Source: Clytia hemisphaerica (lineage: Eukaryota > Cnidaria > Hydrozoa > Leptothecata > Clytiidae). Taken from it: DNA of 64,000 nt. The stretch is from assembly GCA_902728285.1 (NCBI GenBank), contig CACVBU010000236.1, forward strand, positions 750,194 through 814,193, read 5' to 3'. How positions within the stretch are numbered: position 1 is the stretch's first letter; each line of letters begins with the position of its first letter. Below, piece by piece: positions 1 through 64,000 of this stretch. The notes under the pieces are model-generated. The model saw only the letters and a program-made list of their open reading frames with translations, did no database searches and was not told the origin of the DNA. The position numbers and the translations under genes are program-made.

Positions 1-494
1 GTGGTTGTAAAGATATTCAAATTTTAGTGTCAAAAATTTGACTAAAAATGTCAAAAAAAGGTTAGGAAAATAGCTTGGAAAAATTCGAAAAATGTGTCAA
101 AAAAGAAAATAAAGAAATTTTCCAGTCATGCTTCTTAAATTTTGCATATCTCTTTTTCTAGTGTAGCTAGAGACCTCAAATTTGGAGGGAGAATTCTTTG
201 ATGGTGTTAAAATATTATTATATAAAAATATTTGTAAAATATTTAGTATATTAATTTATCAAAATAACAAAAGATATATCTTTTTTTGAAGAAAGAAGAC
301 ATTGCATTGTTTTATTTTTGTTTTTGAAGAAAATAGCTTGGAAAAGGCTTTAATGAGTCAAAAAAGGTGGTAGGACCCATTTTCAAGGGGCCTCTGGAAA
401 TGGAGGAACAAAAACTTATGAGTAAAGAATAAGTTCTTCTGAAAGGAGAAACCCCAAATGAAAAGAAAATCCATTTCGGCAGAAACTTTTTTTT

Positions 495-1303
495 GGGACA
501 TTCCGGGTTGGTCTAAAAAGCAGGGTAGCCAATTGGGGTAGCGAATTGGGCTAGGTTATGGGGTACCTAAATATTTTACAGACCAGAATAGAAATACCGA
601 AAATGAATGCATAGAACCACATTTTACTGACCAGGGAGCATGAATCTGATTGATACTTAGATTGATCATGCATGATTCCAAAGATAAACAAAGATATGAA
701 TTACCACGTGTTAATGCACGAGGAGTAAGAAAAAGAGCTTCATTATAATAGAGCTATTTCAAAAGACTTTTTGTACCTATTATAAGCTGCCATATTTTTG
801 AAAGGAATTATTTGTTTGAAACATCTAAACATGATTTAAATTAAACAATAGATTCAATAACAAAGGATTGTTAAGATATGACAAGATTAGAGATCACATG
901 GCCCAAAGGCGATTCTCATCAAATTACAGCTTCACAGAAATAACAATTAAAAACATAAATAAAATCTAAATCTAAAATATTAAAAACTGTTTTGTATATA
1001 TTTTTTATTCGGGTCTAGGTCTGTAAATTTTCAAATAAAGCCAAGAAGGAAGACAAAATGGCGCCAGGTCTCTTGAGAAGTAACAAAGTTCAGTACCTTT
1101 GGAAAAAAGGCTATTGTGGCTGAAGTTCGAAAGGAATCTTACATTTTATTACATGGAATCATTAAGAAGATGTTGTAATAGTATTTCCACATGAAAACAG
1201 GTTTCAGATTTCAAAAGTTTAGGCAAAAAGAGGTACCCCAAAACCCAGCCCAATTGGCTACCCCATTGGCTACCCTGCTTTTTAGACCAACCCGGACATT
1301 CCC
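495..1303. mobile_element. Inverted-repeat element
   Basis: Arms 495-568 and 1231-1303 are near-perfect inverted copies (about 74 bp) containing TTGGTCTAAAAAGCAGGGTA. About 660 bp of AT-rich sequence without coding content lies between. Non-autonomous DNA transposon likely. Confidence 0.7.
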
Positions 1304-1811
1304 ATGCTAAAGAAGCAAAAAAGTTAAAAAAACTGCATGAAAATGAAAGAACTAGAATTAGCAATTGTGATTTTTGAATTCCTCACCCTTTTTCTGATAA
1401 ACATACAAAGTTTCAGCCTCCAAATACATTTTCCTCCGTTTCCAGACACATTTGTTCTTCGATAGTTGCTAATTTTTTTCTCCCGTCGGCAAACAATTTT
1501 TAAAATGTTGCAAAATGTTTGGCATTTTACCACTTTGCCGTCTAGCCAGTGTCCACAGTGTTATATACCGCTGAAAAGCTAAGATCACGGGCTTTCATTT
1601 AGTAAAAACCGGAACGCTTTAGCATACATAGAAGAAAAGTTCCAAGGGTTCAAAGTTCACGGAAAAATGAAACATTTGGTTTGACGTCAACGAAAGTTAC
1701 ATGACTTCTGGAGTCGCTAATTCCTCTTTCATGCTGTGCAATTATCTTTTGTGTATCTATATCTGCTCCATTGTAAGGGAAGTTTAATGTTATAGTGACC
1801 CCCGTCTCTAT

Positions 1812-2155
1812 AGGACCCTGCCGACGCACCGGACCTAACGAACACCGGACACAAAAATCCGGTGTAAAAGAGAATTTTTTTTACCACCGGACAATCTCTA
1901 CACCGGACTTAAGGAAGTCGGATGTCCGGTGTCGGAGAAGGATATTTTTTCCCACCGGACAATCAAAACACCGGACATGACCAGTCCGGTGTGTCCGGTG
2001 TTTCTTAATTTTTTGTTTCATAAATGTCCGGCGTCCAAAATTCCCTGTATGCAAACACCGGACTGACAGCGGACTTATTGCATCCGGTGTAGTGAAAGGA
2101 TACTTTTTGCCACCGAACAAATACACCGGACAGTCCGGTGCGTCGACAGGGTCCT
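1812..2155. mobile_element. hAT-like MITE with 8-bp target duplication
   Basis: Inverted ends AGGACCCTGCCGACGCACC and GGTGCGTCGACAGGGTCCT are flanked by GTCTCTAT on both sides (1804-1811, 2156-2163). The inside is built of many CACCGGAC / GTCCGGTG units in both orientations. The 8-bp duplication points to hAT or a similar superfamily. Confidence 0.82.
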
Positions 2156-2345
2156 GTCTCTATGGCTCGCACTACGGAAAAACACTCTCGCCCCCCAAAC
2201 TTCCTGCGCAGATTTTTTTGTGAAACACTTTCGATTTCAGTGCCGTGGACATGTTACAAGATGGTAGGAGGTTTTTGTTTGTGTTTTTTGAACAGGAATC
2301 TTCAAAAAAATGGAACTTCAAAATGGAATATCTGAAAAACTACTA

Positions 2346-3105
2346 CCGTAGAGTCGTTTAATCTCGACATACGTCTTGCAATCTCGACATAGCTGTAGGC
2401 TGGTCTTCGAAATAAAAAATCAAACATAAACAAATACATACCAAAGTTATCAATCAATCACTAAAATGTACTCTCTCTATCACGTCACAGATTGTTAATA
2501 TAATATGAGAAATGTGAAGTGTTATTACTTATACTTATATTTGAAAAGAAAACTTTAACGATGTAGTAATCGCTAAAAACTAATTAGCATGCTTTCAACG
2601 AAGATGTCTAAATCACAACATCACAACATTTTGCACGCGAGGAATTTTTTAGTAGACATTTTTACCGTGAACCGAAAATAATAAAAAGAACCCGGTTTCC
2701 TTTTGAATTTAATGTGACCGCCATACTGGCCATCACGGCGTGCGGCCTGTTAGCGCCTAGAGCGTGTGTTTTTATATATAAGGAAGGGGAAACCAGGCTA
2801 AGCGCGCGATATATTTTTATCACGTGACTTGAAGCGTAATAAAGTTGTAAAATTTTAATGATGGACACGAGAAAGTTACGAGGAAGTTTCAAAGTTTGCA
2901 TGCGTTTCGTGTGTTGTGTAAAACTGCTTTATAATTTGGCTTTCTTTTTAATAAAGGATTGCAATGTTTACTGAACTTCTAGTTTGATGGATGAACTTGT
3001 TCGATAAGAATGATACCAAGAATTTCATTCAAGGTTTGTTTTGATTATTTTACAGATCCGGTGTCGAGATTGCAAGACGTATGTCGAGATTAAACGACTC
3101 TACGG
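2346..3105. mobile_element. Tc1/mariner-like MITE, perfect 44-bp ends
   Basis: Terminal repeats 2346-2389 and 3062-3105 are exact inverted copies starting CCGTAGAGTCG, flanked by TA on each side. No transposase is left. Confidence 0.82.
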
Positions 3106-4180
3106 TAAAGGTTGAAAGATAAGTGAACCCTCATTTTTTTTCTGAGGATAAGGGCTTTTCATTAAACTTGGTTTGACATTTTGAAAATGATTTTGAAATT
3201 TCGACTGACCCCCCTACCAATTATTGTGATTATGAGAGATAGTGAAAGTTTGATTGATAAATTTGGTTGAAGTACCAAATCAAACTTGTTGTCAAAAGAG
3301 ATTTAAACAGTAAGTGAAAATACAGCCCAGAAATCAACCATCCCAAGATTTGACCAATCGTCCCAAGTTTTAGAGCAGTTGACGGTAAATTGTTCGAGAA
3401 TTCAGGAGTTGAATTTTCTTCTACGAAAGAAAAGCTTTCATATTTGTTATGCAAGTTTAGTAGAAAATAGGAGAAAAATCTTACATTCTAGATGGAAACA
3501 CATTGATTCTGTCCTTGCCTGACATCTTGAGGGTGTTCTTTATTAAGTAAACCTCTCCAAGCACCAATTTCTAGAATTAAAAAAAAAAATGACCAGCTTG
3601 TGAATTTTATTTTGAATCCCGAGATTTTCTTGAGCAGGTCATTTTCGCGGGACAACTACAACATATTTGCAGGTTAGCATTCTTTGTAATCTCAGGACCA
3701 ATAAGTTTTTACCTAGGAATTCTTTTCGAAAATGATTTTCATAATCAATGATTTTGAAACTCTACATATTAATTTCAAATTAATTTTTTGAAGTAATTAA
3801 ATAAAGAACAGCTTTTAATTTGAGTTTTAAAGCAAATTATGAAAAAAATAGTGTAGTCCCGCTTTTGTAAGTAGGTAGTTTACTTTTCATGATAAACCAC
3901 GGAAACTAACCATGGGCTAACACACTAAAGTTTTTCCTAACAAAGTGTTGTAAATGATTTTCGTATTTCAGACTTTTGATTTTGCTTTGGGTTTTGCTGT
4001 AGAGATTGCTGAAGTTTGCTGAAATGCATGCGTTGTGATCTCGATCTATTTCGACTGACCGATGGACCAACTTTATCTAGGTAGGTGTTTTATTTCTTAG
4101 GGATTTTTCATTCATTAGCTGATGTGTATTGTAATAACCTACTTGGTTGGCCTGGGCGGGATCTATAATCTATCAGTTAC

Positions 4181-6100
4181 CGTGAGAGGTCCTAAAGCCG
4201 ACAGCCCAGCCTAAAGCCGATGGGGTCTTTCAAAGATACAAACTAAAATAAAAACAAACCTTTCGCTGTGACGCAACGAAGATACCAAAGTGTCAACTAA
4301 ACTGAGAGATTTGATACACTGAACCAATACACCTTATCGGAAATTCTACAAAAACAATTGCGCTAAAATGGATCCGTTGAAATTGGGAGTAAACATAAAT
4401 GGTAGCGAGAGTAGCGACGGTATGGCTAGCAATCCATGGAGTACGCTCGCGTAGTACGGCCCAGCTTCAACACTACATTTCCGTCACGTAAATATACTAC
4501 ATGAATTCTCTACCTGTATAAAAGATCCCGCCTAAAACAAGAACTCATTTGCTTATATCTGGCTTGTTTATGTTCCTAAAAATACACTGAATTTGAAAAA
4601 AACAAACAAAACAAAGCTTTCAACAGTCAGGCACATCCTGGCAAATGAACGGGGTGAGCATTTGCATAGGGTATTCATCACCCAGTTTAAATGAGAGGAC
4701 GTCTCAGGCTAAAAGTGTGAAAATGAATAAAAATGAACTTCAAACTGAAAAAGGGAAAAAAGGAAGAAAACTGGGAACTTTATTTTTTCATTAAAAGTTT
4801 CTTCAATCTTCGAAGACAAAATTGACCCATGGAAAAAAAATTTCATCTATGCAGTTCTTTGAAATGAAGCAAAATATTCCCAACCCGGTTCAATTAAACT
4901 GGGTATTCGGCGCTATTACGTCACTTTCGTTTTCGACCCCGTTCATTTGCCAATGGTCGCAAGTGAAAAATACCCCGTTCATTTGCCAGGATGTGCCTGA
5001 CTGTTCAAGATGCTAGCAGAAGCTATTAGAAAGAGAAAAACAACAACTTCGGTGGTTCTTCAGTTGATTTGGAGGCTCTATTGGCATCAACATTTTGGGT
5101 GTTTTGTAAGGCTTTTTGCCTGAAAATCGCAATATCGAGCTTTGTTTACCTCCCAAAAAGTGTTGCGTAGCAACAACGCGAGGAGGTGGAATTTCCGATA
5201 AGGTGTATTGAACCAAATAACAATAATTGCTTCTTATAACAAGACATATTTTTTTATTGCAATATGCACAACGTCATAAATGACAACAGTAGTAACAGCA
5301 TCATAAAAAGTAACGAGATGTTTTGATTTTCCAAAGCACACGAAAATATAAAAGAGGTCTGTGTACAAGCGTGCTCATTTTGAAACGTTACGTAATCAAG
5401 CCTGGTTTCTATTACTTACACTGGCACTTGGCTTGATTGCGGGGCCAGGACGTTGTGTAAGGATACATATAGACGACGTATATTTCATTATATTATATAT
5501 TACATGATAAGAATACAAATAGACAACGTATATTACAATCATTATGTATTACATGACACCTTGCTCCTATTCTAGTAAAGATAATATATGTTGTCAAAGA
5601 GTACACTTAAATGAAGAGCTATCCGATTGCGGCCCTTCCGTAAATAAACATCCGGACTTATAGGTGGTAAAGAGGGCGTTGATAGTTGCCGCCTCATAGA
5701 TTCGATGTTTGTTATTCAAATTAGTGCTACCACATCCGCCCTTTTTTCAAATTCGCGCCATTTTTACAATTTAGTCTGTTTGTTTCTTGATGGAAACCAG
5801 TACAAGTTGTTTCGTATTTTTCCCGCACAAGTCACTTTTATTACAAAACTGTTATCGTTTTAAACTTGAGCAACTGATCCAGAATAAAAGGTAATTATTT
5901 TTACAACTCGCACTTTTTAATTACATTAATTGACATCTTGACATTACAGCTATCTTGTTAGATGTTTTGTTTCGAGAGTTCTAGCAATAGTTTATCGTTC
6001 AACTTGGAGAGGGAATGTTTGTAAACATAGAATTTTTTTTCATAACAGTTATTTGGGGGGTCGGAATTAGGCTGGGCTGTCGGCTTTAGGACCTCTCACG
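4181..6100. mobile_element. 1.9-kb inverted-repeat element carrying a nested MITE
   Basis: Ends 4181-4214 and 6067-6100 match as exact inverted copies (start CGTGAGAGGTCCTAAAGCC). An inner pair (about 4319-4345 and 5188-5213) is also inverted. A separate MITE sits at 4624-5003. No transposase frame seen. Confidence 0.7.
4624..5003. mobile_element. Nested MITE with TTCAA duplication
   Basis: Inverted ends of about 31 bp starting CAGTCAGGCACATCCTGG. TTCAA occurs directly before (4619-4623) and after (5004-5008). It lies inside the 4181-6100 element and is therefore younger. Confidence 0.78.
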
Positions 6101-6784
6101 ACCCTCCAGTATAGACCTAACTCTTCATACAAAAGTTACGGGAAATGCATATTTGGACTTTGTACACTATGCTGCACGCCAGCATTTAAGCTGAAGTCCC
6201 ACAAAAGCCGGACAAAAATCAGTTTTTTGCAGTTTGCAAAAAAACACCACATAGAAGATCTTTCAAATTCAGTATGTGGATAGAGCAGTAAAAAACACAA
6301 CTTTTCTATTTTTCCTTTTTTTTGCAAAAGTTCTAAGAATGATAAGGATAATGATAATTGAATACTATCCACTGATAATCTGCGGCGCTATCGTAAAGCT
6401 AGAATCGCTTCGCGTACTCTTCGCTTGAGAAAACGATCGACGGATTAAATTTTTCACCCGCGCGGGAGTTTGCAGGCGTTCTGCAAGCATTCTGCGAGCG
6501 TTCTCGGCTCAATCCTCAGCTCAATCCTCAAACAGTGTTAAAATGGTAGACTCAGCTGTGACAGATATTATTTCGATGGAAGTTGTTGGAATGTTTGCAA
6601 GACTCTTGACAGAAAATCTTTTGTTTTATTGTCAATGATGACAGTTGACAGTGCTGTTATTAATTTTGATAGATCTGATATATTGATGTTTGTAAGTGCA
6701 CTTTATAGTTTTGAACCCCATTGAAGAATCATATTCTGGTTTTCATGTTATTAGATGCTGTTTTAGAGCTTTAGAGCTAGCCTG

Positions 6785-7696
6785 CCCTCGACATGGCCCG
6801 AGAATTCTCGGACCAAAACTTTTATTGGAATTCGCGTAAAGCCCGAGTATGGCCCGAGCTGGCCCGAGAATTCGGGCCGTGTTCGGGCCACACGCGGGCC
6901 ACGCACGGGCCACACTCGGGCCAATTTTTGAAAACATGATTTAAACAGGCGTGTAATTTCAGGACTGAATTTTTTTAACATTTTCGTTGAGAAAAACTTG
7001 GTTTCTCTTAATTATATTTTAAATATATAAATGTTGTAAATTCATATAAATATTAAATGTCTTATTTGATATGAAAACATAGTTATAAATATACTTAGGT
7101 TGGAAATATTTGCTAGTAAACTGGTCCTGGTTTTAAACTGAAGCGTGTCCACGCATTGAGTTTAAAGCCTGAAGGGCTAGAGTTCAATCTCTGATATGAT
7201 ACACAAATGTAACCTTTCTCAGGTAAGAAAAAGTGAAGCCTTAAAAAATGCGCCGCATCTTTGACGACAGATTGAATCTAGCAATTCCTTTGTTTATGAT
7301 TGATATTTTTTTTGAAATTTAGCGGTAAATTTTAGTTTCAATGTGTCATTTGTGTAAAACCCAGGCGAGCCGCTCAAGGCCGCGCAATTTTTGTAGGATT
7401 TGTTGGCTTCAAATCCTACCAAAAAGATTGACTTCTAGCCCTTCGGGCTTCTACTTCATTGTGTCCACGGGAAGCTCGTAAAGTTTTTTTGAGCGATATA
7501 AACAAAACAGACAAATCTTATTTTGTACTATTTTGTTTGACTGGACATGCTGAATCAATTTAAATATGGAATCTCCTGACATGGCCCGAACATGGCCCAA
7601 ATGACTCGGGTCATGCTCGGGCCAAAAGAATTGATAGGGTCTCTCGGCCCGAACATGGCCCAAAGAGGCCCGAGAATTCTCGGGCCATGTCGAGGG
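6785..7696. mobile_element. Inverted-repeat element rich in GGCCCGAG units
   Basis: Ends CCCTCGACATGGCCCGAG are inverted at both sides. Each end carries a cluster of GGCCCGAG/CTCGGGCC units (6785-6925 and 7575-7690). The core (about 7141-7450) is related to 61505-61690 and 62600-62642. Confidence 0.7.
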
Positions 7697-8088
7697 TCGT
7701 GTTACATCAATATGCCAAAAACATTTTGTTCAACCACCTTCACTTCAAGATAGGCCACCATAGAATGAACTTCCTTTTATAGGTGAACCATATTCATGTG
7801 GCTTTCAGCCTTGCACTCCATTGTTTTGCATATGCATTAATGTGACTACTGCTGGAGTTTTTTGATTATTCAACAGGACATCCCGACTAGCAAAAGGTCT
7901 ATCAGATATTTACTCAACCCCAAAACTTCTATATGGCCATCTTCAAGCCTTTAAAAAGTCTCACATAGCTAAAAATCTAAAAAATCTTAGTTTAAACAGC
8001 CTTCAGCCACCCAGAAAATAGATACCTAATCACTATTAAATAATAGAAATCTTGAGAAATGTTGGCGAGGCTCAGCAGAAAATCATTA

Positions 8089-8358
8089 CATAGTTTCTAG
8101 AGGGGTCAAGACCCCCCCCCTTAGGTAAGACGACCCCCCTTAAGTGCTAACCCCCCCTTAGGAAATTAATTTAAAATTTCACACCCCCTTAGAAAATCAG
8201 TATAAATGAAACGATTGTACAAGAGTCATAATTCAAGGAAGATCCCCCTTATCTAAGAAGATCCCCCCTTAGGAAAGTCAAACTTTTAACACCCCCCTTG
8301 CTTTTGGTTCATCAAAACCCAAGACCCCCCCCCCCTAAATGTAGGGGTAGAAACTATG
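8089..8358. mobile_element. C-rich MITE with CATTA duplication
   Basis: Inverted ends CATAGTTTCTA flanked by CATTA (8084-8088, 8359-8363). The inside repeats CCCCCCTTAGGAAA-like units, strongly strand-asymmetric with C runs up to 13. Confidence 0.7.
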
Positions 8359-9289
8359 CATTACCACCTATTCCTTATGTCTCAAAAATTGTTTAAACTG
8401 GTTTAAAGTGCCTGAAAATTTGCAAAATTGATAACAGGACCCCCTAAAATTCTTGAAAATCTGGTCACTTTACAAGGGATTTACAGAGGCTACTGACAAC
8501 TTCAGAGCTACACAGTGATAAAAGCTGAGATTTTTTTCATTCTTTGGGTAAAAAACAGTACTCTTCCATGATTTTCAAAACATAGATTTTTTTGAATTTT
8601 CTTACATGCTGTGAACATTCAGAAAATCAAAAGAAACCCATATGCAATTTGAAATATTTTCTCTCATATTCAAATTTTTACTCCAAAAGCCAAAACTTAA
8701 CAAGCCCTCAAGTTGCCATTATTTATTAAGACCTAAAATTTTGGGATTCTTGAGTTTTTCACTATTATTTACCAAATACCACCTGATTTCTTAGAGAATA
8801 TGGTATTAGATGCTATTAAAACTGTGTTGATTAAAGATAATCAAGGCTCGAATGCTAATTATTTTTTGTTTTTTCAAATATTATATAGCAATCATCTACT
8901 TTGGATTGATGTTAGTTGTGAACAATTTCTCAAACACCTGTGGAAAATATCAAATATCCTTTGGAAGATCTCAGCAGCAGCATGATAATCCATGATCCAA
9001 TTGGAATGTATCTTACAAGAAAAGTGGATTACAATGGGTATGTATATTTCTCTTTATGTAAAAGACCAGCTTGTGTACAAGAGTTTCTTTAAAACATTGT
9101 TAATTTTGAATAATCTCTGTCTGGGATGACTATTCAAAATATCAGTAGTTTAATCAGCCGCAGTGACTCTTTAAATAGGTTCAACAATTTTTTTCCAGAA
9201 CAGATATAGGATACAAGTTTTGTATTGGATTTGTTCTGAAATCCAGGAAAAATTTTCTACCTATAAAGTATTTGTAAGATATTTGGTTT

Positions 9290-9990
9290 TTCCTGTAAAA
9301 GATGTGTTCTGAACATTATCCAATAGGCAACAATTATACCCCTGTCTCCTTGAAAGATGTGGTTTGAACTTTTTCTAGGGGGGGGGGGTTTCAGGGGGTA
9401 CCCGATTCCGCAATTCCGCCAATTTTTTCTCCAATTTCCGTCAAACCGTCTTAAATTGAACAAAAATTCCGTCACTGAAAATTCCTTTGAAATTCAATAT
9501 TTTTGTCGAAAATTCCGCAAATTTTGAATATCTTTTACCAATTCCGAAATTCCGCAAATTTTTTTGCTAAATTCCGTTTTTCCGCACTAAAATTGTCTAA
9601 TTTTCCGTCTCCGTCAGAGAACCCAATTTCCGTAATTCCGTCTAAATTTTCGCCAAATTCTGCCACTCCGTCCGAAAAAAGGGCCGATTCCGCTCCTCCG
9701 CCAACCATGAACCCCCCCCCTTTCTAGGGTTTTCTAGGTAAAAAAAATGCATTGTTTTCTCTTGGAATATACCACTGCCTCCTTGAAAGATGTGTGTTTG
9801 TTCGGAAGATTTCAAGAGTTACCTAATCAACAAGAACACATCCAGGTTTCATCGATTCCCTTTCTTCTCATTTCAGAGCTTATCAAGATCTCTAGGCCTA
9901 CCATGTTCCTAGAACACATCCGAAAAAAGATTGCTTCACTCATCATAGGCTGCTTTTGTACGACCTTTTTAGATTTTTACAGCACTAGGT
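9290..9990. repeat. AAGATGTGTTCTGAA-family repeat with AATTCCG insert
   Basis: Outer blocks carry AAGATGTGTTCTGAA and CCCCTGTCTCCTTGAAAGATG units related to 53311-53842. An inner block (9370-9727) is bounded by G and C runs and holds many AATTCCG-like units. Confidence 0.55.
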
Positions 9991-10148
9991 TTTTTATTTC
10001 AATTTCTCCTTAATCATGCTCAGTATTTTCCAGCCTAATTCGAAATCGAAAAAGTCAAATAATTCAAATAAGAACCGAGAGGGAAGCGTTTTACACTCAT
10101 TCAAAATTGCGTATATATAAAAAAGGATAAGGATTGATAATCAGATTA

Positions 10149-10965
10149 CTCTAGGGGCTGAGTTAGGTCTCGTATGCACATCGGCGTATAGTCATTTTTT
10201 CTTTTGATCATGAAAGTATAGTCCTTGAAAAGTCAGAAAACGTGTGTGGTGTTATTTGGATCAGGCACAAATTTCCATAATGGCGGATTGTAGATTTTCA
10301 ACCCTTTTTAGCCCATTCTTTTTTAACTTTAAACATAGACATATTATATACCAATCGATCACAAATTTTATGCTGATTAAGAAAAACTTCAGAATCATGG
10401 TCTGAAAATTTCGTTATCTGGAGATATGAAGCAGTTTCGATTTTGATTTTTTGAAATGACTACTTTTGGTTCCAAATTTGCGTGGCTGTAACATTTGATT
10501 GGCTTACTTGATTTACTTGAAATTTTCGGAGGGCCTTGCCTACCGTTCAAATAATAAAATTCAGGAAAATTTATTTTTCTTCATGAATTTCGAAATCCAT
10601 AATGGTGGATTCAAAACTTTCTTTCGTCACATGGGCACTTAGGCTCTGCTAGCCCAAGAAAAATATTTTTTGAGCTTAAAACCCTGCATATTATATACCA
10701 ATCGATCAGAAATTTTATACTGATTAAGAAAAAGGTCAGTACCATGGTCTGAAAATTTTGCTATCTCGAGCTATGAAGTACTTTCGTTTTCAAAACTTAG
10801 AAAACGTAAGTACTTCGTATCTCTTGATATTGATTATGGAAATTTGTGCCTGATCCAAATAACGCCATACACGTTTTCTGACTCTTCAAGGACTATACTT
10901 TCATGATCAAAAGAAAAAATGACTATACGCCGATGCGCATACGGGACCTAACTCAGCCCCTAGAG
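10149..10965. mobile_element. Tc1/mariner-like element with long arms
   Basis: TA-flanked; ends CTCTAGGGGCTGAGTTAGG. Arms of about 140 bp (10149-10288, 10827-10965) are inverted. Inside, 10330-10440 and 10686-10790 are direct repeats of each other. Confidence 0.78.
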
Positions 10966-11685
10966 TAGATGAGAGCTGGTAGTGCTTTTGATTTTTGGTT
11001 TTTGAGCTAAAATATCTCTATTCTCTAACTGTAAATTATCCGCTGAATAGAGCCTGAAACTTCCCTATACAGTACCAACAACTTTTCGAGAAACAATTTC
11101 TGGCAGTTAATAATCAGTTTGATAAGCTTTATTGTTCACACCAGAATTAACTGAAACGTTTCTTGCCAAAGTTGAACGACGCCGAAAATAAACAAAATTG
11201 ATAGCACTGAGAATTAAGAAGGGCCATTACCGTAATCAATGTAATAAAAATGATGTCGTTCTGTTTTGAATGAAATCTGTTGATTTTTGATTTGTTTTAT
11301 GTTGAGTCTTCGAAGCATCTTTAATAGAAGAATATGAGAAAATTAATTGTAAAAAATGTCAGTTAGTCAGTTAGTCAGTTAGTTAAAATACTAATTATTT
11401 GGAGGGAAAGTTAGTTAAAATCTATTATGCAGAATCTAAATAGATACTAAGTGAAAATACCGGGTGCACCAAAAAAAAGTATACAGGTTTGTCAAGATAT
11501 TGTGAGCTTCAGGATTTAATTTTTTGTTTATTCTTTTTTTATTGTATAGAGGATGCTCTAACTTGAATTTTGAGCTCTTATACATTAAATTTGAAAAAGT
11601 AGTTCGAAAATTATTTTAAAAAAACTGACTTATTTTCAATGTCGAAATTTCAAAAGATCATCAAAAACAGCAATCAGTAAATATA

Positions 11686-11842
11686 GTAGAGTCTCTTTAA
11701 CTCGAACCTCTAAAACTCAAATGTCACCTTAACGCGAGCAAGTTTTCTGGTCCCTTTAGTTAACAATGCCTTATAAACCAGTTTCCAAAACTCGAACAAA
11801 TTTGCGCTCCCCGCGTGTGTTCAAATTATAGAGACCACACTG
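11686..11842. mobile_element. Pogo/Tigger-like MITE, degenerate
   Basis: Starts near TAGTAGAGTCTCTTTAACTC and ends near GAGACCACACTGTA, with CTCGAAC motifs inside, like the copies at 32292, 34437 and 48920. Confidence 0.5.
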
Positions 11843-12609
11843 TATGTAACTTGCAAAGGAGTTAATGTTTTAACCTTTTAATTTGTTATAATAACAAGTT
11901 TTAAGAAAAACATAAAGATTCCAGAAAAGGCTAAGGAAATGCGGAAAAATCCATTGTTTTACTATTTTAACCACTAAAGTAAGATAAAATTAAAAAGGTT
12001 TTCTGGTTCTTATATTTTATAAATTGTTACTGTAGATTATGTAAAAACCATAAATTATCGGTATAGTTAGTATCAGTTTAAACTACCTGTCTGTAATGAA
12101 CTCTTCTCTGATTAAATTTTAACTATTCGAATCTGGAGTAACGTGGCATTGTTGTGGGACAATGTACAAATCTGAACTTGCTTCCAGTTCGGTTTCCAAA
12201 TTGAAACGTTGGAATATGTTGATGACTGCAGGATAATTGAAGGTTTGGTTGAAATTGTCTGATTGTCAGCTTAAATTCATGTGCAAAAAATAACTTTCTT
12301 TTCTAGCCCTTTTTCGAATTTATTGGTAAAGACGAATTTAGTTTGAAATGCTAGAAACACTTCGTTGGAAAGATAATCGAGTTTTATAACCATTATTATC
12401 TCATTTCATAATGTGATATTTTGATTATGTTTACCTGAAACTTTATTTTTATTGCATGTACGTATTTTGTAAATGTTATTCTAATTTGTTCTTTTTAATC
12501 CATGTTTAAATGTGCTTTACTCTTCATATTCTTCATATTCTTGACACGACACTTTTTTTTTTGTAAGAACAAACAAGAACAGGTTTAAAATGGTTAAAAT
12601 TTTAAAAAC

Positions 12610-12825
12610 AAGTTAAAAAGATATCGAGGCTTCGAAAACTCTTAAATCATTCGATATCTTAGAAAAATGGGGAAATGGACAAAAATACTCACAAAATGGT
12701 GAAAATAAGAACATGTTAAGAATATTTTTAGGCTTAAAACTCAAAAAGTTAAGAACATCCGGGATATCATCTAATATATCCTGGAAAATTTTGGATATCT
12801 TTAAAAACAATCTTCCCATTTTGGA
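12610..12825. repeat. Degenerate copy of the CACGTTTTTTATAAG MITE
   Basis: Contains the AAATAAGAACATGTTAAGAA and TTAGGCTTAAAACTC blocks found at 58874-59123 (and inverted at 20008-20232), with changed ends. Confidence 0.5.
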
Positions 12826-13762
12826 TTTTTAGAATTCAACTATAATATTTTTCTTCTTCAATTTACCATGAATTCATGAATTTACTAATTACTTAACTTA
12901 TTCTGTACAGTATATGGGCTAAGTCGCGATATATGGTGTGTCTGAAACTGCCGTTCTTTTTCACGTCCTTCAGAAAATGCAGATACATATGTGACTTTAG
13001 AAGATGGATAGAAGATATAGCATCTAAAAGGTCAACCAGTATTTTGGGGTCCTAGAATCAGCATTGATAAAACCGAAAATTCTAAATATGAGAAACAGCA
13101 ATAAATTATGGAATTCCATTCCTATCAGCTTGAGTTAATAGTTTATAACAAAAAATTAACATTATATATAAAAATTTTCGCTGAATCAGCAAAAACGGCA
13201 AATTTTGTCATTTTTTAACAAAATATAGGAGAAAAATACCTTTAAAGCTTAATATTTTCAGTTTCAGTTAAGCTGTTTTTCTAAAATTTTTACAGCATAT
13301 TCCATACATGAATAGAACTATTTTCAAAAGAGATTGATTTTCAGAAACTTGATTAAGACGTTGTAAATCAAAATTGTCATTTTGAAAATTTCTAAATTTT
13401 CAGTTTGGACTTTGCATCATTGAAAATCTTGAAATATTTTATAAAAATTATAAATTTTACATCCATCGGGTCGTAAATTTAAGGGAAAACACAAATATGT
13501 TCATAATTTCTCCCCCTATTACCACTGGGCTTAATTTGATTTTCACTACACCTACGTTTTGGGGGCCCCAAACCTCCGTTTTGACAACCAGGGGTATACT
13601 GTAAAAATCTTATCAAACAAATTTATGCCCAAAACCCTCTAAATCACATTTCAAAACTATGGTCAAAAATTTTTGTAAAACCTCTTTTCCTCTAGATTTA
13701 AGAGAAATTTCAAATTTGATCGACGTTTTGGGGGCCACATACTGTATGGTGTGTTGTATTGT

Positions 13763-14653
13763 TGGACCTACCTTAAGGTAGTGTCCTATAAATTAACCCG
13801 TGTTCGTTAGTTAGTTCGTTAGTACGTTAGTTACCGACTTTTCTCGAGATTGGCTCATTCAATTTTTCTGATTTTTTGCACAAAGGTGCATTACTATAAA
13901 CCCTCAAATGTGACGGAGCCCGATTTTCGAAAAAAAAAATTTTCCGGCCGGTAGAACCGGAAATGTCCCGAAAAAAGCGTTTTTTTGAGATTTTCTCGAG
14001 ATTTTATCATTAGTTTTTTGCGATTTTTTGCACATAGATGCACATTAGTACTGCCGAAAAGGTGTCGAAAACCGTTTGCCGAAAAAAAAATTTTTCCGGT
14101 CTGTAGAACCGGAAATGTGCCGGAAATCGTCGTTTTTTCACATTTCCGTCACATTTTTTCAACTTATTTAATTGTTTCTTTACAGAAAAATGTTCTTTAT
14201 GATGATGCCCAAAACTTAGCATCGTTTGATTTCCAAAAAAATCATCCTTTGAATCCGGAACTCCTTAAAAATCGCCCGGAACAGCCGAAAACCGGCCGTA
14301 GAAAATTAATAAAACGGTTTTCCTTCATTTTTTCAACTTATACTCGACAGATTTTCATGATTTTTTGCACAATGATGTAAAATGGCAATGCCCAAAATGT
14401 GACAGAGCCCAATTTTCGAAAAAGAAATTTTTCCGGCCGCTAGAACCGGAAATGTCCCAAAAAAAGCTGGTTTTTGAGATTTTCTCGAGATGAATGATTG
14501 ATTAAAGTGTCGATATTATTTTTCTTTCACCGTTAAACATCGATGCGTTTCTTAATTGCTTTCTCCGTTCCAATAGATATATAAATCGAAATTTAAAATT
14601 ATACATTACTTCCATTAAATTCTAATTATTCGTTTTATAAATAGGTAGGTCCA
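13763..14653. mobile_element. TGGACCTACC element, copy 1
   Basis: Starts TGGACCTACC and ends GGTAGGTCCA. It has a short TTAG/TTCG tract near the left end, then blocks ending in TTTTCCGGCC and CCGGAAATG. Same order as copies at 29654-30913 and 35608-36718. Confidence 0.72.
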
Positions 14654-14959
14654 TTAAAGTATTACTTGTTTTTATTTCATTTATCAAATTACATTTAAAA
14701 AATCTAATGATATTGTATAACAATAACAATTTGAGTAATCTATATTTCAACACATTTTGAGCCTTTAGACTAGCAAATAGCCAAGACTATGATGCGCCTG
14801 TTTTAAATTACATTAAATTATTATTTTGAAATTATGATGGAGCTTGGTCTTGTGAGATATCAATGTTTCAACTTTTAATTATTTTATACATTTTATTCAC
14901 TGGGGGTCACGCAGAAATGACAAAAGGAGTCTGTTTGTTCTTCAACTTATCCATATTAC

Positions 14960-15030
14960 GACGCAACAATGACCAATGGTCTAATGCGTTAGTGACTCAA
15001 ACTGGGGTTTTCCGGTTTAAGTCCCCGCTA
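14960..15030 (+). repeat. tRNA-like SINE head
   Basis: Box A-like ACCAATGGTCTAATGCG and box B-like CGGTTTAAGTCCCCG about 38 bases apart. No full cloverleaf. Confidence 0.35.
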
Positions 15031-15756
15031 CTATTAAAGTTTATGGAAATCCGAGCAATCTAACGGTGAAGTCCGTAAAGATAATTGAAAGATTGTCTAA
15101 AGTTTCTATAGTCTGTTCCAAAAAAAATGGGTAGTTTGCACGGCTTGATGCATTGCTCGTTATACACGTTTTCTATAAGGGAATCCAAAATTTTCAAGCC
15201 TACAGATGTTCTTAAGTTTACGAGTTGTAGAACTAAAAATGTTTTTAAATGTGTTCCCCCTTTCTAATGCAGATCTTTGTTCTACTCGGGAATGGACTTT
15301 GAAACTACCATATATGAAATTAAAGGTTTGAAAATGCACAGAAAAATATTTCAAGTTTCAAACAAGTCATAACACGTAATTCAATCTTGGAAAACATGTC
15401 TGGGCAAAGCATCAATAGACGATCTAGGAATGGTCATTTTTCGTCATATTTCAACTTATACTGTCTTGAAATAGGGTTTTAATTTTCATTATTTGCGATT
15501 CTGAAACCCCATTTTCGCACTTTGCACAATACAGTTTATTTTTTGTCATATTTTATTTTTAATTATCTGAAATTTGATTGTGATTGTTTCCTGCTCATGA
15601 CGCTGAAGCTCTAGGGCGATGGGTGAAAAACAAACGATCTGGTAGCCTAGCAAGCTAGACGACTTCAGACATTGTAGAAATAAAGCAAAAAGTAATGGAG
15701 GGGGCAATTTTAGTTTATACAAACTAAATCCCGTAACAATAATCGTATTATCCTAT

Positions 15757-15856
15757 AACGCCTATACTTCTGTATTACACGCATTATAAACGCCTATACT
15801 TCTGTATTACACGCATTATAAACGCCTATACTTCTGTATTACACGCATTATAAACG
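15757..15856. repeat. 32-bp tandem repeat, three copies
   Basis: Unit AACGCCTATACTTCTG... repeated exactly at 15757, 15789 and 15821, then a partial fourth start. Confidence 0.9.
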
Positions 15857-18800
15857 ACTCCAGTCTAATGATCTGAAAAAGAAACTATTTCCTCTATGAT
15901 AAATTTGTGAAATCCCAGCGCGTCGAGTATTTTCCTCAGATACTTAATTTTCAAGTGCCTACAAAGGTCTACCGTGCGCATAAGATAATTATGGTCCTAT
16001 GTTATCAGGCTAAAGTTGAATTGCTATCTCTTGAAGTTAGATTTCCACCTTTAAACTACTGACGTAATTAAACTTTTCAAGGGGATACATAAGATTTGAA
16101 AACGACAAATAGGGGTATTCACAAGCCGTAACTGATAAGTGGAATTCTAGAACTTGAATGGGTGAAGTCAATATAAGATCTCTCTGAAATCATCTGCTCT
16201 TGATTTGGATTAGTCGGTTTAAATTATCAATTCATTATTAAAAATGGCTGAAGTAGATTCTTTGTCACAGTATTAAAGTAGTAAACCACCTAGACCAGAG
16301 TCTACTTCTGGCTGAACTTTGCTTTTTGATAATTTTTGATGACGCTGAGTCCAGTGAAGTAGACTAGGAGCGTTTGGCTCTTATTCTCAAATAAAAACAT
16401 TGCTTCGTACTGTTTTTACCTTCCGAAAACAACGAAAATCTGGCGGACTGTTTTACAGTCCGCCTAAGCAAAAGCATATTACCATATACTACAGGGCCAC
16501 TTAATCGCGCCATCCAGTCTATCAAAAAGCTTTAAGTGGACCCCGGGCTATATAAACCACCCTGCTCTTAAATTTCGGTTGTAAAGATGTAAGAAAGAGT
16601 CCTTTTGGAATAGGATACGTATCTTAAGCCTGCGTCAGCTCACGTGGCGTGAATGCGATTTTCATTGTAAGACGTGAAGTATGGCAGTGGTAGACTGTTA
16701 TGAAGAACGCTATCGTATAGGGATATTTAACCCTGGAAAATATATACGCGCAGAGTCGCTGTGTAACTAGATCCCCGACAGCAAAACCCGCTCACCAATT
16801 TTTCATTCTTAAAATATGACATAGTTAAATTGTCGGTATAAAAGCGACACTATAGTTGATAGTAGTCGTCTATGGTGACAGTTTGTTGGTACAGCATATA
16901 CAGTTTGTGATTAGCAGATAACATTTTTTCATTTGTTTGATGGTATGGGTGGTCATAAAATGAAATTTCATAAAATTTATCATATCACTTATTTGTTTTT
17001 GACGTAGTGTACAGACACTTTTTCTTTCGCTGATTTTTTTTTCCATTGAATGATTCTGATATGATTGGTTGTATTTGAGGAGGTTTGGGAAGTTTGGTAT
17101 ATAAGCACGTCATTGGCTAGCGAGCATATCAACAAAAACAATTAACGGGAAATATTATGTTGTTTCTTAATGAGTTTCCACTTCGATGATTCTTGAAAAA
17201 AAAAATTCGAAAATTACATAAAAAAATCGAATGTTTGGAACCCGAAAACTCCAAACATCTGAAAAAATCAGTTGAAAGTAGATTTTTTATTTTCTTGATG
17301 AGCTAGTGTCATTGGTCGGGGTAAAATGATCAGTGAAAATTCAGATTTAAAATCATATAAGTTAGTACCAGGGTTTAACATGAGACATGATAATTTTTTG
17401 CAATTTTTTCAAAACCCCTTGACAATATTATCTTCAATTGTGGAGAATTTCATGAGAAGGTCGATGTATAAGGTAGGATTCCCTCGCTTCTCAAATCTCC
17501 TTAAATCTAGTATTTTCAAAGCCTTGAGAAGCAACCCTGGTGTTTGGTAATCCTTGATGCTTTCTAAGGTTTTTAAATCTTTTTTAACACAAGCTAAGTC
17601 GAGTTTCCACTTATCTATGAGACAGGGGTGATCTTAAACATTTAAGAAAAAGCTTTTCGTAGTGATTTTTCCTCTTGAATAACCACTAGATTGCTGTCAA
17701 GACGAAAGAAGAGTGTCTCTGTGGAATTTGTATTCAAAGCATACCCTTGAAGTAGCCATCGAGTGTTTTATGGGGTTGTCACTGTCTTTGTAGTTGTTGA
17801 TTGTTCGAAGAAAAAGTTACGTAGGCGGAAACCTGTAATACCGGAATATCTGTCTAGATTTCAATTGTGAGCTACTTGGAACTGTCTTAAATTTATTTTT
17901 CTCATGACATTGACTACTCCCAAATTTCAGGCTAGAGTTAGATTAGAGTTCAAGGAACTATCTTTACGTAAAAGTTTTAGACACTTTTAATCATATTCAT
18001 GGCAAGCCGGCTCGGCTATCTATGAACTGAGCAAAACATCGGAAGAAGCGTGAATTCGAGAACCCCTTGATTGTGGCGCTGAATCTTTAGAACACTCGGT
18101 CATCGTTGCTAGCCAACGTTGATTTGGGCTGCCATAGATTAGATACATCACATTAGATTCGAGTTCAAAATTGTTGTGTTAAATGCTTTAGCATCAACTT
18201 TTGAGACGCTTCGATAAAACCTTTTTTATTTGCTTGCTGATGAGTTAAGTTCAATACAACTTTTTACTAGTATTACACAATTTCTTCATAGGAGGCCTTA
18301 TAATTATGAAAGTAAAAGACTTCTACACAGAACTTATGAATAGGAAAATGTATTTACTTTCTGCGTGTGTATGTTTATTTTACAGCAATGTCACCCTTCA
18401 TTCATTTCTTCCTTTATAAGAACCGCTAGAAAGAATTTTTTTTTGATTGGTCTGCGAAGGTCAAACTCCTTGTAGAGGAAATTCATCATACAAGGCCGTG
18501 CCATGGATCTCTCGGGTTAAAAATTTTCTACGTGAGAAACATGCCCTGGAAGGTCACCCAATTAAACAACACCAATGAACTATCATTGGGGAAAAGATCC
18601 AGCGGTTGGCCAATTGAGGATTTTAGTTGAGCGATCCAGGGAATTTTGGGTCCGCTTTGAAACCCAACTCATCGATTTTGAGCTGGATAAGATAGGGTAG
18701 ACACAGTTAATCACTAAATATTTGATAGTAACCATAGAGGTGGTTCAATCTGTCAAGCTCTTCAAATTCAAATATGATCAGTATTGCCGTTTACGAATAA

Positions 18801-19281
18801 TTTCTGTGAAAGTCTTTTTGCAAAAGAAATGGCACCACACTTTAAAGGGTTCTTAAACAAAAATCGCTTGGTGTCTTGTTACATAATACTTCATGTCAAT
18901 CAATAAAGAAAAGACTGTCATCGACCCATATCACACAAGTGGTCTGTTCAGCAATTTTCCTTTTCTTTTGTTTATTCGGTACCAGATATCTATTTGTCAC
19001 GGACTAACTCCTGGATTTTAAAAATGTTATTTTTGACTATTGCTCTGATGGCAGTTCTACAATTGATTACTTTTTTACGAGTACTAGTCAAAATTGACTT
19101 TAAATTTTTAGTATTTTTTTAAAGTGACAAACGACTGTATGGTATTAGTTTTAGACTATTGATATTTTTAACCAGCTTGTGATTCTGCAGCCAAACTTTT
19201 ACAACTTTGAAAGTTGTGACCACTTTTAACATATGAAAGCTCTGAAAAACGATATTTTAGCAACAGTCGATTTCTACAGTT

Positions 19282-19535
19282 CTACTTCGAACGGCGTTTA
19301 TTAAATATTTTGGTTTATATGAGGGGCGTTTAAAAGAATAGGGCGTTTATTAAATATTTCTAACCAAAGTAACTCCATAAGTGAATGGGAACGTTTCTTG
19401 CCCTTATTGCTACAAATGTGTCACTTTAAAGGTGTAAGATTATATCAGTTTCCCTTCAAATGATTATTCTTTATAACTACTTGTTTCAAATAAACGCCTC
19501 TCTTAGAGGCGGGGAGAGGCGTTTTTTCGAAGTAG
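19282..19535. mobile_element. Inverted-repeat element with CTACTTCGAA ends
   Basis: CTACTTCGAA at the left and TTCGAAGTAG at the right, with GGCGTTTATTAAATAT repeated inside and AAACGCCTC inverted near the right end. Confidence 0.55.
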
Positions 19536-20007
19536 TAAGATATTCAATCATAAATCTTTCATCGTTCTACGCCTGCTACAGGTTTTTTAATTCACACATC
19601 AAAAATATGAAATTTGGGTGTTTTTGTTGGGAAATATTTTTTTTGAAAGTTTTACGTTTCCTTCAAGAGTTTGAATTAGAGGTGTATTCCCAAAAAGGAA
19701 AAACTGAAGTGGCTTGTTCCGAGAAAAACTTCTTTAAAGTGAAAGAAAGTCCTTTAGATTCGGGCCATGACCTTGTCTACAACACCATAAAAAAATTTAC
19801 GAAAAAAATAAAATATTGTTACAGTGAATGATTTAATGGCTGTCAAGAATGTCATTGTATTGTATTGTATTGTACTGCAAGGTAAATAAACAAACGAATG
19901 TATGGCTTTTTCGTAGTAGAAATGAAATGGTATTATTTCACAATTAGCTATCTATGGGTTGTCACTGTTGGTTTCATATTGTTGTTCTTTGTTACTATTT
20001 GTGAATA

Positions 20008-20232
20008 CACGTTTTTTTTATAAGAACATCCAAAATTTTAAAGCCTTCAGATGTTCCTAACTTTTTGAGTTTTAAGCTTAAAAATGTTCTTAACATGTTC
20101 TTATCTTGACTATTTTGTGAATATTTTTGACCATTTTCCTAAGAAATAGGGTATTTTGAGTCCACAAAGCTTTAAAAAACTTGTTCTCAATATTTTGGCC
20201 AGCGAAGCCTTATGTTCTTATAAAAAAACGTG
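20008..20232. mobile_element. CACGTTTTTTATAAG MITE
   Basis: TA-flanked, with ends CACGTTTTTTTTATAAGAAC and its inverse. Near relatives at 58874-59123 and 12610-12825. Confidence 0.72.
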
Positions 20233-20830
20233 TAATGAGACTGTTGTGAACAGATTTTGTGCGTAGAATTGGAATATCGAGATTCGGCAATTTGATTCAT
20301 TTTACATTAGGTAATGTACATAAGGAATGGAGTAAGAGGTGCCTTATCGTCATGAATGCAAACGCTTAGGGATTTTTTATTACGTTATGCAAGGTTTTAT
20401 ATGGAATATGGTGGCAGTATAAAATAAAAATTTAAAAAAGCCCTTCCATGTTTTTATTGTTGGTTTCGACCCGATGACTTGAAAAGAGGTCCTAGAAATT
20501 GGTTAAGAATTAAAGGATATATATTTGCAAAAGACTTGTTGTCAATGCACGACATTTTGATTTCGAATACACCTTTTCGACCGTGGTCAGGCGTGGTCAG
20601 GCGTGTGCCACTTTATTATTTAATTACCCCCCCCCCCCCCTAAACTTGATTTAATCATTTTTCTACATCTTTTTCTATTGTCTATAGGTGCGACAAAAAG
20701 GCTTGGGGTGGTTTTACGGTGGTAAAACGGACAAAAAATGGCCGCGCGGCAATACACTCTTCTCGAGATGCATAAATTTATTGTTGTCCTCGTTTTCAAA
20801 CAGATTTCATTGCTTTGAAATTATACATTT

Positions 20831-22047
20831 CATCATCATCATCATCATCATCTTTCGACCGCGGTCGAGATGATGGATTCCACCCTCTGGCGCCAAGAAT
20901 CGCGGTCGCGCATGGCAGTCTCCAGGTCACTATAATGAAGTTCAGTGTCCCTGCTAACTGCGTCAGTAAAAGTTAACTTTCTCGATCTTTGAACCAGCCG
21001 CTTGGGTTTCCAGAGTAAGAGAGAGGAGATGACTTCTGTGGATGCACGAAGGCAATGACCAGCAAACTGAACACGTCTAGCCTTTAAGATGTTTGAGATA
21101 GGCTTAATCGAACCATAGATGGTGTTTTTAGTGGGATGATCGCGCCAGGAAAGATTTTTAACTCTTCTTAGAAGGTGTGTGTATGTTCCATCGAGTTGTT
21201 TTTCTAATTTACGTGTGAAGGACCACGTTTCCGAACCATAAAGAAGGATAGGTTCTATGGTGGATTTAAAAACTTTAATCTTAAGGTTAGAGTCAAGAAG
21301 AGAAGATGTCCAAATTTTGTGTAGTTTGTTACATGCACTCCAGGCAAGTGCTTTGCGAATCTTAAAATCTTTTTCAGATGACGAAATATAGAAGCCTAAG
21401 TATTTGTAATCGTCAACTTTCTTTAATTTGATTCCTGCAACAGTTCTGATACTTTCGGAAGGATCAATGGGATTGAGACTGAAAAACTCGGTTTTTGATT
21501 CGTTAAGATGTAAGCCTATGGAATTTGCAGCCGATTCTAGTGCATTTAGTAATTTTTGAGCGTCTGAAAGCTTAGAACTGGTTAGAGCTATATCATCAGC
21601 AAAGTCTGTATCAGTGAGATAAGTCGCTGGACTACGAGGCCCAAGTTTATGTTCAAGTAGAAAACCACAGTGTGAGATTTTATCAACAGAAACACGCATG
21701 ATGTAATCTACAACTAAAATAAAAAGAAACGGGGCGAGGGTATCACCTTGCAAGATACCTGCTAAGATGGGAAAAGTATCAGTCTCGCCGTCTGTAGCCT
21801 GGATAGAAGATTTGGTGTCTGTATAAAGAAGCTTGATGGCATTAATGATTTTCAAGGGAATGCCATATAGTGAGAGGATATCAAACATTTTATCTCGATC
21901 AACTGAATCGAAAGCTTTTTTAAAGTCAACAAATACAAGTATAGCGTCGAGATTGAAATTCCTGGCTTCTTCAAGTATGCGACGAAGGGATAGGATTTGT
22001 GTTAGTGTGGAGCGCCCACTACGAAAACCATTTTGGTTTTTACGAAG
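20831..22047 (-). mobile_element. 5'-truncated non-LTR retrotransposon (LINE)
   Basis: The minus strand encodes about 400 residues of reverse transcriptase: QNGFRSGRST, VFVDFKKAFDSVDR (palm), GILQGDTLAP, FADDIAL (catalytic Asp pair) and YGSETW, then the C-terminal RRVQFAGHCLR segment seen in RTE-like and related LINE ORFs. The N-terminal endonuclease is missing. The 3' end is a (GAT)n tail at the left edge. A 12-bp target duplication AATTATACATTT flanks it (20819-20830 and 22048-22059), fixing the ends and showing insertion by target-primed reverse transcription of a truncated copy. An intact reading frame suggests a fairly recent event. Exact clade is inferred. Confidence 0.9.
20860..22047 (-). 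pseudogene. Reverse transcriptase fragment of the LINE
   Basis: Open frame on the minus strand, extended artificially to 22086 by host sequence upstream of the insertion. It has RT motifs with the active-site FADD intact and a C-terminal region rich in Arg/Trp, but lacks the endonuclease and the RT start, so it cannot mobilise itself. Confidence 0.8.
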
Positions 22048-22950
22048 AATTATACATTTAAACCAATTTAAATTCCCAAAAGGCAAACATTAACTCTAAA
22101 ACAAAAGTACTTGAAATTCAAAATGTCTCATGAGGTGTAAACAACACAATTATCATTGTGAATATGTAATTTTATAGCAATGAAATATGTTTGAAAACGA
22201 GGACAACAATAAATTTATGCATCTCGAGAAGAGTGTAGTGGTGGCTACGGTCGAAAAGGTGTATAGACTGTAAGACTGATCATAACAAACCCTAGACCCT
22301 CCTTCATTCTCACACCAATTAACAGCTTCTAAAAAATCTTTTTGGGTTTATTTCGCACAATCTTTTTGTGATTCTCGCTTGATTTGTATGTTCCTGTTCA
22401 GTCAGCTTATATTGATGTTACTTTTCTGTTTGTTTGGTTTTGGCTCGCTTTTATAAAAAAAGTGTGTTTCTTTATTGTTCCAACAATTTTATGGAACCAT
22501 TTCAAATCATGTCGTAATTTTATTCAAAAATTGTATTTTTCCGTTATGAACGAGTTAAAAACGTGCAAAATCACTTCCTATAAAGCCGATGTATATATTT
22601 TTGGTAGCCTTCCTCGATCACTTTGTACATGAGCTCATACAAACAGGTCAATATTTTATGCGCCAATCGGTAGATGGCTTGATAACTTGCAATATATTGG
22701 TAAAGTGGAAATAAAAAGGAAATTCACATGTTCATGGTAGTAAAAAAATAGTGACGAGAGGTTTATTAAAGCTTCAACTAATTAGACCACGGCTTAAAAT
22801 GAACGAGAGACTCTCTTCTTTCTTTTTCTTCCCTGTATATCTTCTGTAAGGGAATGATTCTGTTGAATCTACATTTCTCTATTCACCATTAATAAGTGTC
22901 ATTGATTACCGAGCACTTAAGCAGAGTCCTTGTTATATAATGATCGGCTA

Positions 22951-23241
22951 CACGTTTTTTTTTAATAAGGAACACGTTTATAAGGAACTCGAGGCTGAAA
23001 ATGGTTCAAAAAATAAGGAATTGTTAAGGAACTGCTCAGGCTGAGAATAAATGGATTTAAAAATAATGTACCTTATTGGGAGTAAATTGACCAAATTTTG
23101 ATCTTTCAAGGGGCAAAAAGTTCAAAATTTCCTATGTAGTAAGGAACTCGATAAGGAACTTTGAGACTGAAATTCTCTGTAAAAATAAGGAACTCCAGGC
23201 TCAGAGCAAAGTTAAGGTTCCTTATAAAAAATAAAAACGTG
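22951..23241. mobile_element. MITE sharing CACGTTTTT ends
   Basis: TA-flanked with ends CACGTTTTTTTTTAATAAGG and CCTTATAAAAAATAAAAACG. Inside are repeated AAGGAACT units. Ends are shared with the 20008 family but the core differs. Confidence 0.65.
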
Positions 23242-23864
23242 TATTCAATTTAAGAACGCATGACCTTAAGAACCGTGGCCGAACGGTCGTCTTTTATGTT
23301 CTGGTAAAATGTTTTAAAATCTACTACGAATACTGTTACAATCTACAGACTTCTATTTCGAAACTAAATATTAGCCAATAACAAAGTTTACTTTACGTTT
23401 GTGATGAAAGGGATATAGAATGAAGTATGTGTGATTTCTATACCCCATTCATTTTGTTGTTTTCATAAGGATTCCATGGCCATTCAACAACCTACTGCGT
23501 GTGTATATATCATGAAAGATTGTCTCCTTTTTTGCTGTGTCATTTTTAATTGGAATCGTCTGGTATCGAAATCGAAAAGACGCTTTTTTTTCTGTATTTT
23601 GTCATCACTATTTCGCTCGAGCAATGGAGATTAAACATAATAAATTCACGAACCATTTGGGCTGGTTCCATTTAAAATCGATACAGGGGGCGGACAAACC
23701 TTTTCTAAGTCAAAAAGAATCTTTAATAAAGATATTATCCGTTTTTTTTTCGGACACACTGTATACTTGAATGATTAAAATTTCTTATCCTACCTTAGAT
23801 ATTTATTCAAAAATTTTGTGTCACTTTCATTTTCCAGCCAAGTAAATCAAAATATTAGTGAAAG

Positions 23865-23915
23865 ATGCTGGTGAGATGCATGCTAAGCTATGTATTTCTT
23901 TCATCTTATTTATTG
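23865..23915 (+). CDS. Notch ligand exon 1: signal peptide
   Basis: Codes residues 1-17, a short hydrophobic leader with Met at 1 and 6, and ends in phase 0 at a GTAAGA donor. A possible acceptor (TTTCCAG) ends at 23837, so a 5' UTR intron may lie upstream. The start was chosen as the first Met of the only hydrophobic leader in frame with exon 2. Confidence 0.8.
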
Positions 23916-26900
23916 GTAAGATTTCCTTGTATATCGACTGTGATTGCTGATCAAAATCAATCGTCATGGATTATACTCTTGAACATAATTTTTAGCTAGT
24001 ACCGCCACTAATAAGGCCATGTTCAGATATAAGGTTTCGTATCGTTCTGCTATGGTTTTCGTTACGGATCGAAAATGTTCATATTGGAAAACGGGGAGCC
24101 GTTCCGTTCGGATGAAAATAGTGGAGCGAAGCCTTTTCGATCTATTTTACTTTGTAACGTCTTCTTTTTTGACGTTTCGAATTTTGACGTTAACATTAGT
24201 TTCGGAACCGTTTCGTTTCGCAACGATACGGAACAGTAACGTCTTTGCATGGTCTAAACCAACATATTTGCATCGTTTTAACGAATGAGAACTTTCGACA
24301 AACAGAGGCTCAAGACTGAGAACTACCGATAAATTTTTATTTACTTTTATCCCATAAAGGGAGAGGGCTACCCAGGTAAGAATAAGTGCATAGGGTATGT
24401 ATGTGTTAACGGGAGGGATCTCTTTAAAGAAAGTCAGTTTCTTTAAAGTAGAAAAATCGAAAATCGTTTTTCTTAGCGTCGATTTTATAACCAATTTATT
24501 TTATGACCCTTTTTTTCAAAACTTCAAGTTTTCAAAAGAATGAAGTATTTCTAAAGGTTCATGCTTCTAATACTTGTGTGCTTCGATATTGACATTGAGA
24601 ATCTTTCTTTCCAGAATATTGCCGGCAAAGCATTGGTCACGGTTCAACTCCAATACTTTGTGAATCCATCAAGTCGAGATTACAACGGTGACTGTTGTGA
24701 TGGCTTTTGTAGTTTGCCATGCGATAATTGGTTTGTAATTCGCATCAGTAAATTACCATTGAAACAGGATAACCAATGGATTTATTGGAAACGAACCATC
24801 ATTTATGACAATAATGATAACATCCAATTCGACTTTCAAAAGCCTGTTGGAAATGATGGTACTCTCAACCCTTTTAAATTCACATACGAAGGTCATCTGG
24901 TAAGCTACAATATTTAGTCTTGCATTATAGTAGTAATAGATATCTCACATATAAACGAGCTCACTTATCTACCCAGACAAAGGGGTGACTGAAGCAATTT
25001 GAGTAACCCGCAGTTTTGACCGAAAAAAAAACGAGGATTAAACTAAAGTTGAGCTAGTGTGGCAAGCACCTTAGACAGTTATTTATTTTCATCTTTCTGA
25101 CAGACAGGGCTCGGCTTTAACATTGATGTTTGGGATGATGATGGTGGTTACCTTGGTAACAAAGATGACCGAATCGATAAATATTTAGAAGAAGTTGATG
25201 ACCTCAAACCAAGTCATTTCGATGATCCCTCACCAAGTTATAAAAACCACCTTTTTAACGGCAAACAAAGCAGTATGAGTGTTGTCATTGGGTTAGTATA
25301 TAAACAAAAAAGCTTGAATTTTTGGTATCTTAAGGGAACGTTTTTTGGCGAAAACTGATTTGTCATGGCAGCAGTTTATTACTTTTGGCTGGAACTAATT
25401 TTCGTTACTTGGTTCTTTCATTCGTGGATAGCCAAGTTATCTAGGACGTTTGGATATTCTATTCATTGTTCACACGGGGTATAATGTGAGCTGTCTTGGA
25501 TAATTTTGAACTTAATGGAGCATGGAAATGAGAAGAATTTCGAACCAGGCACTCATTTGTCGTAGCTCAAACGCCTTAGACCATTAGGTCATCGCTTTTT
25601 ATCTTTTAAAGATATGATGTCTCTGTGACCGTAGCGACCGTAGTGTAGTGGTAGAGCATCCGGCTACAGTTCGCAAGGTTGTGGGTTCAACCCCCAGCCA
25701 GATCATACCAAAGATTCTCAAAATGGTACTTGATACTTCTCTGCTCTGCTCAGCAATTAAGAGAAAGATCAAAGGTAAGTTGAGAAATCCAAGGAGAAAG
25801 AGTGGCGCCCTATCCTACCTTCGGGTAAATAGCTATCGAAAGAGGAGCCTTCGGGTCGCCTCCGACTGCAGTCGCAGACTTACTTACTTATATCTCTGAG
25901 GTGTATTCATTTCCCGTGTATTTTCTTTTAGATCTCAATGTGTACGTGATTGGTATGATGCGAAATGTTCAACATATTGTGTTGCTAAGGATAATGATCA
26001 AGATGGCCATTATACTTGTCATAAAAAAACTGGTGCTAAATTATGTATTCAAGGTTGGGCTGGTCCCAACTGTCTTGACGGTAATTATGTTTAGACTCTT
26101 ACACCTTATCTAAAACCGTTTTTTTTTTCATCTTCTTTCACTGTAAAACTAAAGAAAACAAGACGACTCAGAGTCGAAAATTTCGCACAGTGTTTGATTA
26201 TTCATAGATGAAATAATCATTTTAAACGACCGGGACTGGGGGAGTACTAGGGTTAGAATGTCAGGTCAGACCTGAGAAAAACTGGCTCTAACAGAGAATA
26301 AAGTTATCCTTACAGAGACAAGTCGAAAAAGTGACTCTAAGAACAATTTTCAAAAAAATTCTAACCTTCTAGAGATCTTTTTTTGACTTTTCAAGTTTCG
26401 TACCTTAAATAATTCAGAGACACTTGGGAAGGTCAAAAACCAAACCTTAGTATCAGCACATACCTGTCACCCATCAATGTCTAAGTACTCCCCTTTACCA
26501 TTAAAAGAATGCAATAAATAGAACGAGGCTAGAGCTAGAGCTTTATTGCCACCTAAATGTGAACTGTCCCAGTGTGGCCAAGTTACATGAATACAGTCCA
26601 CATTAGTTTTTACTGCCAATATATATGAAATTGTATATAGTTTGTATATTTAATTTTTGTATATAGAACCTGACCTGTGTTGACAAATAAATAAATACCA
26701 ATCTGACAAAGATATATACAAGAATTTACAAAAATACAAAAAGTTTACACCTTGTAGATAAATCGACTTTAAACCAAATTAAACCAAAACATATCAAAAA
26801 GCTGAAACTCTATATTCTGCTATTTTGGTCGTGTTTGCTATTTTCAATATTTTAGCCCACAAGGCTGTACAGTAACTTTTTATCTTCGAGAGGTACGTGA

Positions 26901-29900
26901 AATTTGTGCAGAGATTTGAAATCCTCAATGTTTAAATGTACTATAGTTTCACGTCATCACAAGCAAAAAGTAACAATCCTCACTTTACTCATCTGCTTTC
27001 CTTTTTCTTCATAGTTTCTCAATATTTCAAAACCTTTTAGTCATACTAGATTGTTCACCCTCGTTCATCTCTAATATATCTTTCCTGTATAACTTTCTAC
27101 TTTAGCATAACTTGGTGCTGAGAATTTGTTTGAAAGGTAAAGAATCTACATACTTTTGGGACGACAGACTTTGATGACAGATACAATATATGCTATCTCA
27201 ATAAAACAAAATCAAACACAATCAACTGTGGCAGGCATTTAATTTTGATGATGCCTTGAAAAATAAATATATATATAAAGAGTTTGATTAGACCATGAGG
27301 GCAATTTTTGGCAAAATATTGCTATTAGATAAGAAAAATAACTGTTTGAAAGCTTGAAAAAGCACAAATTTTTGGAAAATTACATGAAATATTCTAAATT
27401 TGTTGGAAATTATAGTGAAATTTTATTTAAACCAATTTTCTTTCTGCAAAAGTTTTTAACCTTATTAAAAAGCTAAAACTTTGTTACTGCTGTTATTTGC
27501 ATTACACATTTTTTGAGACTTTTTTGATTGAGAAAATTGATTTCGAGCAGGTCGATCAAATTTGATAACAATCTTGTCATTGTTTCCCTCACTCACATCC
27601 ATTTGGGTTGACCCGGGTGAAGGCTCATTCACTTTCCAAATGAACTGTTGCCAGCAGGAATCGAAACCTTTGAAGCCTGTGTAGTATTCAAGGTTAATGA
27701 CCACTATCCCACAAAGCGCCCATCCAACATGCCAGACTTTCCCATTTGATACAATCGATATCCTTTTCCAATCGATTACTAATCGATAAATAATTGATGG
27801 ATCCGATATCGATTGTTTTTGATAATTGATAGGCAATTAGAATCAAGATTTTACGGGAAGCTTTTAATTGGCTATCAATTGATGGATTTTCCATCGATTT
27901 ACTCTAAAGATGTTCGATATTGTTCACAATCAATCGACAGCCAATCGATGAAAAACCAATCTATTATCAGATTACCTATCAATTCAATGATTATTGAAAT
28001 CAATCGATATCCAATCAATCGGTTGGTTAGCGATTACCGTAACTTGGTCTAATGTGTCGACTCCCCTCCTCTAATTCCGACACCCTTTTTATTGATCAGC
28101 TGAAATTTATAGATGTCAGAGAGGAATAATCCTTTTTCAATCAGTGATTCAAGCTTTCATACTATTCCTTTCTCTAAAGAAGGGTGTCATTATTAGACCA
28201 ACTACTTACGGTAGTCATCGATTGGAAATAGTTATCTAGAGTGGGAGAGTCTGGAAACTGACACATCTCACCTACCTATCGTGAAGTCGAGTAACTTGCA
28301 TCAGTGTAGGGAAACTTGCAAAGCCATCAATCAAATGACTGACCAATCAAAGCAACAAAATTTCAAAACAAATGAACTACGCAGCTCCGCACACAGCTCT
28401 ACTCTATCATTTTTGTTTTGATTTAACTTTGTATTTTAATGACCAGACGAGTCATTTATTTGAGGGCCATGTATGTTTGCCTCCACTGATGCAAGATAAC
28501 CAGACGATCTCAATCGAACGGAATCGACGATCGACAGTCGAACCAAATCGAACGCAATCGACCGATTGAAATTCGATTGTCGAACGCAATCGAATCTCAA
28601 TCGAATATTACCGCAATTTTCAGATTCGATTGATATTCGATTGCGTTCGATTGATGTTCGATTGCGTTCGATCGTCAATTCATTGACCCCCGGATTGTTC
28701 ATCGCATATTCTACGGGAAATCAAAAGTAATTTCATTCGGCTTGTGATATTTGAGAGCTTGGATGTTGGGAAGCTGCAAGAATAAAGCCAGACGATCTCA
28801 ATCGAACGGAATCGACGATTGAACCAGTCGAACAACAATCGAACCAATCGAATATTACCCAGAATTTCGACGTTCGATGGTCGATTGCATTTGATTTGGT
28901 TCGATCGTCGATTCCGTTCGATTGAGATCGTCTGGAGATAAATACCCGATCTCACGGTAGCTATAACAAAATAAAAGGTAATATAAAACTTTTATCACTT
29001 TATACATTGGCATCCCCTGCCATAAATTTTTCTGTGAAATACTTAGTAAATGATAATCTGTCTTACAACACAACTTAATCAAATATCAACAAATAATTCT
29101 ACCTGTAAAAATGAAGATCATAACCTGTCTGTTGTCTGTGTGTTGTTGTGTGTAGTGATTTTCAAGGACAGTTCTTTAATTGTAAGATTCATATCACTTT
29201 ATTAATGCATTTATTAACTACACAAACATAAAATACTATGCTAAAAGAAATATAATCCTCTTTAAGTACTCTAAAAACGCCAAAAACATGACAAAAATAC
29301 AAAAAAACCAGAGCAAGGTCTGACAGCATGATGAAATCCGCCATTAAAAAAAAGCAATGTTTACGAATGCTTGGTTAGGCCTACCTAACACTTGCAGAGT
29401 GGAATCATTAAATTTTATCTTAGCGAGTGAGTCCATATTTCAGAATTTTCGAGAATGTTCTAGAAGTTTCAACTACTTTCGTTTTCAAATTTTTTTTCCG
29501 AGGACACCGCCGCCGCCACCGCGAAAGGCTATCGTAATACTTCGCTAAGCGAAATTAATAATCTAGAACTGACGTGATCTATACAAAACAAGAGCTTGCC
29601 CTAATCTTTTTCTAGAATGTTTCTTTTTTGGGAAACCTCTTATTTTGTTTTTTTGGACCTACCTAAGGTAGTCCTTTAAATTAACCCTTGTCATCCGTTC
29701 GTTCGTTCGTTCGTTCGTTCGTTCGTTCGTTCGTTCGTTCGTTCGTTCGTTCGTTCGTTCGTTCGTTCGTTCGTTCGTTCGTTCGTTCGTTCGTTCGTTC
29801 GTTCGTTCGTTCGTTCGTTCGTTCGTTCGTTCGTTCGTTCGTTCGTTCGTTCGTCTGTTGACAGCTTTTCTCGGGATTGGCTCATTAGTTTTTTCTAATT

Positions 29901-32900
29901 TTTTGCACAGTGATGCAAAATGGCAATGCCCAAAATGTGACGGAGCCCGATTTTCGAAAAAAAAATTTTTCCGGCCGAAAATGGCGGAAATATGCCGGAA
30001 AAACTGGTTTTTCGGCATTTTCTCGAGATTTCATCATTAGTTTTTTCTGATTCTTAGCTCAAAGATGCGTATTAACAATGCCCAAAACATGGCCTAGTCC
30101 GATTTTTGAGAAAAAATTTTTCCGGCCGAAAATGCCGGAAATATGCCGGAAATCGCCGTTTTTCTGGATTTTCATTAGACTTTTCCATATAATTGGTTGT
30201 TTTTTCATTCAAATAGATTATTAATAGCAATGCCCACCATCAAGCATGTTTCAATTTTCAATAAAATTGATTTCTGAAGCCGGAACTTTCTAAAAATCGC
30301 CGGAACAGCCGATTTTCGCCGGAAAAACGGTATTTCTTGAATTTCTTGAGCTGTACTTTATATATTTTTATGAAATTTTGCACACTGATGCAATATGACA
30401 ATACCTAAAATGTGACGGAGCCCGATTTTCGAAAAACATTTTTTTCCGGCCGAAAATGCCGGAAATATGCAAACCGGTTTTTTGACTTTTTCTCGAAATT
30501 TCATTCTTAGTTTTTTTCTGATTTTTTCTAGAAAGATGCGTATTCGAAATGCTCAAAAAATGGCCGAGTTCGATTTTTGAGAAAAAAAATTTTCCGGTTG
30601 CCGGAAATCGCCGTTTTTGCAGATTTTCATTGGATTTTTTCCTTGTATTTCTATGTTTTTTCACACAAAAACATTATTGATAACAATGCTCACCATCAAG
30701 CATGATTCAATTGTCAATAAAACTGATTTTTGCGACCAGAACTTCCTATTTATTTTTTCCCTACAACCCTTCTCTCTCCCCCCATCAACAATCAATGATG
30801 AATTTATTGTGTTGTGTATTTTCGCTAAATGCTATATTTTCTGACTGATTTTTTTCATTTTTCTCCTCGCATTGCTATCAATGCTAACTAACTTTCATCA
30901 TCAGGTAGGTCCATTCAGCATGTTGCTTGTTTTATTTAAATTTTACAATGTTCGCCTTGAATAAAGATTTACCTTAAAAATCAATCAATTATTTTATTCT
31001 TGTAGCCGTTTGTCACACAAATTGCCAACTGAAACACGCAAGCTGCTCTCAACCTGGTGACTGCGAGTGAGTAACAAATCTCTGATGCAGAACACAACAT
31101 ATCGGCATGCCTAGAGGCCGGTCTCCACTTGCGCGCGCTGCAATCGCACTTTTTGGCTTCAATTCTTTTTGCTTGGAAAAAAGATTACGTCATAAAAATG
31201 TAGCGCGCGCACGAAAAAAAAGTTGAACACATTTCAACTTTTTTCAACCGTTACGTCAGATCGCGCCAATGGAGTTGCTTCATTTTTCTTTTGACCAATA
31301 GCATGGAAGCTTTTCTCGAAAAGTGCGATTGAAGCGCGCGCAAGTGGAGACCGGCCTTAAGTTTCAGCCAAACTATAAAATGTCTTTGTTTGAGAAAGAA
31401 TTGAAGAAACCATTTATAACGACGGCTTTTTGTCTACTTTAAACGACAAGTGATGTAGCCCAAACGTAAACGATTCTGATGTTTATCAAAAAAGCCGTGA
31501 AAAAGTCGTTTCTCTCTACAAAGTGTAAGTTCAAATCATCAGTTGTTGATGAATCAGACCTTGGTTGCGTTAATATTTTTTGACTTGTTAATTATATAGA
31601 TTATTAGGAACAACTCCCTCCTCGGCTAACGTAGTTTTGGATACCCCAAATCCCAGGCGGGACAGGGTGGTACCCGCAATGACGGCTAACTAAAAAGAGT
31701 CGTGTTGCAACGAATTTATCGGAGGAATGGTTTCCTGGTGTAAGTTTGAACACGAAAGCCTATATTATAAGTTTAGTCACAAAATTTTTCTATGTCCCTT
31801 CTTACACAGCTGTGATGATGGATGGATGGACAAATTTGACACTCCAAAGAGTTGCAGTCAATGTAGAAAAAAATCGGGCTGCAGTAAGAAATCATTTAGT
31901 TCAAACCTTCATGTATACTGGTGGCACTTAGGCAAAATGGGTGTTTGATATATGTGAGCCATAAGGGTCCATTTACACACTATTGAAAGTCTATAAAAGG
32001 GTTACAAAAACCATGAATTAGCAGAATTGAGTCTCTAAAAGGATCTCAAAAATCGACTCCCTCAAGGAGTCAAATTCTTGTAATTTGGTTGAGAATCTAA
32101 GTCTATAATAAAACCTGCACCTAATTTTCGGCTTAGCGTAAGGGGACTGAATCCGAATTTACCTGGGTTGATTAGCATCAAAAGACGCTTGAAGTACTCA
32201 TAAATAGATAGAGAATTTTCGAATTAATTCAACCCCAGGTTAAATCTAATCCTGTCCAACCCTATCGATAGGGTTTGTTAGGCTTAATATACAGTAGACT
32301 CGCTTATTTGAGCTTCTAATATTCGAATCTTTCTATAATTCGAACTTATAAGTCCCTGCCAAGAAAAAGCCTCTTAAAATTATTTCGATGATTCCAATCT
32401 CTCTGTAATTCGAACAAATAACATTCCCCGGTCTAGTTTGAATAAATAAGACTCTACTGTATCTGTATTTGGAACTTTTCAACGAATAGAAATTTAAAAT
32501 TCTCAGTTGCTTATTTTAGAAAATGGATTTTGCAAAGACGGGAATGATTGTCATTGCAATTCTGAATGGGTCGGAGATTTATGTGATAAAGGTAATGAAG
32601 AGTGAAATTATGGTATGAAATCTGTCTCAATATAATCTGCACAGCAGAGCCAAAAAAGACTGTAGAAAGAAATCAAATCATGGAAACAATGTACTCTTAA
32701 TGTTTGACTTGAAAAGTTCAACTCATAAAAACACTGCTCTTTGTATTAAACGGCAAATGCTCAATTTATGCAAAACTGTAGACTTGAAAGAGCAGTTGTT
32801 CCCGAATTTACATACCTTCAAATTTATTTGACTTCCTTTAAACATCTAGACAACAACACATGTCGAAGTTCACCTTGTCTCAATGGAGCTACATGTATCA

Positions 32901-35900
32901 ATGATGGTTTGGATCGATATAAATGCCAATGTAAACCAGGCTTTACTGGAATGCAATGTCAAACAGGTTACTTTTACTTTGTAAAAAAATATGTATGTAA
33001 AATGTTGTACCTAACCACGAATATTAAACTGGCTGATTTTGGACAAAAATGTTCCCCGTATGAAGGCAAATTATTTAGATTGCTTTTCTTGTTGCAGGTA
33101 CTTGAAAAATACCTCGCGTACCGAATAAGAAATACTTGTTTGATCCTAACTTTTCTTGGTCTTTTGTTGTTTACTATTTTGAAATAATTTTCGCCGAACA
33201 AATTCTGAATACGTTTTTCTATTTAGAAATTGATTTATGTGTTGGCTCACCTTGCGTAAACGGAGTGTGTAATAATTTTGGTACTCGATATACTTGCACG
33301 TGTTTCCTAGGTTACTCCGGACGCAATTGTACTCATAGTAAGTCTGTGTTATATTAAGCAGTTATTGGACAAAGTCGAATCCAATATGCAAAAATATTGG
33401 GCGTGCGAGAAAAGATATTGGACGAGGCTTCGCCGAGTTCAATATCTTTTCTCGTAGCCCAATATTTTTCATATTGGATGAGACTGCGTCCATTTCGCTA
33501 AAATATTTCTCGTTTTCAAACATAATTCCAATTTATAAGCTCGTAAACCTGGTTTCTTGGTAGTTTTTTATTCAAAAGTCTTATTTTTATTTTGTGACGT
33601 AACGTCAAAAAGAAGATGCTCAATTGTCATTGAACTCGTTGTGTGACGTCAATTTTTGAAATATGTAGCCCCCGTGGAAGCTATATATTCGAAAATATTG
33701 GACAGCAAAGAAGCCAATCAAATGTCGCTATTTACGCGCGTTGGATAATAATCACAGATATCATATTCTTTTACGCATTAGATAGGCTAAGTACTCACAG
33801 ATTTCCCGTGGAAGTGTGTCCAATTTTGAAGTCGACTAGTCCGCCTTGTTGCTTTTCAATTTTATCTTATACTTTTGAACGTTCGAATTTCAAAATATTC
33901 GAATCGCGCTGTTGACGACCAGAATTGAAAACAAGATTACGGACTAGTAAGCTCCAAAACTGGACATGTTTCCTTTTATTTGGGAAGCCCGATCAAGTCA
34001 AGTAGTTACCGTCAACTGCTCTAACTTGGGACTATCTGACAAAACATGGGACGGCAATTCGGCAACCATTTCACCGAACCTCCAAAGTCATTTTCTTTGA
34101 GTTAATGAACGGCGTATTAAAAAATACACGATTTCTCTTTCGATTTTACAGTAAGTGAAAATACAGACCAGATATGCAACAGTCCCATGTTTCGACCAAT
34201 CGTCCCAAGTTAGAGTAGTTGACGGTAGAGATCAGTGATAAAATTAAATATGGGAAGATAAATCATCTCAGGATTTCCTTGTTGCTCTTACTTACGGTCT
34301 GGGTCACAACTAATAATCCCAGCATTGAATAGAACTTGAAAAGTAAGACTTTAATCAAGAAATAACTAAAATATTACCTTTTCATCCTGCCTTGCTCTTT
34401 AAATCCTTTTTATCAGTTTTGTGCCTTTTGTCAGTACTCGTAAACTCTCGCTTATTCGAACTTTTATTATTCGAATCTTATTATAATTCGAACTTGTTTC
34501 CAGTCCCCGTCAAGAGAAACCCTCTTAAAATACTTTCACTAATTCGAATCTCTCTTTAATTCGAATAAATTAGATTCATCCCGTTCGAGTTCGAATTAGA
34601 GAGAGTCAACTGTGCTAATTTCAACTCTTCTTTGTTTTCAGATATTGATGACTGTTCACCGGACCCTTGCAAAAACGGTGCTCGTTGTGAGGTAGGTGCC
34701 CCTCTCTGTCATCGTACAGTTTCATTAAGGACTCTAACCTTACTGAATTTTTCATATTTGCCATGTACAAAATATAGATTTCTGCCTGATGTAACCAACA
34801 AAATTATGGCATTTTATACATTTTCTGCTCGGCCAACTATTCCTGAATCTGAAAAATTAAGTTCTTTGCGGACAAAAGAATTTCGAAAGAAAAAGGTTAA
34901 TAACCCATTGGAACGTTGTATTTTTTGTAAAAGAGCGTTATAACATTTTATTAATGTCTTTTAAAAGTTCATAGCGCCATTTTTGTAATTAAATTGTTAA
35001 TTACTCTTGACAGAATAAATTACCAAACAACTTTTTAAAAGATTTTCTAGTTAAAAGTTGTCAAGGAACCCAAAATAAAAGTTTTAATCTTCAAATCCCT
35101 TAACCAATTTTTTGACTATGGTCAGTGCCTTTAGGCCGGATAGCTTAGGTTTTTCTCACCCTTCTCAGACAAATTTCCTCTTCGTGGAAGTAGCCTGAGA
35201 AATTTTCATTCGTACTTGCAATATATCAGCAAATACAAATAATACGATAAATAAAAGTCTTCTGAATTACAGCTAGGTTAAAAGATTCGAAAAAAAGAAG
35301 CTTAAATCTTAAAAATTATACCCTCCAACACACACGAAAATCCTTTTCATTGTTCTCGATATACAGGATGGGATAGCATCGTACAAATGCCACTGTTTGA
35401 ACGGTTACAAAGGAAAGGACTGTGACACCAACATCGACGATTGTGTGAATAATAAATGTCAAAACGGCGCGCAATGCATTGACGGCGTGGCGAACTACAC
35501 GTGTGGCTGTCGGTTGGGATTTGATGGGATGTTCTGTGAGAATAACATCAACGATTGTAAATCAGTGCCTTGCCAAAATGGAGGTTAGTTATAAGATATA
35601 ACGTTGTTGGACCTACCTCCGGGTACCCCGTTGGAGGTCCTATAAGTTAACCTGTGTTCGTCCGTCCGTTCGTTCGTTCGTCTGTTACCAGCTTTTCTCG
35701 AGATTGGCTCATTAGTTTTTTCTGATTTTTGGCACAAAGATGCAAAATGGCAATGGCCAAAATGTGACGGAGCCCGATTTTCGAAAGAAAAATTTTTCCG
35801 GCCAAAAGTGCCGGAAATATGCCGGATATATGTTTATGAATATGTTTTTTTGGCATTTTCTCGAGATTTTATCATTAGCTGTTTCTGAATTTTTGCTCAA

Positions 35901-38900
35901 AGATGCGTATTAGCAATGCCCAAAACATGGCCTAGTCCGATTTTTGAGAAAAAAATTTTTCTGGCCGAAAATGCCGAAAATATGCCGGAAATCGCCGTTT
36001 TTCTAGATTTTCATTGGACTTTTTCCTTATAATTGGTTGTTTTTTCATTCGAAAACATTATTAATAGCAATGCCCACCATCAAGCATGTTTCAATTTTTA
36101 ATAAAATCGATTTTTGAACTATTTAAAAATCGCCGGAACAACCTATTTTCGCCGGAAAGACAGTATTTCTTGAATTTCTCGAGATGTACTTTATATTTTT
36201 TTATGACATTTTGCACACTGATGCAAAATGACAATACCTAAAATGTGACGGAGCCCGATTTTCAAAAAAACCCGGTTTTTTGACATTTTCTTGAATTTTC
36301 ATCTATAGCATTTTCTGATTTTTTGCAGAATGATGTGTATTCGTAATGCTCAAAACATGGCCGAGTTCGATTTTTGAGAAACAATTTTTTCGGGTTGAAA
36401 ATGCCGGAAATCGCCGTTTTTGCAGATTTTCATAGGATTTTTTCCTTATATTTCTATGTTTTTCACACAAAAACATTATTGATAACAATGCTCACCATCA
36501 AGCATGATTCAATTGTCAATAAAACTGATTTTTGCGACCAGAACTTTCTATTTATTTTTTCCCTACAACCTTTCCCTCTACCCCCATCAACAATCAATGA
36601 TGAATTTATTGCGTTATGCATTTTCGCTAGACGCTATATTTTCTGACTGATTTTTTTCATTTTTTTCTCCTCGCATTGCTATCTAACTTTCATCATCAGG
36701 TAGGTCCATTCAGCATCTAGCTTGTTTTTTCTTTTTTCTTTTTTTACGTCTTTTCCTTTTTGATCACGATCCTTTGAAAGCTCGGCCTCACATGAGACTG
36801 GACATTACACTGGACATACAAAGTGATGTCAATACTAGACTGTACCACCTAGAACGCACACGGGTGATTTTTTCTTTAAAAAAAATCTTACCATGTGTCA
36901 TATGTAATGACTAAAGGCTTGAGGGTGGCGAATATTTTTACTATTGAAATTTATTTCCCGATCATAAAAATGGTCTAATTTTCATTAAAGGAACTTGTAT
37001 TGATAAAAATGGTCTAATTTTCATTAAAGGAACTTGTATTGACGGCATCAATTCTTTTGAATGTAAATGTTTACCCGGGCGCACCGGACGTCGGTGCTCG
37101 GACAACCCGGATGATTGTGACCCAAATCCATGCCAAAATGGTGGAACTTGCGGTGATGGCGTAAACGAGTATAATGTAAGACATCATTCAGAAGAGTTGA
37201 ATATATTTACGCACTCTTTTTTCTCAACTGGTTCAAGGAATGAATCTCATTGAAAATTAGATTTCGTATCGTTTCTGTTCTATTAGATTTCGGTCATTTT
37301 TTTATCGCCAGTGTAGATACATCTTTAGTGTCTGTTTTTGTTAGAGTGGGATGTAATTGGCAGGGAACGATGCTCAGAAAAAAATGTCATGGAATTGTGT
37401 ATGATGAGAAAGGGTTCTCTCCAAAACAAAGAGAGCTGTTTGCGATTTGGTACTTTTTAGGGAAACTAACGAAATGATAGATACTGCATTATTTTCCATA
37501 AACTTTCAACTTTAAGTCCCCGAAACCCTGAACCACAAGGAAGGAGATTTGATTTTAAATATTTTGCCATCTTCACCTTACCAATGCTTCATTTGCCATC
37601 TATATACATTGATTCTTTATTTGCAGTGTACTTGCCTTGCTGGATTTAACGGAACGAACTGTGAGATTGATATCAACGAATGTCTCTTACAAGACAATAT
37701 CTGCAACAATCATGGCAAGTGCAAAGATGGTATTGATTCTTATCAATGTACTTGCTATCCAGGTTACAATGGAACCAACTGTCAACATAATATCGATGAA
37801 TGCGCATCCAATCCATGCCAACATGGCAAATGCACAGATGGTATCAACGATTTCTCGTGTCAATGTGATGTGGGTTGGCAAGGCAAAATGTGTGTTCAAA
37901 ATATAGATGATTGTATTGTTGAATGCAAAGATACGACCAAACCAAAACCTTGTTTTGAGCCACGCTGTCAACATGGTAGCAAGTGTACTGATAAAGTAAA
38001 TGGTTTTGCGTGCAACTGTACAGAGGGTTATGAAGGTTTGTACGCATCAGTTTTTTCTGTCAGGTTTCCTGTTATTTTTTCTGAAAGTGCTGCTGAAAAA
38101 TCTGTAACTTTGTTTTATAACTAAGATAAAATTAAAAGCAACAAAATTTTTTGTTGGAAGCGTTCACAACATATCTATCATGTGGTTTAGGTTCAACCTG
38201 TGATGTGAGAATCGATTACTGTGGTCGGTGGACACCATGTCAAAATGAAGCTCAGTGTAGAAACCAGCTGGAAACCTATTTATGTGAGTGTAAACCAGGC
38301 TACACGGATAAGAATTGTAGTACCAATATTGATGAATGTGAAAGCGGACCATGTCTCAATAGCGGTACATGTACTGATGGCGTCAATAAGTTCAGTTGTC
38401 AATGTCCCGAAGGCTATGATGGTGACCGTTGTGAAGAAAGTGAGTATTCTTTCTCAAAGTTTCTCTCATGAGTATTCTTTCTCAAAGTTTCTCTCAGTAC
38501 CCAAAGAAACCTGTAACTTCTGAAGCAGTCCTTCTGGAAAAATATTTAGGAGTAGAACATGGTCAAAGAATTGTAAAAAAATTTGAAAATGAAGAAAAAA
38601 TCACCATTTCTGGCCGTTATGAAGAGATTTTCTCCGAAAATAAGATGGTCTGAACTTTTGTAATTATTATTCGGGTTTTTTTTCTGAACATATAAATTTT
38701 AGCTGGAGCTCGGATTGTTCTTATTTCAAGTTTGTTCTTAGGTGTTTACCAAAATATGCTCTCATAAAATTGTTCTTTTTCTTAGAAACAACATGAAAAT
38801 AAAAAACTTTAAGACACCTAGACTTAGGCTTTCAAAAAAAAAATGTTCCATTTTATAACCACAATGAAAAATGAAATAAAACCTTCTTGAATCTTACATA

Positions 38901-41900
38901 AATTTAATTTTCTTAAATTATAGACATTAACAATTGTGATCCCCGTGACCCTCGGAATTCAAACGACTTGCCGGAAGGTGCCGTTCTTACTGCATGGGGC
39001 TTTTGCGGACGCAATGGACAATGCGTTGATGGAGTGAACGCCTTTTCGTGTAATTGCTCTGTAGGATATCATGGGCAGTACTGCCAATATGGTATGTTTA
39101 ATACGTCAATATCAGCGAGCTTATATATCTATATTTTTCTGCGACTGAGATGGTTAGCTTCTGATTTCTCTAGCTCCTGAATGAGGAGGAGAGTGAACCA
39201 GTATTTTTACTGTCCTTGATTTTGCGGTTCAGGACTGGCTTGTTAGAAATCATTTCAGTCACACCGCTGTCCTCAAAAGTGAATTGCGTAAACCTGCTAT
39301 TATCATTAGTCTGTCCTGCCCTAGTGAGAAGTCTTTCGCGAAATTTCCACATCATAGCACTTTGACTTCAAAGATATTTAAGAAGAATTGATAGAATTAT
39401 TGATGTGCGTTTTGAATGATCCAAGTATTCATAAAATTTCTCATTCTATTGATATTCTGTAATGTATAGATTCGATATAATAAGTACTTCTTGTCTCCCG
39501 AATAGAATAATTCAATATTTTATTACAGTGTAGATAGACCTTAAACTTGTTAAAATTTTCCTTTTTGTTAGTATTGGTTCTTATTTTACGTGTTCATTTG
39601 TTAAAATTGTTGTTGAAATTGATATCAGTTAAAAAAATTCTGTCTTCAAATTACCCCCCCCCCTACTTATTCGGACCCCCCCCCCCGTCTATTCGGGAGA
39701 CAAGAGTACTTCTTCTTCATAAACTACCCCTCCTCTTCTTCTTCTTTAGACACAGATGAATGTGAAGACAAGCCGTGTTTGAACGGTGGTGCGTGTCATC
39801 AAAACCCTTCAAGTCCTGGCTACTATTGTACATGCGCACCAGGATATGATGGCAAAGATTGTCAAAACAGTAAGATATTTTTTTCTTCTGTTTAGTAAAG
39901 GAAGATCCTGTGAAACGTAGAACCTTAGCTAAGTCAGATACCTTTTTTGCCGTCATTTTTATCAACAATTCGCTCTGTCCAAGGACGGGCCGCTAAAAAG
40001 AGTTTGACATCAGCAATGTTTAGCAGTTTCTTGGACGTCAAAAAGACGTTGTGTACCAGTTGATAGTAAATAGTAAAACTGTTATATTGTCATATCATCC
40101 ACCTTCTTTTCTTCTTCAATAGATATTGATGAATGTACCACACCGAACGAGAAAGGAGTTCGTGGAAACGAAACATGTTGTGATGGTGCGAACACTTGCC
40201 GTGATGCTGTCAACGGTTTCACTTGTCAATGTCCCACAGGAAAAGTTGGAATCGACTGCTGCTCAAGTAAGATTTGCATTTGATCAAATAAGATTCTTTT
40301 ATTAACCAAATAGCTGTATTATTTCGATGTTGGAGAGACTCCTTTTGCTTTTTCAAATCAAAACACTAAAAGTTATAGAAGATATATATATATAAAAGAT
40401 TTCCAGTTTTTTGTGTCTGGTGTATTTTTTTCTACCACAATGAAAAAGAGGTGTAATAGGCAGGTTTTTCCCTAATCTTACAGTAGGAGAGGGTAATAGG
40501 ATAGTAATCTAAAGTGTCGATCATCTCTGATTCCAACTTCTTTAATTCGACTCAAAATAAAGTGGCATAAACTACTCCCTGTAAATCGAATCTTTATTTA
40601 ATTTAAGGAATAATCGAACTGAAGAGAGTCAAATGTAGAACGTAAAAATGTGTGTTTGACGGTTTTTCATTTTTCATTTCCATCACCCCATAGCACTTTC
40701 GTGGTGTTCCAATAATGATACCTGTCATAAGAATGGAAAATGCTCTGACACGATTTCACAGACAACCAATCAACCTACTGGTTTTACTTGTCAATGTGAC
40801 CAAGGATGGACTGGTGATCGATGTCAAACAGGTATGTGTGGTCACACTTTCTCAAACTAATTTTTGTAACTTGAAAAAGGTTTTTACCGTGCAGGCACGA
40901 CGAAAGCTTTTTATATCTGGTACGGCGAATGAGGAAATTTCAGCAATTTTATAGCAATTTTACCGACGAAGAGGAAAATTTCGGGTTTTTTTGTGAAAAT
41001 TTGGTACGATGGCCACCGTACCCGTTGCGTGGTGTCTGCCGTGCCAATCCTGATAAACATGTGCTAAACTTAATCACTTCATTAGGTATTTTTTGGTCTG
41101 AGGTGTTCCCAAAATATATATAAGTCCCTAAAGTTTACGCATGATTAGACTGAAAATGAGAGAATTTCGTTACATCACGCTAATTATACAGATTTTTTTT
41201 ATCAACAACAAAAGAAATCCATTAACCGAAACAAACCTCCTTAAGGGAAAAAAAACTGGTAGATGGTATTTCTTTTGTTTTCAAGAAGCTGTTTTTCTAT
41301 CCCTTTACACTCCTCTGGTTAATTAAAGTTAAGGGGTTAATCCAGAGTAGTAGAGTTTGGATGTTTCTTCCACCAGTTGAATGGTGTGATCTTGCTTCTC
41401 TTCCACCAGTTGAATGGTGTGATCTTGTTTCTCTTCCACCAGTTGAATGGTGTGATCTTGTTTCTCTTCCACCAGTTGAATGGTGTGATCTTGTTTCTCT
41501 TCCACCAGTTGAATGGTGTGATCTTGTTTCTCTTCCACCAGTTGAATGGTGTGATCTTGTTTCTCTTCCACCAGTTGAATGGTGTGATCTTGTTTCTCTT
41601 CCACCAGTTGAATGGTGGGATCTTGTTTTATTGATATCCTTACTAGAAAGGCCACTATAAGGACTTAGGTCGTTTGAGAAAAAAAACAGCATCTTCTTCC
41701 GTAATCATAAGGTTCATTAGATTTGTTCTTCTTCTTCGTTTTTTATGCCAAATATAAATTTTTCTCTTTCGATGAAACTTGTTTCATCAATATTCTTCCC
41801 TTGCTTATGTTCCAGACATCAATGAATGTCTTAATGCGAAAACATGTCGTAGTGGAGCTAAGTGCATCAACAGTCCCGGCAACTTCACCTGTATTTGTCC

Positions 41901-44267
41901 CGCAGGAAAGACTGGTCGAAATTGCGATGTTGGTAAGAATGGTTTTCACTTTCAGACAAATGGGCTATTCCAGAAAAAAATTGTATCTATGTTGCGGAGG
42001 TATTTTTTTTAAAAAGGTGACCCCCTGGATTTTTTTCCAATTTTTCAGAACCCCCTTGGATTTCTTTCCTCGTTTTATTCACCACTCTCAATTTTCAACC
42101 TCATTTTACTGACCCTGGATTTTTTATTTTCCAGACTACTCTGGACGTCACACCTCCTCAACATAGGGGGTACAGACTATTTCTGGAATAGCCCAATCTT
42201 GTTCGCATTAATCATAGTACTTTAAATGGAGCATTAGCTGAGTGATAGCAAATAACTATCTATAAATCGATCTGAAAGCCCCCTGGAGAAATGAAAGATT
42301 GTCAAAAATGAGTTGTCAACCAGTAAAATATATTCTACAAAGAACACCAATTCCAATACCTCACTCTGCGAAAATAAGTTTCCTTAGGGCGAAAAAAATG
42401 TGTTATTTTTCTAATTTTTAGAATTTTTTTTATCATTTTGTGTGAGAATCGTCAGAATTTAACCTATTTTCGGTGTTAGGAGTTTCGCCTGTAGAGTCAG
42501 ATTTTGGGTCAAAAACTTTTACCGGGCTTAATTTTTGGGCCATCTTAAAAAAGTCTCAAGGTCCTATTTTTTTCAAACCAACCACATGCGGTTGATCCCC
42601 ACGAAATTTGCTACGGATCCTAAGGGATAATGTAATATATTTGTCAATTCTTCTTTTACAGAAATTGACGACTGTATTGATGCGAAATGGTAAGTTTGTT
42701 AGCATTTAAAAAGATTCAAATTCTGCTAGCATTAAAAAAAATCAAAAGCTTTTCCTACCTTCAAATAAGTGCTTATCGATTTGATGTCAAGCTTTTTTAA
42801 AGACTTTTTGGGGCTTTTTTGGATCGGGAAATGAGGAACAAATTACGTCTGCTACATTTAAAACAACACTCGTTTATTTCTCAGTCAAAACGGAAAGCAA
42901 TGCGTGGATGGTGACAATCGTTTTCATTGCAATTGTTCCGGTCCGGGATTTACACGTCCACTATGTGAAGGTAAGCGCAAGAAAATGAAACTCTGTCAAA
43001 ATTTTCTCCATTGATAATAAGAGGAAACTTGCATCAAGATAAGACTTTTCTAAATTGATAACGAAAATTGGACTAGTGGATTATTGAGGCGACTTTTTTA
43101 GAGACCTGATCACAATTTCCTATCAATGAACGGAATAAAATGGTTTCCAACCACTAAAAACCCTGGACTAAGCTTTATCTGCAAATTTTGATCGGAATTT
43201 TCTAATGTCACATTCACTGTTCAGACGTAAACGAATGTGAAGACAATCCATGCCCGTCGGATCGTCGATGTGTCAACACCGTTGGAAATTATGAATGTCA
43301 TTGTCTAGAAGGATGGACTGGTATCAATTGTCAAACTAGTAAGTCTCCTACTCAAAGTTATTTCAACGTTCATCTAACGTTGTTTGGACGTTATGAACGT
43401 TAAAATGACATCGTTTTCACGTAATGTGCCAGATGGGACACCATGTCTCATTTGGCCAAAGGAAGTCACAGAATGAGAGGTTGGGGATAGAATAGTCAAA
43501 GCAAAACAAACCTCTTGTTCAAGCTTTTACTCGTAAACTTATGAGTTTTGTGTATTGGTAATAATTTATTTTGGTGTCTGAGTACCAGATAAACGTTATC
43601 TTTCTTAATCTAATTTGAACAACTTATTTAAAAACAGGCCTGTTACATTGTCACCTTAATACAGCTCAAGGCCGGCCGATCGAAGTGTGATCAGATTTGT
43701 GGTAAATTTGAGCTATTCTTAAACGAGCTGAGTTTTACCGGGGCAATAAGGCATTATTCACGACCATTAGCGTGGTGACTCGACCGAAGAAGGCTGAATG
43801 AGAAGAGAAATTTTTGCCAAATTTTGACCTAAACTTCAATGAGAAAAAAAATCGCTTGCGAAGTGAAAACGAAAATATTTTGGTAATTTTTTCCTCTCTA
43901 GGCAAGAAGCTGCTCCGTTTGTGCAGTGTAAAATAGGAAAGGGGCACCGAAATTAGTAATCGGATCACTTTGTTTTTTGAGGCCCCAAATAATCGGTCAA
44001 ATTTCCCCTTCTGCCTATCCTGCCACCAAGATACTGCCGGGGATATTTTTATAATACTAATCGAGGTTTTTAAAGCTGGAAAAATCTATTTGATTCTCTT
44101 TTTCTCATTAAGGTGTGGATGATTGTGTAGACAATGAATGTAAGATGTCTCATACCAAAGAATGCATCGATAAGCATTTATCTTATGAATGCCAATGCTT
44201 GGATCGATACGAGGGTAAACATTGTGTTGAAAGTGAGTAACGTATTTAACGTTTTGTGAATTTCGTT

Positions 44268-44298
<31 letters not shown>

Positions 44299-47200
44299 TC
44301 GTTCGTTCGTTCGTTCGTTCGTTCGTTCGTTCGTTCGTTCGTTCGTCCGTTCGATAGTCTGTTACCAGTTTCTAGTAGGAACCAATTCAAATTTTTTCAT
44401 GATATCATTCTATTTGGTTATTGTCCAAAGAAACTATTTCTTACATTACAGCATCCTAAATAACTTTAATTGTTTGCAGGAAAAGCGCTGGAACCGGGTG
44501 CAAACGCTACGAAAGACGAATGTGGATGTTTATACGGTGCTTGTATGTTCAATGAAGATCGTGTACAAATCTGCAAGTGTGACCCTGGATTCCGTGGTGG
44601 TAAGTCGTGGTTTCACTTTCCTTGAAATATTTTAAGATATAAGGAGACTATTCTACCTGTTTTACTCTCTTACTGATACTTAAACTATTCTTATCTTTTA
44701 AAGTAACTTCACCGAATATTCAGCTCTTATAAATTATCTAGTCCTTGTAATTCAATGGTGCTCACCTAGATGAGAAAATATTTTGATCATATAAAAACAT
44801 CTTAGAAACAAATTATATTCATTTCCTGGAGAAGAAGGAAATTATTTTTCTGGGGCATTTTATAGTGCGCACAATCTGCAAATCTTTTCTGATATTCTGG
44901 TCATTTTCTTGCCATTTATATCTTTTTATAGGAAAGTGTCTCGCTCCAACTAACGAGGCTTCTACAGACGAAGTAAAGGAAGGTATTTTGATTATTGGTA
45001 ACTATGCCGGCTTGACCAAATTTCTCTCTTATCTATATATTGAACTATTTTCTAGACCCCTGACCCAAGGATACTATCATTGCTGATCGATAATGGTGTT
45101 CCGTTGAGGTTCTGAAAATGGATCATGCGTTGGACTCATGAACATAATTTGGACATTTTTGCCAAGATTTGGGGACAAAGAATTCTAAATGATCAAGGTT
45201 GGCCTGATGTTTTTTCTACCGATAACCATTTTCCATGTCTTTTTTTTTAGTATCTTTGGGAGCACCGACTTTAGTTTGCATAGCAATTGGAGGTTTCTTT
45301 GGCATTGTGTTGATTGTACTTTTCGCTATTTATTGGAAAAGAAGAGCTCCATTGGAGATACAAAAGTACGGTACAAAAGGTGAGCCAGTGTTATTACGCC
45401 TTTTTTATTTTCATGGCAGACGATTCTTTTTACCTTACTGGCAAACAACGTCTTTGTAATGTTAAAATAAACCAGCCGAGGCTGGAAGGTCAGCCAAAAG
45501 AGCTAAGAGGGTTAAGGGTTAGAGGGTCAAAGGGGTTAGAGGGTCAAAGGGGTTAGAGGGTCAAAGGGGTGAAAGGGATAATGTTGATGAGATGCGAGCA
45601 AATGTTAGATCAGGGTTCGATACAATGGCAATTATCTGCCGGTCCAGGAACCTCGCTCGTTTGGGATGTTAGTTAATCTAGTGTAATTAAACTTTCTGTT
45701 CATTTTAGTCAGTTATAATATATTTTTTCTGTTGGGTGTAGACAATATCCATATCTGACCAAAGTGTTATACTACAAATATATAAGAAAATTGCCAAAAA
45801 GTCAAACCCAAAATAAAGATACATGCCAGTGCAGAACCATTTTTAGTTTTCATTTACATAGAAACTGTACTTTTTTTGTTTAAAACCCCAATAACACTTT
45901 GTCGTAACTCTCTGCAGCTTCTTCTAAAAATTGTAACTGACTGCCATTAAGCTACAAACTTTAAGAAAACCGCAAACTCCTGAAAAACATAGTTTTTGCC
46001 TATATAGAAATGGATCAGTTATAAATATCTTTTAGCTTGTTTCTCTTCTTAATTTAATTTTATTATTTAGTTTGTTTATGTGTTTGGAACTGCGGGTCGG
46101 TTTTAGATTTTACCTGAGGGAGACTGAGTGTTGGGTACCCGTAACACGTGTAAAGTCGCTTTGAACTGGTCACAAGTCCGGGACTTCAGGCATAGTTTTT
46201 GTTTTCTATTTATATATGTGTGTTGAGAGTTGTTATTTGGTGGTTTTGTGTTTCTCATTCTTTTAAATTGACCATCTCTCTTTTGTTTCAAAGTCCCAAA
46301 TCTTTCTTATTGTATTTTTCTTCTGATATTGGAATGATTTCAAGGTCTTTCAAAAAAATAATAAATCAAAAAATGTATAATCTTCAAAAATACAAAAACA
46401 TTCTTTTCTTTTTAATTTAGATCTTTTTAAGCTGCTTATATATCAAATCTTTTCCTTTCCTTAAAATGACTGATATTACATCTTCAGTATATATATAACT
46501 TTGTGAGAAATATTTTTATCCTTCATAAATTTCTAAAGCAGGAACAATTTTAGTCTGTATACTTTACCAACTTCCAATATATAACACCTTGTCACAATTC
46601 TCTGCAGCTCCTACCAGAAATTGTAACTGGTCGCCATTAACAATTTTAAGCTACAGTAGTCACAAACCGCACACTCTAGAAAAACACATTTGCCAGAGAG
46701 TGGCCATGTTGTATTACTTGATGGTATTGGTATATATACTTCATTAAAAAATCTAGAAACCATTTCTCATAACTTTCTGCAGTCCGCTTTCTGCAAGTCC
46801 GATAAAACATACCTTAAAGGAAGAAATTTTGGCGGAAAGAAAATTTAGCGGATTTGGCGGATTTGACTGTTCGGAACTGCGTGAAAAATAATTTGATCAA
46901 TTTCAACAAGGTTCCCTCACTTGCCAAGCGAGCTGCCGTGAGTAAGAATAGAACCTTGATCTCCCGTACAAGAATCAAGGTTGATGACCACTGTACCACG
47001 GCAGCAGGTAGAGTCTGTAAGTCTGAAAGCTTTTCCGCTGCTTTGCTGGATTCCCACTGTCAACCTCTACACGCTCTGTGTTTACAAGTTTTCAAATCGA
47101 AGTAGCGAGCTGCGTGCTAATGGAGAGTAAACCGAAAACCAGTTTATCCACGGTTGACAGTTTCTCAATTTCTTAATTTGGACCAGTCCACGCCGATTCC

Positions 47201-48758
47201 CTTTCAACAAGATGAAGCTGTTTCTTTAACAGAAAAATATTTTCGATCGACCGACCGAACGACCCACTTTTTAAAGTAGAAATGACGGGAACCAAACAAT
47301 TTTTTACCGATACACAGGACATTCCGGTGCAGTTTGTCAGGTGCGCAAATATGTGGATAAATCACTGGACAAAAGTTCCGGTGTACTTTGTTTCTGAGAG
47401 AAAAATGTACCAGACAATCCGGTGTAGTCCGGTGTGCACTTTTGAAAATTTAATGAAGAAAACACCAGACAAAAAATAATGCCGGAATGTACGGTGTAAT
47501 GGCAGGGTCGTCTGAAGACAAACACGTCCAAGTCCAAAAAAACAAGATTGCATCCAGTCTTTATCAAATTTAGACAGTAGCTGTACTTTTGTATGCTTTA
47601 TCAAATTCCAATAGCATTATAAAACCATCGACCCCCCTCTAGAGGCAAACAAGAAAAATATGTTTTTATTGCAAAAACTACTGTACTGTAATAAAAAGCA
47701 ACAATAAAAAGTATCAGAAAATTCAACATAAACAAAAACTTGAGCAAACGGCTTTAAACTTTCAAAAGATGTAGAAAAAGAATCCCCTTGATGAAAATCA
47801 TGTGTTTGATTTGCCGAGTTAGAAAAATAAATGACAGAACTTGAAGCTTGCAACAATTCACACTGGAAATACTTTGGAACAACGCTTTATCGCTTGAGCC
47901 GCCATCTTGAAACACCACATTATGATCTGTAACAACAACACACGCTAAAAGTACCCAAAAAGTTAACCCGATCGGAAGAAAGTTTAGAAATCAAAGTGAG
48001 ATCGGGAAATCGGTTTTAAATGTTCCAAAATTTTGATCCAGAGCTTCACCAGTGGGAAAAAAATCGCGGAACCGATTTGAAGGGTCACCGAGGCTGACCA
48101 ATAACATTATTTTGACCTTGTGAACGTAGAATGAACATTATTTGGACCTTATAAACGTAGAATGGACGTTATTTGGACCTTATGAATGTAGAATGAACGT
48201 TATTTGGACCTTGTGAACGTAAAACAAGCACAGTTACTTGTCATTTCTGCTAACAAACCTTTCTTAAACGACTTTATATTCTTCATACTTTTTAGGCAAG
48301 TGTCTACTGCTTAAGATTCTATTGTTGCTTTAAAAAGCCTTAGAGTTGCCTTAAAGTTGCCTTAAAAAATAGTGTTTTGTTTTATCCTCCATTCCTAGCG
48401 TAGGGATGATTCTAGGGATTGTGTTTGCAGAAGAAAACTAAGGTGCTGATCTGGTCTGAATCGCAGACCTCTAGAATATAAACTTATATAAAAACCTTTT
48501 GATTAGCGGATGAGCAGAATTCTAGACTGCTTACATCTTACAGCGAATTTGAACTCCTTGTACTGCACGTGCGGATTCTAGAGGTCTGAGATGTAAAAAA
48601 AAAGATAAATCCTTCCGAATCCTTCTCTTTATCTTTATCATCTTCTTTCAGTATCGTATCACCACCAAAAGATGTCTGTACCAAACGAAAATCACCATTT
48701 TGATGGCGACGCAGACCTTATGTTCCGCAACCCCACATTCAACTTAGAAGTCAAATGA
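23865..48758 (+). CDS. jag: Jagged/Serrate-like Notch ligand, complete, 27 coding exons
   Basis: Single-pass membrane ligand for Notch receptors on neighbouring cells. Exons: 23865-23915, 24615-24899, 25104-25291, 25932-26080, 31006-31066, 31810-31883, 32520-32591, 32850-32966, 33227-33337, 34642-34691, 35367-35583, 37030-37175, 37627-38035, 38191-38439, 38924-39091, 39750-39869, 40123-40266, 40694-40831, 41816-41932, 42662-42689, 42885-42970, 43225-43338, 44113-44232, 44480-44599, 44932-44982, 45251-45379, 48652-48758. Every junction is GT/AG, phases agree throughout, total 1206 aa, close to vertebrate Jagged length. Seen: signal peptide 1-17, MNNL about 18-174 (C44, C45, C49, C53), DSL 176-224 with six Cys, EGF repeats about 226-1115, helix about 1135-1157, tail 1158-1206. 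Family knowledge: MNNL, DSL and the first two EGFs bind Notch. Jagged rather than Delta is inferred from the many EGFs and exon plan; no clear VWC-type domain is visible. Extra tail exons in the last 3.3-kb intron cannot be excluded. Confidence 0.93.
24615..24899 (+). CDS. Notch ligand exon 2: MNNL domain, first part
   Basis: Residues 18-112, phase 0 at both ends. It holds the MNNL hallmark: a CCDG motif at 44-47, then C49 and C53 followed by DNWF, matching the Cys-rich start of Jagged/Delta N-termini. This C2-like domain can bind membranes and Notch in known ligands. Confidence 0.92.
25104..25291 (+). CDS. Notch ligand exon 3: MNNL domain, second part
   Basis: Residues 113-174 plus two bases of codon 175. 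It is rich in Asp and aromatic residues (a VWDDDGG segment), as expected for the C-terminal half of MNNL. CAG occurs twice in a row at the 3' splice site; the first was used because it keeps the frame and a Thr-Gly start. Confidence 0.88.
25535..25596 (-). repeat. tRNA-like SINE head, intron 3
   Basis: On the minus strand a box A-like GACCTAATGGTCTAAGG and box B-like GGTTCGAAATTC have tRNA spacing. Stems do not close. Confidence 0.45.
25627..25893 (+). mobile_element. tRNA-derived SINE in intron 3
   Basis: The head has box A (TAGTGTAGTGGTAGAGC) and box B (GGTTCAACCCCC) with correct spacing. A body of about 190 bp ends in a (CTTA)n tail. A tRNA-like head, unrelated body and simple tail are typical for a Pol III SINE. 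Confidence 0.7.
25932..26080 (+). CDS. Notch ligand exon 4: DSL domain
   Basis: Residues 175-224, phase 2 in and phase 1 out. This is a full DSL domain with Cys at 178, 187, 191, 204, 213 and 222, GHYTC before the fourth Cys, and a GWAGPNC ending. DSL is diagnostic for Notch ligands and makes the main receptor contact. Confidence 0.95.
27465..27735 (-). mobile_element. tRNA-derived SINE in intron 4
   Basis: Read on the minus strand: box A TGGGATAGTGGTCATTAACC and box B GGTTTCGATTCC, then a body running left. The D-arm block TAGTGGTCATTAACCTTGA nearly matches 46932-47005. Confidence 0.55.
27745..28045. repeat. AATCGAT-rich palindromic block
   Basis: More than ten ATCGAT/AATTGAT units in both orientations over 300 bp, with an approximately palindromic plan. 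Non-coding. Confidence 0.6.
28046..28206. mobile_element. Short inverted-repeat element
   Basis: Ends TTGGTCTAATGTGTCG and GGGTGTCATTATTAGACCAA are inverted with mismatches. Immediately follows the AATCGAT block. Confidence 0.45.
28500..28690. mobile_element. TCGAACGGAATCG MITE, copy 1
   Basis: Starts CCAGACGATCTCAATCGAAC like the copy at 28788-28935. The right end is different or lost. Dense ATTCGATTGCG units. Confidence 0.6.
28788..28935. mobile_element. TCGAACGGAATCG MITE, copy 2
   Basis: A 148-bp element with near-perfect 33-bp inverted ends starting CCAGACGATCTCAATCGAAC. The whole can fold as a hairpin. Confidence 0.78.
29654..30913. mobile_element. TGGACCTACC element, copy 2 (intron 4)
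   Basis: Ends TGGACCTACC and GGTAGGTCCA. It holds a long (TTCG)n array near the left end, then repeated blocks ending in TTTTCCGGCCG and ATGCCGGAAAT about 210 bp apart. Confidence 0.78.
29697..29853. repeat. (TTCG)n array, about 39 units
   Basis: Uninterrupted TTCG/CGTT tetranucleotide of about 157 bp. Read as codons it gives Thr-Asn-Glu-Arg on the minus strand, which is an artefact. Confidence 0.97.
31006..31066 (+). CDS. Notch ligand exon 5: EGF1, first half
   Basis: Residues 225-244 plus two bases. It starts with AVCHTNC, as the first atypical EGF after DSL does in Jagged proteins. The donor GTGAGT follows GA. The intron before it (4.9 kb) is the longest of the gene. Confidence 0.88.
31115..31357. 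mobile_element. MITE with GGCCGGTCTCCACTTGCG ends (intron 5)
   Basis: About 40-bp inverted ends that include GCGCGCGC blocks, 243 bp overall. Ends 450 bp before exon 6. Confidence 0.8.
31810..31883 (+). CDS. Notch ligand exon 6: EGF1 end and EGF2 start
   Basis: Residues 245-269. Without this exon the frame breaks between exons 5 and 7. With it the reading matches the Jagged pattern C-x2-GW, C-x2-C, GC across EGF1-EGF2, the DOS region. Acceptor ACACAG, donor GTAAGA. Confidence 0.86.
32292..32459. mobile_element. Pogo/Tigger-like MITE (intron 6)
   Basis: TA-flanked; starts CAGTAGACTCGCTTATTTGA and ends AGACTCTACTG, with ATTCGAA motifs. CAGT ends with TA duplication are typical of pogo-type elements. 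Confidence 0.72.
32520..32591 (+). CDS. Notch ligand exon 7: EGF2 end
   Basis: Residues 270-293, phase 1 to phase 1. NGFC, then CHC and W-x-G-x2-CDK, as at the end of EGF2 in Jagged. Confidence 0.9.
32850..32966 (+). CDS. Notch ligand exon 8: EGF3
   Basis: Residues 294-332, one complete EGF repeat of six Cys in a symmetric 1-1 exon. Confidence 0.93.
33227..33337 (+). CDS. Notch ligand exon 9: EGF4
   Basis: Residues 333-369, one complete EGF repeat opening with EIDLC. Symmetric 1-1 exon. Confidence 0.93.
33382..33482. repeat. Near-perfect 100-bp palindrome (intron 9)
   Basis: TCCAATAT...AAATATTGGG...GAGAAAAGATATTGGACGAGG pairs with the inverse around a GGCTTCGCC centre. Likely a very short MITE or hairpin repeat. 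Confidence 0.75.
34009..34225. mobile_element. TA-flanked MITE, CCGTCAACT ends (intron 9)
   Basis: Inverted ends CCGTCAACTGCTCTAACTTG, flanked by TA. A related half-element is at 3283-3400. Confidence 0.75.
34437..34614. mobile_element. Pogo/Tigger-like MITE, degenerate (intron 9)
   Basis: ACTCTCGCTTATTCGAAC at the left and TTCGAATTAGAGAGAGTCAA at the right are inverted. It ends 28 bp before exon 10. Confidence 0.62.
34642..34691 (+). CDS. Notch ligand exon 10: EGF5, first half
   Basis: Residues 370-386 (NIDDC ... GARCE), a calcium-binding type EGF start, split in phase 0 after its third Cys. The rest is in exon 11. Confidence 0.9.
35367..35583 (+). CDS. Notch ligand exon 11: EGF5 end, EGF6, EGF7 start
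   Basis: Residues 387-458. It opens with DGIASYKC, the usual second half of a calcium-binding EGF, then a whole repeat (NIDDC), then NINDC up to QNG. Confidence 0.93.
35608..36718. mobile_element. TGGACCTACC element, copy 3 (intron 11)
   Basis: Same ends and block order as the copy at 29654-30913, with a much shorter TTCG tract (about 35660-35680). It starts 25 bp after the exon 11 donor. Confidence 0.78.
36964..37041 (+). repeat. 39-bp tandem duplication over the exon 12 acceptor
   Basis: ATAAAAATGGTCTAATTTTC... occurs at 36964 and again at 37003. Both copies contain the CATTAAAG acceptor and the first exon bases. Confidence 0.93.
37030..37175 (+). CDS. Notch ligand exon 12: EGF7 end, EGF8 start
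   Basis: Residues 459-507. The splice acceptor and first exon bases lie in a 39-bp tandem duplication (36964-37041), so an upstream acceptor giving a start at 36991 is equally shaped. It would add 13 in-frame codons without a stop. The downstream site was chosen because it gives normal EGF spacing. Confidence 0.88.
37627..38035 (+). CDS. Notch ligand exon 13: EGF8 end to EGF11
   Basis: Residues 508-643, the largest exon. It holds the end of EGF8, whole EGF9 and EGF10, and most of EGF11. EGF11 has an enlarged first loop with two extra Cys (CIVEC ... PCFEPRC). Repeats carry D-I-D/N-E-C calcium-binding starts. Confidence 0.95.
38191..38439 (+). CDS. Notch ligand exon 14: EGF11 end, EGF12 and EGF13
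   Basis: Residues 644-726, phase 1 to 1. EGF12 (VRIDYC) and EGF13 (NIDEC). The GTGAGT donor sits at the edge of a 28-bp tandem duplication. Confidence 0.94.
38441..38496 (+). repeat. 28-bp tandem duplication at the exon 14 donor
   Basis: TGAGTATTCTTTCTCAAAGT... at 38441 and 38469. Only the first follows the full GTGAGT donor context. Confidence 0.88.
38924..39091 (+). CDS. Notch ligand exon 15: EGF14 with insertion
   Basis: Residues 727-782. One EGF whose first loop, between the first and second Cys, is lengthened by about 17 residues (a [14 protein letters not shown] stretch). The remainder is standard. Confidence 0.92.
39750..39869 (+). CDS. Notch ligand exon 16: EGF15
   Basis: Residues 783-822, one complete EGF (DTDEC ... 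GYDGKDC), symmetric 1-1 exon after a CTTCTTCTTTAG acceptor. Confidence 0.94.
40123..40266 (+). CDS. Notch ligand exon 17: EGF16, unusual Cys
   Basis: Residues 823-870. An EGF with a long first loop and two Cys-Cys pairs (TCCDG and DCCS), giving eight Cys instead of six. Confidence 0.92.
40694..40831 (+). CDS. Notch ligand exon 18: EGF17
   Basis: Residues 871-916. One EGF lacking the calcium-binding start (LSWC) and with a long second half (a Thr/Gln-rich insert before GFTC). Confidence 0.92.
41366..41631 (+). repeat. 33-bp minisatellite, eight copies (intron 18)
   Basis: Unit CTTCCACCAGTTGAATGG... in eight near-identical copies. The unit is a multiple of three without stops in several frames, so it produces long false open frames on both strands. 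Confidence 0.93.
41816..41932 (+). CDS. Notch ligand exon 19: EGF18
   Basis: Residues 917-955, one complete calcium-binding type EGF (DINEC ... GRNC). Symmetric 1-1 exon. Confidence 0.94.
41962..42194. mobile_element. MITE with GGGCTATTCCAGAAA ends (intron 19)
   Basis: Inverted 15-bp ends. Internal CCTGGATTTTTT units. Begins 30 bp after the exon 19 donor. Confidence 0.7.
42662..42689 (+). CDS. Notch ligand exon 20: 28-nt microexon, EGF19 start
   Basis: Residues 956-964 (EIDDC ...). Only 28 nt, ending in TG so that the second Cys codon of EGF19 is split over the intron. Acceptor TTTTACAG, donor GTAAGT. Confidence 0.88.
42885..42970 (+). CDS. Notch ligand exon 21: EGF19 end
   Basis: Residues 965-993. 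It completes EGF19 (QNGKQC ... CNCSGPGF). Phase 2 in, phase 1 out, matching exon 20 exactly. Confidence 0.92.
43225..43338 (+). CDS. Notch ligand exon 22: EGF20
   Basis: Residues 994-1031, one complete calcium-binding type EGF (DVNEC ... GINC). Symmetric 1-1 exon. Confidence 0.94.
44113..44232 (+). CDS. Notch ligand exon 23: EGF21
   Basis: Residues 1032-1071, one EGF (VDDC ... GKHC). A (TTCG)n array lies 35 bp after its donor. Confidence 0.92.
44266..44352. repeat. (TTCG)n array (intron 23)
   Basis: About 20 TTCG units, followed by GTCTGTTACCAGTTTCT, the same sequence that follows the array in the TGGACCTACC elements. Looks like a fragment of one. Confidence 0.9.
44480..44599 (+). CDS. Notch ligand exon 24: degenerate last EGF
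   Basis: Residues 1072-1111. A Cys-containing segment (ECGC ... CKCDPGFRG) resembling an EGF that lost its regular first half; its last Cys comes from exon 25. Confidence 0.88.
44932..44982 (+). CDS. Notch ligand exon 25: juxtamembrane linker
   Basis: Residues 1112-1128 ([12 protein letters not shown]...), an acidic Thr/Ser stretch between the last EGF and the helix. In known ligands this is where ADAM proteases cut. Confidence 0.85.
45251..45379 (+). CDS. Notch ligand exon 26: transmembrane helix
   Basis: Residues 1129-1171. A strongly hydrophobic stretch of about 23 residues (1135-1157) followed by the stop-transfer cluster WKRR. Acceptor is a long T tract ending TAG. Confidence 0.93.
45510..45568. 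repeat. 18-bp tandem repeat (intron 26)
   Basis: GGGTTAGAGGGTCAAAGG repeated about three times, G-rich on the plus strand. Confidence 0.75.
45840..46700. repeat. Direct repeat pair in the last intron
   Basis: About 45890-45990 and 46580-46690 are related (AACTCTCTGCAGCT..., ATTGTAACTG.T.GCCATTAA). A third shorter match is near 46770. Confidence 0.55.
46932..47005 (-). repeat. tRNA-like sequence with perfect acceptor stem
   Basis: On the minus strand 74 nt begin GCTGCCG and end CGGCAGC, a perfect 7-bp acceptor stem. It has a box A-like GTGGTACAGTGGTCATC and box B-like AGGTTCTATTCTT. The anticodon arm does not pair normally, so a tRNA-derived SINE head is likelier than a working tRNA. Confidence 0.5.
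47290..47510. repeat. Relative of the CCGG-rich hAT-like MITE
   Basis: Scattered ACATTCCGGTG, GTCCGGTG and AATCCGGTG units and a GGCAGGGTCGTCTG end recall 1812-2155. Target duplication not found. Confidence 0.45.
48103..48226. repeat. 31-bp tandem repeat, four copies (intron 26)
   Basis: Unit AACGTTATTTGGACCTTATG... at 48103, 48134, 48165 and 48196. Shares ACGTT-type words with 57042-57129. Confidence 0.85.
48652..48758 (+). CDS. Notch ligand exon 27: cytoplasmic tail and stop
   Basis: Residues 1172-1206 and TGA. It contains FRNPTF (NPTF at 1198-1201), an NPxF/Y-type adaptor motif, and ends LEVK with no obvious PDZ ligand. A long intron precedes it, so further tail exons could be spliced in. 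Confidence 0.85.
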
Positions 48759-48775
48759 AATTTATTCAACATCCA

Positions 48776-48781
48776 AATAAA
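48776..48781 (+). promoter_or_regulatory. Candidate polyadenylation signal of the Notch ligand
   Basis: AATAAA 18 bases after the stop codon. A second AATAAA lies at 49374-49379, beyond a MITE. If the first is used the 3' UTR is very short. Confidence 0.4.
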
Positions 48782-48919
48782 CGTAGTCGGAGTAGCTGGC
48801 ACTTAACACCAATACAACGTCCAACTTACATTTACATCACGTTAGATGAACGTCGAAACAATACCGTGTGTCACCATCGATGCGTGGCTTCAAGAATATT
48901 TCTTTGTTTTTGTTACTTA

Positions 48920-49098
48920 CAGTGGAGTTTCCATAACTCGAACATGGGACAAGGAATTTGAGATTTGTTCGAGTTATGGAAATACTATAGGGACTTTTTT
49001 TGTCTATTACCTGAAGGGATTAGGAAGCCTGTCCCAGTTAATTCGAGTTGTAGGAGTAATCGAGTTACAGAGACTGTGGAGTTATTGAGATTCTACTG
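48920..49098. mobile_element. Pogo/Tigger-like MITE downstream of the ligand gene
   Basis: TA-flanked, with ends CAGTGGAGTTTCCATAACTC and GAGATTCTACTG. Inner hairpin CCATAACTCGAAC / GTTCGAGTTATGG. Confidence 0.72.
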
Positions 49099-49780
49099 TA
49101 AAAAACTCGGACTTAAACTTTGAGAAGTTAAATCTAAGCTTTCCCTCTTCCCCCATCTACAATAACGAGTTCATGTATCTTGGTATATTCTGCGATGGAC
49201 TCTGTTAGTTTTTCAACTGGCTAGATCCTGACTGACTGAGGATGACGGTAAATTGTAGGTCTTTTGCGCCTTATGTAAAGGCATGGGGATAAAACTGCCG
49301 GTTTTCCAAATCGGTTCAAACCACTCATCTGTCTTCATAAGTGTAGATACAGTTACGACTCGTTAATGTTTGTAATAAACGTAACAAAAAGGTCATGCAT
49401 TTCAATATTTGTTGGTTTTAGCTATCAGTGGCCCCTGAACACGACATTGTAAGATTTATAGCTAAAATTGAGCCTCGTTTTCTCATGAAATCGAGTTTCT
49501 GAATGAAATCGTAGCCTAGATGATTTGACGAAGATCTTTAATGGTTCGTTGATCGAACTAATAATGATCTGAACGCTCTAAATTTCTTTATTTTTGATTA
49601 GTCATCTTTTTATGCATATTTTTATCGTGACACTGTATATAATATTTTTACGTCATTCTTTATGCATTTCTTTTCATGCAATAGATTTTGATTAACTTAC
49701 ATGTTGTGCTTGATTTTTACTCATAAAGTCACGAATTAACGGTTGGTTTTTACCCAAGTACTTGTACCGTTATATAAGGA

Positions 49781-49851
49781 GTGATGGCCAAGTGGTCAAA
49801 GGTGTCAGCGTTTCAAACCAAGGATTCACGGTCCGAATCCCCGCTCCACGG
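49781..49851 (+). repeat. tRNA-like SINE head
   Basis: Begins GGAGTGATGGCCAAGTGGTC (box A type) and has GGTCCGAATCCCCGCTCC at the 3' side, so the acceptor stem pairs in six of seven positions. T stem is defective and ACGGTCCGAATCCC is repeated just after. Confidence 0.45.
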
Positions 49852-50739
49852 TCCGAATCCCTGACCTTCCAATGTTCTGTGGACCCCGTGAAAACAAATG
49901 GAAAGACTGCCTAAAAGTCCTAGATTACTGAGCTATCCCACGTTAAATATCGACTCTATCTATTGACCCCCTCGTTGGATCAGAAGTTTGATGAAGATAA
50001 TACTATGAATGGAGTAAGGTGCGTCGCCTACATTTCCAGTCCTCTTTGGACGGGGTTTACGATGTTTCCAGCGATTGAATTAAGCTGGAAAAGCAGGTTC
50101 TCGACAATTTCGCACGGAAAATTAATTATGCATGCGCATCAATAAGTGATAATAATGATTCGTATGTCTTTAAATACAATTCTACATCATCCTCGCTATT
50201 GCATCCACTCAAAATCATTTTAACATACTTTAACAAACTTCTCCGAAATTTCCAGATTTTCTTACTGTATTTAATCATAAGCCCCTGTATACTCCGGTCA
50301 ACCTTTCTTTACTTTTATGACATTGGAACAATCGGACGAGCGCTTCTTCCTGGACTTCAAACAGATGATCAATCAATGGCTCAGACGATCAACCACCAAG
50401 GAATACAACAGAATATCCTAAAAGACGATCGATTACCAAAACAAACGTTGGTCATTGGAGATTGACGATCTTATCAACATTCACCACCGACAAATAGATT
50501 GATAATATTTTGAAGCTATGAAGCTCATACCTCGTAAAAATCCATTATAATACTTATAATTTAAATTTATGATCTCTTACATTTGACGGTTAAAGACTTG
50601 CAGATGGAATAATTTCGTTAGTAAAAAATTTGTACATAAAAAGACCTTTAACCTCCGAAGCTCGGGGTGACGGATGCCACGGAGAAACACAGAGGTTGAA
50701 ATATAGCAAAATATTTATATAAAATATTTTTGAAAATAC

Positions 50740-50990
50740 CAGGGTGTCCCTAATTAAAGTATCGAGTTTGACATGCGATTGAGTAGAAAGTTTGTGTGTG
50801 TTATCGCTAAAATATAAGAACGTTCTCTCCATCACACAGGCTTATTACAAAAGGTAGTTACAACGTATAAATTAATTGTAATGACAAAGAAAAAAGAGGG
50901 AGAGCATAAAATACAATTTTGTGAACACGCACATAAAACTTTCTACTCAATCGCATGTTCAAACTCGATACTTTAATTAGGGACACCCTG
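50740..50990. mobile_element. CAGGGTGTCCC MITE, copy 1
   Basis: Ends CAGGGTGTCCCTAATTAAAG and the inverse, with TA at the borders. Inverted relative to the copy at 51158-51408. Confidence 0.82.
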
Positions 50991-51157
50991 TAAAGGTAAA
51001 ATATTGAGAAGATAATCAAGCTGAAGTTTTGATTACATTGAAATTCTTTTGATTCTAAGTAACATAAGTATTGTAATCAAAATAACATCTTTCTAAAAGG
51101 TGATGCATTGACAGATTTAATTTGTGTTTTGTTTGTTTCTATGAAGTTATTCTTATA

Positions 51158-51408
51158 CAGGGTGTCCCTATTTAAAGTATCGAGTCGAAACACAACTATG
51201 AGTAGAAAGTTTTATGTGTGTATTCACAAAATTGTATTTTAAGCTCTCCCTCTTTTTTCTTTGTCATAACGATTAATTTATACGTTGTAACTACCTTTTG
51301 TAATAAGCCTGTGTGATGGAGAACGTTCTTGTATTTTAGCGATAACACACACAAACTTTTCTACTCAATCGCATGTTCAAACTCGATACTTTAATTAGGG
51401 ACACCCTG
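51158..51408. mobile_element. CAGGGTGTCCC MITE, copy 2
   Basis: Same 251-bp size as copy 1 and nearly identical after reverse-complementing. TA-flanked. The pair could form a large cruciform with 167 bp between. Confidence 0.82.
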
Positions 51409-52507
51409 TACTGTAGCTGGAACAGTATTCTACTTGTTTAAGCAGTCCATTTTTTCTTGTACTAAAATTTTAATGCTTACAATTTAAGATGAGATTAATT
51501 GGTGTTTAAAAAATGTTATATATGCACACAAATCCAAATCTATTATTATAGCTTGCATATTTTTTGAGATCAATTAAAAAAACAATCAGGAGCTTGCATC
51601 AGTTGTCATGGTAGCATGAAACCTCATAAAATGTAAAATGAATGCTATTTAGGATAGTTAGGTTATGATACTTTTTCCTCTTGATGATAGATGTCTACTT
51701 CAGTAGAGAAAATCTATATTGAAGTATTGGGCAGTATAAAAAATTATTTTTTGGACGAGGAAGATTTTTTTTAAATAACTCCTTGTTTCTACTTGTTTTT
51801 TTACAAATGTTTTTATGTTCCATTTTAATGTTGGGCATGGCTTTCTTGTTTATTTAGCTGTGAAAAATTACGATGTACTTACTTATGATTTTATGGACTT
51901 GTCCACTATCAAGGTAATGGAGTTTTGCTTCATCAGAAAACCACCAAAAATTGCTAACAGGGGAAGAAACAGCGGGGGAGGGAGAGGGCGTTTATTAGAG
52001 GGGTTTTTGTAATTTATTCTATACGATTCTTCTGAAGGAAATCCATTTTTTTGATCAAATGTCATTTTTCGAGTACTTCTCTTTTCTATCTTGTCTCTCT
52101 CTTTATATTCTTTTTTATCAAGTGGTAGAGAAGTAGAGATAATACGATTGAGAGGGTGGTATTATGATATGATAAAATCGCGTTCATATTTTTTCCTCTT
52201 ATACTTTTTATAGGGCATAATGTTTCTTTCTTTGTAAAATCTCCTTTTTGCTGCGAGTTTCAATCTTTAAAAGTATAAACGAGTGTCTTGATGGAACCCT
52301 GTCATGATTATCTGGCTAACCAGAGTGTAAACTTTTTTTAAAGAATGATACAAGTTTCATTATGGTAAAATAAATACAGTATCGAAAGCGAAACCATTTC
52401 GCAACCAGTGTATTTAAAAAACAATAAAATGTGGTTCTTCTAGACGTTTCCATAGGTCTCAAGTTCGAGCCTTAGATCCAATGAATAACTAAAACTAACT
52501 TTAAGCT

Positions 52508-52679
52508 CTTTGGAAAGGGACAAGCTGGAGTTTTTACAAGCTCTTATTTGATTTGGTTGGTCGTTAAGATGTAATAAAAGAATCTTATTACCTTTTCTAA
52601 AGAACGCGTCATCTCTATCACTTTAAATGACCAATTAGTGATGTATCTTGTAAAAACTCCAGCTCATCCCTTTGGAAGA
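52508..52679. mobile_element. 172-bp palindromic element
   Basis: 33-bp inverted ends CTTTGGAAAGGGACAAGCTG with one or two mismatches. Confidence 0.7.
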
Positions 52680-53310
52680 CCTTTCAAGTGAAAAAATAAG
52701 TATATCAAATATTATTTCAGTTCGAAAATCTCTGAATAATAAGAAATTTATCGAGTTTTTATAATATACTGATTCTTATAAGAGCAAGTATTATTATATT
52801 GTGTGTAAAACGAAATCCGATCACGAATTGATTTTCTGATGAAATGTCTCTACTTTTTGGAACGCGAGGTAGATAATATTAAAATTTAACACTTGGTTGC
52901 ATGATTATATTTGATCCTTGAGGGTAGAAACGGCACTATACTTTTACTACTCAATACATTGCAAAAGTCTAGCACTGGCAGTCAATGAAGAATGAAATCA
53001 CATTATTTGATTATGTGAGTCAAAATGGCATCTTACAATGCATTTCCCTTGCATCATTTACACTGGTTTCCTCTTTATTCTTTACGCACTGTTTCTTATA
53101 CCGTTATCATGTTTTTTCTGATGCTCTCTTGTGTGTTTTGTTGTGTCATGTAAAAAGCTCATATTTTGAAACTCTGGTTTTGAATTGACAGGAGTTTGTT
53201 TTGGTTGTCAAAATATCATCTTTTTTGTAATCTACCTGTGTTCCTTGAAAAGTATAATATTTTGGTTTTGATGCTTTTCATATCGTTTTTATGATGTTTG
53301 AGAACTGCAG

Positions 53311-53842
53311 AAGCAGCCGGCGGAGAGATTTTTTAGAAATATGTGTTCTTATCTTCTAGGAGGCCAAATGTTATGACCTTTCAATTTTTTATACAAACGA
53401 TGTGTTCTTATTTCTAGGAAATCTTTACTGCATTATTTGTCTCCCTAAACTTATCACTACTTTATGGTAAGATGTGTTCTAATTCAAAAATCTAGGAAAT
53501 ACAGTTTGCCAAGATAAATTTGTAAGTAAGATATTTGTTTTTTTCCACGAAAGATGTGTTCTGAAAATTTCTAGGGTTACTAGGCAACAAGATTACATCA
53601 ATTTTCTCTTGATTATACCCCTGTCTCTTTAAAAGATGTGTTCTGAAGCTTTCTAGGGTTACCTAGAAACAAGAACACGTTTAGATCACAGTTAGATGAC
53701 TTTGATTACACCCCTGTCTCGTCAGAACACATCATATTTCTAGCTGATTAATTTTGAAGATCTGATCAGAACAGATCAAAATTTCTAGCTGAAACTTGCT
53801 TTCAGAACACATCGAAAAAAAAGGTCGCCTCGCCGGCTGCTT
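53311..53842. mobile_element. AAGCAGCCGGCG element
   Basis: Inverted ends AAGCAGCCGGCG and CGCCGGCTGCTTTT. The inside repeats GATGTGTTCTGAA and TCTAGGGTTACTAGG units, related to 9290-9990. Confidence 0.6.
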
Positions 53843-54409
53843 TTGGAACTGGACTTAAATTGTTAATTGTTAAAAGTTAAATTGATATAACCAATAATAA
53901 TGAAGTCAAGAATTTTTATTGTTTTTGAATAGCGTTTTTAAATGATTTACGTCATGTTCAAAATGGCCATTATATCTCCCTGTTCAAGTCGACGCTCTAA
54001 CTGAAAGCTGACAGGATGAAATATTTTACCTCCTTCCCTCCCTGCAGTTATGGTTGTAGGCGATCCTCACTTATTTATACTAATATTGTAGTTATCGGGA
54101 CAAATTTTCCCCAAAACTTCTTATTCGAGGATTAGCCATAAATTCATGCCAAACTTATATCTAACGACTCACACTTACTTCGAAGCCGTCTGACTACTTG
54201 ATTGGTTTCTACCCCTAGTTTAGGTCATAGGCAAATGAAAAGTTAAATGATTCATATTTGAAATGTGCGGTGGGTTGGATAGAACCTTAATACCGATCAT
54301 ATGCTCTATTTTTTAACAAAAAATAAATTTTGAAGCTCAACTACTATCTTTTATTGTCACTTTGAGCGTTTATTTTATGCCCTATTTTACTTTTTCAAAA
54401 TATTAGAAC

Positions 54410-55705
54410 ACCCCTGTGTCACAGTCCTGGTGGAACTTTTTTTCTCAGTGGGGATAAAAATTCCAATTGAAATCCCAATGGGGATAGAAATTCCTTTGTT
54501 CTAAGGTTAAAAATTTCAATTCAAAGTTAGTTAAAATCACATGCTCCCATAGGCCCTATTCGATTCGTGAACTGTTTTCATAAGAAAGTAGTTCTTTAGA
54601 ATTGACGCGAGTTGTTAGAGGCTTATAGACTGTGAGAGTGACGAGAAATTTAGGTAATTTGAAAGTAGTCAAACTTCACGAGAATTGATATCTTATCACT
54701 TATCTAGACACGACGTAATAGAGAATGGGCTTTTTTCTAAAACTTTAAATCATAGATTGTCACTCCCTGTTCAAAGAAATAGCTAAAAATGCAGGATTTT
54801 CCAAAAAAAATATTTTTCAAGCCTTGTTTCTATCGGAATTGTAATAAATAAGCTCAGGCAATGTAATGTTTTGTTGCTCATAAACGCTTTTGAAAGTTGG
54901 AGCTATGAGGTCACATTTATTTCCACAAATTCATCTTTCAAACCATGAGAAAATTGTTGAAAGTAATTGATCATGTTAGAGGCCCTTGAAGCCACGCTAA
55001 CCGGATTAGTATACTACGGCGTCCCCGCCCGCATGCAGGTGTAAATATTTTTCATTTAATGTACCTATAGTATGATAAACCAATGTGGAGTGCCTCAAAC
55101 TCGATTCTTGTTGCTTTTCGTGACGTATTGAGTGGGTGAAGGTTAATGAAATGAGTTTCAGGTTATATTATTATAAATCTTATATAAACCTCTGATTTCA
55201 TTTACTATAAAACAGAGAATTTGATAATTTTGATTTTTCAAACAGTTTTTGATGTAGGGGTATGACTTTATATTACTTTATATAAATCTATGTATTCTAT
55301 GAAGCTTTGTCTTTCAGAAAATTGAGATCAAATGTTTCAACTTTGGTGTGAGAGCAAGAAAGGAGTCTTTCATGATAAAGTTTAGTCCCCACTTACTGTA
55401 TGGTATTTTTTAATATATACACCCCTGTGTCACAGACCCGCTGGGACCCCTTCCCCACTGAAAAATTTGGCAAAAATTTCGTCCCTGGTGGGAAAATACC
55501 CTGACATTTCAGCCCCACTGGGAAATGGACTTTGATTTCATCCTCATTCGAAATTCAATGTTTAAAAATGCACTCCAAAACCACCCCCACTGGGTTTTTT
55601 AACCTTGAAATAATAGAATTTCTATTCCCGCTGAGATTTCAATTGGAGTTTTTATCCCCAATGAGGAAAAAAGTTCCACAGGGGCTAAGAGACAGGGGTG
55701 TTTTC
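54410..55705. mobile_element. ACACCCCTGTGTCACAG element
   Basis: The left arm (54410-54515) is inverted in 55600-55705 (GGAACTTTTTT..., GGGATAAAAA.TCCAATTG). A second same-sense ACACCCCTGTGTCACAG start at 55421 suggests a nested or tandem copy. Confidence 0.62.
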
Positions 55706-56196
55706 TTTATTGTTTTGTTTTCATTTGCTGGCAGATGAAGGTTGAGGCTGCTCAAAATCAGATATTATTTTGAATGTGTTGTACAATCGAGTATAATTCA
55801 ATTTGGGAATTTGACAAATTATATATATTTTTTCAAAAAAAACTCTATGAGAGGACGTAATGTCTTATTGTTCCCTCATTCTTCACTAATGAGTAGAGGA
55901 AACTAATACCATTTCGTCACAGAAAATCTGAGTAATTACATGATATCTCTGACAACAGTCTGTGGTGTGTTTTGATCTTATGTATGTGTCAAAGAGGATT
56001 TCGATCTTGTAATCTAGTTTCAGTAGTTTTAAACTTTCTTTTGGTATTATTACGAAGCTATTCACTTGTTATATGGAGTTTGCCTCACAATGTTTTACTT
56101 TTAAACGAATGATGATTGCTCAAAAAATGGTCCTATTATATTAGTGCGTCGAATTTGAGGTAGTAATGTTTTGTAGATTGTTTTTCATGTTTAGTA

Positions 56197-56460
56197 CACC
56201 CCTTTCTCACAGACCCAGCTGGATTTATTCAGCCAGTGGGGGTAAAACAATGGACTGAAACTCAGTGGGGATTGATATCCCATATTTCTGATGGCTGGGG
56301 GTTTAAATTCTTTTGTTTTCAAGTCAGAAAATTCAGTGGGGATGGGAAAAATAGCATAATGTTTTGCAGTGAAAATTGGTTTATTTTATTCTTTTCAGTG
56401 GGGAAAAACGGAGGATAATTTTCCACCGGGGCTAATTATTCCAGTGGGAGGGGGTGAATA
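56197..56460. repeat. Related CCAGTGGGG repeat
   Basis: Starts ACACCCCTTTCTCACAGACC and holds many CAGTGGGG units, ending CCAGTGGGAGGGGGTG. Related to 54410-55705. Confidence 0.55.
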
Positions 56461-57041
56461 AATCTGGATTTATTTATTTGCTGGATTGATTTATTGGAAA
56501 AGTTGGTAATGATCTTGAGAGGATATTCCTGTACCCCATTATGCTTGCAATTGCTTTATGGCAAAGGATGGAATATGTAATGCAGATTATCGCTTTTCCC
56601 ATAACACACATGCGTGACATTTTGAAAAAATAATCCGACACTAGCTACCTTCAGTGATCGGATTACATTTAGATATTTCGGATTATCCACGATTCCATGA
56701 TAGCTTATTGTTTCTGTTCAGGCTCCCACGCATTTGGGCTGTAAATTACATATCACAGCCCCCTGTACTTTATGAAAATGTATTTTTTTCTGTGGTTTGT
56801 TTATTTCAATGAATGTACAAATTTCAATTATGCACAATCTTTTGATATAAGGCACGTTTCTCTACTCAATCCCTTTGTCAATGAAACGGGGAATCTTGCT
56901 GTGTTGTTAATATCGGCTCTGTTTGAAACCCTGCATGTTGCCGATCCCTTGATTTTATAAAAAGAAATAGTCTTCTCTCATAAAGTCCAAGAGACAAGCT
57001 AATGATTGTCAGGTATGTTTGGGTTTTCTAACCCAGCTGGC

Positions 57042-57129
57042 ACACAACATTGTTTCAACGTTTATCTAACGTTCACAACGTCCATTTAACGTTAGATGAA
57101 CGTTGAAACAACGTTGTTTGCCAGCTGGG
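57042..57129. mobile_element. 88-bp near-perfect palindrome, CCCAGCTGG ends
   Basis: CCCAGCTGGCACACAACATTG pairs with its inverse, and the inside repeats AACGTT / ATCTAACGTT. Smallest MITE of the window. Similar ACGTT words occur at 43358-43410. Confidence 0.78.
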
Positions 57130-58873
57130 AAAGCTTTTTTAATAGCGTAAGTTTCGAACTACAATTCAAAATGATGTCTAGGGTACTCCCTATCATTCTT
57201 CAAAAGGAGTACGGGGACCTACATCTTGGATGAGTAAAAAAAAAAAAAAAAAGGCCATTGATATTTGTTTTCGAAAGTATACGAGTGAATTCTTTTCGGT
57301 GCAAATCCTTCGATAAGCCTCTTTAACACTATAGTACTCCTACCAGCTTTTCTTCTACTCTCAAAGGTTACAATTCATCTGAGAATTTCATTTATTTTGT
57401 AAGAATCTTAACGTAAAGATGCTAAGACACCACTCCTATTCATAACCTAATACAACATTATTTCTTATAAGAACTACTAAGTATTTTAGAGGTTCCTTTG
57501 TTTCAGCATCTCTTACTTAAAATTGTTCTTTCTTAAACTTATTATGTAATTTTCAAAAGTACTTTTTATATACCCTTGAATCGTTCAAAGATTCAACTAT
57601 TTAAAGCCGATGGCTGTACCTATGTTTTTTTACATTTTTTCGCTAACTTTTAGCCGAATTTTTAAACAATTCTTATAAAAACAGCATGTGATTGTTATGC
57701 CATTTCGATCCGATAACCGAAGAAATTTTGTATACAATCTATCATGATATTGGTCCCTCCAATGCCGCTATTGTATTTTATCATCTCCTGCTACTTTGAT
57801 CAGGATTTAGTAGGCTTGTTTACTTTAACTCGAGGGGGTAATTAAGTACATTTTGGTTTTCAATAAAAAGGAAATCAATACTCGAGTTAAGATCTAATCA
57901 AGAAGGATCTCACCGCGACATCTATGGGCTGAGTATTTTCCTATAGAAGTATACGTACTTTGTATTTTGGATGTTCAAATACTTGAGAAATAAGAAGGGG
58001 AAGAGTCCTATTCAACTCCCTTTTAAACCTTCCAAATCCCCCACAAGTTTTAAGTTGTTCATTGGTATTTGATAAAGACCGTATAAAGGATTGAAAAAAG
58101 TGTGTTTACATGAGCTTGGTGTGATTCCTGGTGATGTCATAAAAACATTGATGTTTGTGCTTTCGTGTAAAAAGATTCCTGTTTCGTTTTCTTACTACTA
58201 TATGGTGAAGGGCAGGAAGCTTTTGGGAATGCCTAGAAAAACACATGGGGACAATTGTATGTACAAACTAGCAAACTTTGATTGTGGACTGTCGAACTCA
58301 TGGACTGTCGTTTTCTCATCTTCGTTTCAAAAGGGTGATAGTTTTTGGACTAATTTTACGGCACAGAAGATCTCTATCGAATGATTTCTGATACAGAGTC
58401 TTGAGGTATCAGGTATATGATCATACGTTAGTTAAATCGTCATTCGTCAAAACATGGATTCGTCAACGGTTAAGTAAGGCCACCATCCAAACTGTATAAG
58501 GCGTGAAAGACATGTGGTCAATGATTTGATAAAAAATAGTGTGAATGATGGAACAGTATTAGATACAAATAATCATATTATGACATGATGGAGAAAGCAG
58601 AGAATTTTTTTACAGACATGATCGTTAACTTCAATTTTAGAATGATTTACTGGGGAAAACCTAAATTTTAATATTTTGCATTGATTCGATTCGACGAAGA
58701 AAAAGTATCATCGCTTCGCTCAGCTAATTTCTCTATGATAACACCAAACTGTTAATTTTCATCTTCTTACAAACGAGAGATTATACTCTCTTCTGAAACT
58801 TTTTATTCATTCTTTCAAAACTCTATGTATGTCAATCCTGTAATTTCAGCTTATTAACTGTTTCATATTAATA

Positions 58874-59123
58874 CACGTTTTTTATAAGAAAAAACTATAT
58901 AAGAAGATAAGGCTTCGATGGCCGAAATGTTAAGAACAAACTAAGAACATTTTAAGGCTTTGCCGACTCTAAAACAGCCGCTTTCTTAGAAAAATGGGCA
59001 AAAATGGTCAGAAAGTGGTGAAAATAAGAACATGTTAAGAACATTTTTAGGCTTAAAACTCAAAAAATTTAGAACATCCGAAGGCTTCAAAAAATTTTGG
59101 ATGTTCTTATAAAAGAAAACGTG
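58874..59123. mobile_element. CACGTTTTTTATAAG MITE, second copy
   Basis: TA-flanked, with CACGTTTTTTATAAGAA and CTTATAAAAGAAAACGTG ends. Core matches 12610-12825 and, inverted, 20008-20232. Confidence 0.75.
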
Positions 59124-59701
59124 TAGAAAAAAATCTTACTGTATAAAAATAGGTTTACTACTGAGATGCTTACTATTTAGTCTATATTTTAACATCACAA
59201 AAACGCTGGCTGTTATCAAACAGATATGTCATAAAATTTAGGTATTGAGCTGACATTTAACTGCGTATACTATGGGATAGTACGAAATACACGCGAGGAA
59301 ATTATTTTAGATTCTTCTGATCATGGCCCAGGACAAAATATATAGTTATTGTTTCGATTGGTCAATTTTATAAATCACATACTTCCTCAAATACGTTGAA
59401 TTTCGATTCAGACAATGGACCTTTTTCTTAGTTTTACGCAATTACGTTCGTGTGTGGTTACATGATAATTGCGTTGTATATTCTCATTTTATGAGATGGT
59501 TGATTATGATTTACTTTTTACGTGGTCTGAAAGATATGACGGTTACACAGTTTATTTTGTTTTGATGCTTTAAATGAGATATGATGGTGCTCTTCTCATC
59601 CTATAGATAAAATATGTTTTTTTGCAGTTGCAGTAATCGGCCACCGGAATTCTGGTGGCTTCTAGAATGAAAAGTTTGACATAAATCAACTAATCCGACA
59701 T

Positions 59702-60318
59702 CAGTAAAACCTCTAATTAACGGACACTCTAAAAGGCGGACACCTCTGATTAGCAGACAATTTCATTTTCCCCGGCCGTTTCCTAGTCAAATCCTCATAA
59801 AAAAGTTTCTAAAAGGCGGACACTCAATTAGCGGACCCTCTGATTAGCGGACAAATTTTTTCGCACGAAAGTGCCAAAACCCCTATTTTAGCTCTCCAAT
59901 TAGCGGACATTGAATATCAAACGGGTCACAGACGTCCAAAATCTAAAGTTCGAATTTTTTAGATATTTTTATTTCAAGCACTTATTAATCTTATTATTCA
60001 AATTATTTCTACAAATTTCCAGTTTTCCCTTGACCCATTCAACAAATTTAGGTGGGCCAAAGAAATCACAAATCACTGATTTTCTTTTATTTGTTAAAAA
60101 CTAAATTGTTGCGTTCTAATAACCTTTCTCTTGTTCTTCTATGGCCTAGTGTCTGCAGATAAGTACTTTAGACCCCAATTTTGTATTTTCGACACCCTGG
60201 GATAGCCTAATTTCAAAATTGAAGCTCCGAGATCAAAAGTTTCTAAAAGGCGGACACTTCTAATTAGCGGACACTAACCCCTTTCCCCGATGGTGTCCGC
60301 TAATGAGAGGTTCCACAG
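59702..60318. mobile_element. Tigger-like element of AATTAGCGGACA units
   Basis: Starts CAGTAAAACCTCTAATTAAC and ends CGCTAATGAGAGGTTCCACAG. Many AAAAGGCGGACAC and TAGCGGACA units inside. Ends 104 bp before the ATG of the small secreted gene. Confidence 0.62.
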
Positions 60319-60421
60319 TCTACGCTTGTAGTTATTCATATCACATATCTTCTTTAGTTTTTATCATTTGTCTTAAATTTCCAGAAAAAAAAACAAGAAA
60401 AAAAAAGGATACTGAAGAACA

Positions 60422-61281
60422 ATGAGGTGCTTGGCGATTTTGTCAATTGCAATTACAGGTAACAATTATTCATAAACGTCGTTAACTATAGTTTTTGCCC
60501 GATTGTGCTGCACTTTGAAGCGGGTAACAAGCATAGTTATTTTAGGGACTGCATGTCGATCACGACGAGCTTCTTAAAACCCTGTAGAAAATTCACTTGT
60601 TACCCTTTTCTGCCAGGATGTGACCCGAAATCCCTCTAACTACTATTTCTTTTTTTCTCGTTTCAGTTTGTAGCTGCGCATCCCTACTCGCCCCTAAAAA
60701 GGTATTTCACAGGTCATTCAAATAACTTAGGGACAAGGATCGGACAAAATTAACCCGGGGTTATCTGGAAAACAATAAGCAATGTTTACTACACATTATT
60801 TATTTAGCAGGTTCCTAATTAGGTAATTTTTTTTCGCTATCTCGTAATGTAAAAAGCTTTCAGATAATCTAACTATAGAAAACGATAACCCTTAGCATAG
60901 ATATGGTACCTGCGCTATCAGGAGGTCAAAGCAAATTTTTCAGAAGGAGACCTATAATGCTAAGCAATCCAAGTCCTGACCCGAAAATTGGAATTGCTTT
61001 TAAATCATGTGTAGGCACCTGATAGCACTATCTTCTCTAACATTCCTGGGAAGACTTTATAACTTTTACAACAATCTCACCGTAGGATGGTTTGGGTGAT
61101 GGTCACTTTTTAAACAAACCAGTTGAGAAGCCAAGAATTCAAGATGGTAGCAGTGGGGAAATAGAAAAAATATCTGACGTCAAAACCGTCGACCCTGCAC
61201 CTCATAAAGACGCACAATTCGATTCACTTATAAAACAAATTTACGATAAATTTTTGACTGTTGGTGGAGAAACGAAAAAAG
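60422..61281 (+). CDS. Small secreted protein gene, exons 1-3
   Basis: Exons 60422-60458, 60667-60701 and 61086-61281 join in phases 1, 0 and 1 with GT/AG sites. They give 89 residues: a hydrophobic leader (MRCLAILSIAIT then VCSCASLLA), then a charged region, then an amphipathic stretch (FDSLIKQIYDKFL) and GETKK. No family recognised. The 3' end is unsure: a phase-1 exon at 62179-62258 would finish the gene at 115 aa, but it lies in a repeat element. Same strand as the next gene and weakly alike near the end (K..DK.LT...KK), so the two may be old paralogues. Function unknown; secretion is inferred from the leader. Confidence 0.6.
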
Positions 61282-61504
61282 GTATGTATATCAGTACTCT
61301 CGCAAGTATATATTTGCCATTCATTGGTATTGTGTTTTAGACTCCACCCTTTAAATAATCATCTTGAAAAATACGTACAAACTAAGTTGTCGTTACCAAA
61401 AACAGGCTAAATCGGTTTTTCTCGAGATGGTCAGCACAAATTTTGTTTTCACAGCTTGTTATTTTCGTTTTTCCTCTGACGTTTTTCACGCCACGTCAAG
61501 ACCA

Positions 61505-62642
61505 TTGAGTTTCAAGCCTGAAGGGCTAGAGGCGAGACTCCTGGATGGGAAATGAAACCACTCATTTCCCATCCAGAACGCCCGCGCGTGGTTTTACACA
61601 AAATCCGGATTGAAACTAAAATCTATCGCTAGATTTAAAAGAATGTAGTCCTCCAAAACAAAGGAACCGCTAGATACAATCTGTCGTCGTAGGGGGGGGG
61701 TCAGTGTACTAGAAGGCGGCATGTATGTGTACTACAAGGTATTTTTCAAAACTTGACACCCACCCACCCCTGAAGTAGACTATACTACATAGAAAAATCC
61801 CAAAACCACCCCATACCCCCTATTTACTACCAGGTAGTACCTGTAAAAAAACACCCCATACCCCCCATTTACTACCGGGTACTACCTGGAAAAAATCAGA
61901 AAACCGGGTAAACATTTTTTCCAAAAATCAGGAGATCGGGGAAACTTTTTTCGGAAAATCGGCAAATTGGGAAAACTTTTTTCCAAAAATCGGAAAAACA
62001 GGAAAAATTTTTAAAAAAATCCAAAATGCGTGAGAAACCAAACTTTTCAAAAATTGCGTGAGACCATGTGGAAATGCTTGAGTCTCACACTCAATGTGTG
62101 AGAGTTGGCACCTTTGATGTTCGAATGGTTGAATTAGAATGTTCGAATGTTTACATTGACTCTAAACCTTCATTTTAGTGGGATCTGGTAGGATTTCAAT
62201 TAATTCAAAAAAGTTTGGAAGAATGATCTTGGACAAACTTGGCTTGATCAATTTATAATAGATTTCTATACATTTCTATTTTAGCAAATAATTTCTGAGC
62301 CTTTTTGTTTCCATACTGTTAATATCGATTTTGGACCCAACACCTGTATTTTGGTACACAGGTAGTAAAAATCAAAATCGATTTTGGACCCAACACCTCT
62401 ATTTTGGTACACAGGTAGTAAAAATCAGACCCAACACCCTAATTATAGTACACAGGTAGTACATGACAAATTTTTTTCTCAAACACCCACCCACCCCAGG
62501 ATACATGCCACCTTCTGGTACACTGACCCCCCCCCCTGGTCGTGATTACGCGCGTTCTATGCGTTTTTTGGATGGGAAGAAGTGACTTCAATTTCTCTTG
62601 CTTGAGAAGCTTCGCCTCTAGCCCTTCGGGCTTGAAACGCAA
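61505..62642. mobile_element. Nested inverted-repeat elements after exon 3
   Basis: Outer arms GAGTTTCAAGCCTGAAGGGC and GCCCTTCGGGCTTGAAAC are inverted. Inner arms at about 61692-61730 and 62497-62540 (GGGTCAGTGTAC, GGCATGTA) are also inverted. The outer family matches the core of 6785-7696. Confidence 0.65.
62179..62258 (+). CDS. Candidate last exon of the small secreted gene
   Basis: After a CATTTTAG acceptor this reads 26 codons and TAA in the phase left by the exon ending at 61281, ending in an amphipathic Lys/Leu stretch (FGRMILDKLGLINL). It lies between the arms of two nested inverted repeats, and no AATAAA follows closely. An open stretch this short is not decisive. Confidence 0.3.
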
Positions 62643-63522
62643 TGGTAAAGACCTGTTGTCAAATTATTCTACATATTTATGAGTGTAATTTCTCGCCCTG
62701 CGTCAATGGCGAAAAAAACTTAGATTAACACTCAAAATGAACTTGAAATGTTTTTCTTGTTGTGAAAATCGTATAATTGAAAAGGTCCTGATAGAGCAGG
62801 ACAAAGAATGGCTTATCGACAGCTCTTGAGCTATGTACACAGGAAAAGGTCAAATCTGATCTGATCTTTCCAAAAGAACCACTTATGAATAATGAGGGTC
62901 TGTCCCAACTTTTTATCGAGTGATAATCTGGTAATCTTTCCTCTTTCTGGATTTTTTTCTGTAAGCATCTTTTGCTTTGATTAAAGAAAGTGCTCAAGTC
63001 AGCAATTTCAATTTGACATGGAATTAATATTTCCGTCACTCTCCAATAGAAGGAATAGGGGTTAATCTTGACTTGGACAAATCGTGAAAAAGTAGCCCAA
63101 AATACTACCAACAGTCGACATTTATTTACCCACCCCTCTCACTTTGAGATGATCGATTTTTTGCCGAACATGTTTTAGGGGATGTAGATTTGTCTTATAA
63201 GTTATAAGTTGCTTATAAACCAGAAATATTGTTAAAATTGATTTCCATCGCTCGTCAAAGGGTTGTTTGTTTACAAACACATTTGATGTCAATCTAATTA
63301 AAAGTAAAAACAAAAAGTTTCAATGTCTCATATTTCACAATAATATTGAATGTCTTTAAAAGTCACCGATCCTTCTACCTAAGCACTCACACAACACTTG
63401 GCTTTCTGTGTTGGTCTGCACAAAAATAAAACTGTATCTGTGGATAAAGAAAGAAAGAGAAAGCATACTCTACTTTAACCATCACAAAAAATTGCTTTTA
63501 AATTCTTGAACAGACGATCAAA
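62643..63522. other. Spacer before the last gene
   Basis: No gene seen. It should contain the promoter and perhaps a 5' UTR exon of the gene at 63523; a CAG acceptor ends at 63513. No clear TATA box. Confidence 0.4.
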
Positions 63523-64000
63523 ATGAAATTTACGGCAGTGTTCTTTCTATGTTTACTGTTGTTTGTAGAAAGCAGCTCGGCCCAGCATCAAGTGCGCTTT
63601 GGTCCAGATGGCAAAGCATACCCGAAAATGAAACACGTTCCAGCAAATTATAAAAAAGATATCAGTGCAACACAATTTGGTGTAGATGGGAAAGCAAGAC
63701 CGGTCGATTCTCGCATTCCATTGGTCCATCACGATGAAAGAGAGGTTTCTATGGATGATGTGCTGAACTCCGTCAAAATTTTAGTCGACAAATTGACCGC
63801 CAAAAGAGATGAAGAAAAAAAACAAGAACAGCAGAAGAAAGAGGTAAAATCACTTTCACTTTTCGAGCTCCCTCAGTTTTTGCCACTTTGCGCTCGTATG
63901 ATGGAGAAATATCGATACCTTCTATCATTACTTTACTCAAAACTTACCGTACTAATGTCTTTACTTTGTGAATATGTTACATTCAATTTTCATCTAATTT
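63523..64000 (+). CDS. Secreted protein with FGxDGKAxP repeats, partial
   Basis: Begins with a clear signal peptide (MKFTAVFFLCLLLFVESSSA, likely cut after SSA), then RFGPDGKAYP and QFGVDGKARP about 29 residues apart, an internal duplication. A Lys/Glu/Gln-rich helix follows (residues about 78-107). Exon 1 most likely ends at 63843 (GAG then GTAAAA), giving 107 residues. The frame also stays open to the window end, so readthrough is possible; the residues after 107 turn hydrophobic and look intronic. An acceptor CAG ends at 63513, so a 5' UTR exon may lie upstream. Family not recognised; truncated by the window edge. Confidence 0.65.
   Translation, partial: MKFTAVFFLCLLLFVESSSAQHQVRFGPDGKAYPKMKHVPANYKKDISATQFGVDGKARPVDSRIPLVHHDEREVSMDDVLNSVKILVDKLTAKRDEEKKQEQQKKEVKSLSLFELPQFLPLCARMMEKYRYLLSLLYSKLTVLMSLLCEYVTFNFHLI

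Follow-up and report, generated by a model that had tools for sequence, protein, structure and literature searches.

Notch ligands are cell-surface proteins for signalling between neighbouring animal cells. Delta is defined in PMC5356439 by a signal peptide, an MNNL domain, a DSL domain, at least nine EGF repeats, a transmembrane (TM) segment and an intracellular domain. EGF numbers given in PMC2770060 range from 0 to 75 for Delta and from 12 to 18 for Jagged; deuterostome Deltas have an average of 7–8 repeats, and in Amphimedon, AmqDelta4 has none and AmqDelta3 has ten. Ligand tails are described in PMC1965462 as usually spanning about 100–150 aa, and short tails are found in HyJagged (about 50 aa) and AmqDelta1. 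Jagged has been reported as missing from sponges and placozoans (PMC2770060, PMC5356439), and trees based on the DSL domain are described as poorly resolved (PMC2770060). At the gene level, PMC2725086 reports a phase-2 boundary after the fourth cysteine of EGF1 and a phase-1 boundary after EGF2 in JAG1, JAG2, DLL1, DLL4, DLK1 and DLK2, with the equivalent of JAG1 exon 6 usually lying between phase-2 and phase-1 introns and four EGF1 cysteines lying upstream.

We analyzed a Clytia ligand gene at 23865-48758 (+) of the window, i.e., of the 64,000-nucleotide stretch that corresponds to C169:750194-814193 in the assembly used for our own-genome search (417,433,876 bases, 951 contigs). Exons were placed from stop-free frames and then by reading frame, cysteine pattern, GT-AG sites and phase, with exons 5 and 6 (61 and 74 nt) and the 28-nt micro-exon at 42662-42689 coming from scans for small phase-compatible exons. 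An independent, exon-by-exon rebuild returned the same figures as the preliminary description, namely 27 exons, 26 GT-AG introns, a CDS of 3621 nt and a protein of 1206 aa, with consistent phases throughout and a single stop, at the end (Table 1). In-frame stops are found directly upstream of the start codon. The shortest accepted intron is 155 nt long, while introns 4 and 26 span 4925 and 3272 nt, respectively. One exon boundary has two equal solutions: an exact 39-bp tandem duplication (36964-37042) spans the exon 12 acceptor, both copies score 6.26 bits, and use of the upstream acceptor would add 13 aa in frame within EGF7, for a total of 1219 aa. A stop-free frame that overlaps exon 6 appears transposase-like by eye, with only a weak and unrelated Pfam match (E 0.13); the reading of exon 6 as a chance or transposon-derived frame was rejected, as a paralogue on contig C34 has an equivalent exon. 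The view of this locus as a complete Notch ligand gene was borne out by the coherent 27-exon frame, the DSL domain, the EGF array and the TM stretch. The gene is real, intact and well supported, its tail excepted.

Table 1 Exons of the Clytia ligand gene (window positions), their content and the supporting evidence
Exon	Position	Strand	Content	Evidence or remark
1	23865..23915	+	Start codon and probable signal peptide; ends in phase 0	Upstream in-frame stops; donor GTAAGA; N-terminal hydropathy
2	24615..24899	+	First part of C2/MNNL; phase 0-0	MNNL 20.0 bits, cut-off 22.5; C34 30% identical
3	25104..25291	+	Remainder of C2 domain; ends in phase 2	Inside JAG2 match
4	25932..26080	+	DSL (protein 178-223); ends in phase 1	Pfam PF01414 (DSL), 1.6e-9; PDB matches
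5	31006..31066	+	EGF1 cysteines 1-4; ends in phase 2	Boundary as in vertebrate JAG/DLL and C34
6	31810..31883	+	End of EGF1, start of EGF2	C34 counterpart with similar long EGF1 loop and same extra intron
7	32520..32591	+	Remainder of EGF2; ends in phase 1	Boundary equals JAG1 exon 6 end; C34 counterpart
8	32850..32966	+	EGF3	Collinear with JAG/DLL
9	33227..33337	+	EGF4	Gene model and cysteine parsing
10	34642..34691	+	First half of EGF5	Gene model and cysteine parsing
11	35367..35583	+	Remainder of EGF5, EGF6, start of EGF7	Gene model and cysteine parsing
12	37030..37175	+	Remainder of EGF7, start of EGF8	Start at 36991 (+13 aa) if the other in-frame acceptor is used
13	37627..38035	+	Remainder of EGF8, EGF9, EGF10, most of EGF11 (8 cysteines)	Gene model and cysteine parsing
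14	38191..38439	+	End of EGF11, EGF12, EGF13	Gene model and cysteine parsing
15	38924..39091	+	EGF14, long C1-C2 loop	C34 44%
16	39750..39869	+	EGF15	Gene model and cysteine parsing
17	40123..40266	+	EGF16, extra cysteines	C34 80% over 49 columns
18	40694..40831	+	EGF17	C34 49%
19	41816..41932	+	EGF18	C34 39%
20	42662..42689	+	28-nt micro-exon, first part of EGF19	Only one with an EGF start among 3 phase-fitting candidates
21	42885..42970	+	Remainder of EGF19	Gene model
22	43225..43338	+	EGF20	C34 50%
23	44113..44232	+	EGF21	C34 fragment similar
24	44480..44599	+	Most of irregular EGF22	C34 fragment similar
25	44932..44982	+	Last cysteine of EGF22 and stalk	Gene model
26	45251..45379	+	TM helix and start of tail; ends in phase 1	Hydropathy 2.95 at 1137-1155; C34 TM exon in same place
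27	48652..48758	+	End of tail (FRNPTF) and stop codon; provisional	Acceptor 8.1 bits; AATAAA at 48776

The HMM searches proposed with the original annotation recovered DSL and EGF domains and no VWC, while C2/MNNL remained just below the Pfam cut-off (20.0 against 22.5 bits, E 5e-4). The MNNL part alone gave a single PDB match at E<=10, Drosophila Delta, with an E-value of 5.1, and in the own-genome search the DSL domain scored 42.3 bits (C169:776132-776266). For the array, Pfam marked 18 EGF stretches and cysteine parsing yielded 21 repeats plus an irregular 22nd (C-x1-C-x4-C-x9-C-x1-C-x8-C), which the parser outputs as two halves; this agrees with the earlier estimate of about 21-22 repeats. 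EGF11 contains eight cysteines, and EGF16 and EGF17 jointly contain 14. After the DSL domain, EGF1 and EGF2 are of the short-loop type, with a C5-C6 loop in EGF1 that is longer than in JAG/DLL. A simple pattern identified a calcium-binding-type start in 15 of the 22 repeats, and an O-fucose-type pattern was seen in the C2-C3 interval of repeats 3, 7, 8, 13 and 16; flags for the latter in EGF17 and EGF18 were discarded, as there the match reads as C1-C2. At the DNA level, EGF-tail and EGF-head motifs number 13 and 10 on the plus strand, to be compared with means of 0.02 and 0.08 (maxima of 1 and 2) in 100 dinucleotide shuffles, an excess of more than 100-fold; the minus strand contained neither motif. 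The absence of an evident VWC-type domain was likewise confirmed, with no Pfam VWC match at E<=1 for the whole protein or at E<=10 for the juxtamembrane part, where a fragment from contig C928 served as positive control (32.3 bits, cut-off 27.6). By hydropathy only, the N-terminus (1.47) is a probable signal peptide and residues 1137-1155 (2.95) form a predicted single TM helix. Rfam returned nothing at gathering score.

When searched against the PDB, the protein matched DLL1 (3.7e-42, whole sequence), JAG2 (2.3e-36) and JAG1 (2.1e-31), collinear from DSL to EGF3, with the JAG2 match beginning already in the C2 domain. Over DSL-EGF3, identity amounts to 65/148 residues for JAG1 and 66/148 for JAG2 (44–45%), and to 60/149 for DLL1 (40%). 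The three references mutually share 84-105 of 148-149 residues over the same region and are thus nearer to one another than to the Clytia ligand, which lies outside all three. Both EGF1-EGF2 boundaries reported for the vertebrate genes are present in the Clytia gene, with one extra phase-1 intron between them.

A search of the own genome for DSL domains gave at least 46 matches on 11 contigs; no DSL match was obtained in 14 control genomes. The C34 paralogue was found with the N-terminal protein query (DSL 44%, MNNL 33%), and both of its domains exceed their cut-offs (MNNL 46.3 bits, DSL 43.0 bits). They are accompanied by 23 EGF-tail motifs (of 25, two being dropped as they lie outside any EGF fragment) and, downstream of the EGFs, by a TM exon that also encodes about 42 residues of the tail up to a donor site. 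The two ligands align over 714 columns in 13 collinear tblastn pieces with a mean identity of 48%, reaching 80% in EGF16, although the pairing of repeats is uncertain in the mid-array. They share their architecture, the extra EGF2 intron, the long EGF1 loop, the odd EGF14, EGF16, EGF17 and EGF22 and the TM segment, and differ in that C34 has an above-threshold MNNL, a few more EGFs by fragment reading and a different tail. The EGF1-EGF2 exons of C34 agree with those of the Clytia gene in their phases and in the extra intron and have a comparably long EGF1 loop, which supports the exon model where it is thinnest. On contig C928 (about 1971-1981 kb, +), MNNL (42.8 bits), DSL (38.8 bits), EGF-tail hits (20 of 21 kept, the one dropped lying in the VWC part) and VWC follow one another in that order. 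We read this gene as a Jagged that carries VWC and some 20 EGFs or more, a number above the 12-18 given for Jagged in PMC2770060. The readings of C34 and C928 consist of stop-free fragments and are not finished gene models.

Other DSL-containing frames were seen in the same genome. At C460:1970001-1977000 (-), an open frame of 406 aa begins with a C2/MNNL-like part (27% over query residues 12-222, E 0.001), which is followed by five DSL matches, with no EGF seen; it resembles an MNNL and DSL gene reported from a cnidarian. On contigs C432 and C354, DSL-like units (GHYxC...CLxGW) follow one another in tandem in open frames that lack EGFs, and at C898, about 1095009-1097927 (-), a long open frame consists of near-identical cysteine-rich units of about 32 residues that look like part of a DSL domain and are apparently recently amplified. 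DSL-only genes and one MNNL gene with three DSL domains are described from cnidarian genomes in PMC2770060, and tandem DSL repeats without EGF are described from bivalves in PMC8166818. In a wider contig search, which may omit records near the Clytia genome, a single bacterial locus was met, on the deltaproteobacterial MAG contig JAFGWT010000085.1, where an encoded stretch shows 31% identity to a portion of the DSL-EGF query.

Judged from its sequence, the gene is intact and would encode a Notch ligand of the Delta type (DSL) that works by the ordinary mechanism, a reading to which we assign a probability of about 0.85. It is favored by the 27 coherent exons, the DSL domain, the collinear PDB matches, the conserved EGF1-EGF2 boundaries, the C34 paralogue and the separate C928 Jagged; the sub-threshold MNNL, four changed contact residues (see below) and an N-terminal identity slightly nearer to Jagged speak against it. 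Compared with the Delta definition in PMC5356439, DSL, EGFs, TM stretch and tail are present, the signal peptide is seen by hydropathy only, and MNNL is below the cut-off. The VWC or juxtamembrane cysteine-rich domain that characterizes Jagged/Serrate was not found. Lacking VWC, the ligand, its sub-threshold MNNL aside, fits Delta rather than Jagged as these are defined in PMC8166818 and PMC5356439, and with a separate VWC-bearing Jagged in the genome it is best called Delta-type. This label derives from domain content, and pairwise comparison was with JAG1, JAG2 and DLL1 only. With metazoan Delta-type ligands, including AmqDelta1-5, it shares a probable signal peptide, the C2/MNNL cysteines, DSL, EGFs, one predicted TM segment and the absence of VWC, and, as in the Amphimedon Deltas, its MNNL is detected only weakly and its DSL contact residues are not conserved; it differs in having 22 EGFs, whereas Amphimedon Deltas have 0-10 and deuterostome Deltas 7-8 on average. 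With Jagged/Serrate (JAG1, JAG2, HyJagged and C928) it shares the collinear DSL-EGF3 region and the vertebrate EGF1-EGF2 boundaries, and with HyJagged the short tail as modeled. The preliminary description had called the combination of more EGFs than vertebrate Jagged (16) or Drosophila Serrate (14), no VWC and a 49-residue tail unusual. All three features are in the model, but the yardstick there was Jagged/Serrate; set against the EGF range reported for Deltas in PMC2770060 and the short tails already known, the combination is not exceptional. With 22 repeats, no VWC and a short tail, the protein is a Delta-type ligand that falls within the range already known, among those with long stalks and short tails. 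As C34 and C928 are also repeat-rich, the high count looks like a lineage trait, and repeat-rich stalks are common to at least three ligands of this genome.

The slightly higher DSL-EGF3 identity to JAG1 and JAG2 than to DLL1, together with the high EGF counts that are usual for Jagged (PMC2770060), could instead reflect a Jagged/Serrate that secondarily lost its VWC region and still signals as Jagged. This is quite unlikely, since a VWC-bearing Jagged exists separately on C928, no VWC-like piece was noticed by eye among the C34 cysteine-rich fragments listed, and the lean to Jagged carries little weight when the references are so much closer to one another. Loss of signalling ability should be considered as well. 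Residues F199, R201, R203, D205 and F207 of JAG1 lie on a face that is important for Notch regulation according to PMC3415683; the corresponding residues of the Clytia ligand are Y, V, K, D and D, so that D205 alone is kept, and YYG is replaced by WYD. These changes and the very short tail would suit a derivative of a ligand that has lost the capacity to activate Notch and serves in adhesion, cis-inhibition or as a decoy. The F207 region, however, reads RDKWDGHF in the C928 Jagged and ADDSIKGHY in C34, such that all three ligands lack F directly before GH(Y/F), and the Amphimedon paper describes ligands in which the contact sites are not conserved, yet which are developmentally expressed. The face that contacts Notch in bilaterians thus appears poorly conserved in the Clytia ligand as well as in C34 and C928, and a change common to C34, C928 and Amphimedon argues against a private loss of function. 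As the altered residues may only reflect a differently built interface and the tail has five lysines, a non-activating protein is unlikely, and we prefer the signalling Delta-type ligand.

The weakest part of the gene model is exon 27, and with it the length and motif of the tail. The 49 cytoplasmic residues of the preliminary description recur in the rebuilt model, with this exon remaining provisional. Its acceptor ranks 4th among 355 AG sites in 45.4-52 kb, while by codon score (-0.15 per codon) it did not rank in the top 15 of 59 candidates for a terminal exon; this score has little power, as the certain TM exon (exon 26) scores -0.29. No homologue of exon 27 was found. A scan of intron 26 revealed two extra phase-compatible exons, both starting at 45420, while the same scan in four other introns gave none. 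These candidates (45420-45488 or 45420-45551) were not accepted because an intron of 40 nt would remain, as compared to the shortest accepted intron of 155 nt, and their rejection is less firm than others. The length of introns 4 and 26, the lack of independent support for exon 27, its poor codon rank and the extra candidates present in intron 26 alone of the five introns scanned could all be taken to mean that two neighbouring genes were joined or that the 3' end is wrong. We regard this as highly improbable for the ligand as described, because the C2, DSL, EGF, irregular EGF22 and TM fragments of C34 occur in the same order on one strand with a conserved EGF1-EGF2 exon structure, and a wrong last exon would alter the tail alone.

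As modeled, the tail ends in LEVK (exon 27 being provisional) rather than in the ATEV PDZ-binding motif of most bilaterian Deltas, whose loss is reported for Delta-like proteins in PMC5356439. In the predicted tail, FRNPTF fits FxNPx(Y/F), an LDL-receptor-like endocytic motif, provided that exon 27 is correct. Among 100,000 shuffles of the tail, FxNPx(Y/F) occurred in 0.12% and NPx(Y/F) in 2.5%, figures that ignore other motifs that would have been acceptable. In the LDL-receptor signal, a phenylalanine is found two positions before NP, and F may replace Y. The NPXY of the LDL receptor binds ARH and Dab2 (PMC6912373). An engineered Drosophila Delta with the LDL-receptor motif, Dl-LDL, induced the wing boundary without Epsin, and in a Neuralized-dependent assay was nearly inactive, with only 2% weakly positive lineages, as reported in PMC10741450. 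If exon 27 is correct, the Clytia ligand would resemble Dl-LDL in having an LDL-receptor-type motif in its tail and differ from it in being natural. The PTB-adaptor idea has a precedent in PMC3482393, whose authors predicted PTB-binding sites in AmqDelta2-5 while adding a caveat. None of the titles or abstract openings of the literature matches listed announced a Notch ligand that naturally carries NPx(Y/F); this leaves the absence of such a motif unproven. It is thus conceivable, although very unlikely as a whole, that the FRNPTF signal recruits PTB-domain adaptors that make the pulling force instead of, or besides, Mindbomb/Neuralized ubiquitylation, in a ligand with a 22-EGF stalk and a Notch interface without the bilaterian F207 contact, i.e., a natural counterpart of Dl-LDL. 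The poor codon rank of exon 27, the two rival exons in intron 26 and the lack of an FRNPTF-type motif in the C34 TM exon argue against this route. On C34, an FRNPFEI followed by a stop lies some 17 kb beyond the TM exon in the downstream direction; it was rejected as the C34 tail, since a stretch that by eye resembles a short-chain dehydrogenase exon lies in between.

For the Delta-type ligand, the C2-DSL-EGF1-3 tip would bind Notch on a neighbouring cell, and the stalk of about 22 EGFs would keep this tip clear of the membrane. Endocytic uptake of the ligand by the sending cell would then pull Notch and lead to its cleavage, with the short tail possibly recruiting the endocytic machinery via its lysines, via FRNPTF, or via both. 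The long stalk would best be explained by module duplication, largely common to the C34 paralogue.

The Clytia ligand gene alone overturns nothing; its value lies in a well-resolved exon-intron structure from a part of ligand evolution where sampling is sparse. The genome combines two or more Delta-type ligands with long stalks, a VWC Jagged, a gene that joins a C2/MNNL-like start to several DSL units, and DSL-only frames, and this set makes ligand reach and the need for a canonical DSL contact face testable in one animal.

Several other features were observed in the window. A repeat block of about 1 kb, parts of which are up to 95% identical, occurs in intron 4 (29829-30933) and in intron 11 (35656-36728), and intron 18 contains a 33-bp minisatellite (41366-41628) with eight copies and 99% matches. 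At the end of the window (63502-63999), an open frame with a probable signal peptide matches no Pfam family above the cut-off. A 413-aa open frame at 20851-22089 (-), located upstream of the ligand gene, matches reverse transcriptase (RVT_1, 3.2e-26).
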